Source: Kordiimonadaceae bacterium (GTDB lineage Bacteria > Pseudomonadota > Alphaproteobacteria > Sphingomonadales > Kordiimonadaceae). Taken from it: 64,000 nt of DNA. The stretch spans positions 1,054,001-1,118,000 of the forward strand of contig JAEPQB010000001.1 of NCBI GenBank assembly GCA_017640725.1, given 5' to 3'. Below the pieces are notes generated by a model. The model made no database searches. It was given only the letters and a program-made list of their open reading frames with translations, and had not been told where the DNA came from. Positions 1 to 64,000 of the stretch are shown here, in pieces. The first letter of the stretch is position 1; each line of letters starts with the position of its first letter. A program made the position numbers and the translations under genes.

Positions 1-97
1 CCTTCAGTTCCTCAACAGCTTCCGACGTCCAGCTAACGAATTGCTCGACCAACTCCTCGTCGTCCGCATAGGAAAAATCACCATCGCCTTGGGGCAT
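1..97 (-). CDS. Hypothetical protein, N-terminal fragment (runs off the left edge)
   Basis: The minus strand opens with ATG at 97 after a good ribosome site (AGGAG, about 7 bases upstream) and stays open to the window edge. The visible 32 residues begin MPQGDGDFSYADDEEL and are strongly acidic, with no signal peptide. The gene is divergent from the DUF3126 gene across about 160 bases that must hold both promoters. Too little is visible to name a family. Confidence 0.6.
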   Translation of the reverse strand, partial: MPQGDGDFSYADDEELVEQFVSWTSEAVEELK

Positions 98-258
98 TTA
101 CACTCCTAACTCCTTTATTCCACTCACGTTACACACTATATCAGCATTTGAAATTGCACAACTATGTGACATTTACTTGTTTTGTATGGTTTTGCTTGCC
201 AGATGGATCGGGCGACATATAAATCAATTGCAACAGATTAGCGACCAAGGAGCGTCCC

Positions 259-474
259 TTGACACCGAATGAAACCGCCCGCGTTCAAGCCTATCTTCAG
301 CGCAAATTTAACAACAATATGATTCGCCTGATGCGCAGGCCGCAGGCACCAGACTCTGTTGAAGTGTTATTGGGTGAAGAGTTCATTGGCGTCGTGTACC
401 GCGACGACGACGAGGGTGAGCTCTCTTTCTCTTTCAATATGTGCATGTTGGAAGAAGACCTGCCGCAGATCTAA
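259..474 (+). CDS. DUF3126 family protein
   Basis: A 71-residue protein that matches the small alphaproteobacterial DUF3126 family in length and pattern: an N-terminal helix (TARVQAYLQRKFNN), a conserved middle around VEVLLGEEFIGVVYRDDDEGE, and an acidic tail. The start is TTG at 259, preceded by AAGGAG at 247-252; no ATG fits better. It has no signal peptide and is probably cytoplasmic. The function of the family is not known to me. It stands alone: the next gene begins about 110 bases later with its own ribosome site. Confidence 0.85.
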   Translation: MTPNETARVQAYLQRKFNNNMIRLMRRPQAPDSVEVLLGEEFIGVVYRDDDEGELSFSFNMCMLEEDLPQI

Positions 475-582
475 TTGGTTCTTCCTCAAAAGCACTAGCA
501 TCATTGCTTCGTTGATTTAGATCGACGATCGGTTCCCGTTTGCTTATCGTTCAAACCAAGTGTTAACTTTGGGGAGAGATTG

Positions 583-2271
583 ATGAGCAATCCAAGCTAT
601 GTTGCTGGCACAAGCGACACACCGCTTTTGTTTCAGACAATTGGTGCAGCGCTGGAAAACACATCAGAGCTGCATGGCAACAGGCCTGCCCTCATCGTCC
701 CTCATCAGAATGTGCGCTGGACGTATGCTGAACTCAACGCCAAAGCAAGTACCGTTGCCGCCAATCTGTTAGCGCTTGGCCTTGAGCCTGGTGACCGTGT
801 TGGTTTGTGGGCGCCTAATTGTGCCGAATGGGTGGTGACCCAGTTCGCAACAGCCAAAGCGGGCCTCATTCTTGTCAACATCAACCCGGCGTATCGGCTC
901 TCGGAGCTTGAGTATGCGCTCAACAAGGTGGGCTGTAAGGCCCTGGTGCTCGCTGAAAGCTTCAAGTCTTCCGATTATGTGGGCATGGTGCAGGAAATCG
1001 CCCCCGAAGTCGCTGCGTCTGAACCAGGGCGCTTAAACGCAAAGCGGTTGCCCGATCTGAAGACTGCTATTGTGATTTCTGATGAGGCGCCTGACGGATT
1101 TCTTGCATTCACAGCGTTGGAGGCCGGGCCCACTGCGGAAAAGATCGCCGCTCTTGAGACCCTGCAGCCTTCGCTGCAACCCGATGACCCCATCAATATC
1201 CAGTTCACATCGGGCACCACAGGTCACCCTAAGGGTGCGACGCTGACGCACCACGCTATACTGAACAACGGATACTTTGTGGCCCGCCGCCAAAACTTCA
1301 GCGAGCACGATAAATTATGCATACCAGTACCGCTTTATCACTGTTTTGGCATGGTGATGGGCGTGCTCGGTTGCGTCACCCACGGTGCGGCGATCGTGCT
1401 ACCTGGCGAAGCTTACGACCCGGAAACAGTACTGCAGGCGATTGAAACTGAAAAATGCACAGCCTTATACGGCGTGCCAACCATGTTCATTGGTGAACTA
1501 GAGCACCCGAACTTCTCCAAGTTCGACCTCTCCAGCCTCCGCACTGGCACTATGGCCGGTTCCCCCTGCCCCATCGAGGTGATGAAAAGGGTGATCAGTG
1601 ACATGAACATGAGCGAAGTCACCATCGCCTACGGCATGACAGAAACGGCGCCCGTCAGTTTCCAAAGCAAAAAAGATGACCCCCTGGACAAGCGCGTTGG
1701 CACCGTCGGGCAAATCCATCCGTTTGTTGAAGTAAAGATTGTTGATGAAGAAGGCCGCACAGTTGCGCGCGGGGCACAGGGCGAACTTTGCACCAGAGGT
1801 TATAGCGTTATGCAAGGCTATTGGGCCGACGAAGAACGCACAGCGGAGGCAATTGACAGCGCACACTGGATGCATACTGGCGACCTCGCCACCATGGACG
1901 AGGAAGGCTATGTCAATATTACAGGTCGGCTGAAGGATATGATCATTCGCGGCGGGGAAAACATTTACCCGCGCGAGATTGAAGAATTTCTCTATACCCA
2001 CCCCGCCATTCAGGACGTTCAAGTGTTTGGTGTGCCTGACGACCGCATGGGGGAGGAAGTGTGCGCCTGGATACTGTTGCGTGACGGCGAAACAGCCACT
2101 GAAGATGATATCCGCACTTTCTGTAAAGGACAGATCGCCCACTATAAAGTGCCGCGCTACATTCGGTTTGTCAGCGAATACCCGATGACCGTTACCGGCA
2201 AAATTCAGAAGTTTGAAATGCGCAATGCCATGCGCGATGAACTCGCGCTAAACGAACAGCAAACGGCTTAA
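583..2271 (+). CDS. AMP-dependent fatty acyl-CoA synthetase
   Basis: A 562-residue ANL-superfamily ligase that activates a carboxylic acid, probably a medium or long fatty acid, to its CoA thioester through an acyl-AMP. Visible motifs are the ATP loop [10 protein letters not shown] (about 209-218), YGMTET (about 350), the hinge and adenylate region [19 protein letters not shown], and the C-terminal catalytic lysine in TVTGKIQK. Full length for the ACSF2-like group. I chose ATG at 583 over the in-frame TTG at 580 because GGGGAGAG at 571-578 is better spaced from it. Its stop overlaps that of the convergent oxidoreductase by four bases. The exact substrate cannot be read from sequence. Confidence 0.9.
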
Positions 2272-3479
2272 GCAATATAGTCTTTCAGCGGTGTATCTGT
2301 GTCAGCACATTGCTCAGGCGTAATATCTGTTCCCGCGTCCAATAGCTTCTTTGCAGCCATATGGTCTTTGATCGCGTTTACGGAATCGATAGCAATCAAT
2401 ACACCGCTCTTGAAATAACATATTGAAAATGAACGGCTTTCCATGTCGCCACGCACAACAGTTTGGTCATAGCCACGGGACAGGCCCGCCATCTGCAGCT
2501 TCAAGTCATACTGATCAGACCAGAACCAGGGCAGATCAGCATATGCCGCTTTCTCGCCCACAATGCTGCCGGCCACAACAGCGGCCTGGGACACAGCATT
2601 TTGTACTGATTCGAGCCTTGTACGGCCTTCATACCGGGTGATAACACCCGTTGCACAGTCACCGGCGGCATAAACGCTAGGGTCACTTGTCGCACCAAAT
2701 TCATCGACCAAAATGCCGCGCTCACACGCAAGACCTGCGGCCTCTGCGATTTCGCTGTTCGGGATAACACCGATGCCAATCACCACGATGTCGGCACTAA
2801 CCGCGCGACCATCCGACAGCATTGCTGTAAAGCCGCCAGACGGGTTGGCGTCCACATTGCTCGCGCTTGCTCCCTCAATAATGGTGACGCCTTTTGCCTC
2901 ATGCGCTTTGCGGAAAAACTCGGCGAGCTCCGGCGCAACCAGGCCTGGCATGATGGAAGGCATGGCTTCTACCACTGTTGCTTTCAAGCCTAGTGTGGTG
3001 AGTGTGGCGGCAGCCTCAAGGCCAATAAAACCACCCCCGATTAAAAGCGCAGACTTCTTACCCTGAAGGTCCTCTTTCAGGGCATGAATATCATCTATGG
3101 TGCGAATGAAATGCAGCCCTTTTTGCTGCTCATGCCCCGGCAATGGCCTTGGGCGCGCGCCGGTTGCAAAAACAAGCTGATCATAAGCAATCGACTCACC
3201 CGCGTCCGTCAGGACCGTCTTCGCATCCTTGTCGATGTGGGTAACTTTGGTGTCCAGCCGCACGTCGATGGCGCGGTCAGCATAAAACTTCTCAGGCCGC
3301 AGCGTCAGTCGCGCCTCTGCGAGGGCACCCTCCAGAAACTTTTTGGAAAGCGGTGGCCGCTGGTATGGAAGGTGCGCTTCTTCTGCAAACAGGGTGATAT
3401 CACCCTCAAAGCCTTTGCGCCGAAGGCTGTCGGCCACCTGAAGGCCCGCATTTCCACCACCAACAATCACAACAGCCAT
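2268..3479 (-). CDS. FAD/NAD(P)-dependent ferredoxin reductase family protein
   Basis: A 403-residue flavoprotein of the rhodocoxin/putidaredoxin reductase type. It begins directly with an FAD-binding Rossmann motif ([17 protein letters not shown]), has a second NAD(P)-binding motif ([17 protein letters not shown], about residue 150) and the FAD-contacting VYAAGDCAT near residue 280, then a C-terminal dimerisation domain. Such enzymes pass electrons from NAD(P)H to a small [2Fe-2S] ferredoxin that feeds a P450 or dioxygenase; no such partner is in the window. Start taken at ATG 3479, preceded by GAGAGGG, not the longer ATG at 3494, because the nucleotide-binding strand starts immediately. Confidence 0.88.
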
Positions 3480-3570
3480 AAAGCGCCCTCTCATGCTCCA
3501 TTACGAGCCCTGCATCCTATGGATATTTGCTCGCCGGGCAATGGAAATCCTTAGCTATGTGGTGTTGTGT

Positions 3571-4161
3571 TTAAGCTTGGTGCGAATCCTCGGGCCTTGG
3601 CAGCGGGGCCATGATCGCAGACATAATCACAATTGGATTGTCCTTGCCCGCGGACGACCAAAATAATTCTGCAATGGCTTCAATATGATGATTGATTTTG
3701 GCCATGGTTTTCGCGTCCGGGCTTCCGACAAGGCGGAACACCCACGTGTTTTTGGTCGGGCCATGAGCCACCACTGCATCAGTATCTAAACCACGCCGCA
3801 AATCGCGGGCAGATTGACGTGCCTGAACATCGCCGATGCGCGAATACAAGGTAAAGGCAAGCGGATCGTCAAATGACAAACCGTATTTGAGAGTAGACCC
3901 TGGCGCTTTGTATAGTTTTTCCTGGCGTCTGTTGACCACGCGTGTCCCTGATATTTCGATCAGGTCCACATCCAACAATAGGTCGATATGGTGATAGAGC
4001 GACGAGGGTTTCACCCCCATCAGACGGGCAATTTCCCTGACTGATCTTTCACCGGTATTGGCTAACAAGTCGATAACATCCATCCGGCGTGCAGACATGA
4101 GGCATTCGTACTGCTCGCGCCGTGTGATCCAATAGATATTATCGTCTGTTTTTTCTGTCAT
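3571..4161 (-). CDS. Winged helix-turn-helix transcriptional regulator
   Basis: A 196-residue predicted DNA-binding protein. Residues about 18-85 read as an ArsR-like winged helix: helices with RRMDVIDLLANTGERSVREIARLMGVKPSSLYHHIDLL followed by a wing (DLIEISGTRVVNRRQEKLYKAP). The C-terminal hundred residues match no ligand domain I recognise. It lies downstream of the propeller/amidohydrolase gene on the same strand, separated by a GC-rich hairpin, so the two may be partly co-transcribed. ATG at 4161 is favoured over GTG at 4170; neither has a strong ribosome site. The target genes are unknown; the neighbouring exported hydrolase genes are the obvious guess. Confidence 0.8.
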   Translation of the reverse strand: MTEKTDDNIYWITRREQYECLMSARRMDVIDLLANTGERSVREIARLMGVKPSSLYHHIDLLLDVDLIEISGTRVVNRRQEKLYKAPGSTLKYGLSFDDPLAFTLYSRIGDVQARQSARDLRRGLDTDAVVAHGPTKNTWVFRLVGSPDAKTMAKINHHIEAIAELFWSSAGKDNPIVIMSAIMAPLPRPEDSHQA

Positions 4162-4174
4162 GGTGTGCACCAGA

Positions 4175-4200
4175 AGCGCGGAGGCACAAACCTCCGCGCT
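4175..4200. terminator. Perfect 10-bp inverted repeat between the amidohydrolase and regulator genes
   Basis: AGCGCGGAGG (4175-4184) and CCTCCGCGCT (4191-4200) pair perfectly around a six-base loop. It lies just after the stop of the large amidohydrolase gene and just before the regulator start. There is no T-run on either strand, so it is either a weak or factor-assisted terminator, or an attenuator that could hide the regulator start. Confidence 0.5.
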
Positions 4201-4215
4201 GCTCCAGCCTGGGCC

Positions 4216-7200
4216 TTATTCAGGCCCTTGATCATGGAACCATAGCTTTGGCAACTCCTGCTGAAGTGGCCACAGCTGGTCCATGGTGTCGTCGTTGTAA
4301 AGACGACCGTTCATCATCACACGGTGAATATCCACCGTGTTCTTGAGGTCTTCACGCGGGTCACTGTTCAGCACCACAAGGTCAGCAAACTTGCCGGGTT
4401 CAATCGAACCCACTTCCTGACCATGACCGATGATATGCGCACTATCGATAGTTGCCGCCTTGAGCGCTTCCATTGGTGTCGCTTTACCGGAACCAAGCGC
4501 CCATAGCTCCCAGTGATACCCGAGGCCCTGGAACTGGCCGTGGCTGCCAACACCTACTTTGCCGCCAGCTCGCTGGATATCGATGGCGCTATCGGCTACC
4601 TGAGTGAAAGAATATTCTTCATCCCGGAACCAAGGCACACGGTTGGTGCGAGCAGCGATCACATCATGCGGCATGAAGCGGTTCACTTTCACATCGTTGT
4701 GCGGGTTCATTTTGGTGAAGAAATAGTTTTCACCAAATGGCCCGCCGTAAGTGACAAGGAGTGTGGGCGTGTAGCCGATACCAGTTTGCGAGGCCAACTC
4801 CACGATGTCTTTGTAAAGTGGGTAAATTGGCATGTTGTGCTCGTTACCGGCAAAACCATCCACCATGTGTGTCAGGTTCAGCTTGGTATCAAGACCGCCT
4901 TCCGTGGTTGGCATGATGCCCACCTCTTTGGCCGCCTCGATAATATACTGCCGGGTTTTCCGGTTACCGGTGATATAGGCTTTGATGTTCTTGGTGCGAT
5001 AATGCTCTTTGTAGCGTTTGAGCACTTTCACCGCATCTTCCTTGGACGAGATCGCCGTGTCAGAAAACACACCTGGACCCGTTGACCAGGCGCGCATGCC
5101 GATCATGCGGCCTGCTTCCACCATATCCTGATAGGCGAAAATGTCGGTGGTGGATGTTTGCACATCAAGGCCGCTGGTTACGCCGTATGCTACATTGGCA
5201 ATAAACGGCCAGAAATGCTCCTCGATGACTTCGTTTCGGCTCCAGTTACGCCAATGACCGTGCGAATCGACAAATCCCGGTGTAATGAACTTGCCTGACA
5301 TGTCGCGCACTTCAGCACCTGATGGAACGTCCAATGAGCCTGATGCCCCGACGGCAACAAATCTGCCGTTTTCAATCAGCACGTCGGCGTTTTCCATTGT
5401 GCCCTCTGGGCCCATGGTCAGCACAGTTGCGCCCGAAAGAAGAATAACGCCTTCCGGGTTATCCCTCGGCACTTCGACCCGTGCCTGAAACTCCAGATAG
5501 GCTTTTTCTTCCTCTTCTGCCTCTTCCTCTTCGGCCTCTTCCTCAGCCGCTTCTTCAGTAGCAGTGTCTTCTTCAGCTTCTTCTGCCTGTTCTTCCGCTT
5601 CAGCCTCGTCTTCGGCTGTCTCGTCTTCTGCTTCTGACGCCTCGGCCTCGGGCTCTTCCTCCTCTTCGGGTTTCACCCATTCAACATCGGCAAGCGCTTG
5701 CGTATAGATGGTACTACCTGACGACCAGAACACGGTTTGGCTGTCGTCGGAAAATCCAAAATAATCGACGCCAAAATCAGACAGTGTTTTCAGGGGCACT
5801 GACGGCCCGCTAACGTTCACCGTGATGGCGGTACGACCATGAGGCGGCACCGTGACAAGCTGTAACTGCTCCTGCGAGCGCGCCAACGCATACCGGCCGT
5901 CCGGGCTCATGCGCATATCACGGGCTGGCACGGGACCAGCGGATGAAAAGAAACCTTTGCCGCGCACACTGATGTGGTCGCGCCGGTCAGTGCCGTCCAG
6001 TCGAACCGAAAACAGCGTGCCACCGCCATAGAGGTATACGCGGTCTTCCGCGTCGCCCATGTGAACACTACCAAAGCTGGTGCCCGGCAGGATGGTACGC
6101 GTTTCGCCACTATCAACATCAATCGCCACCAAGTCGCGCTGGGCCGGGCTGGTTTGATTGAATTCATGGTTTGATGAGCGGATAGCAACGATGGTGTCGC
6201 CGTCAGCCGTGAAATGTGGGTCCGTGTAATACCCAGCACGCGCGGTTACGCGCTCAGGTCGACCTCGGCCATTGGCGCGCATGCGCCAGACATGACCACC
6301 GCCAGACTCCCAGGTAATATAGGTGATATATCGACCATCGCGCGACCAGCTGGGCTGGAATACATTTTTCCCCGCGCGGTCGATTTTTCGAGGCTCTGCA
6401 CCTTCTTCAAGCCGCATTGAGTAGAGTTCCCCGAGGGCAGAAAACAGCACGATGTCACCTTCGGGCGACAAAGCAGGGTGCTGCGCCATACGCGCTACAA
6501 CGGGCCCTTCCGGGTCCTTGTCCTGGTTGATCAGGTTTGGCCCGATATCCAGGTCCACTTTGGCGGTGAAAGGGATCTCAGTCCGCGCGCCGTCAGCAAT
6601 GGTGATGCGCTCAAGTTTGCCGCCAGAATTGATGACAATGGCTTCGCCATCAGGCGTAAAGCTGTAGGCAGGCAGCAAATCACGCGTGGCGCGCGATTCC
6701 TGGTCATCCCGGGTGATCGGATACGCCAGCCAGCGATCTTCGCCGGTATTCAGGTTGCGCAGGCGCAGACCGGTTTTTGCCTCATGGCGTGTGCCGTAGA
6801 CCAACAGTTCGCCGTTCGGCGACACACGCGGGCGAACCGCACCGCCGTAGGCGGTTGCCACAACATCAGTGGTGCCTTCCCGCAAATCACGGCGCATAAT
6901 CTGCCACGCAAAGCCCTGAAGGTTATAGCCGAAGCCGCCCATTTTACCGGCATAATAGAAATAGCGCCCATCGTTTGTTACCGAAACACCCTGTGCATTT
7001 GGCCGCTGGTTGCCGGGTGTTGTCGGCCCATTAGGCGTTGAATTGGTGACCTGAACACCGCTGCCTCCAAGCTTGTGATACATCCAGATTTCGTTGGCAC
7101 CAATACCGCCCGGGAGCACGGACACATAAACATAATTGCCATCGGCGGACCATTCCGGGCTCATCATGTCACCGTTATTTGATGACTTCGAAAGCTTCTT

Positions 7201-7656
7201 CGCTTTGGTCCCGTCTGCGTTGGCGACATAAAGATTTTCGGCACCGTCCTGGTCAGAAATAAAAGCAATCTGGGACCCATCTGGTGAATAAGTAGGCTGG
7301 GTCTGAAAGCCCATACCGGTTACGAGCGGTGATGCCTCGCCGCCAGCAATCGGCATTGTGTATAGGTCACCGAGCAACTCGAAAATGATGGTTTGCCCAT
7401 CAGGCGACACGTCAAGCGAGATCCATGTGCCTTCATCGGTTTCAAACTCGACCTTGCGTTCCGGGTCTAGCGCGAGACCCTTTTTGCCATCGCCCTTTTC
7501 AGGCGCACCGCCGGAAAATGTTGAAAAATCAGGCTCATGCCATTTTTCACTGGGCGGCTTGGCACCCATTGAATTGGCAAGCGCCGTCGTTGGCAATGCA
7601 AGCAAGCTGGTGGACATCAGCGCCGCCAGAAGCGCGTGTCTGTGTGTGGAAACCAT
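4216..7656 (-). CDS. Exported TolB-like beta-propeller / amidohydrolase fusion
   Basis: An 1146-residue secreted hydrolase. After a signal peptide (cleavage near ALA-NS, residue 28), residues about 70-650 hold repeated PD40 blades (for example YSPDGSQIAFIS, WSRDGRYITYI, MSPDGRYALAR). A Glu/Ala-rich linker of about 65 residues (nt 5490-5680) follows. The last 410 residues form an amidohydrolase barrel of the imidazolonepropionase-like group, with metal ligands in GFVDSHGHW (near 797) and a typical end, IEPGKFADLVVLNSDP. The propeller probably presents a peptide-like or cyclic amide substrate in the periplasm. Start at ATG 7656 (AAAAGGGG six bases upstream) rather than 7662. Two small propeller genes are divergent from it. 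Confidence 0.87.
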   Translation of the reverse strand: MVSTHRHALLAALMSTSLLALPTTALANSMGAKPPSEKWHEPDFSTFSGGAPEKGDGKKGLALDPERKVEFETDEGTWISLDVSPDGQTIIFELLGDLYTMPIAGGEASPLVTGMGFQTQPTYSPDGSQIAFISDQDGAENLYVANADGTKAKKLSKSSNNGDMMSPEWSADGNYVYVSVLPGGIGANEIWMYHKLGGSGVQVTNSTPNGPTTPGNQRPNAQGVSVTNDGRYFYYAGKMGGFGYNLQGFAWQIMRRDLREGTTDVVATAYGGAVRPRVSPNGELLVYGTRHEAKTGLRLRNLNTGEDRWLAYPITRDDQESRATRDLLPAYSFTPDGEAIVINSGGKLERITIADGARTEIPFTAKVDLDIGPNLINQDKDPEGPVVARMAQHPALSPEGDIVLFSALGELYSMRLEEGAEPRKIDRAGKNVFQPSWSRDGRYITYITWESGGGHVWRMRANGRGRPERVTARAGYYTDPHFTADGDTIVAIRSSNHEFNQTSPAQRDLVAIDVDSGETRTILPGTSFGSVHMGDAEDRVYLYGGGTLFSVRLDGTDRRDHISVRGKGFFSSAGPVPARDMRMSPDGRYALARSQEQLQLVTVPPHGRTAITVNVSGPSVPLKTLSDFGVDYFGFSDDSQTVFWSSGSTIYTQALADVEWVKPEEEEEPEAEASEAEDETAEDEAEAEEQAEEAEEDTATEEAAEEEAEEEEAEEEEKAYLEFQARVEVPRDNPEGVILLSGATVLTMGPEGTMENADVLIENGRFVAVGASGSLDVPSGAEVRDMSGKFITPGFVDSHGHWRNWSRNEVIEEHFWPFIANVAYGVTSGLDVQTSTTDIFAYQDMVEAGRMIGMRAWSTGPGVFSDTAISSKEDAVKVLKRYKEHYRTKNIKAYITGNRKTRQYIIEAAKEVGIMPTTEGGLDTKLNLTHMVDGFAGNEHNMPIYPLYKDIVELASQTGIGYTPTLLVTYGGPFGENYFFTKMNPHNDVKVNRFMPHDVIAARTNRVPWFRDEEYSFTQVADSAIDIQRAGGKVGVGSHGQFQGLGYHWELWALGSGKATPMEALKAATIDSAHIIGHGQEVGSIEPGKFADLVVLNSDPREDLKNTVDIHRVMMNGRLYNDDTMDQLWPLQQELPKLWFHDQGPE

Positions 7657-7966
7657 GACCATCCCCTTTTGTTGGCTCTAGTGCCGCCCCCTCCCCAGGG
7701 AACGAAATCTATTGGTAGGAATCGCTGGAACGTTAACGAGCGCTTCAAACCTGTTCAAATAAAATGTGCAAATTGAATAGGAAACTAAACCAATTTTATA
7801 CCCGGGAACGGATCGTCGGATACCCAGACAACGATTGCATTCAGCTCGAGGAGCCAAAAGTGCGACTCCACCGGTTAAAATAGCTATTCGCCCCAACAGC
7901 ACCCATTGGACCAATTCAACGCGATACAGTCGCTATGTCTTGAACCACAAGAAATGGGAATGGCGC
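7657..7966. promoter_or_regulatory. Divergent promoter region, about 310 bases
   Basis: This stretch separates the start of the minus-strand amidohydrolase gene from the plus-strand propeller gene and must hold both promoters. The part 7755-7800 is AT-rich and contains TTCAAAT and ATTGAA elements facing each other, but I cannot assign -35 and -10 boxes with confidence. A 78-codon open frame on the minus strand here shows no coding signs. Confidence 0.4.
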
Positions 7967-8911
7967 ATGCCAGTTGGCAAAATCCTTACCACTTTTGCAA
8001 CACTAGCCCTCGTTGCAATGTCACCTGCACTATTTGCAAGTGACGATCATCTTGGTCAGGATTTTGCCCCTAGCGCCTCACCGGATGGGCGCTTTGTCGT
8101 CTACTATTCTTACCGCGGGCAGCCCGGTGACCTTTCAGACCTTTATGTGGTGGAGCTCAAGACTGGCATTGAACGCCAAATCACCAACACACCGGGTTAC
8201 TTTGAGATTGAACCGCAATGGTCACCCGTTGGCGACAAAATCTATTTCGCAGGCGGCCCTTCCATGAAAGAGCTGGCAATCTTCACGATAAAACCGGATG
8301 GGACCGGGCTCGAAAAAGTCTATGACGGGGAAAGTGCCGGCCCACCAGAACTTTCACAGAGCGGCCAAATGGCCTTGCATTGGCGTGACCATGAGGATGG
8401 CTCTTCAGATATTTTTGTCCATAACCTGGGGTCGGGAGAGAGTTCGCCCATAAGCGTGAGCCTAGGCGGCCAAAACCGCTCCCCTGCATGGGCTGGGGAT
8501 GGCAATCACGTCATCTTTTCTCATCGGTCAATTGATGACACCGGGCAACCGTTCGATACTCCGCAGCCACACGATGGCATTTATCTCGCATCGATTGACG
8601 GCGGAAACGCCCGCAAACTGAGCGCGTTACCGTTAGCTGCCTACAAATTGGTGTGGGCGCCCGACGGGTTCATTTACTTCATGGCGAATGATGAAAACGA
8701 GCGCTCACAGATATACCGCATACCTCATTCCGGCGGCGAGCCCAAGAGAGTCACTGTGAACGCCAATGCCCCTGCTTATTTTCCCGCCGTCAGCGCAGAC
8801 AAAAAACACCTGTTGTTTGCAGGAAAGGTAGCGTCTGGGCGCACCAGAATTCTCTCCATGCCTTTGGCAGGTGGAGACGCCAAAACCATCACAAAACAAT
8901 TTGCCAATTGA
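7967..8911 (+). CDS. Exported TolB-like PD40 beta-propeller protein
   Basis: A 314-residue periplasmic protein: signal peptide MPVGKILTTFATLALVAMSP with cleavage near LFA-SDD, then a single propeller of PD40 blades (APSASPDGRFVVYYS, PQWSPVGDKIYFAG, PAWAGDGNHVIFSH, FPAVSADKKHLLFAG). No enzymatic domain is attached, unlike the divergent amidohydrolase. I moved the start from an upstream in-frame TTG (7835) to ATG 7967 because the signal peptide begins there. The next gene, another small propeller protein, follows after 22 bases and is clearly in the same transcript. The role is probably protein or ligand binding in the envelope. Confidence 0.82.
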   Translation: MPVGKILTTFATLALVAMSPALFASDDHLGQDFAPSASPDGRFVVYYSYRGQPGDLSDLYVVELKTGIERQITNTPGYFEIEPQWSPVGDKIYFAGGPSMKELAIFTIKPDGTGLEKVYDGESAGPPELSQSGQMALHWRDHEDGSSDIFVHNLGSGESSPISVSLGGQNRSPAWAGDGNHVIFSHRSIDDTGQPFDTPQPHDGIYLASIDGGNARKLSALPLAAYKLVWAPDGFIYFMANDENERSQIYRIPHSGGEPKRVTVNANAPAYFPAVSADKKHLLFAGKVASGRTRILSMPLAGGDAKTITKQFAN

Positions 8912-8933
8912 AGAAGCAACGCAGGAGATAGCG

Positions 8934-9884
8934 ATGAAAAATTGGATACTGAGAAGCGCGATTGCATGTGCCACCGCACTGCCGGTGGGCACAGCAGTTG
9001 CCGAAGGCAACCCTTATGACACGGCCCCCGTTTGGAGTGCAGATGGCACAAAAATATACTTCTACAGTTACCGCCACGGCGCAGCTGAACTGTTTCAAAT
9101 GGATGCGGATGGCGGCCATCAAACCCGATTGACAGAGACTGACCACAATGAGTGGTGGCCCTACTCCGTTCCGATTGATGGCAAAGTTGTCGTTACTTCT
9201 GACCGGGATTCCGGTGGCAATTTCAAGGGGTCAAATCTCTATTTGTTCGACCTGGAATCCCGTGAGATGACGAACCTGACCAATGTGCCAGAAGGTCATT
9301 GGGCCGCTCGCGCCGATGTTGCGATGGGTGCACGAACAATGGTCTACACGGTTGCTGAAAATTTCGCTGCACCCGAGCAAGAAGTGTACCTGATGGATTT
9401 GGAAACTTTTGAGCCAAAGCTCTATGGCGACAACCCGCATCACGCGAACACCAACCCCGCCATTAGTTCAGACGGCAGCACGCTTGCCTACGCCAGCACG
9501 CGCGATGGTAAAACGGGGGTGTATCTCAACAACGCAGAAGGAAACGATGAGCGCCTGTTCATGAGTGTGATGGGGGAAAAACCATTGCTCAGGTTCACGC
9601 CAGATGGCGAATGGCTTGCCTTCACGCTCTCAACTAGCATCAAAATTGAAATGGAAGAGGGAGCGCGCACCGCCGAGCGCGACATCTATCTTGCAAAACT
9701 GGACGGAAGTGAAATCAAGCGCCTGACCACGGAACCGGGTTCAGACCACGGTGTCTCGTTTTCGCCCGACGGTAAAACCCTCACCTTCGCCAGCTACCGG
9801 CTCGGCCCGTCAGAGATTTTTGCCATGGATGTGTCTGGACATCACCTGCGCAACTTAACCAAAACGTCGCGGGGCGCGGACTAG
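8934..9884 (+). CDS. Exported TolB-like PD40 beta-propeller protein (paralogue)
   Basis: A 316-residue exported protein with signal peptide MKNWILRSAIACATALPVGTA and PD40 blades throughout (APVWSADGTKIYFYSYRHG, NPAISSDGSTLAYAST, LRFTPDGEWLAFT, GVSFSPDGKTLTFASYR). It resembles the preceding gene in size and architecture, which suggests tandem duplication. ATG at 8934 has AGGAGATAGCG in front; the longer reading from 8871 would overlap the upstream gene and bury the signal peptide. A GC-rich hairpin at 9912-9929 follows the stop and may end the two-gene unit. Confidence 0.83.
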   Translation: MKNWILRSAIACATALPVGTAVAEGNPYDTAPVWSADGTKIYFYSYRHGAAELFQMDADGGHQTRLTETDHNEWWPYSVPIDGKVVVTSDRDSGGNFKGSNLYLFDLESREMTNLTNVPEGHWAARADVAMGARTMVYTVAENFAAPEQEVYLMDLETFEPKLYGDNPHHANTNPAISSDGSTLAYASTRDGKTGVYLNNAEGNDERLFMSVMGEKPLLRFTPDGEWLAFTLSTSIKIEMEEGARTAERDIYLAKLDGSEIKRLTTEPGSDHGVSFSPDGKTLTFASYRLGPSEIFAMDVSGHHLRNLTKTSRGAD

Positions 9885-9911
9885 GTTGCGACAAGATGCG
9901 GGTGCAAAAGG

Positions 9912-9929
9912 GGCGGAATTGTCTCCGCC
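9912..9929. terminator. GC-rich hairpin between convergent genes
   Basis: GGCGGA (9912-9917) pairs with TCCGCC (9924-9929) around a six-base loop; a G-T and a G-C pair can extend the stem. It lies between the stop of the second propeller gene (9884) and the stop of the convergent NTF2-like gene (9949). There is no long T-run. Confidence 0.45.
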
Positions 9930-9948
9930 TCCTTCGCCTCAACTTAAC

Positions 9949-10401
9949 CTATTGCAGCACAAATGCCTTGGCGATGATCTTCCATTCACCGTTGACTTTG
10001 CCAAGTGTCAGGGCGTCATAGAAGCGATCTGCAGACCGAAACATCACCACGGCAATTCGGTCATCCACAATGTCCATAGAAAGAATTTCGCCGTCACGGT
10101 CACCACCAGGGGGGTTGTCGTTAGCCGCCCACCGTGACAGCACCTCGGTCATGTCTTTCCAGGAACGAACAGCCTCTGTGCCGTCTTCACCGCGCGTGAC
10201 CCCAACCATGCTGGAGTTTTCTGCGTCGAATGCGCGGAACAAGCGCTCCCGGCTGGCTTCTCCCTGGCCGTGAAAATAGTCGAATACGGCGGTTTCAATG
10301 GCAGCTTTGTCTTCTGATTTGGCTTTGTTCTTATGACCATCTGCAGACACAGGCACAGCCAGGCCCAGCAAAACCGCCAATGCAATCGCTATTTTTTTCA
10401 T
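9949..10401 (-). CDS. Exported NTF2-like (putative lumazine-binding) protein
   Basis: A 150-residue secreted protein with signal peptide MKKIAIALAVLLGLAVPVSA followed by a SnoaL/NTF2-like fold of the PF12893 type: helix KAAIETAVFDYFHGQGEASRE, then strands (ILSMDIVDDRIAVVMF, YDALTLGKVNGEWKIIAKAF). Proteins of this type bind small ligands or act as unassigned enzymes, so no reaction is given. Start chosen at ATG 10401, with GGGGAGATATT before it, instead of the longer frame from 10485 that lacks a leader. The leader mRNA contains a perfect hairpin at 10424-10440. It is convergent with the propeller pair. Confidence 0.78.
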   Translation of the reverse strand: MKKIAIALAVLLGLAVPVSADGHKNKAKSEDKAAIETAVFDYFHGQGEASRERLFRAFDAENSSMVGVTRGEDGTEAVRSWKDMTEVLSRWAANDNPPGGDRDGEILSMDIVDDRIAVVMFRSADRFYDALTLGKVNGEWKIIAKAFVLQ

Positions 10402-10423
10402 AATATCTCCCCTTCTGTCACCG

Positions 10424-10440
10424 GCCACACAACGTGTGGC
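10424..10440 (-). promoter_or_regulatory. Perfect 7-bp hairpin in the leader of the NTF2-like gene
   Basis: GCCACAC (10424-10430) and GTGTGGC (10434-10440) pair around three bases, about 20 bases upstream of the start codon and just ahead of the ribosome site. It may be an operator or an mRNA structure that affects translation or stability. Confidence 0.4.
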
Positions 10441-10520
10441 ACTGTACATATAAAGATACATTGTAACATTTTTGGGGCAATGCACATATTTGAACAGGGG
10501 CCGTTCAATAGTGAGTGACT

Positions 10521-11993
10521 TTAGTGTCCCCCACCCACCTGAACCGATGCCGTCACGTCCGAAGGGTGGGTTTTACTGCGCTTCACAAACAACCACAGCG
10601 CTGCAGATATTGCGATAGAGATAGAGGCAATCATGAAGATGATGCCTTTGTCTTCCACCCGGCTGACAAAAAGGCCAATACCGAGCGACACCAAAAGCTG
10701 CGGCAACACCACTGAAAGATTAAACAGCCCCATATAAAGTCCCATCTGGGTCTGATCGACTTTCTGGCTCATAATGGCGAAGGGCAGGCTGACGATCGCC
10801 GCCCATCCCACACCCGCAAACAACATGGTGATCCAGATTTGCCAATCGCTGAAGCCAGCGACATAGCCGTACGCAAAAGCCACAGACATTATGATTAGCG
10901 AAAGCGCGTGCGTTCGGATCCGCCCAATCCGCCGTGCCATTGGCTCAAGCGCAAAAACCGGCAAAATGGCTGCCACGGCATTCAGAACAAGGAATGACCA
11001 GCTGGTAACACGGCCAAGTTCCAGCGCATCAAGTCCCGAAAATCGAATTTCAAGCACGGGCACCAAGAACACAAAAATGGATTGGATGCCAATCCAGCTA
11101 AAAGAATGGGCAGCGAGCACTTTTTTAAATTCAACCTGGTTGGCGGCTTTGGCATCGCCTGATGGCGCCTTGTCGAGAACCGTAAGCGCAATGAAAAGGA
11201 GAGTCAGCCCGCCGCACAAATACTCCACATAAAAGTGTGAAACCTCAAATCCGCCCAAGCGGATAACGAGCGCATAAGCATCATAAAGCAGGAAACCCCA
11301 TAACGGCCGGATTGTAACCAACAGGCGTAGCAGGGAGGGGGTTCCTGGTGCTTCGGCACCGGCTTCGTCGGCGGACACCAATTCGCGCGGTTCTTCGATC
11401 AACAGCGTTGGAAAAATCGCCAGAGCAAAGGTCAAAAACGCTCCGACATAAATCAGGACATAATTGTCCCATATGGCACCGATGGCATAGCCGCCTACAG
11501 ACAAAGTGCCCGAGATGGTTTGCATCCAAGTATAGCCTTTGGTGCGGCTCACGCCCTCCGGGGTCACGTCAGCAATGATGGCGCGCGTTGGATTGAAACT
11601 GATGTTGATCGCCATATCCAGCGTGAGAGCAACCACAAGGGCAACACCAACGATCGCTTCAAAACCCAGGGCAGATGAAATTACGCCAATATAGGGCAGC
11701 GAAAGCAATGAAATTGCGCCAACAAAACCGCCGATTAAAATGAATGGGCGCCGTCTACCATTCCAGAACCACACTTTGTCAGAGATGATCCCGATGATCA
11801 CCTGACCAAAGATACCAGCCAAGGGGCCAGCGGCCCACACAAGTCCAATGTCATGAATATCCAGATTGTATTGGGTTGTCAGGATCCAACTCAGCGCCGC
11901 GATTTGCACAGACAACGCTAGGCCCATGGCAGTCGCAGGCAGTCCAAGAACAATGTAAAATGGATTGGTTAAGTTTCGCTGGAATGCTCGCAT
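10521..11993 (-). CDS. MFS sugar transporter, SUT/GPH-like
   Basis: A 490-residue inner-membrane carrier with about 12 hydrophobic segments. The loop after segment two reads IISDKVWFWNGRRRPFILIGG, which matches the sucrose/maltose transporters of the SUT-SLC45 type and alphaproteobacterial MalY-like carriers. It probably imports glucose, maltose or short maltodextrins with protons. Start ATG 11993 follows GGGGAGGGAAGT. It is divergent from an exported amylase and a cytoplasmic alpha-glucosidase, which supports alpha-glucan use; the outer-membrane receptor expected for such a locus is not in the window. Confidence 0.85.
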   Translation of the reverse strand: MRAFQRNLTNPFYIVLGLPATAMGLALSVQIAALSWILTTQYNLDIHDIGLVWAAGPLAGIFGQVIIGIISDKVWFWNGRRRPFILIGGFVGAISLLSLPYIGVISSALGFEAIVGVALVVALTLDMAINISFNPTRAIIADVTPEGVSRTKGYTWMQTISGTLSVGGYAIGAIWDNYVLIYVGAFLTFALAIFPTLLIEEPRELVSADEAGAEAPGTPSLLRLLVTIRPLWGFLLYDAYALVIRLGGFEVSHFYVEYLCGGLTLLFIALTVLDKAPSGDAKAANQVEFKKVLAAHSFSWIGIQSIFVFLVPVLEIRFSGLDALELGRVTSWSFLVLNAVAAILPVFALEPMARRIGRIRTHALSLIIMSVAFAYGYVAGFSDWQIWITMLFAGVGWAAIVSLPFAIMSQKVDQTQMGLYMGLFNLSVVLPQLLVSLGIGLFVSRVEDKGIIFMIASISIAISAALWLFVKRSKTHPSDVTASVQVGGGH

Positions 11994-12291
11994 ACTTCCC
12001 TCCCCGAAAATGCGTGCGAATGAGGAAACCCACTTGAATCAAAAGCAGGCCTGCTCTCCCCTTAGCCGCCAAAATGACCGTTTTTGTAATTTTTTGCAAA
12101 TTTTTTGTTTGTTTTTGCAAAAACTGCTGCAATATTGACTGATGATACAGAGCAAAACTGATCGCTAGTACATGTTCTTAAACATTGTTTAATAAAGGTT
12201 TTTGATAATGTTTTTGACAAGTCGGGGCGATTCGCGACATTGTTTGCTTTGTTTCATTTTTTGCAAACATACCTGAGGGAGGCGGGGTGTG
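11994..12291. promoter_or_regulatory. Divergent control region of the alpha-glucan genes with repeated TTTGCAAA
   Basis: About 298 bases separate the transporter from the amylase. The core TTTGCAAA occurs at 12093-12100, inside the perfect palindrome at 12111-12124, and at 12260-12267, about 25 bases before the amylase start. TTGACA at 12214-12219 is a possible -35. A palindrome with a central GC is typical of LacI-family operators; the regulator is not in the window. Confidence 0.5.
12111..12124. promoter_or_regulatory. Perfect palindrome GTTTTTGCAAAAAC, candidate operator
   Basis: The 14 bases equal their own reverse complement and carry the TTTGCAAA core seen twice more in this gap. The position between the divergent transporter and amylase genes fits a shared operator for a carbohydrate repressor. 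Confidence 0.5.
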
Positions 12292-14184
12292 ATGCTCACA
12301 AATGCATGGAATCGATGGATTAGAACCGCCAGCGTTGCAGCTATACTTGCCTGCAATGGTGCATGCGCGGACGAAAACGTTTCGACTGGCCCTTTTGACG
12401 CAGCCACCAGCCCTGACGTTACCCTTCCCTCAAATCCAGCCTCCCGTCTGCCGTTTGGTGACCGCCCGGCCCTGGACGACATAATCTATTTTGTTCTGCC
12501 GGACAGGTTTGAAAATGGTGACCCAAGCAATGACACAGCCGGGATCACGGGCGGACCGCTTGAGCATGGCTTTGATCCCGAAGCAGTGAACTTTTATCAC
12601 GGCGGGGACCTAAAGGGCCTGACAGAACGTTTGGATTACATTAAAGACCTTGGCGCGACGGCCGTGTGGTTCACACCGGTATACAAAAACAAGCCGGTGC
12701 AAGGCCTGTTTGGTGGTCACTCGGCTGGCTATCACGGATATTGGGTAACGGATTTCACGCGGGTCGACCCGCACCTTGGCAGTCCTGAAGACTTCAAAGC
12801 CTTTGTCGATGCTGCCCATGCCCGTGACATGAAAGTAATATTGGACATCATCACAAACCACACGGCTGATGTGATCAAATATCGTGAATGCAGCGACCCG
12901 GCCTGGCAAGGGGAACGCCTTCAAGGGTGCGCTTACCGGTCACGCGCCGACTATCCATACAATTTGTATCGCGGAGACCCTGCCAAACCGATCAATGAAG
13001 GCTTTCTGGGCGACAGCCCCGAGCACCAAACAGCAGAAAACTTCGCCAAGCTGGTTCGGCCCGATTATGCCTACACACCGTTTACCGACGCCGATGAAGC
13101 GGACATCAAAGTGCCCGCGTGGCTCAACGATCCAATTTATTATCACAACCGGGGTGAAAGCACTTTTCAGGGTGAAAACTCCATATCTGGCGATTTTGTT
13201 GGTCTGGACGACGTCTTCACCGAGCACCCACGCGTGGTTGATGGGTTCATCGATATCTATAAACAGTGGATCACCGATTTCCGCATAGACGGTTTTCGGG
13301 TCGATACAGTCAAACATGTGAACGGTGAGTTTTGGACCCATTTTGCACCGGCGATTTTGGAGCATGCCAAAGCTGAGGGCATTCCTCACTTCTATATTTT
13401 TGGAGAGGTGTATTCGGCGGATGTAAATGTTCTGTCCTCTTTCACCAATGATTTCAGCCTGCCTGCCGTGTTGGACTTTGGCTTCCAAGACGCCGTTGTA
13501 AAATCACTGACGGGCGAACGCGGCCCGGATATTTTCGCCGAATTGTTTGCAAACGACCAGTTTTACCAAAACGGAGAGAATCCCGAATTAATGCTGCCGA
13601 GTTTTACTGGCAATCACGACATGGGGCGGTTTGGTTTTTTCCTGCGACAGGCACTGCCGGACATGCGCGAGGCAGAAGCTCTTGCTCGCACCACTTTAGC
13701 GCACGGATTGATGATTTTTGCCCGTGGTATTCCCGTCATTTATTACGGCGACGAACAGGGGTTTGTGGGGGACGGTAAAGACTTTCACGCAAGAGAGAAT
13801 ATGTTCCCGTCAAAGGTCGCGTCCTACAATGACAATGCCCTCGTCGGAACGGCGGCAACCACAGCGACTTCCAATTTTGACACGTCCCATCCGCTGTTTC
13901 GAACTTTGAAGGATTTTAACGCGCTGCATCAGGCTGAGCCGGCCCTGCGGCGGGGAATACAAACGGTGCTACGCGCCGATGACAAGCCTGGCATTCTAGC
14001 CCTGAAACGCCAGGTTCCGGGCGCTTCAGATCATGTTGTGATTGTTGCCAACACCGCCATGTCACCGCTTGAGTATGATTTGAACGCAATCGGCGATATT
14101 CAGTCCATGGTGGGTTCATGTGGCAACGATGGCCGCATGACACTTCAAGCTTTTGAGTTAAGAGTATGCAAAATCAAGCCATAA
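12292..14184 (+). CDS. Exported GH13 alpha-amylase family enzyme
   Basis: A 630-residue alpha-glucan hydrolase. An N-terminal export signal ends near ILACNGACADE, where ILAC could be a weak lipobox. The (beta/alpha)8 barrel shows LDIITNHT, nucleophile Asp338 in GFRVDTVKH, acid/base Glu372 in FGEVYSAD and Asp443 in TGNHDMGRF, so it should be active. Its place outside the cytoplasm, beside a cytoplasmic glucosidase and a transporter, suggests that it cuts maltodextrins in the periplasm or at the surface. ATG 12292 is preferred over GTG 12289; GAGGGAGG lies upstream. It overlaps the next gene by 19 bases. Confidence 0.87.
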   Translation: MLTNAWNRWIRTASVAAILACNGACADENVSTGPFDAATSPDVTLPSNPASRLPFGDRPALDDIIYFVLPDRFENGDPSNDTAGITGGPLEHGFDPEAVNFYHGGDLKGLTERLDYIKDLGATAVWFTPVYKNKPVQGLFGGHSAGYHGYWVTDFTRVDPHLGSPEDFKAFVDAAHARDMKVILDIITNHTADVIKYRECSDPAWQGERLQGCAYRSRADYPYNLYRGDPAKPINEGFLGDSPEHQTAENFAKLVRPDYAYTPFTDADEADIKVPAWLNDPIYYHNRGESTFQGENSISGDFVGLDDVFTEHPRVVDGFIDIYKQWITDFRIDGFRVDTVKHVNGEFWTHFAPAILEHAKAEGIPHFYIFGEVYSADVNVLSSFTNDFSLPAVLDFGFQDAVVKSLTGERGPDIFAELFANDQFYQNGENPELMLPSFTGNHDMGRFGFFLRQALPDMREAEALARTTLAHGLMIFARGIPVIYYGDEQGFVGDGKDFHARENMFPSKVASYNDNALVGTAATTATSNFDTSHPLFRTLKDFNALHQAEPALRRGIQTVLRADDKPGILALKRQVPGASDHVVIVANTAMSPLEYDLNAIGDIQSMVGSCGNDGRMTLQAFELRVCKIKP

Positions 14185-15842
14185 CAAGAAACACCAGTCT
14201 GACAGCAGACGCAAACGAGACAGGCCTTGCTGGCGCAAGCCTGGAGTGGTGGCGGGGCGCCGTAATTTACCAGATTTATCCGCGCAGTTTTTTCGATTCG
14301 AACGGAGACGGCATTGGCGACCTGCCAGGCATTTACGAAAAACTGGACTATGTTGCGAGCCTGGGCGTTGATGGCATCTGGCTGTCACCCTTTTTTACCT
14401 CACCAATGGTGGATTTTGGCTATGACGTGTCTGACTACAGAGATGTGGACCCCATTTTTGGCACAATGGAAGACTTTGACCGCATCGTCGAAAAGTCTCA
14501 CCAGCTTGGCTTGAAAGTGGTGATTGACCAGGTCTATTCGCACTCGTCAAACCGCCACCCCTGGTTCCGGGAAAGCAAGCAGTCGGCTGATAACCCAAAA
14601 TCAGACTGGTATGTTTGGGCGGATGCCAAACCGGACGGTTCGCCACCCAACAACTGGCTTTCGGTATTTGGTGGTCCAGGTTGGAGCTGGGATACAAAGC
14701 GCGAACAATATTACTTTCACAACTTCCTCCCAGCGCAGCCGGACCTGAATGTCCACAACCCGGCGGTTCAGGAGGCGATTTTTGATACAGCGCGGTTCTG
14801 GCTTGATCGAGGAGTAGACGGCTTTCGGTTGGATGCTTTGAACTTTTTGATGCACGACCCTCAGTTCCGGGATAACCCCGCGATTGAAAACCCGCCAAGC
14901 ACGCTTCCTTTTGATTGCCAGGATCACATTTACAATAAGTCACACCCGGACATATTGAACTTCCTGGAGCGCCTGAGGAAGGTGATTGACGAGTATCCTG
15001 ACAGGTTCACCGTAGCCGAAATTGGCGGCGAATACTCGCTGGAGGAAATGCAAAGCTACACCAGTGCCGACAAACGGGTAAACACCGCCTATGGCTTTCA
15101 ATTCCTCGAAGCAGACGAGCTAACACCAGACGTTATCAAATCGTCTATCACTCCTTGGGACCCTGATCATGGTGTTTCAGGGTGGCCAAGCTGGGCCTTC
15201 TCAAACCATGACCGGCCACGTGCAACAAGCCGTTGGGGTGGTTCCGGGCATGACACAGATTTCGCAAAAATGCTGGTAACACTTGTTTGCGCATTGCGCG
15301 GCAGCGCCTTCCTGTATCAAGGGGAAGAACTCGGGCTGCCGCAGAGCAAGGTGCCCTATGAACTGCTGGTGGACCCAGAAGGCATCAACAATTGGCCGAA
15401 CCATCTGGACCGGGACGGTACGCGAACACCCATGCCATGGGCGGAAGGCATAATTAACGCTGGTTTTTCGTCCAACAAACCCTGGTTGCCGGTCGACGAC
15501 AGGCACAATGCGCTTGCGGTGGAAGCTCAGGAATTGGACCCAGATTCCACCCTGAATTACACTCGGAATTTTCTGCGCGTCAGAAATGAAATGCCTGCCC
15601 TGAAGGTCGGCGATATCGAGTTTGTCGATGTGCCAAACCCAATTCTGGCCTTCACACGGTCATACGGCGGCAAAACTCTTTTGTGCGTATTCAATCTCTC
15701 TGCCGACACCCAAGCGGACCCTCTGGCATTTGATGGGCAGCTCATTTGGACAATTGGCGAACAAGGCGCTGGTGCCAATCTCGCGCCCTACGGTGGGTAC
15801 ATTAAAGAACTGGAACAAAGTCAGCTGCGCATCGCCCGTTGA
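14166..15842 (+). CDS. GH13 alpha-glucosidase (oligo-alpha-glucosidase), cytoplasmic
   Basis: A 558-residue enzyme without a signal peptide, so it works in the cytoplasm on imported sugars. Family features are AVIYQIYPRSFFDSNGDGIG near the N-terminus, nucleophile Asp223 in GVDGFRLDALNF, acid/base Glu285 in TVAEIGGE and Asp349 in SNHDRPR, and a C-terminal beta domain (about 470-558). The pattern fits the alphaproteobacterial and Halomonas GH13_23 glucosidases, which split maltose and small maltooligosaccharides to glucose. Its ATG lies inside the end of the amylase gene, indicating translational coupling. Confidence 0.9.
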   Translation: MQNQAITRNTSLTADANETGLAGASLEWWRGAVIYQIYPRSFFDSNGDGIGDLPGIYEKLDYVASLGVDGIWLSPFFTSPMVDFGYDVSDYRDVDPIFGTMEDFDRIVEKSHQLGLKVVIDQVYSHSSNRHPWFRESKQSADNPKSDWYVWADAKPDGSPPNNWLSVFGGPGWSWDTKREQYYFHNFLPAQPDLNVHNPAVQEAIFDTARFWLDRGVDGFRLDALNFLMHDPQFRDNPAIENPPSTLPFDCQDHIYNKSHPDILNFLERLRKVIDEYPDRFTVAEIGGEYSLEEMQSYTSADKRVNTAYGFQFLEADELTPDVIKSSITPWDPDHGVSGWPSWAFSNHDRPRATSRWGGSGHDTDFAKMLVTLVCALRGSAFLYQGEELGLPQSKVPYELLVDPEGINNWPNHLDRDGTRTPMPWAEGIINAGFSSNKPWLPVDDRHNALAVEAQELDPDSTLNYTRNFLRVRNEMPALKVGDIEFVDVPNPILAFTRSYGGKTLLCVFNLSADTQADPLAFDGQLIWTIGEQGAGANLAPYGGYIKELEQSQLRIAR

Positions 15843-15859
15843 TCGAAGCTTTTGTTGCT

Positions 15860-15942
15860 CTCGTACAGAAATGACGAAAAGTCGCACTTCAATGCAGGCG
15901 CCGTGTGTTATCTGTAGCGACATGTGATTGTCTCTGTACGAG
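15860..15942. promoter_or_regulatory. Spaced 10-bp inverted repeat upstream of the ABC export operon
   Basis: CTCGTACAGA (15860-15869) and its exact reverse complement TCTGTACGAG (15933-15942) lie 63 bases apart in the 108-base gap before the ATPase gene. The distal arm overlaps the ribosome site region. A related TCTGTAGCGA lies at 15911-15920. They look like half-sites for one regulator, which is not identified. Confidence 0.45.
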
Positions 15943-15950
15943 GGCAACTG

Positions 15951-16604
15951 ATGCTGCATGTGAGCAACCTAAAAAAAAGCTATTCAACACCGCAGGGTCG
16001 GGTAGACGTCATTAAAGGCCTCAGCTTCGACATTGCCGCCGGGGAGACAGTGGCCCTCATGGGGGAAAGTGGCTGCGGGAAAAGCACGCTACTGCATGTG
16101 ATTGCAGGGCTGGATGCCATCGATGCCGGCAGCATTCAGGTCAACAGCTCCAAAATTGAAGAGCTCGATGAAGCGGCGCGCGCGAACATCCGTCGGTATG
16201 ATGTGAGCCTCATATTTCAGCAATTCAACCTCATAACAAGCCTAACCGTCGAGGGAAACATCGGCTTTGAGGCCAAACTTGCAGGTCGGTTTGACGCCAG
16301 TTGGCAAAACTCTCTCGTCACCCGGCTTGGCCTGGAAGACCTGCTCGCGCGGTATCCCGAGCAGCTCTCCGGCGGGCAGCAGCAAAGGGTTGCGATCGCG
16401 CGCACCTTCGCCACAAAACCAAGCCTTATTCTTGCAGATGAACCAACTGGCAATTTGGACGAGGCAACCAGCGACGCCGTAATCGACCTGGCGTTCGACC
16501 TTGTGAAAGAAACGCAGGCCGCCCTTTTGATGGCAACCCATAGCCGCCGTTTGGCGGAAAAAGCCGACCGCATCCTTCGGCTAAAAGGCGGCCTGCTAGC
16601 ATGA
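15951..16604 (+). CDS. ABC transporter ATP-binding protein, AttE/LolD-like
   Basis: A 217-residue ATPase of the MacB/LolD class that drives an FtsX-type permease. It has Walker [10 protein letters not shown], a Q-loop at LIFQQFN, signature [13 protein letters not shown], Walker [13 protein letters not shown] and a switch His in MATHSRR, so it is complete. ATG 15951 (AGGG six bases upstream) is preferred over GTG 15924, which would add nine residues of no similarity. Its stop overlaps the permease start as ATGA. With the permease and an AttH-like protein it forms an AttEFGH-type operon, which probably exports or extracts something from the inner membrane. Confidence 0.9.
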
Positions 16605-19063
16605 CACTCGCGCGCCAAAGTCCAATGCTTGTCATCGCCACATTGTTCAGCCATTGGGGCAAGCACAAGCTGCAACTCGCCACGCTTGTCATTGGGCTCG
16701 CGTCCGCCACGGCGCTATGGACCGCTGTTCAGGCCCTGAATGATCACGCCCGGGCCAGTTATGACCGGTCAGCGGCAACAATAGCGGCATTTGACCAGCC
16801 TGCATTCGCGCGTCCTGACAGAAGGCTATTTGACGACTCTGCCTTTGCTGCTTTTCGACGGGCTGGGTTTATGGTTACCCCCATTATTGAAGGGCGCCTT
16901 GGGCCGCCCGCAGGTGGCCTGACCATCACAGGGTTCGAACCGCTGACCTTTGCACCTGCGGGGGAAACACCAATCAGCGTCCCGCGAGGCGAAAACATGC
17001 TGAGCTTCTTTGACGCACCTGGCGAGCTGCTGGCCGATCCAACCATTGTGGCAAGGCTGCAGAAGTTGCTGGACCAACTACCTGAAAGCGAAAGGCCTGT
17101 TGTCAGGCGACAAGAAAATCTTGGCGGCGGTCAGGTGCTTGGGGACATTTCCACCGTGCAGAGGTTGCTTGGCAAAACTGGTCTGATCAGCAAACTGATG
17201 GTGACGGAGCCCGGTAGCCAACCAAACGCCGCCATCCCTTTCCAATGGCAAGATAAATTGGTGCTGGCTGAACCGCCCGTCAGTGTGGATCTCGCTGGTC
17301 TTACCGACAGTTTCCATCTCAATCTAACGGCTTTTGGCATGCTGTGCTTTTTGGTTGGACTATTCATTGTCTATTCCGCCATTGGTCTTGCCATCGAAGA
17401 CCTCATCGCAGCCCTGCGCACACTCCGGATTTGCGGCGTGTCCTTGCGCTCTCTCCTTGGGTCACTGATCTTGGAGATGACTGTTCTGGCTCTGTTTGCG
17501 GGTACATTGGGTATTTTGGGTGGCTATTTAGTCGCGGCACAGCTGTTGCCGGACGTTTCGGCAAGTTTGCGCGGGCTATACGGGGCCCAAATTGGTGGAA
17601 GCCTGTCGCTTGAGGCCAGTTGGTGGCTGGGCGGTATCGCGGTCAGCTTACTGGGGGCGCTTGGCGCGTCTCTGGGTGCTTTCCTTAAGGTGTCCCGCAT
17701 GGCGCTTTTTGACGCTCGGGGCGCATCCGCCTGGCGCGCGCAGCAAACTCGCACCCTTAAGCTGCAAGCCACGGTTGCTTTGATATGCTTTGCGACTTCC
17801 TCTCTTCTGTTTTTGTTTGGCTCGGGATTGTCAGCCGCATTTATAGTGATGGCCGGTTTGCTGCTGGGGTCGGCATTCCTGTTACCCGTGATCCTGTCCG
17901 CGCTTGTCCTGTCAGGCTCAAAAACAGCCAGGGGACCATTATCCGATTGGTTTTGGGCTGACAGCAAACAACAACTTTCGGGGCTGTCGCTTGCCCTTAT
18001 GGCCTTACTACTCGCGCTTGGCACCAACATCGGTGTGAGCGGAATGGTTGAAGGATTCCGGCTAACATTTAATGAGTTTTTGGAGGAGCGACTTTCAGCA
18101 GACCTATATGTGCTTGCAACCACAAACGAGCAAACACAGGAGCTCATGGATTGGGCGAAGGCCGAGCCAGCGGTGACAGCTACCCTACCCATTTGGGGCG
18201 CCAGCGCTTCTATTGACGGACACCCTGTCAGTGTCACTGGCTTCAGCGACCACACAAGCTACCGCGATACTTGGCAATTGTTGCAAGCGAGCCCTTCGCC
18301 CTGGTCAGAAACCCTTGAAGGTGACGGTGTCCTGATCAATGAGCAATTACATTATCGGCTGTCACTGTCACCTGGTCACAGCATTGTCGTGCAAAGTGAA
18401 ACCGGGCCGCTTGAACTGCAAGTGGCAGGTGTTTACAGCGACTATGGCAACCCAAGATCCGAAATCCGGTTGCCAAACCCGCGGGTTGCCGCGGCCTGGC
18501 CCTCTAGCGAGCGCAGACGCGTAGCTTTTATGACAAACGATGCCGCAGACCTGCAAAAACGAATTGAAACGGAGCTCGCTATACCCGCTGATCAAATGAT
18601 TGAGCAAAAGGGGTTGAAGCAGTTTTCTCAGGCCGTTTTTGAACGCACCTTTGTAATTTCCGGCGCGCTCAGCACGCTGACCCTTGCTGTAGCTGGTGTC
18701 GCTATGGTTACAAGCTTGCTGACACTTGCCAGCGCCCGCATTAGTGGTGTTGCCCCCCTGTGGGCAATGGGTGTGCGACGGCGCGCGATCACGCGACTTG
18801 AGGGCCTCAAAATACTAATGTTGGCGGCGCTGACCTCAGTAACCGCAATCCCCCTGGGGGTCGCCATCACTTGGTGCTTGGTGGATGTCATTAATGTGGC
18901 GGCGTTTGGCTGGCGGTTACCATTGTTTGTCTTCCCGTCACAGTGGTTGACTATGGGCCTGCTCGGATTAGGGACAGCCTTTGTTGCGTCACTGTATCCT
19001 TTGATGAAATTGCTGCGCACACCAGCTTCTGACTTGGCGAAGGTATTTGCTCATGAACATTAA
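16601..19063 (+). CDS. FtsX-like ABC transporter permease (AttF-AttG fused type)
   Basis: An 820-residue inner-membrane protein with an N-terminal membrane anchor (about 18-45), a periplasmic domain, a first FtsX block of hydrophobic segments (about 240-430), a second periplasmic domain, and a final set of three segments (about 685-805). This double FtsX design of about 800 residues is typical of permeases paired with AttH-like proteins (COG0577 neighbours). It is coupled to the ATPase by a four-base overlap and to the downstream gene by an 11-base overlap. The substrate is unknown; the family belongs with mechanotransmission or lipoprotein-release systems rather than importers. Confidence 0.87.
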
Positions 19064-20102
19064 AGCGATCTTTATGCTGGCATTGATGACCGCCTTTTCA
19101 ACCGGCGTGAATGCTCAGGGGTTTGCGGGTCTCGGCACCACCGCTGACGGTTTCAAGCAAGTCGTACGCGGCAAGGAAATTGAGTTTCCTCTCGACTATG
19201 GCGCTCATCCCGGGTTCCGTATTGAATGGTGGTACGTCACCGCAAATTTGGTGTCAGATGAAGGCGCAGCTATCGGACTGCAATGGACCTTGTTCAGACA
19301 AGCGAGCAGCCCCAAACCGGACGATGGCAATTGGTCCACTTCCGAATTTTGGATGGGACATTCGGCAGTTACCAGCGCCAACAACCATTTTTATGCGGAA
19401 AAACTCGCGCGCGGTGGGTCAGGTCAAGCCGGTGCGAGAACAGACACTATTGATGTTTGGGTCGATGACTGGGCCTTTACCGAGACCAGCCCGGACCGCC
19501 TTGCACTGAAGGCCGCCGGAGATCGGTTTTCCTATACACTTAAGTTGCACCCCACTGGCGACGAAGTCCGCCACGGAGAGAACGGATACAGCGTGAAATC
19601 CGCGCAAGGACAGGCTTCCTATTACTTCAGTCACCCGTTCCTTGAAGTTAGCGGCAGCGTGACGATAGACGACAAAGTCCATACCGTTACAGGGAACGCC
19701 TGGTTGGACCGAGAGTGGAGCAGCCAACCCCTCGCAGATAATCAGGAGGGGTGGGATTGGTTTTCCATCAAGTTTGACGACGGCAATCGCCTGATGGCTT
19801 TTAGTCTGCGCGATACCAATGGCGACCGCTATGTGTCTGGGAGTTGGATTTCAGAAGACGGTTCAATTTCACCTTTGGCGGGCGATAAAATTGATCTTGC
19901 GCCTCGAGCTCAATCCTCCGTTGCTGGAAGAAGCATTCCCACTTCATGGCGCATTTCGATCCCCTCGCGAAAAGTTGAACTCAATATCGATGCGCTCAAT
20001 CCGCAAAGTTGGATGTCCACCAGCATTCCCTATTGGGAAGGGCCAGTAACGGTTTCGGGCAGCCATAAGGCGATGGGATATCTGGAAATGACGGGATATT
20101 AA
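19053..20102 (+). CDS. AttH-like lipocalin-domain (carotenoid 1,2-hydratase-like) exported protein
   Basis: A 349-residue protein with signal peptide [22 protein letters not shown], then two lipocalin-like barrels. Landmarks are FRIEWWYVTANL (about 50-60), which matches the EWWY signature, and GNAWLDREWSSQPL near residue 215. The family includes AttH and, distantly, CrtC hydratases; here the operon context supports the AttH role, a periplasmic lipid- or pigment-binding partner of the ABC permease. ATG 19053 is used rather than the in-frame TTG 19047. No carotenoid genes are nearby, so a hydratase assignment is unlikely. Confidence 0.85.
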   Translation: MNIKAIFMLALMTAFSTGVNAQGFAGLGTTADGFKQVVRGKEIEFPLDYGAHPGFRIEWWYVTANLVSDEGAAIGLQWTLFRQASSPKPDDGNWSTSEFWMGHSAVTSANNHFYAEKLARGGSGQAGARTDTIDVWVDDWAFTETSPDRLALKAAGDRFSYTLKLHPTGDEVRHGENGYSVKSAQGQASYYFSHPFLEVSGSVTIDDKVHTVTGNAWLDREWSSQPLADNQEGWDWFSIKFDDGNRLMAFSLRDTNGDRYVSGSWISEDGSISPLAGDKIDLAPRAQSSVAGRSIPTSWRISIPSRKVELNIDALNPQSWMSTSIPYWEGPVTVSGSHKAMGYLEMTGY

Positions 20103-20177
20103 ACCTTCGATTAGGTTGCGCAGGACTATGCTATTTCTCACAGTTCTTTTCGCTACTCTCGGGGGAAGGAGAAACAA

Positions 20178-21314
20178 ATGCGGCTGATCCACACACTGGC
20201 CCTTTTGATCTGTATTTTGAGCCTACCGCTTTCGGCGCGGGACAACACGGCCCTTTTCAAGGCTGTTGCTGACAACAGCCCGCGGGACGCGCTAACAGCA
20301 CTTGAAGCGGGTGCAGACGCAAATGCCATCAACGAGAAGGGCGCCAGTCCGCTTTTTGAAGCGATGCGTGCGCAGGCCGTCGATGTTGCCCGTGTCCTGA
20401 TTGCAAAGGGTGCCAATGTCAATTTTGTTAATGAACAAAACATTGGTGCAACGCCGTTGATGATGGCAGCCGCCTACAATAACGGGGAGCTGGTAAACCT
20501 ATTGCTGTCAAACGACGCGGATGTAAATTTGGCAGATAGCAATGGTGACCCCGCAATCAACTGGGCGGCCTATTATGGCTATACTGACATTGCAGAGCAA
20601 TTACTGACCGCGGGCGCCAACACTGAACAAGTAGGGCATGGAAATCCTCGTCAGATTGCCATGCGGCGTGGTCACCAAGACTTTGTCAGGTTAATGGCCC
20701 GGCGGGCAGACATCCAACTACCATCACCCAATACTGCGCTGCTTATTGATGCCATTGAAGCACAAAACACGGGCGCGCTGATAGACGCCCTTGCGATCGG
20801 AGCATCAGCGAACGCAAAGGATTTTACTGGAAGGCCTGTATTAGGTATGGCGGCACGCACTGGCAATGTGGAGCTTGTAAAACGGCTGCTTGAAGCTGGA
20901 GGTGTGGTCGATGCACCAGATGAGATTGGATTTACACCGCTGATGGAAGCTGCGCGCGACGGCAAGATAGAAGTCGTGCGATTTTTATTGGCAGAAGGCG
21001 CGAACCCGAACCACGCCTCTGAGGCAAGCGCTCTTTTTCTCACACCCATGCATATGGCTGGCCTGAGCGGCAGCGCGGACATGGTGCAGTTGCTCGCTGA
21101 TGCAGGTGCCGACATTGATCCGGTTGGCCGCGAAGGCGGTACGCCACTGATGTGGGCGATGAGTGAAAGCAAACTGGAAGCAACCATCAGGCTTCTGGAC
21201 CTGGGGTCCGACTTCAATCACAAAAACAGCTATGGCTTTTCCGCTGCAGATTTCGCGCGACAAATGAACAATGCTGAATTGCTGCAGAAAATGGGCTTGA
21301 GAACTGAGCCCTAG
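20178..21314 (+). CDS. Exported ankyrin-repeat protein
   Basis: A 378-residue protein with signal peptide MRLIHTLALLICILSLPLSA and about nine to ten ankyrin repeats over the rest, for example GATPLMMAAAYNNGELVNLL, GFTPLMEAARDGKIEVVRFL and GGTPLMWAMSESKLEATIRL. Ankyrin arrays bind other proteins, so it is probably a periplasmic binding or inhibitory protein; nothing points to a particular partner. ATG 20178 follows AAGGAGAAACAA. Its stop overlaps the stop of the convergent NsrR-like gene (CTAG shared). Confidence 0.88.
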   Translation: MRLIHTLALLICILSLPLSARDNTALFKAVADNSPRDALTALEAGADANAINEKGASPLFEAMRAQAVDVARVLIAKGANVNFVNEQNIGATPLMMAAAYNNGELVNLLLSNDADVNLADSNGDPAINWAAYYGYTDIAEQLLTAGANTEQVGHGNPRQIAMRRGHQDFVRLMARRADIQLPSPNTALLIDAIEAQNTGALIDALAIGASANAKDFTGRPVLGMAARTGNVELVKRLLEAGGVVDAPDEIGFTPLMEAARDGKIEVVRFLLAEGANPNHASEASALFLTPMHMAGLSGSADMVQLLADAGADIDPVGREGGTPLMWAMSESKLEATIRLLDLGSDFNHKNSYGFSAADFARQMNNAELLQKMGLRTEP

Positions 21315-21745
21315 TCCAGTTTGAGAACTGCACCCAAGCCAGCACTTCTTCCAAGCACATCAGCGAGGGTTTTTTGGTCCAGAACGGCCAGAAATGCCGC
21401 CAGTGCTTCGTCAATCATGCCTGCCAATCCGCACACTTTGGTGATGGGACAACTATTTGTTTTATCGTCAAAACACTCGACGATACGCAGGTCATCTTCT
21501 GTGGCCCGAACTACTTCGCCAATATTGATTTTCTCAGGCGCGGCAGCTAGTCGCATGCCTCCCTGGCGACCCCGTATTGTCGTAATATACCCATGGCGTC
21601 CAAGCTGATGGACCACCTTCATCAGGTGGTTCTCTGAGATGCCATAACGGGCCGCAATCTCTTTGATCGTAGAGAGGTCGTCGCCCTTTCGGCCGAGATA
21701 CATCAGCACACGAAGCGCATAGTCGGTATAGCGAGTGAATCGCAT
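21311..21745 (-). CDS. nsrR: Rrf2-family regulator, NsrR-like
   Basis: A 144-residue winged-helix regulator beginning MRFTRYTDYALRVLMYLG, typical of the family, with recognition helix ISENHLMKVVHQLGRHG and wing TIRGRQGGMRLA. Cys91, Cys99 and Cys105 (CFDDKTNSCPITKVC) have the spacing of the Fe-S ligands of NsrR, the nitric oxide sensor. It is divergent from an alternative oxidase gene whose promoter carries a near-consensus NsrR box, so it probably represses that operon until NO destroys the cluster. The IscR alternative is less likely because of the target genes. Confidence 0.88.
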   Translation of the reverse strand: MRFTRYTDYALRVLMYLGRKGDDLSTIKEIAARYGISENHLMKVVHQLGRHGYITTIRGRQGGMRLAAAPEKINIGEVVRATEDDLRIVECFDDKTNSCPITKVCGLAGMIDEALAAFLAVLDQKTLADVLGRSAGLGAVLKLD

Positions 21746-21783
21746 GTTTTTACTCCTGCTCCATTAAAGATATATTTTTTTTA

Positions 21784-21812
21784 TTGCTTTTATGCAAGGT
21801 CTGACTTATATG
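21784..21812 (+). promoter_or_regulatory. Candidate promoter of the alternative oxidase operon
   Basis: TTGCTT (21784-21789) and TATATG (21807-21812) are 17 bases apart, a plausible sigma-70 type promoter. The -10 runs directly into the NsrR box at 21812, so bound repressor would cover it. Confidence 0.5.
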
Positions 21813-21830
21813 ATGCATTGAAAATACATG
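21812..21830. promoter_or_regulatory. NsrR-type operator
   Basis: GATGCATTG-A-AAATACATG keeps the known NsrR consensus layout of two 9-base arms (GATGYATTT and AAATRCATC) around one base, with one mismatch in each arm. It lies between the divergent regulator and oxidase genes, just after the candidate -10. A second half-site-like AAAGATATATTT is at about 21762-21773 near the regulator's own start. Confidence 0.75.
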
Positions 21831-21874
21831 TTTAAAAGTTGAGGCACTCACATCGGCCGTTAAAGGAGGCACCC

Positions 21875-22576
21875 ATGACGCCGCAAGCCACAGTTAAAAA
21901 AGCCCATGCAAATACACCTGAATTGCCTGTTGCACACGGTGATCATCACGCACCAAACGGGTTCAGTGATCGGTTTGCATTTGGTTTTGTAAAGCTGCTT
22001 CGGTTTTTTGCTGACCGCTTTTTTCAGAAGCGATATGGGCACCGGGCTGTTGTTCTTGAAACGGTAGCAGCCGTGCCCGGCATGGTCGGTGGACTGCTAC
22101 AGCATCTCAAGGCACTGCGCCACATTCGGGATGACCAGGGTTGGATCGCCGAACTGCTTGAAGAAGCTGACAATGAGCGCATGCACTTGATGACCTTCAT
22201 CCAGATCGCGAAACCAACGGTTTTTGAGCGCATGCTGGTGATGACGGTGCAAATGATCTTCTACAACGTCTATTTCTTCCTCTATCTCTTCTCTTCCAAA
22301 ACCGCACATCGGGTCGTGGGGTATTTTGAAGAAGAAGCGGTGACCAGTTACACCAATTATCTCGAAGAAATTGATGCCGGTCGGCTTGAGAATGTACCCG
22401 CCCCTCAAATCGCAATCGATTATTGGGACCTGCCTGATGGTGCCTTGTTGCGCGATGTTGTTTTAAAGGTGCGCGAGGACGAGGCTGGTCACCGGGACCG
22501 CAACCATGGTTTTGCCAACGCCATTGGCGCGGGCCAGGAACCAGGCGGTGCGCATAACACCTTCGCTGCGGAGTAG
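21875..22576 (+). CDS. aox: Alternative oxidase (di-iron ubiquinol oxidase)
   Basis: A 233-residue membrane-bound terminal oxidase that reduces oxygen with ubiquinol without pumping protons and is insensitive to cyanide and NO. The di-iron ligands are present: Glu62 (LETVAAVPG), Glu101 and His104 (NERMHL), Glu154 (EEEAVTSYT), Glu203 and His206 ([10 protein letters not shown]). The hydrophobic hairpin around 118-140 fits monotopic binding. ATG 21875 has AAAGGAGG before it; the longer frame from 21839 adds nothing conserved. It heads an operon with a truncated globin and a DUF1971 protein under an NsrR box. Confidence 0.93.
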
Positions 22577-22583
22577 GCCAAGC

Positions 22584-22964
22584 ATGACAATGGTTCCAGA
22601 TGCTCTCATCCACGAGGTTGTGCACAGTTTTTATGGCCGGGTGCGTCAGCACCCGGTGCTCGCACCGGTGTTCAATAACGTTATTCAAGATTGGAACCCT
22701 CATCTCGCAACCATGGTGGATTTCTGGTCATCGGTGATGAATACATCAGGCCGTTATAAAGGCCAGCCCATGCCAAAGCACCAAGCCCTGGACGGTGTAT
22801 CGCCCTACCATTTTTCTGTTTGGCTGGGTCTGTTTGAAGACACGGTCCTCGACTTGTGCGAACCGTCCATAGCCGCACGTTTCATTGAAAAATCTCAGAT
22901 GATTTCCCGCAGCCTGCAACTGGGCATGTTCGGCTTGCCCTCGCTAAAAAGCCCGGCAGCATGA
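22584..22964 (+). CDS. Group III truncated haemoglobin
   Basis: A 126-residue 2-on-2 globin. The pattern FYGRV (Tyr17, B10), FWSSVMNTSGRYKGQPMPKH and PYHFSVWLGLF matches group III; His76 is the probable proximal haem ligand and Trp80 the G8 position. Group III globins such as Campylobacter Ctb handle oxygen or NO. Its start is seven bases after the oxidase stop, and its end overlaps the DUF1971 gene (ATGA), so all three are co-expressed. ATG 22584 is chosen; an upstream frame would run inside the oxidase gene. Confidence 0.88.
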   Translation: MTMVPDALIHEVVHSFYGRVRQHPVLAPVFNNVIQDWNPHLATMVDFWSSVMNTSGRYKGQPMPKHQALDGVSPYHFSVWLGLFEDTVLDLCEPSIAARFIEKSQMISRSLQLGMFGLPSLKSPAA

Positions 22965-23251
22965 CAAATCACCTCAAACCAAAAGGGCTTCCATCTGGTT
23001 TGGCTCCGTACAAAAGAACGCCCGTTTTTTCGCATACGTCCGTTCCAAAGGGCCTACTGAAAGACCATGCCACCAAAGCAGGTGTTTGGGGCGTCATCCA
23101 TGTTGAGGAAGGCGCGTTGGAGTATGTCGTTCCTGGGGTTCGCAAGCACCAACACCTAAACAGCAATGCCGTCGGTATTGTGCGCCCTGAAGAACTGCAT
23201 CACGTAAAACCTGACGGCAATTGCCGCTTCTATGTTGAGTTCTGGCGCTAG
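22961..23251 (+). CDS. DUF1971 / YeaR-TehB-like domain protein
   Basis: A 96-residue single cupin-like domain of the DUF1971 family, with KAGVWGVIHVEEGALEYVV and the conserved end RPEELHHVKPDGNCRFYVEF. In Escherichia coli the family member YeaR is induced by nitrate and NO under NarL and NsrR, which fits its place in this operon. A metal-binding role is plausible from the His-rich barrel (KHQHLN, ELHHV) but is unproven. Its stop shares CTAG with the stop of the convergent amidase. Confidence 0.87.
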   Translation: MTNHLKPKGLPSGLAPYKRTPVFSHTSVPKGLLKDHATKAGVWGVIHVEEGALEYVVPGVRKHQHLNSNAVGIVRPEELHHVKPDGNCRFYVEFWR

Positions 23252-24819
23252 CGCACTTCGGCCGCAAATTCCGGTGGCGGCTTCCGATGCATTGTGGCCT
23301 GTTCGTAGGCGTAAGCCAATTTAATCAATTCGCCTTCGCTGTACGGTCGACCCAAAATCTGCAGACCTGCAGGCCATTTGCCATTGGTGAACCCCATGGG
23401 AACACTCACCGCAGGCAAGCCAGTTGGTGGCGCCACCAGCTGACTATTATCGCCTTTATAGTCCTCAATGGCAGTTGCAAGCGGTGCCGGCGGATTGGTC
23501 CAGCTTGGGTAAATGATCGCGTCAACCCCTGCTGAATCCATGGCAGCAATCAGGTCGTCCTTGTAGGCTTTGCGGCTTGGATGATTGGGATAATCGAGGC
23601 AAGGTGGGTCAGCCTCTTCTGGATGCTGGCCGAGTGGCGCGCCGCCAAAAAACTCCAGCCCTTCTTTGATGTAGGGCGAATAATCGCCAGCTTCATAAAC
23701 TTCCATGACGTCTTTGATGGGGGCACCTTCCCCCAAGGACGCCAGATACTGCTGCATATCGTAGCGAAAACGCACGCAGAATACGTCAGCCTCCAGGTGT
23801 GTTTGAAAGTTATCGACTGTGAATGGGTCAACAATCTCGGCCCCTGCGGCTTCAAGGTCTGCCACCGCCTGTTCAAAGACGGCAATGACTTCTGGGTCTG
23901 CGTCATCGGTGTTCACAAGGCTACGCAGCACACCAATACTCTCACCCTTCAGGCCATCAGCTTGCAGAAAAGCGGTATAATCCTCCTCGCGTCTGTCTTT
24001 TCCGAGTTCCGTGAAAGGGTCATTTGGGTCATACCCGGCAACCACATCGAATATGCGCGCTCCGTCTTCCACAGTTCGGGTCATCGGGCCTGCAATATCC
24101 CAGTCGAACGACAGCGGAATAACACCGTCCCTGCTTGTTAAACCAATCGTTGATCGAATACCAAATAACGCCAGATGCGAGGACGGGCCCCGTATAGAGT
24201 TGCCCGTGTCCGTGCCCATACCGGCGACACCAAAACTGGCTGCCACACCTGAAGCTGTACCGCCGCTCGACCCCGCGGGGGTGCGCGTTTGGTCGTATGC
24301 ATTGGTCGTGGTGCCGTAGGAGGAACTAACCGTTTGGCGCGGGCTGAAGGCCCACTCCGCCATATTGGTTTTCGCGAGAATGATCGCGCCAGCCGCGCGG
24401 AGTTTGCGTACCATAAAAGCGTCATCTGGCGGGATACTGTCCTTGAGGGCAACAGAGCCGCCTGTCGTACGCATATCAAACGTGTCAAAATTGTCTTTCA
24501 CCAACAGCGGCGCGCAAAAGAGAGAGCCAACATCCTCGCCGGCGGCGAGCGCGGCGTCAATTTCCTCTGCTCGCGCAACAGCCTTCGAGTTGGTTTCAGT
24601 AATCGCGTTGAGGCCCGTCGGCTTATCAAGAGTATCAATGCGTGCCAAATATCCCTCAACAACGTCCTTGCACGACAATTGCCCCGCCACAATGGCTGCT
24701 TGCACATCAGCAATTGAGGCTTCTACGAAATTGAACGGTTCAACCGGAGCGGGCGCCTCAGCCTCGCAGCCCATCAGAACCAATGCCGCTCCCAGTCCCA
24801 AAACTCTTGTCAATTTCAC
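23248..24819 (-). CDS. Lipoprotein amidase (amidase-signature family)
   Basis: A 523-residue secreted amidase. The signal MKLTRVLGLGAALVLMGC ends in the lipobox LMGC, so the mature protein is lipid-anchored. The Ser-cisSer-Lys triad is visible: Lys in LLVKDNFD, cis-Ser in PAGSSGGTASG and the nucleophile in TDTGNSIRGPSS. The family cleaves linear amides; the substrate is unknown. It borders the pyrimidine operon, with its start 164 bases from preT on the opposite strand, so they share a control region. A similar lipoprotein amidase lies at the far end of that operon. Confidence 0.88.
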   Translation of the reverse strand: MKLTRVLGLGAALVLMGCEAEAPAPVEPFNFVEASIADVQAAIVAGQLSCKDVVEGYLARIDTLDKPTGLNAITETNSKAVARAEEIDAALAAGEDVGSLFCAPLLVKDNFDTFDMRTTGGSVALKDSIPPDDAFMVRKLRAAGAIILAKTNMAEWAFSPRQTVSSSYGTTTNAYDQTRTPAGSSGGTASGVAASFGVAGMGTDTGNSIRGPSSHLALFGIRSTIGLTSRDGVIPLSFDWDIAGPMTRTVEDGARIFDVVAGYDPNDPFTELGKDRREEDYTAFLQADGLKGESIGVLRSLVNTDDADPEVIAVFEQAVADLEAAGAEIVDPFTVDNFQTHLEADVFCVRFRYDMQQYLASLGEGAPIKDVMEVYEAGDYSPYIKEGLEFFGGAPLGQHPEEADPPCLDYPNHPSRKAYKDDLIAAMDSAGVDAIIYPSWTNPPAPLATAIEDYKGDNSQLVAPPTGLPAVSVPMGFTNGKWPAGLQILGRPYSEGELIKLAYAYEQATMHRKPPPEFAAEVR

Positions 24820-24925
24820 TTAACGCCCCCTTTGAAAACCCCTGAAACAATCTGGTTGTATAATTACGGTATCCTGATTGAATGAACAGGAAAATTGCGC
24901 CCAAAGACACCAAAATGATATATTC

Positions 24926-24941
24926 TTGACTAAAAGGTCAG
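24926..24941. promoter_or_regulatory. RutR-like operator upstream of the pyrimidine operon
   Basis: TTGACTAAAAGGTCAG agrees with the RutR consensus TTGACCANNTGGTCAA at 11 of 14 fixed positions. It starts 58 bases before the preT ATG and contains a TTGACT that could be the -35. RutR is the uracil-sensing TetR-family regulator of pyrimidine genes; no such gene is in the window. Confidence 0.55.
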
Positions 24942-24942
24942 G

Positions 24943-24957
24943 AATAAGTAACTTATT
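24943..24957. promoter_or_regulatory. Second palindrome before preT
   Basis: AATAAGT and ACTTATT form perfect 7-base arms around one A, directly after the RutR-like site and about 27 bases before the start codon. It may be a second operator or part of a composite site over the -10 region. Confidence 0.4.
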
Positions 24958-24983
24958 GTCTGCATAGGAATAAGGGAGCGGGT

Positions 24984-26333
24984 ATGCCGGATGGACTTGA
25001 AAAAGGGCCACCATCTTGCGGTTTGTCGGCTGAAGATATTGAAGCCGGGTTTGGTGACCTTCACAAACCTTTAAATTCGATCAAGGCGATCGCAGCGGCG
25101 GAGCATTGCATCTATTGCTATGATGCGCCGTGTGTTCAAGCCTGCCCGACCAGCATCGACATTCCAACATTTATTCATCAAATTCGCACAGGTAACACCG
25201 ACGGGGCTGCACGCACGATCCTCAGTGAGAACATTATGGGTGGCACATGCGCTCGCGCCTGTCCGACAGAAGTATTGTGCGAGCAAGCCTGTGTACGCAA
25301 TCATGGGGAAGAAGACCCAGTTGAAATCGGTCTCTTGCAGCGCTTTGCAACCGACCATTTGATGGCTGCGGGCGGCGCGCACCCATTCGAGCGGGGCGCT
25401 GACAGCGGCAAAACCATTGCGGTAGTGGGCGCAGGGCCCGCCGGCCTTGCGTGCGCGCACCGGCTTTCGATGCTCGGTCATTCTGTCAAAGTTTATGAAG
25501 CGAAAGCAAAACCAGGCGGCCTCAACGAATATGGTCTCGCAGCCTACAAAATGGTTGATGACTTTGCCCAAAAAGAAGTTGAGTTTCTGCTGGAAATTGG
25601 TGGTATCGAAATTCTCTACAATCGCCCAATTGGGCCAGATCTTGCGCTCAGTGACTTACTCAAGTCACATGATGCGGTTTTTGTCGGCGTTGGCCTTGGC
25701 GGAACAAACAAACTGGGTCTCGACAAAGAAGACTTGAACGGCGTTGAGGACGCCATCGATTTCATTGAGCGCTTGCGCCAGGCGGACGACAAATCAACCG
25801 TCGCGGTTGGCAATGATGTTGTCGTCATTGGCGGCGGCAACACCGCAATTGATGCTGCGGTACAAAGCAAAAAACTGGGCGCCGAGAATGTAACGCTCGT
25901 ATATCGCCGCGGTGAAGACGCCATGAGCGCCACACCCTATGAAGTAGAGTTGGCGCGCAAAAATGGCGTCAATGTTCGGCTGTGGGCCAAACCGCAATCC
26001 ATCAAGGGCGACACACATGTCAAATCGATGAAATTTGAACGCACCCGGATGATGAACGGCAAGCTTGCTGGCACCGGCGACAGTTTCAAGGTGCCTGCTG
26101 ACATGGTCCTCAAAGCGATCGGCCAGCAATTGAGTTTGGATGCCCTATCGGGAGTTGAGATCGCTGGTGGCAAAATCGCTGCCGCTGCTGACTTTTCGAC
26201 TAGTATGAAAGGCGTGTTTGCAGGCGGCGACTGCATTCGCTCGGGCGAAGACCTAACGGTGCAAGCCGTTGAGGACGGCAAGCAAGCGGCACATGCCATT
26301 GATACCTATTTGAAAGGAGACGCCAATGGCTGA
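24984..26333 (+). CDS. preT: NAD-dependent dihydropyrimidine dehydrogenase, flavin/Fe-S subunit PreT
   Basis: A 449-residue FAD and iron-sulfur protein of the glutamate synthase small-chain type. An N-terminal ferredoxin-like domain carries Cys42, Cys45, Cys50 and Cys54 (CIYCYDAPCVQAC) and a second set in TCARACPTEVLCEQAC. Nucleotide-binding motifs follow (AVVGAGPAGLACAHRL, VVVIGGGNTAIDAA). It passes electrons from NADH to PreA for reduction of uracil and thymine to the dihydro forms, the first step of reductive pyrimidine breakdown. ATG 24984 follows AAGGGAGCGGGT. It overlaps preA by eight bases. Confidence 0.93.
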   Translation: MPDGLEKGPPSCGLSAEDIEAGFGDLHKPLNSIKAIAAAEHCIYCYDAPCVQACPTSIDIPTFIHQIRTGNTDGAARTILSENIMGGTCARACPTEVLCEQACVRNHGEEDPVEIGLLQRFATDHLMAAGGAHPFERGADSGKTIAVVGAGPAGLACAHRLSMLGHSVKVYEAKAKPGGLNEYGLAAYKMVDDFAQKEVEFLLEIGGIEILYNRPIGPDLALSDLLKSHDAVFVGVGLGGTNKLGLDKEDLNGVEDAIDFIERLRQADDKSTVAVGNDVVVIGGGNTAIDAAVQSKKLGAENVTLVYRRGEDAMSATPYEVELARKNGVNVRLWAKPQSIKGDTHVKSMKFERTRMMNGKLAGTGDSFKVPADMVLKAIGQQLSLDALSGVEIAGGKIAAAADFSTSMKGVFAGGDCIRSGEDLTVQAVEDGKQAAHAIDTYLKGDANG

Positions 26334-27603
26334 TCTTGGTTGCACAATTGCGGGTATCGAAAGCATCAATCCCTTCTGGCTCGCGTCCGCACCACCAACA
26401 GACAAATACTACAATGTTGTCCGGGCCTTCGAGGCTGGTTGGGGCGGCGTCGTCTGGAAAACCCTCGGTGAAGATCCGCCGGTGGTGAATGTCTCCAGCC
26501 GCTACGGCGTACATCACGACACAGGGCGCGGTGTCATCGGCATCAATAATATTGAGCTGATTTCTGATCGCCCATTGGAGGTGAACCTCAAAGAAATCGA
26601 GCAGTGCCGCAAAGAATGGCCTGACCGGGTGATCATTGGTTCCATGATGGCACCGATAGACGAACAGGCCTGGAAAGAGCTGGCGATCAAAATCGCCAAC
26701 TCGGGCGTGCACGGCATTGAACTCAATCTTGGCTGCCCGCATGGCATGTGTGAACGCGGCATGGGCAGCGCCATCGGCCAGGTACCAGAAATGGTGGAGC
26801 AAACCACGCGCTGGGTGCGCGAAGCCGTTGATATTCCAGTGTTCACGAAGCTCACGCCCAACATCACCAACATCTTGTGGCCTGCAGAAGCTGCCAAACA
26901 GGGTGGAGCGCACGCGGTTTCGCTTATCAACACCGTAAATTCGATTGTGTCAGTTGACCTGGACGCCATGGCGCCCAATCCGGTTGTCGGGGGCAAGGGA
27001 ACGCACGGCGGCTATTGCGGCTCCGCGGTTAAACCAATTGCGCTGAATATGGTTGCCGAAATTGCGCGTGCCCAGGAAACACAGGGCATCGACATCTCAG
27101 CCATTGGCGGCATTGAAACCTGGAAAGACGCAGCTGAATTTATCGCGCTCGGCGCCAACGCCTTACAGGTTTGCACGGCCGCGATGCTGTATGGCTTCCG
27201 GATAGTTGATGACATGATCGATGGCCTGTCAGCCTTCATGGATCAAAAAGGCTACAAGTCGATGGAAGACTTCCGCGGCATGGCGGTCAAAAACACTGTC
27301 GACTGGAACGAGCTCAACATGAATTTTGACACCAAGGCCTTTATCAACCCCGATAAATGCATTGAGTGTGGGCGCTGTCATATCGCATGCGAGGACACCT
27401 CGCATCAGGCAATCGAGTTTGCTGTCGCAGAAGATGGAAAACGTTCCTTTACTGTGATCAACGAAGAATGTGTGGGCTGCAACTTGTGCGCCCATGTTTG
27501 CCCTGTGCCGGACTGCATTGAAATGCAGCCGGTTGAGGACGACAAACCTTATGTGACATGGCCAGAGCATCCGCTTAACCCAATGAAAGCGGCGGCTGAA
27601 TAG
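26326..27603 (+). CDS. preA: NAD-dependent dihydropyrimidine dehydrogenase, catalytic subunit PreA
   Basis: A 425-residue protein with an FMN-binding TIM barrel of the dihydroorotate dehydrogenase fold and two C-terminal [4Fe-4S] motifs (CIECGRCHIAC and CVGCNLCAHVC). The active-site loop NLGCPHGMCERGMG, with the proton-donor Cys, is intact. Together with PreT it reduces uracil and thymine with NADH. The start lies inside preT, as in other preTA pairs. The next gene follows after 45 bases. Confidence 0.94.
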   Translation: MADLGCTIAGIESINPFWLASAPPTDKYYNVVRAFEAGWGGVVWKTLGEDPPVVNVSSRYGVHHDTGRGVIGINNIELISDRPLEVNLKEIEQCRKEWPDRVIIGSMMAPIDEQAWKELAIKIANSGVHGIELNLGCPHGMCERGMGSAIGQVPEMVEQTTRWVREAVDIPVFTKLTPNITNILWPAEAAKQGGAHAVSLINTVNSIVSVDLDAMAPNPVVGGKGTHGGYCGSAVKPIALNMVAEIARAQETQGIDISAIGGIETWKDAAEFIALGANALQVCTAAMLYGFRIVDDMIDGLSAFMDQKGYKSMEDFRGMAVKNTVDWNELNMNFDTKAFINPDKCIECGRCHIACEDTSHQAIEFAVAEDGKRSFTVINEECVGCNLCAHVCPVPDCIEMQPVEDDKPYVTWPEHPLNPMKAAAE

Positions 27604-27648
27604 AGACACTGAAGTTAGATTGCACAAATCAGAAGGGTGGAGGCTGAG

Positions 27649-28980
27649 ATGAGTGCACTAGAAGCGAACCAAAAGGCTAACGACCTTGAAGCCTACTGGA
27701 TGCCGTTCACTGCCAACCGGCAGTTTAAGGCAAATCCACGCATGGTTGTCGGCGCCGATGGCATGTTTTTTAAACTGTCGGATGGCCGTGACCTGATGGA
27801 TGGCATTGCTGGCCTTTGGTGTTGCAATGCCGGGCATAACCGACCGCGCATTGTGGAAGCGATCCAAAAGCAGGCCGCCGAACTTGATTATGCGCCTGCA
27901 TTCCAAATGGGGCACCCCAAGCAGTTTGAGCTTGCGAGCCGTCTGGCGCGCATGATGCCAGGTGACCTAAATAAGGTGTTTTTCACAAACTCAGGATCTG
28001 AGTCCGTTGAAACGGCCCTAAAGATGGCGATCGCCTATCACCGAGCACGAGGTGAAGGCCACCGCACCCGCCTGATCGGCCGCGAAAAAGGTTATCACGG
28101 AGTGAACTTCGGCGGCATGTCAGTTGGCGGAATGCCAGCCAACCGCAAAATGTTCGGTTCCCTCGTTAACGGCGTTGATCACCTGCGCCATACTCACGGC
28201 CTGGAAGAAAACAGATTTTCGCGAGGACAGCCTGCGCATGGCGCATGGCTGGCGGACGACCTAGAGCGGCTCTGCGACCTGCACGACCCCTCCACAATCG
28301 CTGCGGTGATCGTGGAGCCGCTCGCGGGCTCGGCCGGTGTAATCCTGCCGCCCAAAGGGTATCTGGAGCGCCTGCGTGAAATTTGTGACAAGCATGGCAT
28401 CTTGCTGATTTTTGACGAAGTCATTACAGCCTATGGCCGACTGGGCACCCCGTTTGCCGCCAACTATTTTGACGTCATCCCGGACATCACCACGACCGCC
28501 AAAGCGCTCGCGAACGGCGTCATCCCAATGGGGGCTGTGTTTGTTCAAGACAAGATTTACGATGCCTTTATGCAAGGCCCTGAAAATATGGTGGAGTTCT
28601 TCCATGGCTATACGTTCTCCGGCAACCCGATGGCATGCGCCGCAGCGCTTGGTACGCTTGATACATACGAGGAAGACGGCCTTCTGACCCGCGGTAGCGA
28701 GCTTGCAAGCTACTGGGAAGACGCTGTGCACAGCCTCAAGGACCTGCCAAACGTCATCGATCTCAGAAATATGGGGCTGATCGCGGGCATAGAACTAGAG
28801 GGCATTCCGGGCGCGCCAACAAAACGCGCCTTTGATGCCTTCCTGCAGGCTTACGATAAGGGCTTGTTGATCCGCACGACTGGCGACACGATTGCCCTGT
28901 CCCCGCCTCTCATCATTGAAAAGTCACACATTGATTTCGCGTTCGATACCATCCGCGACATCCTGAAAACACTGGACTAG
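27649..28980 (+). CDS. Class III aminotransferase, beta-alanine--pyruvate type
   Basis: A 443-residue PLP-dependent omega-amino acid transaminase. It shows the N-terminal [10 protein letters not shown] of beta-alanine:pyruvate aminotransferases, [14 protein letters not shown] for cofactor phosphate binding, [14 protein letters not shown] for the Asp that holds the PLP ring nitrogen, and the Schiff-base Lys285 in [10 protein letters not shown]. In this operon it should convert beta-alanine from uracil, and beta-aminoisobutyrate from thymine, to the semialdehydes. ATG 27649 is chosen because GGAGG lies six bases upstream; GTG 27637 would overlap that site. Confidence 0.92.
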
Positions 28981-28985
28981 ACCAT

Positions 28986-30479
28986 ATGGAAACCATTCAG
29001 CACATTATCGGCGGCAGCGGGGAAAGCGGCGGAACATCACCCGCTGCTGTTTTCAACCCTGCAACGGGTGAGCAAATTGCCAACGTCGCCATAGCGGAAA
29101 AAGCCCAGGTTGATGCAGCGGTCGCAGCGGCAAAAGCAGCTCTTGATGGCTGGGCCAATACCCCGCCAGCCAAACGTGCCCGCGTCATGTTCCGCTTGCG
29201 CGACATCCTGGAAGCGCGGGCCGACGATGTGGCGCGCACCATTTCTGCCGAACACGGCAAAACCCATGATGATGCGCTCGGCGAAGTCACACGCGCCCTT
29301 GAGGTTGTTGAATACGCCTGTGGCATTCCTGAACTGCTGAAAGGCGACTTCACCCGCAATGTTGGCCCGGCGATTGACAGTTACTCAGATCGGCAACCGC
29401 TTGGTGTGGTTGCGGGCATTACGCCCTTTAATTTCCCGGCGATGGTGCCTTTGTGGATGATCCCGATGGCCGTGGCCTGCGGCAACACTTTTGTCCTGAA
29501 GCCATCGGAACGCGACCCATCTAGCGCCAACCTGGTGCATGAGCTATTCAAGGAAGCAGGCCTGCCGGACGGCGTGTTGAATGTGGTGCACGGCGACAAA
29601 ACGGCCGTGGACGCTTTGCTGGATCACCCTGATGTGCAAGCTGTCAGCTTTGTCGGCTCCACACCTGTCGCGGAATATATCTACACGCGCGGCACCGCTG
29701 CCGGAAAGCGGGTACAAGCACTGGGCGGTGCCAAAAACCACATGGTTATCCTCCCGGATGCCGATATTGACCAGGCTGCAGACGCGTTGATGGGTGCGGG
29801 ATTTGGCTCAGCCGGTGAACGCTGCATGGCGGTTAGCGTTGCCGTGCCAGTGGGTGAAGAAACTGCCAACAAATTGATCGAGAAACTTGCGCCACAAGTA
29901 CGCGCCCTGAAGATCGGCCCCGCTACAGACCCCGAGGCTGAGATGGGCCCCGTGATCACCAAAGCGGCACAAGAACGCATCGAAGGGCTTATCGAGCAGG
30001 GCGAAAAAGAAGGCGCTGAAGTCGTTGTAGATGGACGCGGGTTTCGCCTACAGGGCTATGAAAATGGTTACTGGGTTGGTGGCACGCTCCTGGACCGTGT
30101 GACACCCGAAATGACTGTGTACAAAGAGGAAATCTTTGGCCCGGTGCTGAGCGTCTTGCGGGCAAACAGCTATGACCAGGCTGTCGATCTCATTAACGCG
30201 CACGAGTATGGCAACGGCACAGCAATTTTTACCAGGGACGGTGACGCAGCGCGCGACTTTACCAGCCGCATCCAGGTCGGCATGGTTGGCGTGAACGTGC
30301 CCATTCCGGTTCCGGTCGCTTATCACAGTTTTGGCGGCTGGAAACGTTCCATTTTCGGCGCTCACGGCATTTATGGACCAGAAGCCGTTCATTTCTACAC
30401 ACGGTTAAAAACAATCACGTCGCGCTGGCCAACAGGCATTCGGTCAGGCGCTGAATTCACTTTCCCGAGCATGGGCTAG
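28986..30479 (+). CDS. mmsA: CoA-acylating methylmalonate-semialdehyde dehydrogenase
   Basis: A 497-residue aldehyde dehydrogenase with catalytic Cys280 in [13 protein letters not shown] and the family segment [21 protein letters not shown]. The enzyme oxidises malonate semialdehyde to acetyl-CoA and methylmalonate semialdehyde to propionyl-CoA with NAD and CoA. It begins five bases after the aminotransferase stop, so the two act in sequence on beta-alanine and beta-aminoisobutyrate and complete the route from pyrimidine to central metabolism. An iolA-type role in inositol use is formally possible but no inositol genes are present. Confidence 0.92.
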
Positions 30480-30491
30480 AAAGGGTATTTT

Positions 30492-31376
30492 ATGGCAATC
30501 AACACAAGTTCAATGTTGCGAGGCGGTCTGATCCAGATGGCGCTCAAGTCCTCCACGGACAATGACCCGGAAACCATTCGCCAAGCGATGGTTGAAGCAC
30601 ATATCCCGCTGATTGAGGAAGCCGGCCAAAAAGGCGTTCAGGTGTTGTGCTTTCAGGAAGTCTTCACCCAGCCCTATTTCTGCCCAAGCCAGGATAGCAA
30701 ATGGTACGAAAGCGCAGAGGCGATCCCGGGCGGGCCGACCACAACCCTGATGCAGACCTATGCGAAGAAATACAAAATGGTCATTGTTGTGCCCATTTAT
30801 GAGCTCGATGACGTGACTGGCATTTATTACAACACAGCCGCCGTTATTGATGCAGACGGCAGCTATCTCGGTAAGTATCGCAAGACCCATATCCCGCAAG
30901 TGGCAGGGTTTTGGGAGAAGTTTTTCTTCAAGCCCGGCGCCTCTGATTGGCCAGTGTTTGAAACGCAGTACTGCAAGCTCGGTGTTTACATTTGCTACGA
31001 CCGACATTTCCCTGAAGGCTGGCGTGCGCTCGCGCTCAACGGTGCGGAATATATCGTCAACCCGTCAGCCACAGTAGCAGGCCTGTCAGAATACTTGTGG
31101 AAACTGGAACAACCGGCTGCAGCAGTGGCAAACGGTTGCTGGATTGGCGCAATCAACCGTGTGGGCCGCGAGGACCCATGGGACATTGGTGAGTTTTACG
31201 GCCAGAGCTATTTCGTGAACCCGCGCGGCCAGATCGAGGCGGAAGCGAGCAGAGACAAGGACGAACTCATTATCCACGACATGGATATGGGTCTGGTCAA
31301 AGAAGTCCGAAACACCTGGCAATTTTTCCGCGACCGCAGGCCAAGCACTTATGATAGACTGACAGACGGCGAATAG
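30492..31376 (+). CDS. pydC: Beta-ureidopropionase (N-carbamoyl-beta-alanine amidohydrolase)
   Basis: A 294-residue nitrilase-superfamily enzyme with the catalytic triad Glu56 (CFQEVF), Lys131 (KYRKTHIP) and Cys168 (ICYDRHFPE). Given its place between the dihydropyrimidine dehydrogenase and dihydropyrimidinase genes, it should hydrolyse N-carbamoyl-beta-alanine to beta-alanine, ammonia and CO2, the third reductive step. Without context the fold would also suit N-carbamoylputrescine amidase, but no polyamine genes are near. ATG 30492 follows AAAGGG. Confidence 0.91.
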   Translation: MAINTSSMLRGGLIQMALKSSTDNDPETIRQAMVEAHIPLIEEAGQKGVQVLCFQEVFTQPYFCPSQDSKWYESAEAIPGGPTTTLMQTYAKKYKMVIVVPIYELDDVTGIYYNTAAVIDADGSYLGKYRKTHIPQVAGFWEKFFFKPGASDWPVFETQYCKLGVYICYDRHFPEGWRALALNGAEYIVNPSATVAGLSEYLWKLEQPAAAVANGCWIGAINRVGREDPWDIGEFYGQSYFVNPRGQIEAEASRDKDELIIHDMDMGLVKEVRNTWQFFRDRRPSTYDRLTDGE

Positions 31377-31411
31377 CTTGGTCTGGGGGGATCAAAATAC
31401 CGGGGGAATAT

Positions 31412-32836
31412 ATGGCGGAATTCGATAGCGACCTTTGGAACGAAGACTTAGCACCAACCACAACTGAGACGCGCACCTGGGATTGGAAGTCTTATGCCGC
31501 GCTGTGGGTTGCAATGGTGGTATGTGTGCCAACCTATATGCTAGCTGGCGGCCTTGTTTCCGAAGGCATGAACTGGTGGCAGGCTGTGCTGACCGTATTG
31601 CTTGGGAACGTGATTGTGCTGGTGCCAATGATCCTGATTGGACAGGCCGGGGCGGCACATGGCATTCCCTTCCCAGTACTGCTGCGATCAGCATTTGGCA
31701 CCAAAGGGGCCCGTATCCCGGCGCTCGCACGCGGGCTTGTTGCCTGCGGCTGGTTTGGCATCAACACCTGGGTTGGCGGCTCCGCCATTTATGTGATTGT
31801 GAACGCGCTGACGGGCGGCGCCATCGCGGGTGAAGCCCTGCCCTTTTTCGGGATCGATTTGGGCCAGTTCACTTGTTTCATCGGGTTTTGGGCGCTTCAT
31901 CTCTATTTCATCAAGCATGGCACTGAAAGTATTCGCTGGCTGGAAACCTATGCAGCACCGTTCCTGATTTTGATGGGTCTGGTCCTGCTCGCTTGGGCCT
32001 ATGTAGAGGCGGGCGGATTCGGCGAAATGCTCGCAGCACCGTCGCAGTTCGGTGAAGGCGGCGCGCGAGAGGGCCAGTTTTGGCCAGTATTTATCGCAAG
32101 CCTGACCGCCATGGTCGGCTTCTGGGCAACGATGGCGCTCAATATTCCGGATTTCACGCGGTTTGCGAAATCGCAGAAAGACCAAATGCTTGGTCAGGCA
32201 CTCGGCTTGCCATTGCCGATGGCTTTGTTTGCTTTCATCAGCGTTGCCGTGACGTCTGCGACCGTTACTATTTTTGGCGAAGCCATTTGGGACCCGGTCG
32301 CACTGGCTGGGCGCATGGGCGGTATGGGTGTTGTTGTGGCGCTTGCAGCTCTAGTCGTCGCCACTCTCACAACCAACCTGGCTGCCAACGTGGTTGCACC
32401 GGCTTATGGATTTTCAAACCTGAGCCCGAGCAAAATCAGCTTCACGATGGGCGGCTATATTACAGCTGGTATCGGTATCGCCATATTCCCCTGGAAGCTG
32501 CTTGAAACCGCAGGTGACTATTTGTTCGTTTGGCTTGTTGGCTACTCGGCCTTGCTGGGACCAATCGCCGGTATTTTGATTGTGGATTATTTTCTGGTTC
32601 GCGCCCGTGAACTCGATAACGCAAGCCTATTCAAGCATGGCGGAGAGTATCCTGAATGGCAGTCAGCCGGGCTGATCGCGCTTGTGGTTGGCATTCTGCC
32701 CAACCTGCCGGGCTTTCTGCATGCCGCGGGGCTTATCGGTACCGTCGCACCCATCTTTGACACACTCTATAGCTATGCTTGGTTTGTCGGCCTGGCAATC
32801 GCTGGTGTGTTATATTACCTGCTCGCGAAACGTTAG
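31412..32836 (+). CDS. NCS1-family nucleobase transporter
   Basis: A 474-residue permease with about 12 hydrophobic segments. The N-terminal NEDLAPTTTETRTWDWKSYAALW and the start of the first helices are typical of cytosine/uracil/allantoin carriers of the NCS1 family. It probably brings uracil or thymine, or a dihydropyrimidine or hydantoin, into the cell with a cation. It sits between the beta-ureidopropionase and dihydropyrimidinase genes, 35 and 15 bases from each, in the same transcript. The exact substrate cannot be set from sequence. Confidence 0.9.
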   Translation: MAEFDSDLWNEDLAPTTTETRTWDWKSYAALWVAMVVCVPTYMLAGGLVSEGMNWWQAVLTVLLGNVIVLVPMILIGQAGAAHGIPFPVLLRSAFGTKGARIPALARGLVACGWFGINTWVGGSAIYVIVNALTGGAIAGEALPFFGIDLGQFTCFIGFWALHLYFIKHGTESIRWLETYAAPFLILMGLVLLAWAYVEAGGFGEMLAAPSQFGEGGAREGQFWPVFIASLTAMVGFWATMALNIPDFTRFAKSQKDQMLGQALGLPLPMALFAFISVAVTSATVTIFGEAIWDPVALAGRMGGMGVVVALAALVVATLTTNLAANVVAPAYGFSNLSPSKISFTMGGYITAGIGIAIFPWKLLETAGDYLFVWLVGYSALLGPIAGILIVDYFLVRARELDNASLFKHGGEYPEWQSAGLIALVVGILPNLPGFLHAAGLIGTVAPIFDTLYSYAWFVGLAIAGVLYYLLAKR

Positions 32837-34294
<1,458 letters not shown>

Positions 34295-34300
34295 CAATAA

Positions 34301-34324
34301 GGCCCGCCACCAAAGTGACGGGCC
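34301..34324. terminator. Bidirectional terminator hairpin after the pyrimidine operon
   Basis: GGCCCG (34301-34306) pairs with CGGGCC (34319-34324), and after one mismatch CAC pairs with GTG around a CAAA loop. It lies between the convergent stops of dihydropyrimidinase (34294) and the second amidase (34347), so it can serve both transcripts. The flanking T-tract is weak. Confidence 0.65.
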
Positions 34325-34346
34325 CAACCTTAGTCTGCCTGCACTC

Positions 34347-35978
34347 TTAGCGACGCAGGTAACCTTTCATATTTTCTTTGATCTCGTCCCGCATATCTGA
34401 CGTTGGCAGATATTGCGGCTCCAGGCGCAGATTGGTGCGCTGCTCATAGGCGTAAGCATAGGACAATATGTTGGCGTCATCATCCTTAGCGCCCATGATC
34501 GAAAACCCGACCGGCATTCCGTGCACACCGCCCATTGGAACAGTGGCATGCGGATATCCTGCGATCGCTGCAATCCAACCGGCGCCCGGGAATGAAGGCC
34601 ATACATCACCGTTGATGGGGTCGATTTGCCCCGGCACTGGGCCAGAAGGCGACACCATAAAGTCGAGGTTATGCTCGGCGATCAAAGCGTCGACGCCATC
34701 CTCACGCGTCGCCTTCTGCACTTTGTCGCGGTGCTCAATGTATTCAGGGTCATCCAGACCAGGCAGCGGCGCCGACGTGTCCCAAATACTTTGATCAAAC
34801 AACGCGAGCTCGATGTCTGCGTTCTCAAGGTTGAAGGCAATCAGCTCGTCCAGCGTTCTGGTTTTCACCGTGTCAGGCGTGCTCGCGAGATACTCATTCA
34901 GCGTTGCTTTAAATTCATGATAGAGCACCTGGCGCGAACTAGGGCCAAAGCCATCGGCAGTCACCGGGTTATCACTGATCTCAACCAGAATTGCACCGGC
35001 TGCTTCAAGTTCGGCAACAGCCGCATTGAAGAGGGCAACAATGTCAGCGTTTGAACCTTCAGCAAACCGCAAAACACCCACGCGCTTGCCTTCTAGCGAA
35101 CCGGCATCCAGTGCTGCAACATAGTCGGTTTTGGCATCACCCGTTGCCATAGCGTTGAGCATCATAGCTGCACCGCGCACTGTTTTTGTCATGGGGCCGG
35201 CTGTGTCCTGCGACGATGAAATCGGCACGATATACTGCTGTGACACCAAGCCAACGGTTGGCTTGAAACCCACAACACCATTCACAGTCGAAGGACAGAT
35301 AATCGAGCCATTGGTTTCTGTGCCCACTGTGCCAGCCGCCATGGATGATGCCGCGGCAGAGCCTGAACCGGAGCTTGAACCACACGGGTTGCGGTTCAGG
35401 ATATGAGGGTTGTGGACCTGGCCTCCAAGCGCGGTCCAGCCGCTCATGCTGTCGTTGGAGCGGAAATTTGCCCACTGGCTCAGGTTGGCTTTTCCAAGAA
35501 TAATTGCACCAGCCTCCCGCAAGCCTGCCACCAACGGCGAATCGCGACCAGTGATATTGTCCTTGAGTGCCAATGCGCCAGCAGTGGTTGCCAAATTGTC
35601 GGCAGACTCGATGTTGTCTTTCAACAGGATCGGAACACCGTGCAGTGGCCCGACAATCTCGCCGGCAGCCCGTTTGGCATCCAGCTCTGCAGCAACGGCC
35701 ATGGCATCCGGGTTGATCGACAAAACGCTCTGCAGTGACGGCCCAGACCAATCCACCGCATTGATCCGCTCAATGTAAGCCTGAACAAGATCAACAGATG
35801 TTACCTCCCCAGACTGCAATCCTGCGGCAATGTCCGGCAGCGATTTCGCGAGCCACCCGGTCGGCACATAAGAAACGGCCTCGGCTTCAGTGTTTTCTGT
35901 TGCGGTTTCGTGAGTTGCTTGCGGTGAACAGCCCGCCAGCAATGCAGCCGCCAGTGCGACCATATATGATTTCTTCAA
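34347..35978 (-). CDS. Lipoprotein amidase (amidase-signature family)
   Basis: A 543-residue secreted amidase with export signal KKSYMVALAAALLAGCSPQ, lipobox LAGC. The triad is intact: Lys in ILLKDNIE, cis-Ser in PCGSSSGSGSAA and nucleophile Ser in TETNGSIICPST. I place the start at TTG 35978, which has AAGGGTGGAG just upstream and gives a proper signal; the frame extends upstream to 36059 without any leader features. It belongs to the same broad family as the amidase at 23248-24819 but differs in detail (GFKPTVGLVS against GIRSTIGLTS). Substrate unknown. Confidence 0.85.
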   Translation of the reverse strand: MKKSYMVALAAALLAGCSPQATHETATENTEAEAVSYVPTGWLAKSLPDIAAGLQSGEVTSVDLVQAYIERINAVDWSGPSLQSVLSINPDAMAVAAELDAKRAAGEIVGPLHGVPILLKDNIESADNLATTAGALALKDNITGRDSPLVAGLREAGAIILGKANLSQWANFRSNDSMSGWTALGGQVHNPHILNRNPCGSSSGSGSAAASSMAAGTVGTETNGSIICPSTVNGVVGFKPTVGLVSQQYIVPISSSQDTAGPMTKTVRGAAMMLNAMATGDAKTDYVAALDAGSLEGKRVGVLRFAEGSNADIVALFNAAVAELEAAGAILVEISDNPVTADGFGPSSRQVLYHEFKATLNEYLASTPDTVKTRTLDELIAFNLENADIELALFDQSIWDTSAPLPGLDDPEYIEHRDKVQKATREDGVDALIAEHNLDFMVSPSGPVPGQIDPINGDVWPSFPGAGWIAAIAGYPHATVPMGGVHGMPVGFSIMGAKDDDANILSYAYAYEQRTNLRLEPQYLPTSDMRDEIKENMKGYLRR

Positions 35979-36079
35979 CGCTCCACCCTTTCGTGAGAAT
36001 TCTAGTTGCCCGGTGCAGACTGTAACGATGCCCTTTGGCATCTGTAAAGGGTTGCGCATTCACCAAATTGTCAGTGCAT

Positions 36080-37063
36080 TTAGATGACAATGCCTGCGAC
36101 GCGCTCCACGGTCCAATAGCCGGCAAGGATGCCTGCAGGGTAAAGAAACACTCTTGCTACGAGGGCTTGTTGCTCGTCTGGTATTGTGAGCAGCAATTGA
36201 GCGAGCCTGCCAATCAAGAGAACCGCAATGATGAAGGCAATTTGACCAAGTTCCACACCGATATTGAAGAAGGCAAGTGCCGTCAGCGAGTATCCATATG
36301 GCAACCCAATTTCTGCCAGCGCGCCACCAAAACCAAACCCGTGCAACAGCCCAAACAGCGAAGCAATGAGGGCCGGGTATTGCATCACCATCGGCTTTGG
36401 AATTCCGGGCGACCGGTCCGCCACCAATTTCTCAGCTGCCAGCATGGCAATGCTGAAGGCGATCAATGGCTCGACAAATTCACCCGGCAATGACCAGCCA
36501 TAAAGCGCTGTTAACCCGAGGGTGAGGGAATGCCCCAAAGTGAATCCTGTTACCGCCCAAAAAATACGCCGGAAACTGCCCACAACAAACAAGAGGCAAA
36601 ATACGAACAAGAGATGATCAAACCCTTCGAGGATGTGATCAAAACCTGCCCACAAATATTGCAGCGCAACCGCCCCAAAGGACTGTTCTTCAGGCAAAGC
36701 GATTGATCGCACCTCCGGGCCAACAAACAGATTGTGCTGTGACCCGTCCAATTGATGGTATTCGAGTAATACTGACAGAGCCGGATTAAACTCGGGGAAA
36801 CGGATATCCAATGCTGACGGAATGTTCTCGCATGCAACTAGCTGTCGTCCCATCAAGCCTGAAGGTGCATCTGTTGAACTGCAATTTGCCCCCACCAACT
36901 CAAACACCGGCACTTCCGAAGGCCTTAATACCGGTGGAATTTTCCAGCTCAAATCAAAGCGATTTTCTCCCAACTGGGTGAGCTGGATATGTATAGGACG
37001 ACCTTCATGGGCCTGCGCGGGCAACACTAAAAGGGCCAGACATATAAGTAGGAGAGCCCGCAT
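36080..37063 (-). CDS. HupE/UreJ-like integral membrane protein
   Basis: A 327-residue protein with signal MRALLLICLALLVLPAQA, a beta-rich external domain (about 20-145), then six or seven membrane helices. The helices carry the family motifs FDHILEGFDHLLFVF, FTLGHSLTLGL and FGLLHGFGFGGAL, with His and Asp residues inside the membrane. HupE/UreJ proteins are thought to carry nickel or cobalt; this longer branch is uncharacterised. Start ATG 37063 overlaps the stop of the PpiC gene by one base (TGATG), which indicates coupled translation. Third gene of the DUF3604-PpiC-HupE unit. Confidence 0.85.
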   Translation of the reverse strand: MRALLLICLALLVLPAQAHEGRPIHIQLTQLGENRFDLSWKIPPVLRPSEVPVFELVGANCSSTDAPSGLMGRQLVACENIPSALDIRFPEFNPALSVLLEYHQLDGSQHNLFVGPEVRSIALPEEQSFGAVALQYLWAGFDHILEGFDHLLFVFCLLFVVGSFRRIFWAVTGFTLGHSLTLGLTALYGWSLPGEFVEPLIAFSIAMLAAEKLVADRSPGIPKPMVMQYPALIASLFGLLHGFGFGGALAEIGLPYGYSLTALAFFNIGVELGQIAFIIAVLLIGRLAQLLLTIPDEQQALVARVFLYPAGILAGYWTVERVAGIVI

Positions 37064-37941
37064 CAATTGGACCCCAATGCGCTGGCATCCACAGAATAGT
37101 TTTTGGCGCGTTCTTCATAAGCCTCTCGGCGCACGTCATTACGTCGCTCAATTAACAAATCATCAAGAACCTGCGCTTGCGCTTCTTCAAATGTTAGCTG
37201 ACGTGCGTCCGTGCGGGCACGCAGCATCACTAAGTGCTGTCCATATTTGCTCGTGAAGGGTCCGGACCAAGTGCTGTCCGGCGCCGCAGCAAAGATTTCT
37301 GCCGTCATTTCTGGTCCAAAATGGTCTTTAATCAGCTGCTCACTGCGCTCCACATAGTTGCGCAGGAAAAAGAAACGGTCACCAAACCTTCCCGCCTCCT
37401 CAAACGGTATGTTTTCGCTTTTAAGCTGCGCCAACACTTTTGCCGCGTCTGCTCGCGCCTGACCATCCGGGCGCGACCTCGCATTCAAAAAAACATGCGT
37501 GAAAGTTGCTACAGCTGGCTGTTCGTACCGACCAGAATATTTCTCATAAAAGGCACGTTGCTCCGCTTCTGTTGGAGCAGGCAGCGCCTGTGCAAAACCC
37601 TGGAACAAAAAGTCCATTTTCTGGATCAGCCGCTGGCGGATTACATCATCATTTTCGTCGATCCCAAGGCTGTATGCTTCGCGCACCATGATTTCATCGC
37701 GCACATATTCGTTCACCAGTCTTTCGCGTGCCTGCTCATCCAATGCGTCAAACAGGGCTTTTGCCTGCGCTTCATCAAAGGCTTTGTCCTGAAATTGCAA
37801 AAATGTCAGCAGCGCAGCTTCAGTGACAACAATATTGCCGTCATCCTCTTCAGCCTCAGTACCAACAAAGGAAAGCAACAAAAAGAGTGCTAAACCGCCC
37901 AACAAAAACTGGACAAGCGGCTGCTTGAAGACCTGCGACAT
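37063..37941 (-). CDS. Membrane-anchored PpiC-type peptidyl-prolyl isomerase
   Basis: A 292-residue protein with one N-terminal membrane helix (about 8-28, LVQFLLGGLALFLLLSFV), then a helical chaperone-like region and a parvulin domain (about 135-245, with FTHVFLNARSR and WSGPFTSKYGQHLVML). It should act in the periplasm as a foldase tied to the inner membrane, like a small SurA or PpiD. It lies between an exported DUF3604 protein and a HupE-like protein, 29 bases and minus one base away, so it is probably dedicated to one of them. Start ATG 37941. Confidence 0.87.
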   Translation of the reverse strand: MSQVFKQPLVQFLLGGLALFLLLSFVGTEAEEDDGNIVVTEAALLTFLQFQDKAFDEAQAKALFDALDEQARERLVNEYVRDEIMVREAYSLGIDENDDVIRQRLIQKMDFLFQGFAQALPAPTEAEQRAFYEKYSGRYEQPAVATFTHVFLNARSRPDGQARADAAKVLAQLKSENIPFEEAGRFGDRFFFLRNYVERSEQLIKDHFGPEMTAEIFAAAPDSTWSGPFTSKYGQHLVMLRARTDARQLTFEEAQAQVLDDLLIERRNDVRREAYEERAKNYSVDASALGSN

Positions 37942-37970
37942 AACGTAAACTCACCCGACTATAATTTGGT

Positions 37971-39848
37971 TCAGGGTGTATACCAAATCGGTGAGCTATA
38001 CGCACGCTCCTGTTGCACGGCCGGACCTTCTGTCGGTGGATCAATCTGGAGCGCGATTGCGTCAAGCAGCGAATGCCGTGCAGTTGGGACCTCGAGCACG
38101 CGCAGATAATAGAAGGCGCGTTCGTCTGCGTTGAAGGTCGGGTCCTGCCAAACTGTCACCAGCTCAGGCGCACCTGGGTCGTGGGTTAGTTTGCCCGTTG
38201 ACCTGTCGACTGTGTCTGCAATGGCTGGCAGCTTGCCGTTTTCTCCCTGAACGCGGTCGCCCGCCCAAGCAACGTCAAAAACGCGCTCATGAGAGACACC
38301 TTCGGCGTCAAGCCATCCTTTCACGACTTGCACGCGGTCAAGCCCAACGCCCACGGGGTCCTGCACGGCCTGAATGATAAAGGAAGGAGCCTGGCCAGAT
38401 GACGACCGTGTTAAGTCACCCCCCATGGGCACACCGTCGCGGTATCCAACTTCTGCCAAATTGCCATACTGCTCATCCAGTGCGCTGAAGTCCCACCCGC
38501 CAAAGAAGCGCACTTTCATGCGGGGGCCGGTGGTGCCATATACTTCTTTGCGTTTGAAGGCTGCAAAAATAGCTTCGCGCGTGTTTTCCTCGGCCCATAC
38601 AGCTGCCAAGCCTTGCGCCGCCATGTTCCAGCCATTCACACGCCGCCGGCCAATCCCGAAATTCTTTTTGGTTTCCGGCGTGCTGTCACGCGCCATTTTT
38701 CCCCAGAAGTTATCTTCGTCGGCGCTCGCGAGGCCGCTGTGGCTGTCCGTTGAGCCGATGACACCGAACTTGAAGGGGTTGGCGCCAACTTTTTGTTCTA
38801 TCTCCAGCCCGGTCTTGAGGCCTGAGCGTACAAAATCGCCTTTTTGGGGTTCGTAGGCTGATCCGCCGTCAGATTTTTGAATATAAAATTCATATGTCTC
38901 GAAATCGGCAAACTCGTCATCGGGTGAAACACTTGGGTGTGTTTCAGAGTCGCCCTTTATCTGGGTAATTTCGGCAACCGGCTCCCACTTGACGCGCGTA
39001 CTGATATAGTCAGACGTCATGGGCGCCCCTTTCAGGGTGGTGTCCTGAAACATATAGCCTTTGGAAATGTTCGAGTTATGTGGAATGGCAATGAACTCGG
39101 CTCCTGTTCGATCCGAGGTCTCCTGCAGCCAGTTCCATAAATCCTCAGGATACTGGCTGTCATCTGAGCCGTAGGGCAAATATTCTTTGGCGACAGATGC
39201 GCTTGGGGACATCACAACCCGGTGCAAGTTGGCGCCTGTAGGAATTGAACTCCATTCCCAGCCAACAAAACTCGTGAACTTGCCAGGGTCATTGTGGCGC
39301 TCGGCAGCATCCACAATTTCATTCCAGGCAATTTGTTCCATCGCGCGGGTGTCGCCGAACGAACGCGTTGGCAAAACATTGTTAGGGTCAGCTACCGGGT
39401 CCCCGCCTGGCACCGCAGCCGCATCGGGCAAAAGGGTTGTGAACACTTGGGCCCCCGTGCCTTTGTCTAAATGACTATTGAGAACATGGATTGATATCCA
39501 TCTGCGAATGCTGTCAATAAAGCCCATTTCAGGCAGTTCAGGATCCCCCAAATGGATTGAGCGGATCACGCCCATCAGCTCAGCATGATCAGCCACCACC
39601 AGGAAGTCGAGAGGACGTTCGAGTTGAACCCGCGCCCTGTTGTAAGGGTGCACAATGGGCTGGCCCTTGGCCCAGCGGTATGCCGTGTCTGGGTCAGCAC
39701 TTTCGTTGCTGTTCATAAAGGCGTCAAAAGAATAGGAAGTATGGAGGTGTGTATCCCCCCAGAAAACCTGCGTTGGCTCTTCCTGACCTGATGCGGCAGA
39801 CGTTAATGCCAGGGCGGCGCATGACGCCATCAGCTTTTTAGAAATCAT
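37971..39848 (-). CDS. Exported DUF3604 protein (PHP-like metal-dependent hydrolase)
   Basis: A 625-residue secreted protein: signal MISKKLMASCAALALTSAASG, then the DUF3604 fold. Likely metal ligands stand in VFWGDTHLHTSYSFDAF and FLVVADHAELMG, as in PHP phosphoesterases, with SFVGWEWSS and GVIGSTDSHSG further on. The reaction of the family is unknown to me; the motifs suggest a hydrolase of phosphate or sulfate esters. ATG 39848 has GGAGAG upstream; the frame from 39896 lacks a leader. First gene of a unit with PpiC and HupE, behind the candidate promoter at 39911-39939. Confidence 0.85.
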   Translation of the reverse strand: MISKKLMASCAALALTSAASGQEEPTQVFWGDTHLHTSYSFDAFMNSNESADPDTAYRWAKGQPIVHPYNRARVQLERPLDFLVVADHAELMGVIRSIHLGDPELPEMGFIDSIRRWISIHVLNSHLDKGTGAQVFTTLLPDAAAVPGGDPVADPNNVLPTRSFGDTRAMEQIAWNEIVDAAERHNDPGKFTSFVGWEWSSIPTGANLHRVVMSPSASVAKEYLPYGSDDSQYPEDLWNWLQETSDRTGAEFIAIPHNSNISKGYMFQDTTLKGAPMTSDYISTRVKWEPVAEITQIKGDSETHPSVSPDDEFADFETYEFYIQKSDGGSAYEPQKGDFVRSGLKTGLEIEQKVGANPFKFGVIGSTDSHSGLASADEDNFWGKMARDSTPETKKNFGIGRRRVNGWNMAAQGLAAVWAEENTREAIFAAFKRKEVYGTTGPRMKVRFFGGWDFSALDEQYGNLAEVGYRDGVPMGGDLTRSSSGQAPSFIIQAVQDPVGVGLDRVQVVKGWLDAEGVSHERVFDVAWAGDRVQGENGKLPAIADTVDRSTGKLTHDPGAPELVTVWQDPTFNADERAFYYLRVLEVPTARHSLLDAIALQIDPPTEGPAVQQERAYSSPIWYTP

Positions 39849-39910
39849 AATGTGCTCTCCCCCTAAATGCGGCTCAGGCGTTTGCTCTCGAGCCACATTT
39901 AATGCTTGTC

Positions 39911-39939
39911 ATTACGGCAAACGAAATGGCAACTGTCAA
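39911..39939 (-). promoter_or_regulatory. Candidate promoter of the DUF3604 unit, flanked by an inverted repeat
   Basis: On the minus strand TTGACA (39939-39934) and CGTAAT (39916-39911) are 17 bases apart. TTGTCATT (39906-39913) and its reverse complement AATGACAA (39954-39961) lie at the -10 and above the -35, so one dimeric regulator could bridge the promoter. Confidence 0.5.
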
Positions 39940-39999
39940 GGCGGGGCAAAGCAAATGACAATTTGCGGAGATTAAAACTGATCTAAGATAGGCGCGAGG

Positions 40000-40515
40000 T
40001 TATTGGCAGCCAATAGCACCGGCAACGGGGATAGCCGCCGACCAACCACTTTCTGTGGATAATGAAACACTGCCATTCGGCACTTTTAAGCCCTGTTGCA
40101 ATGTTCGAGTTTGCTCCGGTGTGATCGTAACTTTGACAGACATGTCACCCAGGCTGAATTGCTGATTGCGATAAAACTGCAGAGCAATCTGGTTTTCCAT
40201 TGAACTGCGGCTCAACGCCTGCACTGTGCCATCCACCCGCATCAGGGTTTCGCCACTAGATCGCTGAAAAATGATCAACGGCGCGTCTTCACGCTTCGCC
40301 CAAAGAAACAGACCACACTCACCTGTGGCAACTTGTTGTGCCGGGATCGTACCAATGCGTGACAATACTTCGTCGTCACCAATAGACCGAATAACTGATG
40401 CCTGTACGGGCACGTCTGGCTGACTTTCTGTTTCGCTGGCAGGCTCAGGAAGGATGCCACAAGCAGTCAAGCTAGTGGCAGCAAAGACAGAAGCAAGTTT
40501 CAGTGAATTCAACAT
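40000..40515 (-). CDS. Lipoprotein of unknown function at the end of the gsp operon
   Basis: A 171-residue predicted lipoprotein: signal MLNSLKLASVFAATSLTAC with lipobox LTAC, an acidic linker, then a compact domain with two Cys residues (GECGLFLW and the end AIGCQ) that could form a disulfide. I do not recognise the family. It starts ten bases after the gspN stop, with GAGAAGGCGGCG as ribosome site, so it is the last gene of the type II secretion operon. A pilotin-like or assembly role for the secretin is an inference from position only. A short hairpin (40001-40015) lies across its stop. Confidence 0.72.
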   Translation of the reverse strand: MLNSLKLASVFAATSLTACGILPEPASETESQPDVPVQASVIRSIGDDEVLSRIGTIPAQQVATGECGLFLWAKREDAPLIIFQRSSGETLMRVDGTVQALSRSSMENQIALQFYRNQQFSLGDMSVKVTITPEQTRTLQQGLKVPNGSVSLSTESGWSAAIPVAGAIGCQ

Positions 40516-40525
40516 CGCCGCCTTC

Positions 40526-41260
40526 TCAAAATGTTAGCCGTGAGGTGGTTTGCCAACCTTCCTCCGACGCTGAAAATCCGTTGCTCTCCAGCCAGCCAAT
40601 AATCTGCTCAGGAATAGCAGCCTCATTCTCAAAACGCAAAAGCACACTCAAAGCAACACCGTTGGCGTGCCTTAGCTGCGCAGACGCTTCGAGTGTGCCG
40701 CCAGAAAACGGGCGGACAAAATCAACGGTCAGGAAGCCGTCACGGCACACTAAAGGGGCTGTGACTGCATTCCGCGCCATTCCCAGTGCAGCGAACATGT
40801 CTTCGAATGCGTTGGTTCTAAGTTCACCACTGGCAGAAAGGCACAAGCTGCGACGGTCAAATGTAGCTGCAGCATTCACCACACGAACCCCACCTGAAAA
40901 CTCCTGTGATGCCATGCGGCCCCGCAGCTGCGCTGTGGCCTGAAGGTTTTCAACAATCAAGCCAGGCCCATCACTGACGTCAAAAGAAGCATTCAATGTT
41001 GGTCCCTCTATGCGAACGGTGCCGCTGAGCGCACCAAAAATTATGCCCACATTTGGGCTCCAGTAAACATTGCCAACGGGAGTGCCCCGAAAAGCAACAT
41101 TGTTCAGTCGCATGCTCCACAGGGAACCTGCAGCACCGTTATGGGTGAAACCGGCAGGCATATTGACGAAGTTCAACACGCTCGCTGCGGGCAACAAAAA
41201 CAGGCAAAAAAACAAGAAGACAGCAGCGCCAATCGCCACCAAATGCGTGGATTTGATCAC
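40526..41260 (-). CDS. gspN: Type II secretion system protein N
   Basis: A 244-residue protein with one N-terminal membrane anchor (about 8-30, LVAIGAAVFLFFCLFLLPAAS) and a periplasmic beta-rich domain, for example FTHNGAAGSLWSMRLNNVAFRG. This matches GspN, an accessory component present in some type II systems. Its start overlaps the gspM stop by four bases. Identification rests mainly on position, size and the conserved GSLW pattern. Confidence 0.82.
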   Translation of the reverse strand: MIKSTHLVAIGAAVFLFFCLFLLPAASVLNFVNMPAGFTHNGAAGSLWSMRLNNVAFRGTPVGNVYWSPNVGIIFGALSGTVRIEGPTLNASFDVSDGPGLIVENLQATAQLRGRMASQEFSGGVRVVNAAATFDRRSLCLSASGELRTNAFEDMFAALGMARNAVTAPLVCRDGFLTVDFVRPFSGGTLEASAQLRHANGVALSVLLRFENEAAIPEQIIGWLESNGFSASEEGWQTTSRLTF

Positions 41261-41742
41261 TCTGCAATCCCCACAAAGCGAACCTGAGCTCGCAAACCAT
41301 CACCGCTTGAGTTTTTCTGCAGCAACACGTTTGAAGGGCCGACGCCCTGCTCTTCGGCTAGGGTTTGCAGCCACTGATACAATGCTGTGCTCTGTGAACT
41401 GTCGACCCAAACCGTCAAGGTTCCATCATCAGACGGTTGCAGCCGACTGATCGAAACACCGGCATTTCGTGCTGCCTGAGAAACAGCCACACGAAGGCTA
41501 ACCGGTGCGCCACCGTCTGCCCTGTTTGAAACAGCATCTACTGTTGCCTGAAGCTGGGCCACACGCATTTGCACGGTTCTCAGCGTGTTTTGAGCGGCCT
41601 GCAAAGCACGCTCACTATCTGCCGCATGAATTTGCAATGGCCTGAGCACGAGAAAATAAACCAGCACCAGGCTTGCCAAGGCGCCGGCAAACGAAATCAA
41701 CAGCTGCTCACGGGAGGTCAAAGAGTGCCAATAATCGCGCAT
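41257..41742 (-). CDS. gspM: Type II secretion system protein M
   Basis: A 161-residue bitopic protein: MRDYWHSLTSREQLLISFAG leads into one membrane helix (about 16-34), followed by a coiled-coil stretch (RALQAAQNTLRTVQMRVAQLQ) and a small ferredoxin-like domain. This is the GspM design; it partners GspL in the inner-membrane platform. Reading frames overlap at both ends (one base with gspL, four with gspN). Confidence 0.87.
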   Translation of the reverse strand: MRDYWHSLTSREQLLISFAGALASLVLVYFLVLRPLQIHAADSERALQAAQNTLRTVQMRVAQLQATVDAVSNRADGGAPVSLRVAVSQAARNAGVSISRLQPSDDGTLTVWVDSSQSTALYQWLQTLAEEQGVGPSNVLLQKNSSGDGLRAQVRFVGIAE

Positions 41743-42836
41743 TATGGTCTCCTCACCCGAATTTCAGAAAGAACGCGGCCACCTTCCTGGCGGCTGCTTC
41801 CCTCGCTCACCTGCATACCAGCCGCTTCGAGTTGTTGTTTAAAGTTGCTACTATCTGCAAAGGATGAAAAAGACACATCTAGCGCCAGCTCACTGTCGGC
41901 TTGTTCATAGCGCAGCGTCTCCAAAACTGTTTGTTCGTTATTTTCCACAACCTGCATAACAACGGTGCTCAATGTAAAAAATTCGCCGCCGCCCCTTTGG
42001 CCACGGCTGGCAATTGCCCGCCGTAGCTGGGCATCCATATTAATGATGCGTGGTTCGTCGGGCAGCGCGTTTCGAAATGCCTGTTCTGCCGCCAAATACA
42101 GTTGGTCGGCCTGCTTATAGTTCTGGGAAGCGCCGTACCAAAAAGACATTACAGCCATAACAACTGCTAGCGAGGCCAGAATGGCGGCCCGCCGCCACCA
42201 CAAAAAGGTGGTGCGCCAATTGGTGCGGGGAGCATATAGGCCTTGTAGAAGATTGCCGCCACCAGTGAAATAGTTTGCGAGTGCCGCTGACCAGTCGAGA
42301 GGCAGAGCATCCACTTTCCCCAATATCCAATCGGCCTCTGATTTGTCGATCGCATATCCCGAACCATCCGGTCTGCGCACCAAGACTCGATCATCAAGCG
42401 CGCACACCTGCTCCAAATCGGGTTTAGTCTCCAGCAGCAGATAATCCGGGATGGCGCGTCCCGCATTTATCCCAACGCGGTTCAACAAGGTGCGCAAAGC
42501 CTGCATGCTCTCGTTTGAGACGACGCCAACAAGCCGTTCACCATCGCCAGAAGCAGCAGACAGGAGTGCCAAATGGTTCTCCCCACCCGCCAAAGCCAAT
42601 TTGTCGTCGATCACTGCCGGGAGGATTTTCACTGCTTTGGCGTCATCTACATTTGGCAGCTGGATATTGTGGCTGACAACAGCACGGCCATCCAAAATGG
42701 CAACGACATCGGGTTGTGTGCGATCGTTTTGCAGGGCGTGCAGAGTACTTGCTTCAACACTGTTCTCTGACTTGTGCCAAACGTTTGAGACAGCGTCAAA
42801 ACCCTCATTCACTTCCAGAAAGTACGTTGTGCTCAT
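41742..42836 (-). CDS. gspL: Type II secretion system protein L
   Basis: A 364-residue GspL homologue: a cytoplasmic actin-like domain (about 1-225) that recruits the ATPase GspE, one membrane helix (about 232-250, AAILASLAVVMAVMSFWYG) and a periplasmic domain with a coiled coil and a ferredoxin-like end that pairs with GspM. The sequence is weakly conserved as usual; the order K-L-M-N confirms it. Confidence 0.87.
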   Translation of the reverse strand: MSTTYFLEVNEGFDAVSNVWHKSENSVEASTLHALQNDRTQPDVVAILDGRAVVSHNIQLPNVDDAKAVKILPAVIDDKLALAGGENHLALLSAASGDGERLVGVVSNESMQALRTLLNRVGINAGRAIPDYLLLETKPDLEQVCALDDRVLVRRPDGSGYAIDKSEADWILGKVDALPLDWSAALANYFTGGGNLLQGLYAPRTNWRTTFLWWRRAAILASLAVVMAVMSFWYGASQNYKQADQLYLAAEQAFRNALPDEPRIINMDAQLRRAIASRGQRGGGEFFTLSTVVMQVVENNEQTVLETLRYEQADSELALDVSFSSFADSSNFKQQLEAAGMQVSEGSSRQEGGRVLSEIRVRRP

Positions 42837-43825
42837 GGCAAAACCCCCACCGAATGTCGAACTACGCGCGCGATGCCAGAGTCGTCTACTTTGATCTCAG
42901 AATTGAGATGGCTAATGGCATCAAAATGGCTCACACGAATGCGACTATTGAAGCGATGAGGTTTCACTGTCGTTTGCCGCCTTATTGATTGATCAATCTC
43001 TCTACCGGCCACAATAGGGTCTAGCCAAAAGTCTGCAACATCACTGTAGCCACCAGTTGGGCGCGCCAAGATCAACTCCACCGCCTGGTCAAATGTGAAA
43101 TCTCCCCCAATAAGCGCGACCAGAAGTGGTGCTTCTGCAGGCGTTAGGCTGTTCACGTTGAAAACCGACCTGTCTGTGGACGCATCGGCACACAAAAAAC
43201 CTTCAAAACGCGCAATAAGTTCGGGGCTAAAGCCTTTTATCATATTGAGTTCTGACAGGTCCGCCAGCAAGCTGTTACCTGTTCGATATGGCTGATCGAG
43301 CGCCGCATAATCATAGTCTTCAGCACCCATTGGCAGTGGCCGTTCATCGGTGTCAATCCAGTCGGTAAGCACAGCAACAAGCTCCTGGGCTTGACGGTCC
43401 GCCATCCCAAGGTTTGCGAACAGTCGCACAAACTGTCCTTGGCGTTCTTCGCTGGCGATCAACGTTCCCGCGTCGCGGCGGAGGACCAGACTGTTCACGT
43501 TAAAGCAATTGCTGCGGTCGGTGATGAACCCGTCTATCCGTCCCCCTTCAATAGCAAAAGAAACGGCTCTCGGCGCCGCGAGGTTCGCTTTGGTGTCATA
43601 CAGGTCCGCGGCAACGGAAAGTGCCAACTGTTCACCCCCAAGAGCATACTGTCTCGCCTGGTCGTATGTTCTGAGCGCACCGGTTCGCTTGATGGAGTAA
43701 CCCATGGCGTCAAAAGTTAGCACGGCCCCCAGTGCCATCACGGAAACCAGCAACAGGACAGTCGCGAGAGCAGCGCCCCGCTCATGGCTCAAAATACGCA
43801 AAATGTATTTCTGTTGCTTCATCAT
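42833..43825 (-). CDS. gspK: Type II secretion minor pseudopilin K
   Basis: A 330-residue minor pseudopilin, larger than the others as expected for the pilus-tip protein. The prepilin site is SHERG-AALATVLLLVSVMALGAV, followed by the long helix and a globular domain (DRSNCFNVNSLV, then a middle region with SVFNVNSLTPAEAPLLVAL). It lacks Glu at +5, which is normal for GspK. Start and stop overlap the neighbouring genes by four bases each. Confidence 0.9.
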   Translation of the reverse strand: MMKQQKYILRILSHERGAALATVLLLVSVMALGAVLTFDAMGYSIKRTGALRTYDQARQYALGGEQLALSVAADLYDTKANLAAPRAVSFAIEGGRIDGFITDRSNCFNVNSLVLRRDAGTLIASEERQGQFVRLFANLGMADRQAQELVAVLTDWIDTDERPLPMGAEDYDYAALDQPYRTGNSLLADLSELNMIKGFSPELIARFEGFLCADASTDRSVFNVNSLTPAEAPLLVALIGGDFTFDQAVELILARPTGGYSDVADFWLDPIVAGREIDQSIRRQTTVKPHRFNSRIRVSHFDAISHLNSEIKVDDSGIARVVRHSVGVLP

Positions 43826-44433
43826 GATGCCCCAACAATGAACATCATCTGGGCGCGCTGACCGCTTTCAAATTCAACCGACAGCTCCGCGAGCCGTGGC
43901 AAGCTGCTGGCAGCAACCGTTGTGCCCCATTCTGCAATCCAAACCCCGTCCACGGCGTATCGAACAGTCAGCTGTGCGACTCCTTCGAGAAGCGTTTGAT
44001 CGAGGAATTGGGTGCCTTGAACCAGGTCCGATCGGCTATAAGTACGGCGCAAAAGCTTGTTATCTGACACCAGCAACTCAACGCGTTTAACCTCTGAAAC
44101 AGTACCACTTAGCCTGGCTCCCAAATCGCCGGAGCGTACCAAGCGCTGTCGCCTTCCATCGGCCATATGCTGCCCTGCCTCGAAAGCCAGCAATACACCG
44201 CCAAACTCGTCTCTCACCGGCCGATTGATGGCGGCAAAATAGTCGTCGCGCAAGATATTGCGGGCCACCTCAAGCTGGGCCAATCGTGCGTCGGCATCAC
44301 CAAGCGCCACACGACTAGACTGATAGCTTGTCAGCAAAGCCACAGACATCGCTGCGATAAGCGCAAAAATGAATGTAGCGACGAGGGTTTCCACAAGAGA
44401 AAAACCGTGATCTTTGGAAAGCCTCAGACGCAT
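43822..44433 (-). CDS. gspJ: Type II secretion minor pseudopilin J
   Basis: A 203-residue minor pseudopilin with prepilin signal SKDHG-FSLVETLVATFIFALIAAM, carrying Phe+1 and Glu+5. Size and the C-terminal beta-domain fit GspJ. ATG 44433 begins two bases after the gspI stop; the in-frame TTG at 44439 is less likely. It forms the tip complex with GspI and GspK. Confidence 0.9.
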   Translation of the reverse strand: MRLRLSKDHGFSLVETLVATFIFALIAAMSVALLTSYQSSRVALGDADARLAQLEVARNILRDDYFAAINRPVRDEFGGVLLAFEAGQHMADGRRQRLVRSGDLGARLSGTVSEVKRVELLVSDNKLLRRTYSRSDLVQGTQFLDQTLLEGVAQLTVRYAVDGVWIAEWGTTVAASSLPRLAELSVEFESGQRAQMMFIVGAS

Positions 44434-44435
44434 GA

Positions 44436-44834
44436 TCAAGGGACCTTCCTGAAGCCAACCAAGCGCGCGAGCTGCCGAGGTTGCCGGTCATTGGTTGAAA
44501 CCGTCACTTCAATAATGGTCAGGTCGCCGCCTGGGGCTGGCCGAACAGTTTCCTGCCAGCGAAAGTCCATGCCCATCTGATTTTCGCTGCCCGAACGAGT
44601 ACCTGGTGCAGGTTCATCAATAAGTCCAAGTGCCAAATTGAGCCGGTTTTCCGCAACAATTGACGCAAGACTGCGCTGTTCTAATTGACTGGTGATGGAG
44701 ATCGCTTGAGTTTGGCTTTCTAGCAGACTAACTGCCGCAAGTGCCAAAATAGAAACGGCGACCAAAAGCTCGATGAGCGAAAAGCCACCGTCACTTTTCA
44801 AAATCTGACAAAACCTAGATGGCTTAGTTTTCAT
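44436..44834 (-). CDS. gspI: Type II secretion minor pseudopilin I
   Basis: A 132-residue pseudopilin with signal SDGG-FSLIELLVAVSILALAAVS and the short C-terminal domain typical of GspI (ENRLNLALGLID is a family-like stretch). It overlaps gspH by 11 bases. It acts as the nucleator of the I-J-K tip. Confidence 0.9.
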   Translation of the reverse strand: MKTKPSRFCQILKSDGGFSLIELLVAVSILALAAVSLLESQTQAISITSQLEQRSLASIVAENRLNLALGLIDEPAPGTRSGSENQMGMDFRWQETVRPAPGGDLTIIEVTVSTNDRQPRQLARLVGFRKVP

Positions 44835-45312
44835 AGCGCACCTCGGGGCTAGCGTTTACCGCAGCAAACAATTTAGCGCGGGTGCCAGCGCCTTCAAAAC
44901 TGAGTTCATACGAGGGGTGTTCTCCCGTCGGCAGAAACCATATCTGCGGCTCAAGCGCCGTTGCAGCAAAAGAAACATCCGCGCCTTCGACCTGCAAAGA
45001 AGCCAGGATAAGTGACTGCCATCGACGTGCTTCTGGTTTCAGTGTGCCGTTAGCCAGCGTCCAGCCATCATCCGACAGCGCGACAGTTTCAAAACCTCCA
45101 CGGCTGAAAACAACGCCGATCACACGCCCGGAAAGCACACTATCCCGCGACAAGGCAATAAATGCGTGCTCCAGTCGGCTCATGGATTGCCGCACATCTC
45201 GCGACTCGTTCGGAAGTGAAAGCACAACGGCGCTCGCCATAAGGCCAATGATCGCAACCACCATCATGACCTCAACAAGCGAAAAACCGCGATCTGCCCT
45301 CAACTCCTGCAT
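44824..45312 (-). CDS. gspH: Type II secretion minor pseudopilin H
   Basis: A 162-residue pseudopilin with a very short leader (MQELRADRG) before FSLVEVMMVVAIIGLMASAV, then the GspH/FimT domain (RLEHAFIALSRDSVLSGRVIGV). The start overlaps the gspG stop as TGATG. It joins the main pseudopilus to the tip. Confidence 0.9.
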   Translation of the reverse strand: MQELRADRGFSLVEVMMVVAIIGLMASAVVLSLPNESRDVRQSMSRLEHAFIALSRDSVLSGRVIGVVFSRGGFETVALSDDGWTLANGTLKPEARRWQSLILASLQVEGADVSFAATALEPQIWFLPTGEHPSYELSFEGAGTRAKLFAAVNASPEVRYEN

Positions 45313-45776
45313 CAGTTATCGCTCGTCGCCCAATTGCCGATGTCGGCGTTCAAGCCATCTCCACCACTGCGGCCATCGGCACCAAAACTGAACACATCAA
45401 ACGCGCCGTTTTCGCCCGGAAACAAATACTGGTAAGGGTTGCCCCATGGGTCCAAAGGCAGTGACCGAATGTAAGGCTCCGTCCTCAGGCTATTGCTGCG
45501 AGGCGCTGCCGCCAGTACGTCGAGGCCATCCTCAAGTGAGGGGTAACGCCGTGTATCCAACCGATAAAGCTCTATCGCTTGCTCGATCAAATGCACATCG
45601 GTGCGCGCTTTTTCCACCATGGCCCGGTCCTGACTTGGCAGAACATTAACAACAACGATTGTTGTCAACAGACCCATGATGACAATCACGACCATAAGCT
45701 CGATGAGAGAAAAACCGTTTTCCTCTTTAGCAATAGTTTGAGCGGTCTTTCCAATCCGTCTCAACAGGGTTTTCAT
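45312..45776 (-). CDS. gspG: Type II secretion major pseudopilin G
   Basis: A 154-residue major pseudopilin: leader ending EENG-FSLIELMVVIVIMGLLTTIV, then the conserved ARTDVHLIEQAIELYRLDTRRYPSLEDGL region (shown here in part), LPLDPWGNPYQY, and the calcium-binding end SFGADGRSGGDGLNADIGNW. ATG 45776 is chosen because AGGAG lies six bases upstream; ATG 45782 would overlap that site. Confidence 0.94.
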   Translation of the reverse strand: MKTLLRRIGKTAQTIAKEENGFSLIELMVVIVIMGLLTTIVVVNVLPSQDRAMVEKARTDVHLIEQAIELYRLDTRRYPSLEDGLDVLAAAPRSNSLRTEPYIRSLPLDPWGNPYQYLFPGENGAFDVFSFGADGRSGGDGLNADIGNWATSDN

Positions 45777-45786
45777 GGTCATCTCC

Positions 45787-47016
45787 TCACAACAGAACAA
45801 GGCTGTTCAGCCTCAGGATCGGTAACATAATCGACATCACAATGACGCCGACGAGGCCACCCATTAGTATCACAATCATTGGTTCAAGCAGGCTAAGTGC
45901 GGACTTGGTAAATCCGTCAAATTCACTTTCCAGATAGTCAGCCACTTTATGCATCATGATGCCTAACTGCCCGCTGCGTTCTCCCGCCGCTGCCATGTAC
46001 GACAGCATGGGTGGTAGGGCCTCAACCTGCTGCAGGCTATTGGCAACGCCGCCACCTTCCCGGACTTTTGTAATTGCGTCGCTGAGCGCCAACTTTATGG
46101 GATCGTTTTTAACGGTCTCTTTGGCGGCCATGAGCGCCTCAAGCACTGGGCTACCGCCAAGCACTAGCGTGCCAAATGCGCGAGCAAACCGCGCTGCGTT
46201 AACAGACCGGATCAACCGACCAATAACCGGCGTCTTCAACAAAGCCCCGTGCACTCCGAAACGAAAACCGGACTGCCGCAGCGCAAAGGTCAACCCAATC
46301 AAAGCAAGCAAAATCGCAATCAGCAGCACCAACCCGTAATCTGTAAGAAAACCCGACACACCCACCACAATTTGGGTCAGAGCCGGGAGTTCACCGCCAA
46401 AACTATCAAACTGGGCCACAACTTTGGGCACCACCAACACCATCAGGGCCGTTACAACACCGACCGCAACCGTCAAGAGAACTGCCGGGTAAATCAGGGC
46501 CGACTGAATTTTGGACTTGGTTTCTTCAGACTTTTCCCGGTGATCTGCGATACGAGACAGCACGGGGCCAAGGGCGCCAGCTGCTTCTCCAGCAGCCACC
46601 ATAGAACAGTAAAGCGTGTCGAACGTCGCGTTTTCCTGCTCCATGGCTTTAGAAAGGCGCATACCCTCCATCACATTTGTGCGGACGCGAGATAGCACCG
46701 AGCGAACAGCCGGCCTTTCACTTTGCTGCGCGAGCGCCGCAAGCACTTCCTCAACCGGTGCAGCAGCCTCAATCATGGTCGCCATTTGGCGCGTGATGAG
46801 GGCTAATTCTTTGGAGCCGATTTTTTCCCGGGTGCGCAAACCAACAGGAATGAGTGCATTGAAAGAACTTGTGCGCCCACCGGCAGGCTTAATATCTGTT
46901 ACGTAAAGCTGGCGAGCAAGCAACGAGCGCTTGGCTTCCGCGGGACCGTCAGCAGAAATGGTGCCCTTGGTGGGCTTTCCCTGCTGATCAACGGCGCTGT
47001 ATTCAAACGCCTGCAC
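45787..47016 (-). CDS. gspF: Type II secretion inner-membrane protein F
   Basis: A 409-residue polytopic platform protein with two GspF cytoplasmic domains (about 70-190 and 270-390), each followed by membrane helices, and the typical N-terminus QAFEYSAVDQQGKPTKGTIS. The start is GTG 47016, preceded by AAGGAGACAGCGG, inside the end of gspE (14-base overlap). Confidence 0.93.
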   Translation of the reverse strand: MQAFEYSAVDQQGKPTKGTISADGPAEAKRSLLARQLYVTDIKPAGGRTSSFNALIPVGLRTREKIGSKELALITRQMATMIEAAAPVEEVLAALAQQSERPAVRSVLSRVRTNVMEGMRLSKAMEQENATFDTLYCSMVAAGEAAGALGPVLSRIADHREKSEETKSKIQSALIYPAVLLTVAVGVVTALMVLVVPKVVAQFDSFGGELPALTQIVVGVSGFLTDYGLVLLIAILLALIGLTFALRQSGFRFGVHGALLKTPVIGRLIRSVNAARFARAFGTLVLGGSPVLEALMAAKETVKNDPIKLALSDAITKVREGGGVANSLQQVEALPPMLSYMAAAGERSGQLGIMMHKVADYLESEFDGFTKSALSLLEPMIVILMGGLVGVIVMSIMLPILRLNSLVLL

Positions 47017-48499
47017 CCGCTGTCTCCTTAATCCGTGAAACGCGCAGCACTTCTTCCGTCGTGGTTACACCTTTCAGTACCAACGCACGACCACTGTCGG
47101 CGAGCGTACTTGACGATTGAAATGCATAGTCTTCCATATCTTGCTCTGACGTATTTTCCTGAATCATCCGTCGAAGGTTAGCGTCGATCGTTGCAAGCTC
47201 ATAAATGCCGATCCGGCCGCGATAGCCTTTACCGCCACAATCCGGGCATCCCACGGCTTCCATCAGTCTGGCATCTTCATTATCAGTGACGCCTAGTTCT
47301 GCCTTGAGCTCCATCGCATTGGCCGCTGGCCTTTTGCAGCTGTCACAAAGCTTGCGAACTAGCCGCTGGGCCAAAATTCCTTTTACGGTGGAGGCCAGAA
47401 GAAAAGGCTCGACGCCCATGTCACGCAGGCGCGTGATGGCGGCAATGGAACTGTTGGTGTGAACAGTCGACAACACCAAGTGACCGGTCAGGCTGGCCTG
47501 GATCGCCATCTCCGCGGTTTCCATGTCACGAATTTCGCCGACCATCACAACGTCCGGGTCCTGCCGGAGAATAGCGCGCAGGCCAGAGGCGAATGTCATG
47601 CCCACTTTGGCATTGACTTGCGTTTGGCTGACACCGTCGAGCGCATATTCAACCGGGTCTTCAACGGTCATGATATTGCGACTTTGGTCATTCAAAATAC
47701 CAAGGCCTGCATAAAGGGTAGTGGTTTTGCCAGACCCGGTTGGACCGGTCACCAGAATAATGCCATTAGGCTCGGACAAGAGGTCTTGGATGCCCGCATG
47801 AATGGATGGTTGCATGCCCAGCTCTTCAAGCGAGAATTGCGCCTGCGACGCGTCAAGCAGCCTCAACACAACACGTTCACCGTGGCGAGCTGGCAGCGTG
47901 GAAACCCTCACATCAAACTCACGGGTGCCAAGTTTCAGGGAAATTCGGCCGTCTTGTGGAATACGTTTTTCTGCAATGTCCAACCGCGCCATTACCTTGA
48001 TCCGGGATACAATGTATGGCGTCATACGAGCGGCGAGGCTGGCGACTTCCGTCAAAACCCCGTCAACGCGAAGCCGAACCGAGAGCCGATTTTCAAAAGG
48101 CTCAAGATGCACGTCAGAAGCAGCATTTTTTACGGCTTCAGCAATCAGGCTATTGATCAACCGGATAACGGGTGCATCGTCTTCGCTGGCAAGCAAATCA
48201 GCAGCTGCGGGCATGCCCTCAAGCGCCCGGTCTAGGCTTTCTGCCGGCATTTCTTCGCCGATTTCCGCATTGATGCCTTCCACCGCATGCAGCTCTGAAA
48301 GGAGCGAGTCGAAATCTGCTTTTGACCGCCGTTCAAGGCTCAAAGGTCTCCCCACAGCCCGGCGTACTTCGGGCAACATCCGCATGTTTGCATCTTCGCG
48401 AACTATCACCTTGGCTGCCGTATTGTCACCATCAACAAGTGCAAAGCCATGGTCTCGTGAAAAAGTGTATCGAAGCTTATGTTGAACGTCGCCCGACAC
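47003..48499 (-). CDS. gspE: Type II secretion ATPase E
   Basis: A 498-residue hexameric ATPase that powers the pseudopilus. It has Walker A GPTGSGKTTT (near residue 250), the Asp and His boxes, GEIRDMETAEMAIQASLTGH, and the zinc-binding tetracysteine set CDSC and CPDC (about 387-435). The N-terminal domain (1-150) binds GspL. The start is GTG 48499, six bases after the gspD stop. Confidence 0.94.
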   Translation of the reverse strand: MSGDVQHKLRYTFSRDHGFALVDGDNTAAKVIVREDANMRMLPEVRRAVGRPLSLERRSKADFDSLLSELHAVEGINAEIGEEMPAESLDRALEGMPAAADLLASEDDAPVIRLINSLIAEAVKNAASDVHLEPFENRLSVRLRVDGVLTEVASLAARMTPYIVSRIKVMARLDIAEKRIPQDGRISLKLGTREFDVRVSTLPARHGERVVLRLLDASQAQFSLEELGMQPSIHAGIQDLLSEPNGIILVTGPTGSGKTTTLYAGLGILNDQSRNIMTVEDPVEYALDGVSQTQVNAKVGMTFASGLRAILRQDPDVVMVGEIRDMETAEMAIQASLTGHLVLSTVHTNSSIAAITRLRDMGVEPFLLASTVKGILAQRLVRKLCDSCKRPAANAMELKAELGVTDNEDARLMEAVGCPDCGGKGYRGRIGIYELATIDANLRRMIQENTSEQDMEDYAFQSSSTLADSGRALVLKGVTTTEEVLRVSRIKETAGAGV

Positions 48500-48504
48500 A
48501 ACAA

Positions 48505-50475
48505 TTACCTATTGTCTGAACCCGAAGGCGCACCAATCACTTCTTCAAGAAGTTGATCGATCGTCAAACCGCCTTGATTAACCTGGAGTTGCTGGTCGCG
48601 AATGTAATCGAATTTGGTGGCTGTCAGCGCCTGCGCATCTTCGGCATTCCGCACAATCGTCGGCCGCAAGAAGATCATTAGATTGGTTTCCGAGCGGTTG
48701 CGAACATCGTTACGAAACGCCCGCCCGAGGATCGGGATGTCACCGAGCAAGGGAACTTTCTCAACTGATGTGGTCTCATCCTGCTGCACCAAGCCGCCAA
48801 GAACAATGATGTCACCGTCTTTAACACTGACGGTTGTTTCGATCTCGCGTTTATTGGTCACCAATTCACTTGATGTGGAGCTGACCGGGCCGGCGATAGA
48901 CGATATCTCCTGCCGGATCTTCAGTCTGATTTCTTCACCTTCATTGACCTGGGGCGTCACCTCAAGCTTTACGCCCACGTCCTTGCGTTCAATTGTACGG
49001 AACGGGTTAACATTGTTTGCGCCAAGGGCCTCGCCTGTAGAAATGGGAATTTCTTGACCGGAGAGGAAAGTCGCCGGCTCATTATCCATCGTCATAATTG
49101 AGGGTGTGGACAGAACGTTGCTGCCAGTGTCTTGCTTTACTGCGTTCAATACCGCGCCGAAAATAGTACCGCCGTCGGTTTCACCGCCAATGCCAAGACC
49201 AAAACCATTGAAGCCGAGTAAGGACTGTGCCGCGGCCTGAGCAAACGTGTCTTGAATGGAGTCCGTATCACTCCCATCGTCACCGCTGCCATTATCAAGC
49301 CTTAGCGCGCCCGCTAGCGCCAAAACGTTGGGTGCGGTGCTTGAATAGTTGGTGAGCGTGAAAGGAACATTGCTGTTGTTGCCTCCAGCCAGCAGATACT
49401 GAACGCCGAGCTGTTTTGCGGCCGTGTCAGAAACTTCAACAATAATGGCTTCAACCAGCACCTGTTCGCGCGGTATATCCAGCATAGCAATCACATTGGC
49501 AATGCGCTGCTGCATCTCGCTGGATGCATTAATCACGATGGCATTGGCGCCTAGATAGGACGACAGGGTTACATCACCTTCGCTACTGATCGGATTGCCT
49601 GACCCATCACGACGAGACAATGATTGTGTGACGGTTTCAAGCATCGGTAACATGGCTTCTGCACTCGCGTGACGCAGGTAAATCACCCGCAGGTCGCTCC
49701 GGGAAGCATTGTTTTGGTCCAGTTCAGCAATCACCGGTATGACCGTGTCGATAACCTCCTCCGGGCCCTTCAGGATAAGGGTATTGCTCGATTCGAGCGG
49801 CATCGCGGTCAGCGACTGCCTAATACCATCTTCTGTGCCCGGTTGGGCAGCCAGCCTGAGCGCCACATCTGCCATTTCGGAAGCAGACGTGTTTTCCAGC
49901 GCAAGGGTGCGGATAACAGACGTATCGACGTCCATACTGGCAACCAGTTGAGCGATGCGCTCAAGATTGTCGGCATAGTCGGTGATTATCACCATCGACA
50001 TGCCACGGCGGGCGAAAACGCGGCCATTTTTGAACACAAAAGGTCGCGCTGCTGCCTGCACCGCGAGCGGATCCGCAAAGCGCAAGTTGAACACACGTGT
50101 GACCAGCGTGTCGCCTCGGCGGCTCTCGTCCACTGGGCCAGCGTCTTGTGCCGCGACTTCATCAGGCACCACTTTGTAGGCACCGCTTGCAGTAGGGACC
50201 AAAGTGAAACCATTCACCCTGAGCGCCGACAGGAAGGTTTGGAACACACCCTCAACGTTTACGGCTTCCGTTGACACAACATTCACTTTGCCGCGTACGC
50301 GCGGATCAATAATGAAAGTTCGGCCAGTAATTGCGGCAATATCGTCAATAAAAGCGCGGATTTCCGCATCGCGGTAATTCAAAACATTACCGTCTTGTGC
50401 CATGCTTGGGTTAAGCGAAGGAAAGACGATCAAACAAGTCAAAACCGCCATCAAAATCTTTGCACGTGTCATCAT
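48505..50475 (-). CDS. gspD: Type II secretion secretin D
   Basis: A 656-residue outer-membrane secretin: signal ending NPSMA-QDG, N0 domain (NYRDAEIRAFIDDIAAITG), N1-N3 repeats (including VIYLRHASAEAMLPML and VLVEAIIVEVSDTAAKQLG), and the secretin core with VLSTPSIMTMDNEPATFLSG and GDIIVLGGLVQ. The C-terminal tail (about 615-656) could be the pilotin-binding S-domain. It starts directly after the gspC stop. Confidence 0.94.
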   Translation of the reverse strand: MMTRAKILMAVLTCLIVFPSLNPSMAQDGNVLNYRDAEIRAFIDDIAAITGRTFIIDPRVRGKVNVVSTEAVNVEGVFQTFLSALRVNGFTLVPTASGAYKVVPDEVAAQDAGPVDESRRGDTLVTRVFNLRFADPLAVQAAARPFVFKNGRVFARRGMSMVIITDYADNLERIAQLVASMDVDTSVIRTLALENTSASEMADVALRLAAQPGTEDGIRQSLTAMPLESSNTLILKGPEEVIDTVIPVIAELDQNNASRSDLRVIYLRHASAEAMLPMLETVTQSLSRRDGSGNPISSEGDVTLSSYLGANAIVINASSEMQQRIANVIAMLDIPREQVLVEAIIVEVSDTAAKQLGVQYLLAGGNNSNVPFTLTNYSSTAPNVLALAGALRLDNGSGDDGSDTDSIQDTFAQAAAQSLLGFNGFGLGIGGETDGGTIFGAVLNAVKQDTGSNVLSTPSIMTMDNEPATFLSGQEIPISTGEALGANNVNPFRTIERKDVGVKLEVTPQVNEGEEIRLKIRQEISSIAGPVSSTSSELVTNKREIETTVSVKDGDIIVLGGLVQQDETTSVEKVPLLGDIPILGRAFRNDVRNRSETNLMIFLRPTIVRNAEDAQALTATKFDYIRDQQLQVNQGGLTIDQLLEEVIGAPSGSDNR

Positions 50476-51321
50476 CTAGCGGCTTCCTCCTAAACTCAAA
50501 ACCAAGTTGCGCCGCTCCCCGCGCCGCTCGATTTCCAGGGTCAATTGCCGCGACCCTGACAGTTCCTCACTCAACTCTTCAAGCCGCTCAAACGAGCGAA
50601 TCGGCTCCCCATTGGCCTCCATCACGATATCCCCGGCCTCCAAACCTGACCCGAGCAAAGGCAGAGGCAGAGGGTCAGGGACTTGAAAACCTACAATGCG
50701 ACGGTCCCGCCGGACAGGCGAAAGTTCAAACGCTGACAGGTCAAACTGAAGCGGAATTTCATCATCTATGGGGCGGGCTGCTTGGGGCCTCCGCGGCAAC
50801 GTCGAGCGTGCCTGCCGCTCCCGCTGCGGGCGCAAATAAATCGCTTCCCTGACGCCTGCCCTGTTCACCTCCAGTCTGTCTGGATATACGGCAGACAGGG
50901 TGACACCCGCAGCAATGCGGTCTCCAATTTTGACAAGTTTTTGATCCCCGTCCGGGGTCTTGATAATGGCTGCTCCCGTGCCGTCAGAAGCGGCTCGAAG
51001 GCCAAAAAGCTCAAGGCGCAGGCTACTTTCACGAATTTCCGTTTGCTGAGGCGCTTCAGCCGGACCGCCAATTTCCCGGTAAAACGGATCGAACGAAGTT
51101 AACCGCCCAGCATCTACCATCTCTGTAGTATTTGTCGTGGCGATCGGCAATGCACCGCCAGTTTGAGGGTCAGAAGCTGTTAGTTTGAAAAATAACTGAG
51201 CGGCGACATACGCGATCAATATAACCAAGGCCAGTTCAACAACAGAAACGGCCACGCGAATACCGCGCGGTGCAGACGGGACGATTGACCCGCCTGTGGT
51301 TTCTGTTCCAGCACTTTCCAT
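50476..51321 (-). CDS. gspC: Type II secretion protein C
   Basis: A 281-residue bitopic protein, first gene of the operon: membrane helix (about 22-46), homology region (LRLELFGLRAASDGTGAAII) that touches the secretin N0 domain, and a C-terminal PDZ domain (about 205-280, GSGLEAGDIVMEANGEPIRS) likely to select substrates. A candidate promoter with an inverted repeat lies just upstream. No good ribosome site is seen at the usual distance from ATG 51321; GGAG is 13 bases away. Confidence 0.9.
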   Translation of the reverse strand: MESAGTETTGGSIVPSAPRGIRVAVSVVELALVILIAYVAAQLFFKLTASDPQTGGALPIATTNTTEMVDAGRLTSFDPFYREIGGPAEAPQQTEIRESSLRLELFGLRAASDGTGAAIIKTPDGDQKLVKIGDRIAAGVTLSAVYPDRLEVNRAGVREAIYLRPQRERQARSTLPRRPQAARPIDDEIPLQFDLSAFELSPVRRDRRIVGFQVPDPLPLPLLGSGLEAGDIVMEANGEPIRSFERLEELSEELSGSRQLTLEIERRGERRNLVLSLGGSR

Positions 51322-51350
51322 GGAAATGGTACGTCTCCAGCAGCTTCAAC

Positions 51351-51379
51351 ATTCTTTTTTTCGTCTTATCAGGTGTCAA
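51351..51379 (-). promoter_or_regulatory. Candidate promoter of the gsp operon
   Basis: On the minus strand TTGACA (51379-51374) and AAGAAT (51356-51351) are 17 bases apart, about 30 bases before the gspC start. The -35 lies inside the inverted repeat at 51368-51388. Confidence 0.5.
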
Positions 51380-51388
51380 AGACCTGAT
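51368..51388. promoter_or_regulatory. Inverted repeat over the gsp -35 box, candidate operator
   Basis: ATCAGGT (51368-51374) and ACCTGAT (51382-51388) are perfect 7-base arms separated by seven bases. The centre-to-centre distance of 14 fits a dimeric regulator; the position over the -35 suggests repression, but no regulator is assigned. Confidence 0.45.
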
Positions 51389-51405
51389 TGAGCAACTGAA
51401 TTATT

Positions 51406-51433
51406 GGGGCTTACCGCCGTGGCGGCAAGCCCC
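51406..51433. terminator. Strong hairpin after the TonB-dependent receptor gene
   Basis: GGGGCTT (51406-51412) pairs with AAGCCCC (51427-51433), then after one mismatch CCGCC pairs with GGCGG around a two-base loop. It lies just beyond the receptor stop (51449), so it separates the receptor transcript from the gsp promoter downstream. The T-run is poor. Confidence 0.65.
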
Positions 51434-51448
51434 AATTTATTTGCAATT

Positions 51449-54061
51449 TTAGTATTTAAACGAAAGACCCACAGTGAAAGTGCGACCAAGTTCATAGCCT
51501 TCAGTCACAATGCCGTTCTGCGTCAGTCGGAATTCGTCACCCAAAAGGTTCTCAGCATCAACACTCAACTCCAGAATGCTGTCACCGACATAAAACTCTT
51601 TGCTGTAGGCCAAATTCAGTCGAAGAGGTGGTGTTTCATACTCGTCATCGGCACCAAAAACACCAATGAAGCGCAGGCGGCGGCTGTTGTAATTCAACGT
51701 GATGGCGAGATTTTCGTTGCGATTGTAATCGCGCCAACCGAACTGCAGGTTTGCCAGCCAATTTGACTGACCCTGAAATGGTCGCACCAAATTGGTGACA
51801 ATGCCTCGATCTGCCTCAGCGGTAACCGTTTCACCGTCAATGTAGGAACCGTTCACTTTCAGGAATATTTCACGTCCAGCAAGCCAGTCCCAACCCCACC
51901 AGTCCTGCAAAAACAGAACTTTATCGAGCTCAACCTCAACGCCTTTCAGTTCTGCAGACGTGGCATTAATGGCTGTGATCAAACGGCCCTCACCAAAGGC
52001 CTCTGCACTTTGCTCAATCGGGCGCGTGAAGTCTTTGTAGAAGGCACCCACTGTCAAACTTTCGCCTGTGCTAAAGTACCATTCGAAACGCGCATCAAAG
52101 TTGTTGATTTCAGCGATGCGAAGCTCCGGATTACCCTGAACGGTCCGGTTAAGCTCTTCATCCACAAAACGCGCGTTCGAAAGCTCGCGCAGGTCAGGCC
52201 GGTTGATGGTCTGGCTAAACGCGAGGCGCAGCTGCATATTCTCAACAATTTCGTAAGTGAGCGTCGCAGACGGCAGCAAAAACTCACCAAACTGCGAAAT
52301 ACGAATTGGGTTAAACGGTGTGATCCGCTCTGCCGTGTTTACAATCTGAGAACTGTCTTCGTACCGTACGCCCAGTGCAAGGCGTGCTCTTTCGGAAAGC
52401 TCGACGTCCGCTCCCAGGTACCCTTGAACATTCTCAAAATCCACAGTGTAGAAGTCAGATCGGTCAAACAATTCCTGAAGTGTGTTTTGACCAGGGCCAA
52501 CATTTTCCGGGCCAAAAATAATCTCTGGAACGCGCGCCCGCAGGTCATTCAAACCTGCATTGCGCGCAAGCTGGAACGTGTAGCGCACGAGACCAAAACT
52601 TCTCGCTTTTTCCGAATAAGTGAAACCACCGAGGAAATCGATCGGCAAGTCGGCAATATAGGCTGGTTGAACAAAATTCAGACCAAACTCTTTGGTTTCC
52701 TCATCCAGCGCATTGTAAACTGTGGTGTTGCCCACAGTCGTTGGCAGGATGAGGTCAAGGCCGAGTTCAGGGTTCAGTTCGTAAATTGTACTTCTGCGAG
52801 CCGGTACGTCACGGTCAGACCGCGAGATGTTTGCGCGCCAGTTGATCTCGGTTTGCTGGAATGTGTCACTGTCGCCAAACAAATTGACATAATGCTCACC
52901 CGTGATCTGGTTGGTCCAAACCTGGCTTTCGATCCAGTCAATGGTGGACCTAGTGCGCAGTGCATCTTCCTGCGCGAACAGGCCTTTTTCAATCACTGAC
53001 CGCTTGGTTGAAGAACGAAGGACGGTGCCAGTGTAGTTAATGGTGTGGTCGCTGTTGAACTCATATCCAAGGGACAACATGCCATTAAGCTCAACATCCA
53101 GGAACGTTTGACGCACACCGCAATCATCTGGTGGTACTTCGCCAAACTCCGGATTGTCGCAAACTTCTGGCGCAAAATTGGTTTCGGCCTGCGCGCCAGA
53201 ATCGTTAACCGTCACAGTGCGGCGAACGCCCACTCGGTTCCGCGAATCCACATCATAGTCGACGGCTACGAAGAAACCGAAGGCCCCATCAGTGCCAACT
53301 TCAACCCGGTCACCCACAACGAAATTTAACCCTGCACCCGGGTAAATTGGCTCTTCGTCAATTGACCACACGTTGGGGAGAGACTCGCCAGCCGCCTCCA
53401 GCTCCTCAGGGGTCAGGCTTTCAAGCGTAATGTCCTGGAGGATTTCTTCCGGGAGATTGCGACGTGACCCGCCGAACCCAAAAATCTCTGAACCCGTGCC
53501 ATCATAGCTGAGGCCCGTTTTACCTGTCGCCTCGGAGTTGTAAGAGGCTGAAAGACCAACTTCGAGCAGAAACTCGTCGGGTACGGCTTTGGTGCGAATG
53601 TCAATGACACCTCCACCAAACTCCGCCGGATATTCGGGGGAAAAAGTCTTCTGAATCAGGACTGATTCAACAATAGACGTCGGGAAAATATCCAGCGGAA
53701 CAACGCGCCTCAGCGGGTCTGGGCTGGGAATACCCGAATAGTTGAGAAGAGACGAAGAATAGCGGTCACCCAAACCACGAACGTAAACATAGCCGCCTCC
53801 AACAACTGAAACGCCTGGCAGGCGCTGCAGACCGGCTGCCACGTTGCCGTCACCAGCAAGCGCAAAAGCGTCAGCGTCCAATACGTTTGCAATTTCAGAG
53901 GTGGCCCGTTTTTCGTCTGGAATAAACTGGCCGAGTACCGTGATTTCTTCGACGTCAACAAAGGGTGGAGTATTGCTTTGTCGTGCAGAAACTTCAGCTG
54001 GCGCAATGAGAACCACTGAAGCCAAAAGCGCATGTTTGAAATTATTGTTGTTCATTTTCAT
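51449..54061 (-). CDS. TonB-dependent outer-membrane receptor
   Basis: An 870-residue receptor: signal ending PAEVSA-RQS, plug domain (about 38-165) with LQRLPGVSVVGGGYVYVRGL and PLRRVVPLDIFPTSIVES, and a beta-barrel ending in an aromatic residue (GRTFTVGLSFKY). The VRGLGDRY type plug marks a branch often lying beside surface proteins in Proteobacteria. It should import a bound nutrient with TonB energy; the ligand is unknown. The start is ATG 54061 or 54055; GTG 54073 is possible. It follows the duplicated lipoprotein gene, with a perfect hairpin between. Confidence 0.88.
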   Translation of the reverse strand: MKMNNNNFKHALLASVVLIAPAEVSARQSNTPPFVDVEEITVLGQFIPDEKRATSEIANVLDADAFALAGDGNVAAGLQRLPGVSVVGGGYVYVRGLGDRYSSSLLNYSGIPSPDPLRRVVPLDIFPTSIVESVLIQKTFSPEYPAEFGGGVIDIRTKAVPDEFLLEVGLSASYNSEATGKTGLSYDGTGSEIFGFGGSRRNLPEEILQDITLESLTPEELEAAGESLPNVWSIDEEPIYPGAGLNFVVGDRVEVGTDGAFGFFVAVDYDVDSRNRVGVRRTVTVNDSGAQAETNFAPEVCDNPEFGEVPPDDCGVRQTFLDVELNGMLSLGYEFNSDHTINYTGTVLRSSTKRSVIEKGLFAQEDALRTRSTIDWIESQVWTNQITGEHYVNLFGDSDTFQQTEINWRANISRSDRDVPARRSTIYELNPELGLDLILPTTVGNTTVYNALDEETKEFGLNFVQPAYIADLPIDFLGGFTYSEKARSFGLVRYTFQLARNAGLNDLRARVPEIIFGPENVGPGQNTLQELFDRSDFYTVDFENVQGYLGADVELSERARLALGVRYEDSSQIVNTAERITPFNPIRISQFGEFLLPSATLTYEIVENMQLRLAFSQTINRPDLRELSNARFVDEELNRTVQGNPELRIAEINNFDARFEWYFSTGESLTVGAFYKDFTRPIEQSAEAFGEGRLITAINATSAELKGVEVELDKVLFLQDWWGWDWLAGREIFLKVNGSYIDGETVTAEADRGIVTNLVRPFQGQSNWLANLQFGWRDYNRNENLAITLNYNSRRLRFIGVFGADDEYETPPLRLNLAYSKEFYVGDSILELSVDAENLLGDEFRLTQNGIVTEGYELGRTFTVGLSFKY

Positions 54062-54097
54062 CTTAGCCACCAATTGGCTTTCTTCTTTTCATGAGTA

Positions 54098-54132
54098 ACG
54101 CCGCAGCAAAGCCATGAGCTCTACTGCGGCGT
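54098..54132 (-). promoter_or_regulatory. Perfect 9-bp hairpin between the lipoprotein and receptor genes
   Basis: ACGCCGCAG (54098-54106) and CTGCGGCGT (54124-54132) pair perfectly around 17 bases in the 84-base gap. With no T-run after it, it could be a partial terminator or an mRNA-processing or stabilising element that sets unequal amounts of the two proteins. Confidence 0.5.
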
Positions 54133-54145
54133 CGTCAACATTTGC

Positions 54146-57025
54146 TTAGCGGTCCAGCCAAACGGTCCAGCCAAGCGTCCAATCATTGTTGGCATCTGGG
54201 ACCGCACCAACGGCCGTTACTGCATCGAAGAAGCTGTCGATCGCGCTCACGTCCGTGAAGGTCACATTCGCCTCAACAGCACCGTTGATGTAAGTTTTGA
54301 AAGCTTCGGCACCAGCAAGAGCTGTCAGGCTGTCCGTTCCAACCTGATTGTTTGCCTGGTTGGTGAAATACGCCTCAAGGTCGAAGACATTGTCATCACT
54401 TTGGAACACCTCAGCGCAGCTGTCACTCAGGAGCGCGCTCTCGATGGTGAGTGTGCCAGTGAGGTCCGTTGCGCTCGTGCCCGCGGCGGTAAATGTCGCT
54501 GTGTCGTCGATGTCGAGACATGCGTCACCCATTTGAGCCACAACCACGTTCCAGAGGTTTGCACCTGTGCCTTCACGCAGCAGAACACCAACATCTGTCT
54601 CGCCGCCTGCAGCCAGTGAACCAACGATTGTCGCGTTTGCGATCATTGGCTGAGCGCGCGGCAGGAAGTCGTTACCGTCGCCGAAGTTATCAGCTTCGAT
54701 ACCTTGGTCAGACGCTGGCTGGTTCGGGTTTTGTATAATCAGCAGGTGCTGGATTTTACCGCGCCAGCCTTGTGTCCAGTCGAGGCTGTCATCATCAGCG
54801 CCGGTAATAACCACATGCTTGGCTTCAGCTGTGCCGCCGAAGAACTCGATACCGTCATCAGCACCATTGTGAACTTGCAGGAAGTCGATCTCGGTGCCGC
54901 TACCAACGCCCTGGAAGGCGATGCCGTTCAGTTCGTCGTCTGCGGTGATTGGGTTTCCTGCATAGATTACGCGCGTGTAGAAAATCTGACCGCTGTCATC
55001 CGTGTCGTCGGAGCCGCCAAAGAGGCCACTGTCGCCCTCACCTTGCGCCTCACACGGCAGGCCAACACCATCACAAGTGTTCAGTGTGGCGCGTCCATTG
55101 ATAACCAGCCCGCCCCAAAGCGACGTGTCGCTATCCAAGTCACGGGTTTCCGGGTTAAGCGCTGTGAATGTCACTGGCGCGTCGACAGTGCCGTTTGAAT
55201 TCAGCTGAGAGCCACGGGAGATAATCAGGTACGATTGTGGGTCAGCACCTTGAATTGTGACACCAGGATCAATTGTCAGGCTTGCAGCATCACCGGTTGC
55301 CAACGGGTTGGCAGGGTCCGGACCGAGGTCAACACCAAACACGACACGACCATCAAGGATGTAATCCAGGCCAGAAACCAGCGTCAGGTCGTTGGTATAT
55401 GTACCGGAGATTACACAAGCGCCATCCGTGTTGGTTGTTGTACCGCTTGGGCACTCTGGGTCCGGGTTCAGGCCGTATGTCCAGTTCAAAGTCCAGTTGT
55501 CAGCAGCAGATGAGCTTGCCACAGCGCCGGCGTAGTCAACACTATCAAAGAATGCGTCAACTGCGCTTGGGTCGGTTGCCACAACCGCATTTTCCGCAGA
55601 GCCATTAATGAAACGGTTGGACAGCGATGTTGCGCCGACAACATTGTTCGCCTGGTTGGTGAAGAATGCTTCAAGGTCAAAGACATTGTCGTCGCTCTGG
55701 AACACTTCGGCACAGTCTGTGCCCAGCAGTGTAGATTCGATCGTCAGTGTGCCAGTTAGGCTTGTTGCGCTTGATCCAGCAGCCGTGAAGGTTGCTGTGT
55801 CATCGATATCGAGGCAGGCGTCGCCCATGTCTGAAACGACTGAGTTCCAGATGTTGGCGCCGGTACCTTCACGCAGCAGCATGCCCACATCGGATTCGCC
55901 GCCGCGCGAGAATGAGCCAACAATTGTAAAGTTGGAGAGTTGCGGCTGTGCGCGCGGCAGGAAGTCGTTGCCGTCGCCGAAGTTATCCGCTTCGATGCCC
56001 TGGTCAGACGCTGGCTGTGCCGGGTTTTGGATAATAATCACGTGCTGGGCTTTGCCGCGCCAACCCTGGGTCCAGTCCAGGCTGTCATCGTCAGCACCGG
56101 TGATCACCACATATTTCGCTTGTGCTGTGCCGCCAAAAAACTCGATGCCGTCGTCAGCACCATTGTGCACCTGAATGAATTCAAGCGTTGTGCCAGAACC
56201 TACGCCCTGGAAGGCAATGCCGTTCAATTCATCATCAGCGGTAATTGGATTACCTGCGTACTTGACCTGAATGTAGCGCATGGTTCCGCTCGAATCGGTA
56301 TCGTCATCACCGCCATAAAGGCCGCTGTCGCCTTCTCCTTGTGCTTCACACGTGCCGTCACCGTTACATGTGTTGATGGAAGCAGCACCGTTCACAACAA
56401 TGCCGCCCCACTCTGAGGTGAACGGTTCGTCGAGAAGCGCGCCAGAGTGCGTGCCCTGATCGGAAATACCGAGCTCATCAGACAGGTCGAGGTCTAGCGC
56501 CGACGTGAATACGATTGGGTCGCTTGCGCTACCGTTTGCTTCGATAGCAGAACCCCGCGCAATAACGAGAACATCACTTGCAGTTGCACCGTAGATAACC
56601 GCGCCGGGCTCAATTGTCAGGGTTGCAGAAGCGCCGTCAGCAGCAGTGCCGTCAGCGCCGGTATCAGACCCGATAACAACCTGACCGCTTAGCTGATAAA
56701 TGTTGCCGGCTGTCAGGGTAACGTCAGACGTGATTGGCGCAGAAATTGGGCCAGTTAACTGGCAATGGGTTTGCTCACCAACCGTAACGGATGTAGTGCC
56801 CGTCGGGCAGTTACCTGCTGAGGTGTATTCGATGCCGCCACGGCCAATTTTTACCGATGGTTCCGGATCAGGCTCTGGCTCGGGCTCTGGTTCTGGTTGA
56901 GGCGCAGGCGCCGGTGAATCAATGCCTGGTGAAGCCAGCTCAGTGCTATCGTCACCACAAGCCACAAGCGCACTTGAAGCAACAGCGGCCAGAAGAGTCT
57001 TTTTAAGGAGGTCAAGGTTGGTCAT
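54146..57025 (-). CDS. Large surface-type lipoprotein with two similar beta-helix-like halves
   Basis: A 959-residue exported lipoprotein: signal with lipobox LVAC (Cys23), a Pro-Glu tether (about 42-56), then two homologous halves (about 73-520 and 522-959). Both contain the pattern Cys-Pro-x-Gly-Thr-Thr, a core CEAQGEGDSGL, an Asp-rich YAGNPITADDELNGIAF, and ITGADDDSLDWTQGWRGK. The repeated hydrophobic strands suggest right-handed beta-helices with bound calcium. I know no enzymatic motif in it. Lying between a prepilin peptidase and a TonB receptor, next to a type II operon, it is a good type II substrate that may work at the cell surface with the receptor. ATG 57025 is chosen (GGGGAAA upstream). 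Confidence 0.85.
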   Translation of the reverse strand: MTNLDLLKKTLLAAVASSALVACGDDSTELASPGIDSPAPAPQPEPEPEPEPDPEPSVKIGRGGIEYTSAGNCPTGTTSVTVGEQTHCQLTGPISAPITSDVTLTAGNIYQLSGQVVIGSDTGADGTAADGASATLTIEPGAVIYGATASDVLVIARGSAIEANGSASDPIVFTSALDLDLSDELGISDQGTHSGALLDEPFTSEWGGIVVNGAASINTCNGDGTCEAQGEGDSGLYGGDDDTDSSGTMRYIQVKYAGNPITADDELNGIAFQGVGSGTTLEFIQVHNGADDGIEFFGGTAQAKYVVITGADDDSLDWTQGWRGKAQHVIIIQNPAQPASDQGIEADNFGDGNDFLPRAQPQLSNFTIVGSFSRGGESDVGMLLREGTGANIWNSVVSDMGDACLDIDDTATFTAAGSSATSLTGTLTIESTLLGTDCAEVFQSDDNVFDLEAFFTNQANNVVGATSLSNRFINGSAENAVVATDPSAVDAFFDSVDYAGAVASSSAADNWTLNWTYGLNPDPECPSGTTTNTDGACVISGTYTNDLTLVSGLDYILDGRVVFGVDLGPDPANPLATGDAASLTIDPGVTIQGADPQSYLIISRGSQLNSNGTVDAPVTFTALNPETRDLDSDTSLWGGLVINGRATLNTCDGVGLPCEAQGEGDSGLFGGSDDTDDSGQIFYTRVIYAGNPITADDELNGIAFQGVGSGTEIDFLQVHNGADDGIEFFGGTAEAKHVVITGADDDSLDWTQGWRGKIQHLLIIQNPNQPASDQGIEADNFGDGNDFLPRAQPMIANATIVGSLAAGGETDVGVLLREGTGANLWNVVVAQMGDACLDIDDTATFTAAGTSATDLTGTLTIESALLSDSCAEVFQSDDNVFDLEAYFTNQANNQVGTDSLTALAGAEAFKTYINGAVEANVTFTDVSAIDSFFDAVTAVGAVPDANNDWTLGWTVWLDR
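54149..56809 (-). repeat. Internal tandem duplication in the lipoprotein gene
   Basis: The two halves of the coding sequence, about 55466-56809 and 54149-55462, encode alignable domains of about 440 residues with several runs of identical residues, so this is a gene-internal duplication. Short DNA stretches are also nearly identical and could recombine. Confidence 0.8.
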
Positions 57026-57133
57026 CATTTTCCCCGTTCGACGAAATCCGTCACCTGAATAGTCGTTGTTTCAGTTATTGAGACCCAGCGAGTGGGCCCG
57101 CCGGTTCATTGCGGATGACATCTAATGGGGGTT

Positions 57134-57194
57134 TGTGACGGTTTCTTTTCAGTTGTTTTACCGTTTTTGTAACATTGCAGTCACAAAATGTGAC
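57134..57194. promoter_or_regulatory. Palindrome and direct repeats upstream of the duplicated lipoprotein
   Basis: GTCACA-AAA-TGTGAC is a perfect palindrome at 57180-57194. TGTGACGGT occurs twice, at 57134-57142 and 57189-57197. On the minus strand TGTGAC and TGTTAC start 11 bases apart (57185-57169), the spacing of PhoB half-sites, though each has one mismatch to TGTCAC. This 215-base gap separates the prepilin peptidase stop from the lipoprotein start and should hold its promoter. Confidence 0.4.
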
Positions 57195-57243
57195 GGTAGC
57201 GCCACGTGCTTTTTATCGGCTAAAAATCAAAGGCTTAATGGTG

Positions 57244-57831
57244 TTATATTTGTGGGAACAACCAAACCAGCCAGGCACCGATAGCGAGAAAAATGCCAAA
57301 TGGCACTGGGTTTTTGACAAGCTGTTTACGATTTTCGCCTTTTGCGAACATTAGCGACAGACTCGTCACCATCAGCGCGGACAGCGATGCTGTCAAAAGG
57401 ACAAAAGGCAGGTTAAGCCACCCAAGCCATAAGCCAACACCTCCCAGCAATTTGGCATCACCGAGACCTATGCCACTGCGCCCCCTAAGCAGCCTGTAAA
57501 AAAAATTGAGCAGAGGAAAAAACATGAGCCCCACCAAACCCCCAATCATATGGCCAACAAGCAGGGCTTGAGGCACGGTAAGCAGCATCGCAATGCTCGT
57601 GAGCGCAAGCGTACCTGTCAGCAGATTTGGCAATCTGAAATAATGAAAGTCATACCAACTCAGGGCGGCGAGATTGACAAACAATACAAGCGAAAGAACC
57701 GTCGGTTTGGAGGAAAACCACCAGGCGCAGGCAAAGACCAAAGCCACAACACCAAATGAAACAGCCCCAAAAACGCTGGGCGTTCTGGTTTGCAGGATAA
57801 TTTCCTCAGGTTCAAATGGTTGATCTGACAT
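57244..57831 (-). CDS. Prepilin peptidase (A24 family), single-domain
   Basis: A 195-residue membrane aspartic peptidase with catalytic Asp61 (SWYDFHYFRLPN) and Asp125 (GLGDAKLLGG, the GxGD motif) and about six hydrophobic segments. It should cut the leaders of GspG to GspK. It lacks the N-terminal zinc-binding and methyltransferase domain of classical GspO/PilD and is as short as CpaA/TadV. ATG 57831 is preferred over GTG 57855. It lies upstream of the duplicated lipoprotein on the same strand, outside the gsp operon itself. Confidence 0.87.
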   Translation of the reverse strand: MSDQPFEPEEIILQTRTPSVFGAVSFGVVALVFACAWWFSSKPTVLSLVLFVNLAALSWYDFHYFRLPNLLTGTLALTSIAMLLTVPQALLVGHMIGGLVGLMFFPLLNFFYRLLRGRSGIGLGDAKLLGGVGLWLGWLNLPFVLLTASLSALMVTSLSLMFAKGENRKQLVKNPVPFGIFLAIGAWLVWLFPQI

Positions 57832-57936
57832 TGCTCGGCTCTCGTGACAGGTCACCCACTATTGCAAGTTGGCAGCTCATTTCATAGTGGGTTGACCGTG
57901 GCATGCGGAGTGCATCGCATTTTCACCACGCCAAAG

Positions 57937-57974
57937 AAAAACAGGGTCACCCAATCGGGCAACCCTGTTTTTTT
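57937..57974. terminator. Rho-independent terminator
   Basis: AAAAACAGGGT (57937-57947) pairs with ACCCTGTTTTT (57962-57972); CCC and GGG can pair inside. T-runs follow on both strands, so it can work in both directions. On the minus strand it lies about 50 bases after the stop of the small exported protein at 58023-58427 and ends that transcript before the peptidase gene. Confidence 0.8.
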
Positions 57975-58022
57975 GTGTAACTGCGTATTAAACGAAGAAA
58001 CGCGAATGAACCAACAAATAGG

Positions 58023-58427
58023 TTATTGGTCCAAGCGAGCCAGCGCGATTTTCGCAATCGTTTTAACGCGACGCGGCTTTCCCGAACGGGTCAGTGCGTA
58101 TGGGTTTTCTTTAGCGGCAAGAATGTCGTTGTAAATCGCTACTGCCAAATCAGTCCGGCCAGTCGCGCTATAAACAAAGGCAAGATTGAGTTTAGAGAAA
58201 ACTTCATCTTCTTCTGCAACGGATTCACCAAGAAGAGCGGCTTCAGCTTTCGCCCAGTCACGCTTCTTTAACTCTTTGTCGGCAAAATCTTGCTCATCAA
58301 TGTGATTTACTGCCATCACCGGATCACTATCGGTGGCGTCGGCGAGAGCACCTCCAAGTGTTGCAAACGGGACCATTGCGGCCAGAACACTCGTAGTTGC
58401 CATCTTTCTTATCTTTATAAGACGCAT
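58023..58427 (-). CDS. Exported tetratricopeptide-like protein
   Basis: A 134-residue protein with a signal peptide (MRLIKIRKMATTSVLAAMVP, cleavage near ALA-DAT) and a helical body whose FSKLNLAFVYSATGRTDLAVAIYNDIL looks like one tetratricopeptide repeat. ATG 58427 follows ACAGGAGATTAGT. The function is unknown; a protein-protein role in the periplasm is likely. It is divergent from the gene at 58737 and ends before a strong terminator. Confidence 0.75.
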   Translation of the reverse strand: MRLIKIRKMATTSVLAAMVPFATLGGALADATDSDPVMAVNHIDEQDFADKELKKRDWAKAEAALLGESVAEEDEVFSKLNLAFVYSATGRTDLAVAIYNDILAAKENPYALTRSGKPRRVKTIAKIALARLDQ

Positions 58428-58736
58428 ACTAATCTCCTGTGGCAAACCTTACTATTATCAACATGTTTGTTACAGAAATATGTAACATAAATATCTTTCT
58501 AGAAGCTAGCTAAAATTAACCTTTTGAGATTATTGCGAAAAATTTTTTTTCATTTGTCATACAAAAAAACCAAAGTTGGCCCAATAATTTAGCAAAAACG
58601 AAACTGATTCGCAGGTCCGACTGTGAATTTTTTATGACATGCCCAAAAAAATACAGACAGTCTGATTCCGTTCGAGTAGACGGGTGCCAAGAGCGCGCTA
58701 ATCGTGTTCTAAGTTTGTATGGATTATGGGTCGAGC
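58428..58736. promoter_or_regulatory. Divergent AT-rich control region, about 309 bases
   Basis: It lies between two divergent small exported-protein genes. TGTTAC (58468-58473) and GTAACA (58482-58487) form a spaced inverted repeat 41 bases before the minus-strand start. TGTCATA (58555-58561) and TATGACA (58633-58639) form another, 71 bases apart. Runs of T and A at 58541-58567 could bend the DNA. I cannot place the promoters firmly. Confidence 0.4.
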
Positions 58737-59294
58737 ATGATGGCGAAAGCTCACAAAATTGGAATGATGACGACACTGGCGGCGCTGTTTATCGCAGCGG
58801 CGACACCAGCGTATGCGTCTGCCGCGCCAACTAAACCAACCGACCCCATCCGCGCCGCAGAGCCGACACCGTTTTTGACTGCCGAGCAGTCAGATGCGTA
58901 TGCCGCCGCTCTTAAGTTTGTTGTATCCGCCGGCCTGACCAAAAACCTGTCTCTGCTTCTCCTTGAGGAAGTCAAACAGTCCGACGAAGTAAACGCTGCG
59001 ATTGATCGCAATGGCATGGACGATGTGCAGGTCAAGGTGGTTCGCGCCATTCGCGCAGCTCAAAAAGCACATGGCGGCGAGTGGGCTGCGGTGCTGGCGC
59101 GCGCCTACAGCCAATTTTTTACGGCCTCTGAAATGCAATCAATTTTGAAAGAGCGTGAAAACTCGGCGCATTTCATTCGTTTGCTTCAACTTCAGGAAAA
59201 GCTCGCGCAAACCATTCGCCTGGAAGGCGACGCCATCTTTAATCAAGCGCGCACTGAAGTCCTGGGCACGGTTGCCCTTCGCCTGTCACGCTAA
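58737..59294 (+). CDS. Exported protein, DUF2059-like
   Basis: A 185-residue protein with signal peptide (MMAKAHKIGMMTTLAALFIAAATPAYA shown in part: MTTLAALFIAAATPAYA) and a helical body. The stretch ARAYSQFFTASEMQSILKE resembles the FT-x-x-E-x-x-x-I signature of DUF2059 proteins. The function is unknown. Start could be ATG 58719, 58737 or 58740; the signal peptide works with any of them and I give 58737. It is convergent with phoU, 42 bases away. Confidence 0.68.
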   Translation: MMAKAHKIGMMTTLAALFIAAATPAYASAAPTKPTDPIRAAEPTPFLTAEQSDAYAAALKFVVSAGLTKNLSLLLLEEVKQSDEVNAAIDRNGMDDVQVKVVRAIRAAQKAHGGEWAAVLARAYSQFFTASEMQSILKERENSAHFIRLLQLQEKLAQTIRLEGDAIFNQARTEVLGTVALRLSR

Positions 59295-59336
59295 AGCTCC
59301 ATTTACTGGAATAAACCTGGCTAACCGCTCGATCCT

Positions 59337-60035
59337 TCAAGGAAGGCGTGCGTTTTCATCTCGTGCTTGCCGGGCTTCCTCAAGAAACCGACCTGTGATG
59401 GTATAATAAACTTGCTCGGCAACATTGGTGGCCTGATCGCCGATGCGCTCCAGGTTTTTGGCAATCATTAAATAGTGACTGAGTATTGCGATATGCTCTG
59501 GTGCTTCCATCATGCGGGCCAAAATTTGGCGATAGGCCGCGTTATACATATTGTCCAAATGTTCATCGCGTTCCCACACAGCAATGGCTTCATCGGCGCC
59601 GCGCTGCACATAAGCATCCATGACGTCCTGGATCATTTCATTGGCTTCGGTCGCCATCTCGTCCAGCAAATGCGGCATCAGCACAACGCCTTGGCCCTCG
59701 GCAATTGCGATTGTTCGACGTGCAATGTTTTTGGCATAGTCGCCCATGCGTTCAATCATCGTGGACATCTTCAACGCAGACACCACTTCGCGCAGATCAT
59801 CAGCAACCGGCGCGCGGCGCGCAAATACGCCAACCACAGTGTTTTCTGCCTGCACTTCAAGCGCATCCAGGGCTTTGTCCGCTGCCCGCGCCTCTTGCGC
59901 CAGATCCGTGTCCTGGTCCTTCAGGGCCCGCATAGAGTCTGCAAGCTGTTCAGCGGCAAGACTACCCATGCGCACGATCACACTGCGAACTTCCTTCAGC
60001 TCGTCATCATATGTCCGTAAAATATGCTGGCTCAT
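59337..60035 (-). CDS. phoU: Phosphate transport regulator PhoU
   Basis: A 232-residue all-helical protein with two PhoU repeats (about 10-105 and 115-210), including the metal-binding type motifs MIERMGDYAKNIAR and NLERIGDQATNVAE. PhoU couples the Pst transporter to the PhoR/PhoB signalling pair and represses it when phosphate is plentiful. It starts 16 bases after the pstB stop and is the last gene of the operon in this window. Confidence 0.95.
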   Translation of the reverse strand: MSQHILRTYDDELKEVRSVIVRMGSLAAEQLADSMRALKDQDTDLAQEARAADKALDALEVQAENTVVGVFARRAPVADDLREVVSALKMSTMIERMGDYAKNIARRTIAIAEGQGVVLMPHLLDEMATEANEMIQDVMDAYVQRGADEAIAVWERDEHLDNMYNAAYRQILARMMEAPEHIAILSHYLMIAKNLERIGDQATNVAEQVYYTITGRFLEEARQARDENARLP

Positions 60036-60051
60036 TTCAGCGCCCTATCTT

Positions 60052-60846
60052 TTATCCGATCCGACCCGTGATGTAATCGCGGGTTTGCTCCTGCTGGGGC
60101 GCGGTAAATATCTGCGTTGTGTCGCCATATTCGATCATTTCACCAAGATGAAAGAAAACGGTTTTTTGCGACACGCGTGCAGCTTGTTGCATGCTGTGGG
60201 TTACAATTACGATAGCATAGCGTCCGCTCAGCTCGTCAATCAAGGCCTCCACCTTGGCGGTGGCAATGGGGTCAAGCGACGAACAGGGTTCGTCCATCAA
60301 AATCACCTCAGGGTTCACGGCAATGGCGCGTGCTATGCAAAGCCTTTGTTGCTGACCGCCCGAGAGCGCAGTACCCAGGTGATCCAGCCGGTCTTTCACC
60401 TCGTGCCACAAACCGGCTTTTTCAAGCGAGGCTTCGACAATCTCGTCGAGGGCATCCCTGTCGGTCGCCAGGCCATGAATACGGGGCCCATACGCAACAT
60501 TGTCATATATTGACTTTGGAAAAGGGTTTGGCTTTTGAAACACCATGCCAACGCGGGCACGCAATTGAACAACATCAATGTCGCTCGCATAAACGTCTTT
60601 ACCGTCCAAATAAATTTGCCCCCGAACTTCACAATCACTGATCGTGTCATTCATCCGGTTCAGGCACCTGAGCAGCGTTGACTTGCCACAACCTGATGGA
60701 CCAATGAGCGCTGTCACCTTGTCGGAGTATAAATCAAGATTGATGCCTTTCACGGCATGTACATCACCGTAGCGTACATGCACATCGCGAATAGACATCT
60801 TCGGCTTGGATTCTGTAGCCATTAATGGTTCCACAACAGCGTTCAT
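60052..60846 (-). CDS. pstB: Phosphate ABC transporter ATP-binding protein PstB
   Basis: A 264-residue ATPase with Walker [11 protein letters not shown], the PstB-typical [20 protein letters not shown], signature [14 protein letters not shown] and Walker [14 protein letters not shown]. It drives phosphate import through PstC and PstA. ATG 60846 lies two bases after the pstA stop; the in-frame TTG at 60855 would overlap pstA. Confidence 0.96.
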
Positions 60847-60848
60847 AT

Positions 60849-62177
60849 TTACCAATTCCGCTCAAATTTCTGGCGCAACCAAATGGCGATACCGTTCATG
60901 GATATAAGGAAAAACAACAGCACCATAATGGCAGCAGATGTTTTTTCTATGAAGGCGCGCTCTGGACTGTCCGCCCACAAAAAGATCTGCACCGGCAACA
61001 CCGTAGCCGGGTCATCTATACCAGTTGGCACATCAACAATAAAAGCAACCATCCCAATCATCAGAAGCGGCGCACTTTCCCCCAGGGCGCGTGACATGCC
61101 AATAATCGTGCCCGTCAAAATGCCCGGCATCGCCTGTGGGACTACATGATGGAATGCCACCTGCATTGGCGACGCGCCCAGACCGCGCGCAGCGTCTCTG
61201 ATCGATTGGGGCACCGCAGTTATAGCGGCTCGCGCAGATATGATGATTGTAGGAAGTGAAAGGAGCGCAAGGGTCAGGCCGCCTACCAGCGGAGCGGACC
61301 GCGCCATTCCCACTGCCCCCAGGAAAAACGCTAACCCCAGCAGGCCAAACACGATCGACGGCACTGCAGCCAGGTTGTTGATGTTGATCTCGATGATCGT
61401 GGTGAGCCGGTTTCTGGGCGCAAACTCTTCCAGGTAAATGGCTGCCGCCAAACCAATGGGAAACGCAGTCAGCAAAGTCACCAACAGTGTCAGGGCGGAA
61501 CCGACAACTGCGCCCCAGACGCCCACCAATTCGGGCTCCCGGCTGTCGCCCGACGTAATGAAACGGGGATGAAAGTTCAGTGAAACGCGATTTTCTGATT
61601 GCAAAAGGCTCAACCAACCAACTTCTTTGTTTTTGAGTTTCCGATTCTCTTCAGGCAGGGACACGTCAATGTTGCCTTTTACTGCCTGGTCCACCTCGTC
61701 AGAAGCGAGCAATTGCACCGGGATAGTTGTCCCAACGATATTCGGGCTTCGCACCACGAGTGACCTTAGCTGCGATCGTGCGCCACTGCTCAGCAACCGG
61801 GTTAAACGAACCACGTCCCCACGCGCCTTCACATCTGGAAACTTTTCAAGCAGGGCCTGGCGAAGGATACGTTGCATATTGACCTGGGCAACCGCTTGCG
61901 AAAACTCAGACCGTGGCAGCGCCGGGTCTGGCAAAATACTGGCATCAAATGAAACGTCGATCTCGATACTTGTCTGGAAGAAGCCGGATACGCCGGTCTG
62001 AATAATGTTGCCCAACAAAACAATCAGGAACAGCGTAGCGGCAGCCACGGCGGAAAGACCGAGACCCCTGAACAACCGGTCCATCCAATAACGCCTGTTC
62101 AGTCGCGCCTTCATCTGAGGCGACGCCCAGTCCACTTGCTGCATCGCTGGCGGCATATGTTCGTCGTTGTCATTCAT
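60849..62177 (-). CDS. pstA: Phosphate ABC transporter permease PstA
   Basis: A 442-residue permease: cytoplasmic N-terminus, first helix (about 34-55), a long periplasmic insert (about 60-205, the DUF3333-type region of alphaproteobacterial PstA) and the BPD transmembrane domain with the EAA-like loop [23 protein letters not shown] 62177 overlaps the pstC stop by eight bases. The frame extends upstream to 62261 but without conserved sequence. Confidence 0.94.
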
Positions 62178-63549
62178 AAACTTGCCTGTAGCGTCGCACC
62201 AAACGCAGCGCAAAAATGTTGAATACCAGCGTGGTGAGGAACAGCGCCAAACCAAGTGCAAAGGCAGACAGTGTTTTTGCGCTGTTGAACTCTTGGTCGC
62301 CCGTCAACAACGCCACGATTTGCACCGTTACAGTGGTAACAGCTTCCAATGGATTGGCGGTCAGGTTCGGCCGCATACCAGCCGCCATGACGACGATCAT
62401 GGTTTCCCCGACAGCCCGACTAATAGCGAGCAAAAACGAACTGATAATGCCTGGCAGGGCGGCCGGTATGATAACCCGGGCAATGGTTTCTGCAGGCGTG
62501 GCACCAAGGGCCAAGGATCCCTGTTTCATTGAATCTGGCACAGCTGTTATCGCATCGTCTGACAAAGAAGACACAAAAGGAATTATCATTATGCCCATCA
62601 CCAGGCCTGCAGCCAGTGCACTTTCACTCGCCACATCAAGACCAAAAACTGCGCCATGGTTCCGCAGCATGGGGGCAACCGTAAGGGCTGCAAAAAATCC
62701 ATAAACAACGGTTGGGATACCGGCGAGAATTTCCAGTAGCGGCTTGGCAAAACCACGAAGCGCAGGGCCCGCGTATTGGGTAAGATAAATCGCAGACAGA
62801 AGACCGATGGGCCCTGCCACACACATAGCGACAAAGCTGATCAAAAATGTACCCGCAAAAAGCGGCACCGCCCCAAATGAGCCTTCAGCGGCGATCTGGT
62901 CCACACGCAGTGCGGTTTGCGGACTCCATTTCAAACCGAAAACAAATTCAGCAATCGGCACCTGTTGGAAAAACCTCAGGCTTTCAAAAATGAGCGAGGC
63001 AACAATGCCAATAGTAATTCCAATCGCCACAAACGAACTGACCGCAAGCAACACCAGCAGCACCTGTTCATATCTCGCTCTGGCCCTGAACTTGCGCCCT
63101 ACTTTATTGGTGGCGTAAAAATACCCAGCCGCGGCAATGCCTACAGCCAGTGCCAGCGTGGCTGCGACACCCTGCTGATACAGCGAATTGAACCGGGTGG
63201 CCGCGGACAGTATTGTTTCGTCCGTTTCGATAGCAGAGCCGTTTTCTGCCACAAGCCGAATACGATTGATGAGGAGGTCAATCCGCTCGGCATTGGCGGC
63301 AACAGTCTCCTGAGGCAATCCTGAAAGAATCAGGTTTTCGACAATCAATTTACCTGTTGTTACCCAAAGCAACAGAACCAGCAAACTGGGCAAACTCACG
63401 ACAACTGCCGCATAATAGCCGTGGTATCTTGGCAAGGAGTGCAGCTGATCGGTGGCACCTGAAACCAGCGCAACCGACCTTTGCCGCACAGCGACAAAAG
63501 CGAACAGGCCTAACAAGGCAATCACGACAAAAATTGTTGCATTGGTCAC
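62170..63549 (-). CDS. pstC: Phosphate ABC transporter permease PstC
   Basis: A 459-residue permease of the long alphaproteobacterial kind: two extra N-terminal helices and a periplasmic region (about 1-160), then the BPD domain with GIPTVVYGFFAALTVAP and the EAA-like loop MKQGSLALGATPAETIARVI. It forms the channel with PstA. Start ATG 63549; pstS ends about 107 bases upstream on the same strand, and that gap has no other gene. Confidence 0.93.
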   Translation of the reverse strand: MTNATIFVVIALLGLFAFVAVRQRSVALVSGATDQLHSLPRYHGYYAAVVVSLPSLLVLLLWVTTGKLIVENLILSGLPQETVAANAERIDLLINRIRLVAENGSAIETDETILSAATRFNSLYQQGVAATLALAVGIAAAGYFYATNKVGRKFRARARYEQVLLVLLAVSSFVAIGITIGIVASLIFESLRFFQQVPIAEFVFGLKWSPQTALRVDQIAAEGSFGAVPLFAGTFLISFVAMCVAGPIGLLSAIYLTQYAGPALRGFAKPLLEILAGIPTVVYGFFAALTVAPMLRNHGAVFGLDVASESALAAGLVMGIMIIPFVSSLSDDAITAVPDSMKQGSLALGATPAETIARVIIPAALPGIISSFLLAISRAVGETMIVVMAAGMRPNLTANPLEAVTTVTVQIVALLTGDQEFNSAKTLSAFALGLALFLTTLVFNIFALRLVRRYRQVYE

Positions 63550-63655
63550 GGGAGCACACTCCGCGCATCTAATGGGCCTGCAGCCGCTTCTCGCTCAATC
63601 AAGACAATCAGGGTGCGGTTGCAGTCAATCATCATCGGTTCTCGATCGTTGCACC

Positions 63656-64000
63656 TTAGTTGAGCTCAAGGCTCACGAGGCCATTTACAGACGCCAACGA
63701 AGCCGAGCGCTCATCTTCGGACAAGGGTATGAGGCCACGGTCAAGCAAATAGCCAAAGTCTCCTGATGCACGTTCACTGATGAATTCACGGATGAATTCC
63801 TGAATGCCTGGCACAACGCCAATGTGCGCTTTTTTGGCATATAGAAAAAGTGAACGGGAAATTGGATAAGAACCTTCTGCAATGGCATCAAAGGTAGGTG
63901 CGAGATAAGGCCCGCCTTGCGCCGATATCGGGTAGGCCTGCAAAATATCAGTATTTTGGCTCAAGAAACTGTATCCGAAAATTCCAATTGCCCTTTCATT
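63656..64000 (-). CDS. pstS: Phosphate-binding protein PstS, C-terminal part (cut by the window edge)
   Basis: The last 114 residues of a periplasmic phosphate-binding protein. The visible start NERAIGIFGYSFLSQNTDIL is a hallmark of PstS, followed by YPISRSLFLYAKKAHIG and a C-terminal region of about 60 residues ending LVSLELN. The reading frame is open to base 64000, so the N-terminus, its promoter and any Pho box lie outside. It heads the pstS-pstC-pstA-pstB-phoU order. Confidence 0.92.
   Translation of the reverse strand, partial: NERAIGIFGYSFLSQNTDILQAYPISAQGGPYLAPTFDAIAEGSYPISRSLFLYAKKAHIGVVPGIQEFIREFISERASGDFGYLLDRGLIPLSEDERSASLASVNGLVSLELN

Follow-up and report, generated by a model that had tools for sequence, protein, structure and literature searches.

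The closest described relative of the locus analyzed here is found in Caulobacter crescentus, where the genes for the lipoprotein ElpS (CC0170), the TonB-dependent receptor (TBDR) CC0171 and the type II secretion system (T2SS) components GspC-N lie in this order on one strand (Le Blastier et al., 2010; PMC2996285). ElpS is induced at low phosphate (Pi), and the T2SS belongs to the Caulobacter PhoB regulon (PMC2996285; PMC11208175). Deletion of gspC-N abolishes extracellular ElpS, whereas cellular ElpS is still exposed on the surface; the T2SS is needed only for release, which is also sensitive to protease inhibitors, and excess ElpS becomes toxic to cells that lack the T2SS (PMC2996285). In the same study, cc0171 is expressed constitutively, its deletion left ElpS production intact and a change in intracellular phosphate was not detected.

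Related arrangements are known from other bacteria. In another phylum, Flavobacterium johnsoniae carries the clusters PUSIII and PUSIV, in which ElpS-related lipoproteins (FI and FII) induced at low Pi are encoded beside TBDTs; the authors report 31–36% identity to ElpS at 50–54% coverage, and the PUSIV cluster carries phoBR (Lidbury et al., 2020; PMC8115612). Klebsiella pullulanase PulA is likewise a surface lipoprotein linked to a T2SS, but it is exported through that system, which ElpS of Caulobacter does not need for surface exposure (cited in PMC2996285). The SusC-SusD systems, finally, share the placement of a surface lipoprotein gene next to a TBDR gene.

An elpS-TBDR-gsp Locus in a Kordiimonas-Like Bacterium

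The window, a stretch of 64,000 nucleotides, contains on its minus strand the genes for a prepilin peptidase, an ElpS-like lipoprotein, a TBDR, GspC-N and a small lipoprotein (Table 1). This order and the shared strand, both anticipated by the original prediction, are borne out by gene calls and Pfam matches, as is the small size of the prepilin peptidase. The two homologous halves proposed for the giant lipoprotein are also present, although the reading frame, which starts with two ATG codons, is one residue longer than the 959 residues first given.

Table 1. Features of the locus and its surroundings (positions in the window).
Feature	Position	Strand	Basis
Small lipoprotein 3' of gspN	40000–40515	-	Homologues in relatives
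gspF, G, H, I, J, K, L, M, N	40526–47016	-	Pfam; H slot, N-methylation motif only
gspE	47003–48499	-	PF00437
gspD (secretin)	48505–50475	-	PF00263, PF21305
gspC	50476–51321	-	PF11356
TBDR, near-constant partner of ElpS	51449–54073	-	PF00593 barrel, PF07715 plug; TIGR01782 below cut-off
ElpS-like lipoprotein, 960 aa, two homologous domains	54146–57028	-	Halves aligned, relatives found
C-terminal ElpS domain	54152–55468	-	Profile boundaries
N-terminal ElpS domain	55469–56824	-	Profile boundaries; AlphaFold2 beta-helix-like model
Lipidation cysteine and conserved post-cysteine tag CGDDSTELASPG	56924–56959	-	Tag conservation in Alphaproteobacteria
Pho-box-like direct repeat upstream of elpS	57167–57184	+	11/14 consensus positions
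gspO-like short prepilin peptidase (A24)	57244–57855	-	PF01478 (Peptidase_A24), 4.2e-15; 203 aa
phoU, pstB, pstA, pstC (phosphate uptake, signalling)	59337–63549	-	Directly upstream of locus

The locus is a further case of the published Caulobacter kind, with which it shares the lipoprotein-TBDR-gspC-N order on one strand, the lipobox and a probable phosphate-starvation context; the two are likened by gene order. The position of elpS beside the gsp genes in Caulobacter, as given in the original prediction, is correct according to Le Blastier et al. (PMC2996285). The two loci differ in that the lipoprotein here has two domains and 960 residues, as opposed to a secreted band of about 50 kDa in Caulobacter, and in that gspO lies upstream on the same strand, whereas it is downstream of gspN and inverted there; furthermore, pst-phoU adjoins the locus here, unlike in Caulobacter (PMC2996285). 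Among named genomes, the lipoprotein is found in 12 loci (six Kordiimonas, five alphaproteobacterial MAGs with broader names and one distant Aquimarina), and the source organism, a marine bacterium, is Kordiimonas-like.

The gspC-N set together with a prepilin peptidase makes up a T2SS at this locus, where GspH was assigned by position. The genome encodes a second A24 peptidase, some 2 kb away from another secretin. Neither Pfam nor NCBIfam contains a match to the small lipoprotein after gspN, a homologue of which closes the gsp operon in all 11 relatives checked. On the upstream side, phoU, pstB and pstA match TIGR02135, TIGR00972 and TIGR00974, respectively, all over the cut-off, and pstC (62170–63549) was named from its position and sequence resemblance. 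A scan returned 13 promoter-like and 38 terminator-like sites, against expectations of 11.0 (sd 3.0) and 24.2 (sd 5.3), respectively; no operon claims are drawn from it.

The Lipoprotein and Receptor Genes Form a Conserved Pair

In 79 of the 83 elpS loci, elpS and a TBDR gene share a strand and are separated by no more than 320 bp. Three of the remaining four loci are at contig edges, and the fourth (L145) has its closest TBDR of this kind at a distance of 6.8 kb. When 59 genomes including the source genome were compared, elpS and the TBDR were both present in the same 34 and both absent from the same 25. The view of the lipoprotein and its receptor as a unit is thereby upheld, and their neighborhood is conserved outside close relatives, the whole gene set being conserved within Alphaproteobacteria. 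Single-domain homologues occur in the same arrangement within the class (e.g., L130, L131, L133, and L135). Overall, the genome comparisons suggest that the TBDR is the near-constant partner of ElpS and that the neighboring T2SS is optional.

Vertical inheritance accounts for much of the synteny inside the order, and the genes might be neighbors by shared descent alone, with no joint function. This is very improbable, as the pair survives changes of order (the TBDR comes first in L144, L145, L146, and L148), the absence of the T2SS and the turnover of other neighbors, and as both members are missing together from 25 of the 59 genomes. Co-occurrence of elpS and cc0171 homologues had been described before (Le Blastier et al.; PMC2996285). 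The pairing counts, the T2SS independence across genomes and the TonB2-type operon neighborhood (see below) are added here; a literature search conducted mostly outside subscription journals yielded no tally of the pairing and no mention of either its T2SS independence across genomes or a TonB2-type operon linked to it.

The T2SS as a Probable Accessory Rather Than the Export Route

The original prediction treats the lipoprotein as cargo to which the neighboring T2SS is dedicated. On a reading of this kind, surface display would depend on the T2SS, as it does for pullulanase. T2SS genes are indeed adjacent in 39 of 59 alphaproteobacterial elpS loci, following the TBDR on the same strand in 38 and divergent in one more, and both the loss of extracellular ElpS upon gspC-N deletion and the toxicity of excess ElpS without the T2SS in Caulobacter agree with such a role (PMC2996285). 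However, none of the 24 other proteobacterial loci has T2SS genes near the pair. Moreover, in nine of the 40 genomes examined, each with a completeness rating of 100%, the pair is present but no T2SS GspD scores above the family cut-off; the GspC profile has PDZ-only matches there or none. These genomes lend indirect support to surface exposure independent of the T2SS. Since ElpS in Caulobacter needs the T2SS for release but not for surface exposure, dedicated cargo is unsupported as a general rule, and we regard it as quite unlikely for this locus. With regard to other export routes, the Slam family (PF04575) gave one marginal match in the source genome, on a different contig (24.9 bits, cut-off 22), and none in 14 control genomes, Caulobacter vibrioides among them.

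Probable Association With Phosphate Starvation

A Pho-box-like repeat matching at least 11 of 14 positions of the consensus was found in 52 of 80 elpS upstream regions, as opposed to 121 of 1111 control upstream regions and 237 of 4000 shuffles; in these counts, some lipidation-cysteine assignments are wrong and a few gene starts may be off by some codons. The enriched form has a spacing of 4 bp, other spacers yielding only 11–19 of 80, and with one locus per genus 30–32 of 43 still score 11/14 or better. The site in the window reaches 11/14 only and is oriented opposite to most; in the source genome by itself it is weak.

Outside the class, eight of 24 loci have phoB and phoR homologues no farther than about 3.3 kb from elpS, and seven of the eight also contain a PstS-like gene; TonB2-type operon genes adjoin the elpS-TBDR pair in 11 of the 24. 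Adjacency of pstC-A-B-phoU was rejected as a conserved feature, being confined to the window, three of 13 relatives from the genus and one locus outside the class (L162) with phoU-pstB-pstC matches nearby. The surface-anchored lipoprotein and its import receptor are probably produced under phosphate depletion.

Some ElpS members may serve glycans instead of phosphate, because the Aquimarina relative lies amid pectin-type glycoside hydrolases: a TBDR with a CarboxypepD_reg domain comes first and the ElpS-like lipoprotein second, followed by a pair of GH28 enzymes and a protein that matches GH88. That the module as a whole captures glycans, the phosphate link being secondary or limited to certain lineages, appears improbable in view of the Pho-box frequency across genera, the phoBR and pst neighbors of elpS loci, and the induction at low Pi in Caulobacter and Flavobacterium (PMC2996285; PMC8115612).

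Domain Structure and Predicted Fold of the Lipoprotein

The two halves of the lipoprotein are 63% identical over 458 columns (288/458), and the C-terminal domain retains the invariant acidic residues of the N-terminal one. The post-cysteine tag is followed by a low-complexity tether reaching about position 56825; among the 58 alphaproteobacterial loci that have a lipobox, 51 contain SPG no more than 16 residues from the cysteine. Traces of gene conversion are visible among the domain copies. On the domain tree, N and C halves interleave (18 forced changes), so that a scenario of one duplication, after which the two halves evolved independently, was rejected. The L056 gene contains 256 identical codons, which may reflect an assembly artefact.

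The AlphaFold2 model of the N-terminal domain (pLDDT 80.8, pTM 0.87) is nearly all-beta and beta-helix-like, and the ElpS domain is predicted to be a beta-helix that is present in one to three copies across the family. The full-length model was set aside because of its low confidence (pLDDT 61.9, pTM 0.48). The SusD fold differs from a beta-helix. The lipoprotein thus resembles SusD in gene placement but not in its predicted fold, and a Pfam search returned neither SusD families in the lipoprotein nor CarboxypepD_reg in the TBDR of the window, so that membership in the SusD family was rejected.

The lipoprotein could also be primarily a surface enzyme, namely a GH28/PL6-like beta-helix hydrolase or lyase that acts via its stacked acidic loops and whose products the receptor imports, rather than a SusD-type binding lid. 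Conserved D/E residues recur at one-coil spacing in both domains, the best Foldseek matches of the N-domain model include AlgG, GH28, AlgE4 and PL6, and a homology-modelling study compared relatives to a polygalacturonase (Lidbury et al., 2020; PMC8115612). Nevertheless, the resemblance found by Foldseek is weak (E of 2.2e-3 at best; no TM-score above 0.43 among the 50 matches listed), the lipoprotein matches no Pfam family over the cut-off, and neither the receptor nor the ElpS profile had a sequence match in the PDB. For Caulobacter ElpS, no functional domain beyond the lipoprotein signal is reported (Le Blastier et al.; PMC2996285). We regard a primarily enzymatic role as less likely than not.

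A Model for the Module

We consider it likely that the locus represents the Kordiimonas version of elpS-cc0171-gsp in Caulobacter and constitutes a phosphate-starvation outer-membrane foraging module. At low phosphate, PhoB would turn on elpS; the lipoprotein would then be lipidated and, as in Caulobacter (PMC2996285), take a route to the surface that is independent of the T2SS. Held on its flexible tether, it may contact the cognate TBDR with which its gene is paired. Its two predicted beta-helix domains have their conserved acidic loops in common and could bind a polymer or conjugate that contains phosphorus, or process it; the TBDR would import the resulting product using TonB energy. The T2SS would act as an accessory secreting hydrolases or phosphatases, and probably also a protease which clips ElpS in the tether and thereby releases it.

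More tentatively, the elpS-TBDR pair may represent a second, structurally unrelated SusCD-like solution, in which a surface beta-helix lipoprotein of one to three domain copies forms the lid. Taken as a whole, this broader reading would comprise a spread across Pseudomonadota and Bacteroidota, mainly for phosphate starvation, accessories which differ between lineages (the T2SS in Alphaproteobacteria, a dedicated TonB2-type motor and phoBR-pstS elsewhere), and a short conserved post-cysteine tag serving as a surface-export or docking signal.

Significance

Many waters and soils are poor enough in phosphate for it to be limiting, and the passage of organic phosphorus across the outer membrane is poorly understood. 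If the pair imports phosphorus compounds, it would provide a defined and widespread receptor-lipoprotein target for direct tests. The Caulobacter locus would then have to be reread, with the receptor and not the secretion system as the near-constant partner of the lipoprotein. Genomes containing the pair without a recognisable T2SS are natural models for tracing the surface route of the lipoprotein.

Gene Content and Published Relatives of the Locus

The genes originally predicted lie in the stated order on the minus strand of the window (Table), and gene families were checked with Pfam and NCBIfam. The N-methylation motif is the sole family feature of the gene in the gspH slot. Between phoU and gspO (58023-59294) are the genes for a secreted, TPR-like protein and for a small secreted protein encoded in the opposite direction, and both recur 5′ of gspO in 15 related loci. 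A homologue of the small lipoprotein past gspN closes the gsp operon in 11/11 relatives checked, in six of which gspN itself was recognised by tblastn; the protein is a candidate pilotin or accessory of this type II secretion system (T2SS). It is followed by DUF3604, parvulin-like and HupE-like proteins in a row (36080-39896; the last two named by resemblance), a trio that occupies the same place in 3/11 relatives checked (L172-L174). In the organism's own genome, searches returned one copy of elpS, four secretins and two A24 peptidases; two more gsp-like gene sets on contig C6 (L082 and L083) each have their own secretin.

Table. Features of the locus, with the minus-strand genes in order of transcription.
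Feature	Position	Strand	Remark
pstC	62170-63549	minus	named by position and resemblance only
pstA, pstB, phoU	downstream of pstC, down to 59337	minus	
Small gene between phoU and the TPR-like gene	58719-59294	opposite	
TPR-like gene	58023-58445	minus	
Short prepilin peptidase (gspO)	57244-57855	minus	A24
elpS	54146-57028	minus	960-aa lipoprotein
TonB-dependent receptor (TBDR)	51449-54073	minus	
gspC to gspN	51321 down to 40526	minus	
Small lipoprotein past gspN	40000-40515	minus	no known family

The order elpS (cc0170), TBDR (cc0171) and gspC-N (cc0172-cc0184) is described in Caulobacter, with similar arrangements in Xanthomonas, Sphingomonas and Hyphomonas, by Le Blastier et al. (2010; PMC2996285); Lidbury et al. 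(2020; PMC8115612) describe ElpS-related lipoproteins of Flavobacterium that are induced by low Pi and encoded next to TBDTs. Gene order, together with these papers, is the basis for the proposed homology of the window lipoprotein to CC0170. Twelve loci with the lipoprotein were found in named genomes: six under Kordiimonas titles, five in more broadly named alphaproteobacterial MAGs (one Emcibacteraceae) and one in the distant Aquimarina.

A Near-Constant Receptor and an Optional Secretion System

The full lipoprotein was searched in 59 genomes (own and relatives; matches in 34), and a profile of a single domain was run against 387 alphaproteobacterial genomes (12 matched) and 397 genomes of the Pseudomonadota (57 matched), the three sets overlapping. 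Matched loci were fetched with flanks; the exceptions were G445 contig C11, where the matches are weak, repeated fragments, and G024 contig C231, where the match is a short fragment. A TBDR lies within 320 bp of elpS on the same strand in 79/83 loci, a count that, like the other pairing counts, owes part to shared descent. In L145 the distance is 6.8 kb, and elpS sits at a contig edge in L052, L058 and L125, with part of the TBDR still detected by tblastn in L052. The receptor is 5′ of elpS in L144, L145, L146 and L148. Across the 59 genomes, both genes occur in the same 34 and neither in 25, some of which are incomplete assemblies (E limits of 1e-5 for elpS and 1e-60 for this TBDR). The TBDR is a near-constant partner of ElpS, which strengthens the idea of a surface capture pair. 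One stop codon each was reported within two TBDR matches (G010:C5:435433-438054 and G006:C132:253-2895).

The further proposal that the lipoprotein is a dedicated T2SS cargo is unsupported. A gsp set follows the TBDR in the same orientation in 38/59 alphaproteobacterial loci, and L137 has a divergent one; the other 20 comprise five cut by contig edges (L052, L058, L079, L081, L125) and 15 without a gsp set, eight of which hold a lone gspC- or gspE-like match. Within the fetched flanks, 0/24 loci from outside the class carry gsp genes. GspD was surveyed in 40 elpS genomes, 38 without a gsp set near elpS plus contig-edge G209 and gsp-adjacent G692. It scored above the TIGR02517 cut-off, a strict one passed by 2/6 control genomes with any match, in 31/40 and not in the remaining nine (G038, G044, G049, G615, G696, G763, G621, G638, G524), all rated 100% complete. 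In eight of these nine, TIGR02517 matches cover the secretin part only (about positions 325-593), while G524 has two matches, also near the N terminus, which could be other secretins; in all nine, the GspC profile gave PDZ-like stretches only, or no match. A close GspD is found in 28/34 elpS genomes and, without the elpS-TBDR pair, in G011. The T2SS is an optional companion of the pair.

Fold, Copy Number and Tether of ElpS

An AlphaFold2 model of the N domain (23 sequences; pLDDT 80.8, pTM 0.87) has regular beta strands. Foldseek against the PDB ranked AlgG, a GH28 enzyme and a tailspike at the top and AlgE4 and PL6 proteins lower; scores were weak throughout (best E 2.2e-3, none at 0.001), and the ElpS profile search found no solved homologue. 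By this ranking and its weak scores, the domain probably folds as a parallel beta-helix with no close relative among solved structures. In an alignment of 134 domains, a single residue fills at least 93% of rows in 48 columns, and these conserved positions include ten acidic residues and four cysteines. Two acidic clusters of the window N domain (D224, D225, E228 and D246, D247, D250), invariant in 20 aligned rows and spaced 22 residues apart, fall near equivalent turns of successive coils as judged by predicted strands, and may form a stacked metal or ligand site. Since both window copies retain these residues, neither looks decayed.

ElpS proteins have one, two or, only in L161 (1398 aa), three domains. 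The window halves share 63% identity over 458 columns (blastp). N and C halves are interleaved on the 134-domain tree, built by quick search, where well-supported branches force at least 18 label changes; therefore, either the tandem arrangement has several origins or the copies homogenise. Identical-codon runs between halves give direct evidence of homogenisation among the 49 two-domain genes: 256 consecutive codons in L056, flanked by ends 54% and 71% identical in protein, which reflect gene conversion or an assembly artefact, and 69, 25, 24 and 20 codons in L126, L048, L047 and L057. Window runs are at most six codons (67% identity), so there is no sign of recent conversion in window elpS.

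Within 16 residues past the lipidated cysteine, SPG occurs in 51/58 alphaproteobacterial loci, against 452/11600 shuffled tethers, and in no tether further along; the remaining seven carry mostly near variants. The window tag directly past the cysteine is CGDDSTELASPG. A low-complexity tether follows, with 30-55 residues between cysteine and domain. A CGG(G)D(I/V)-like start is present in 20/22 ORFs from outside the class, and a recognisable lipobox is absent in 4/84 ORFs. The tag is a putative export or docking signal. In Caulobacter, the cut that releases ElpS falls beyond this segment. Slam seems an unlikely surface route, because it gave one marginal match in the own genome and none in control genomes.

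A Probable Phosphate Link

The Pho-box consensus is a direct repeat, CTGTCAY-N4-CTGTCAY. Scored as matches to the 14 positions of this consensus, Pho-box-like repeats of at least 11/14 occur in 52/80 elpS upstreams, against 121/1111 for the remaining long ORFs of these loci and 237/4000 for single-base shuffles. Spacers of 2, 3, 5, 6 or 8 bases gave 11-19/80, and reversed, permuted or inverted versions 2-19; with one locus per genus, 30-32/43 passed (20 draws). The window elpS site scores 11, as does that of the DUF3604 gene; for gspO, pstC, phoU, TBDR, gspC and the TPR gene, the upstream scores are 9-10.

Adjacent pstC-A-B-phoU genes are shared by the window with L069, L070 and L072 (3/13 genus loci). 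In 8/24 loci from outside the class (L143, L147, L152, L153, L156, L161, L164, L165), homologues of phoB and phoR are no more than about 3.3 kb away from elpS; those of L147 and L156 are on the opposite strand. The PhoR domain was confirmed in L147 and L164. Seven of the eight have a PstS-like gene, which is 3.8 kb off in L156. Genes of a DUF3450-ExbB-ExbB-ExbD-TonB-TPR operon (families named from L164; not everywhere complete within the flank) adjoin the pair in 11/24 loci. By our comparison, this operon resembles the Vibrio TonB2 systems (PMC6957404).

In Caulobacter, phosphate starvation induces ElpS production (PMC2996285), and the T2SS belongs to the PhoB regulon, according to a 2024 paper (PMC11208175). 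In the former study, ElpS is palmitoylated and displayed on the cell surface whether or not the T2SS is present; its release, by cleavage past the lipidated cysteine, is T2SS-dependent and protease-inhibitor-sensitive, and its overproduction is associated with higher secreted alkaline phosphatase activity. Its authors suggest a functional interaction of elpS with cc0171. A simple import model is weakened, since cc0171 is expressed constitutively, its deletion leaves ElpS production going and no change in intracellular phosphate was reported (PMC2996285).

In Bacteroidota, a single locus, L016 of Aquimarina, has a CarboxypepD_reg TBDR immediately before an ElpS-like lipoprotein, after which come two GH28 enzymes and a protein that matches GH88; the lipoprotein occupies a SusD-like place beside the TBDR, and the substrate would likely be pectin. 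The window locus is a further member of an already published kind of locus, best explained as a phosphate-starvation foraging module, in which the steps past surface display would comprise a ligand, a complex and import.
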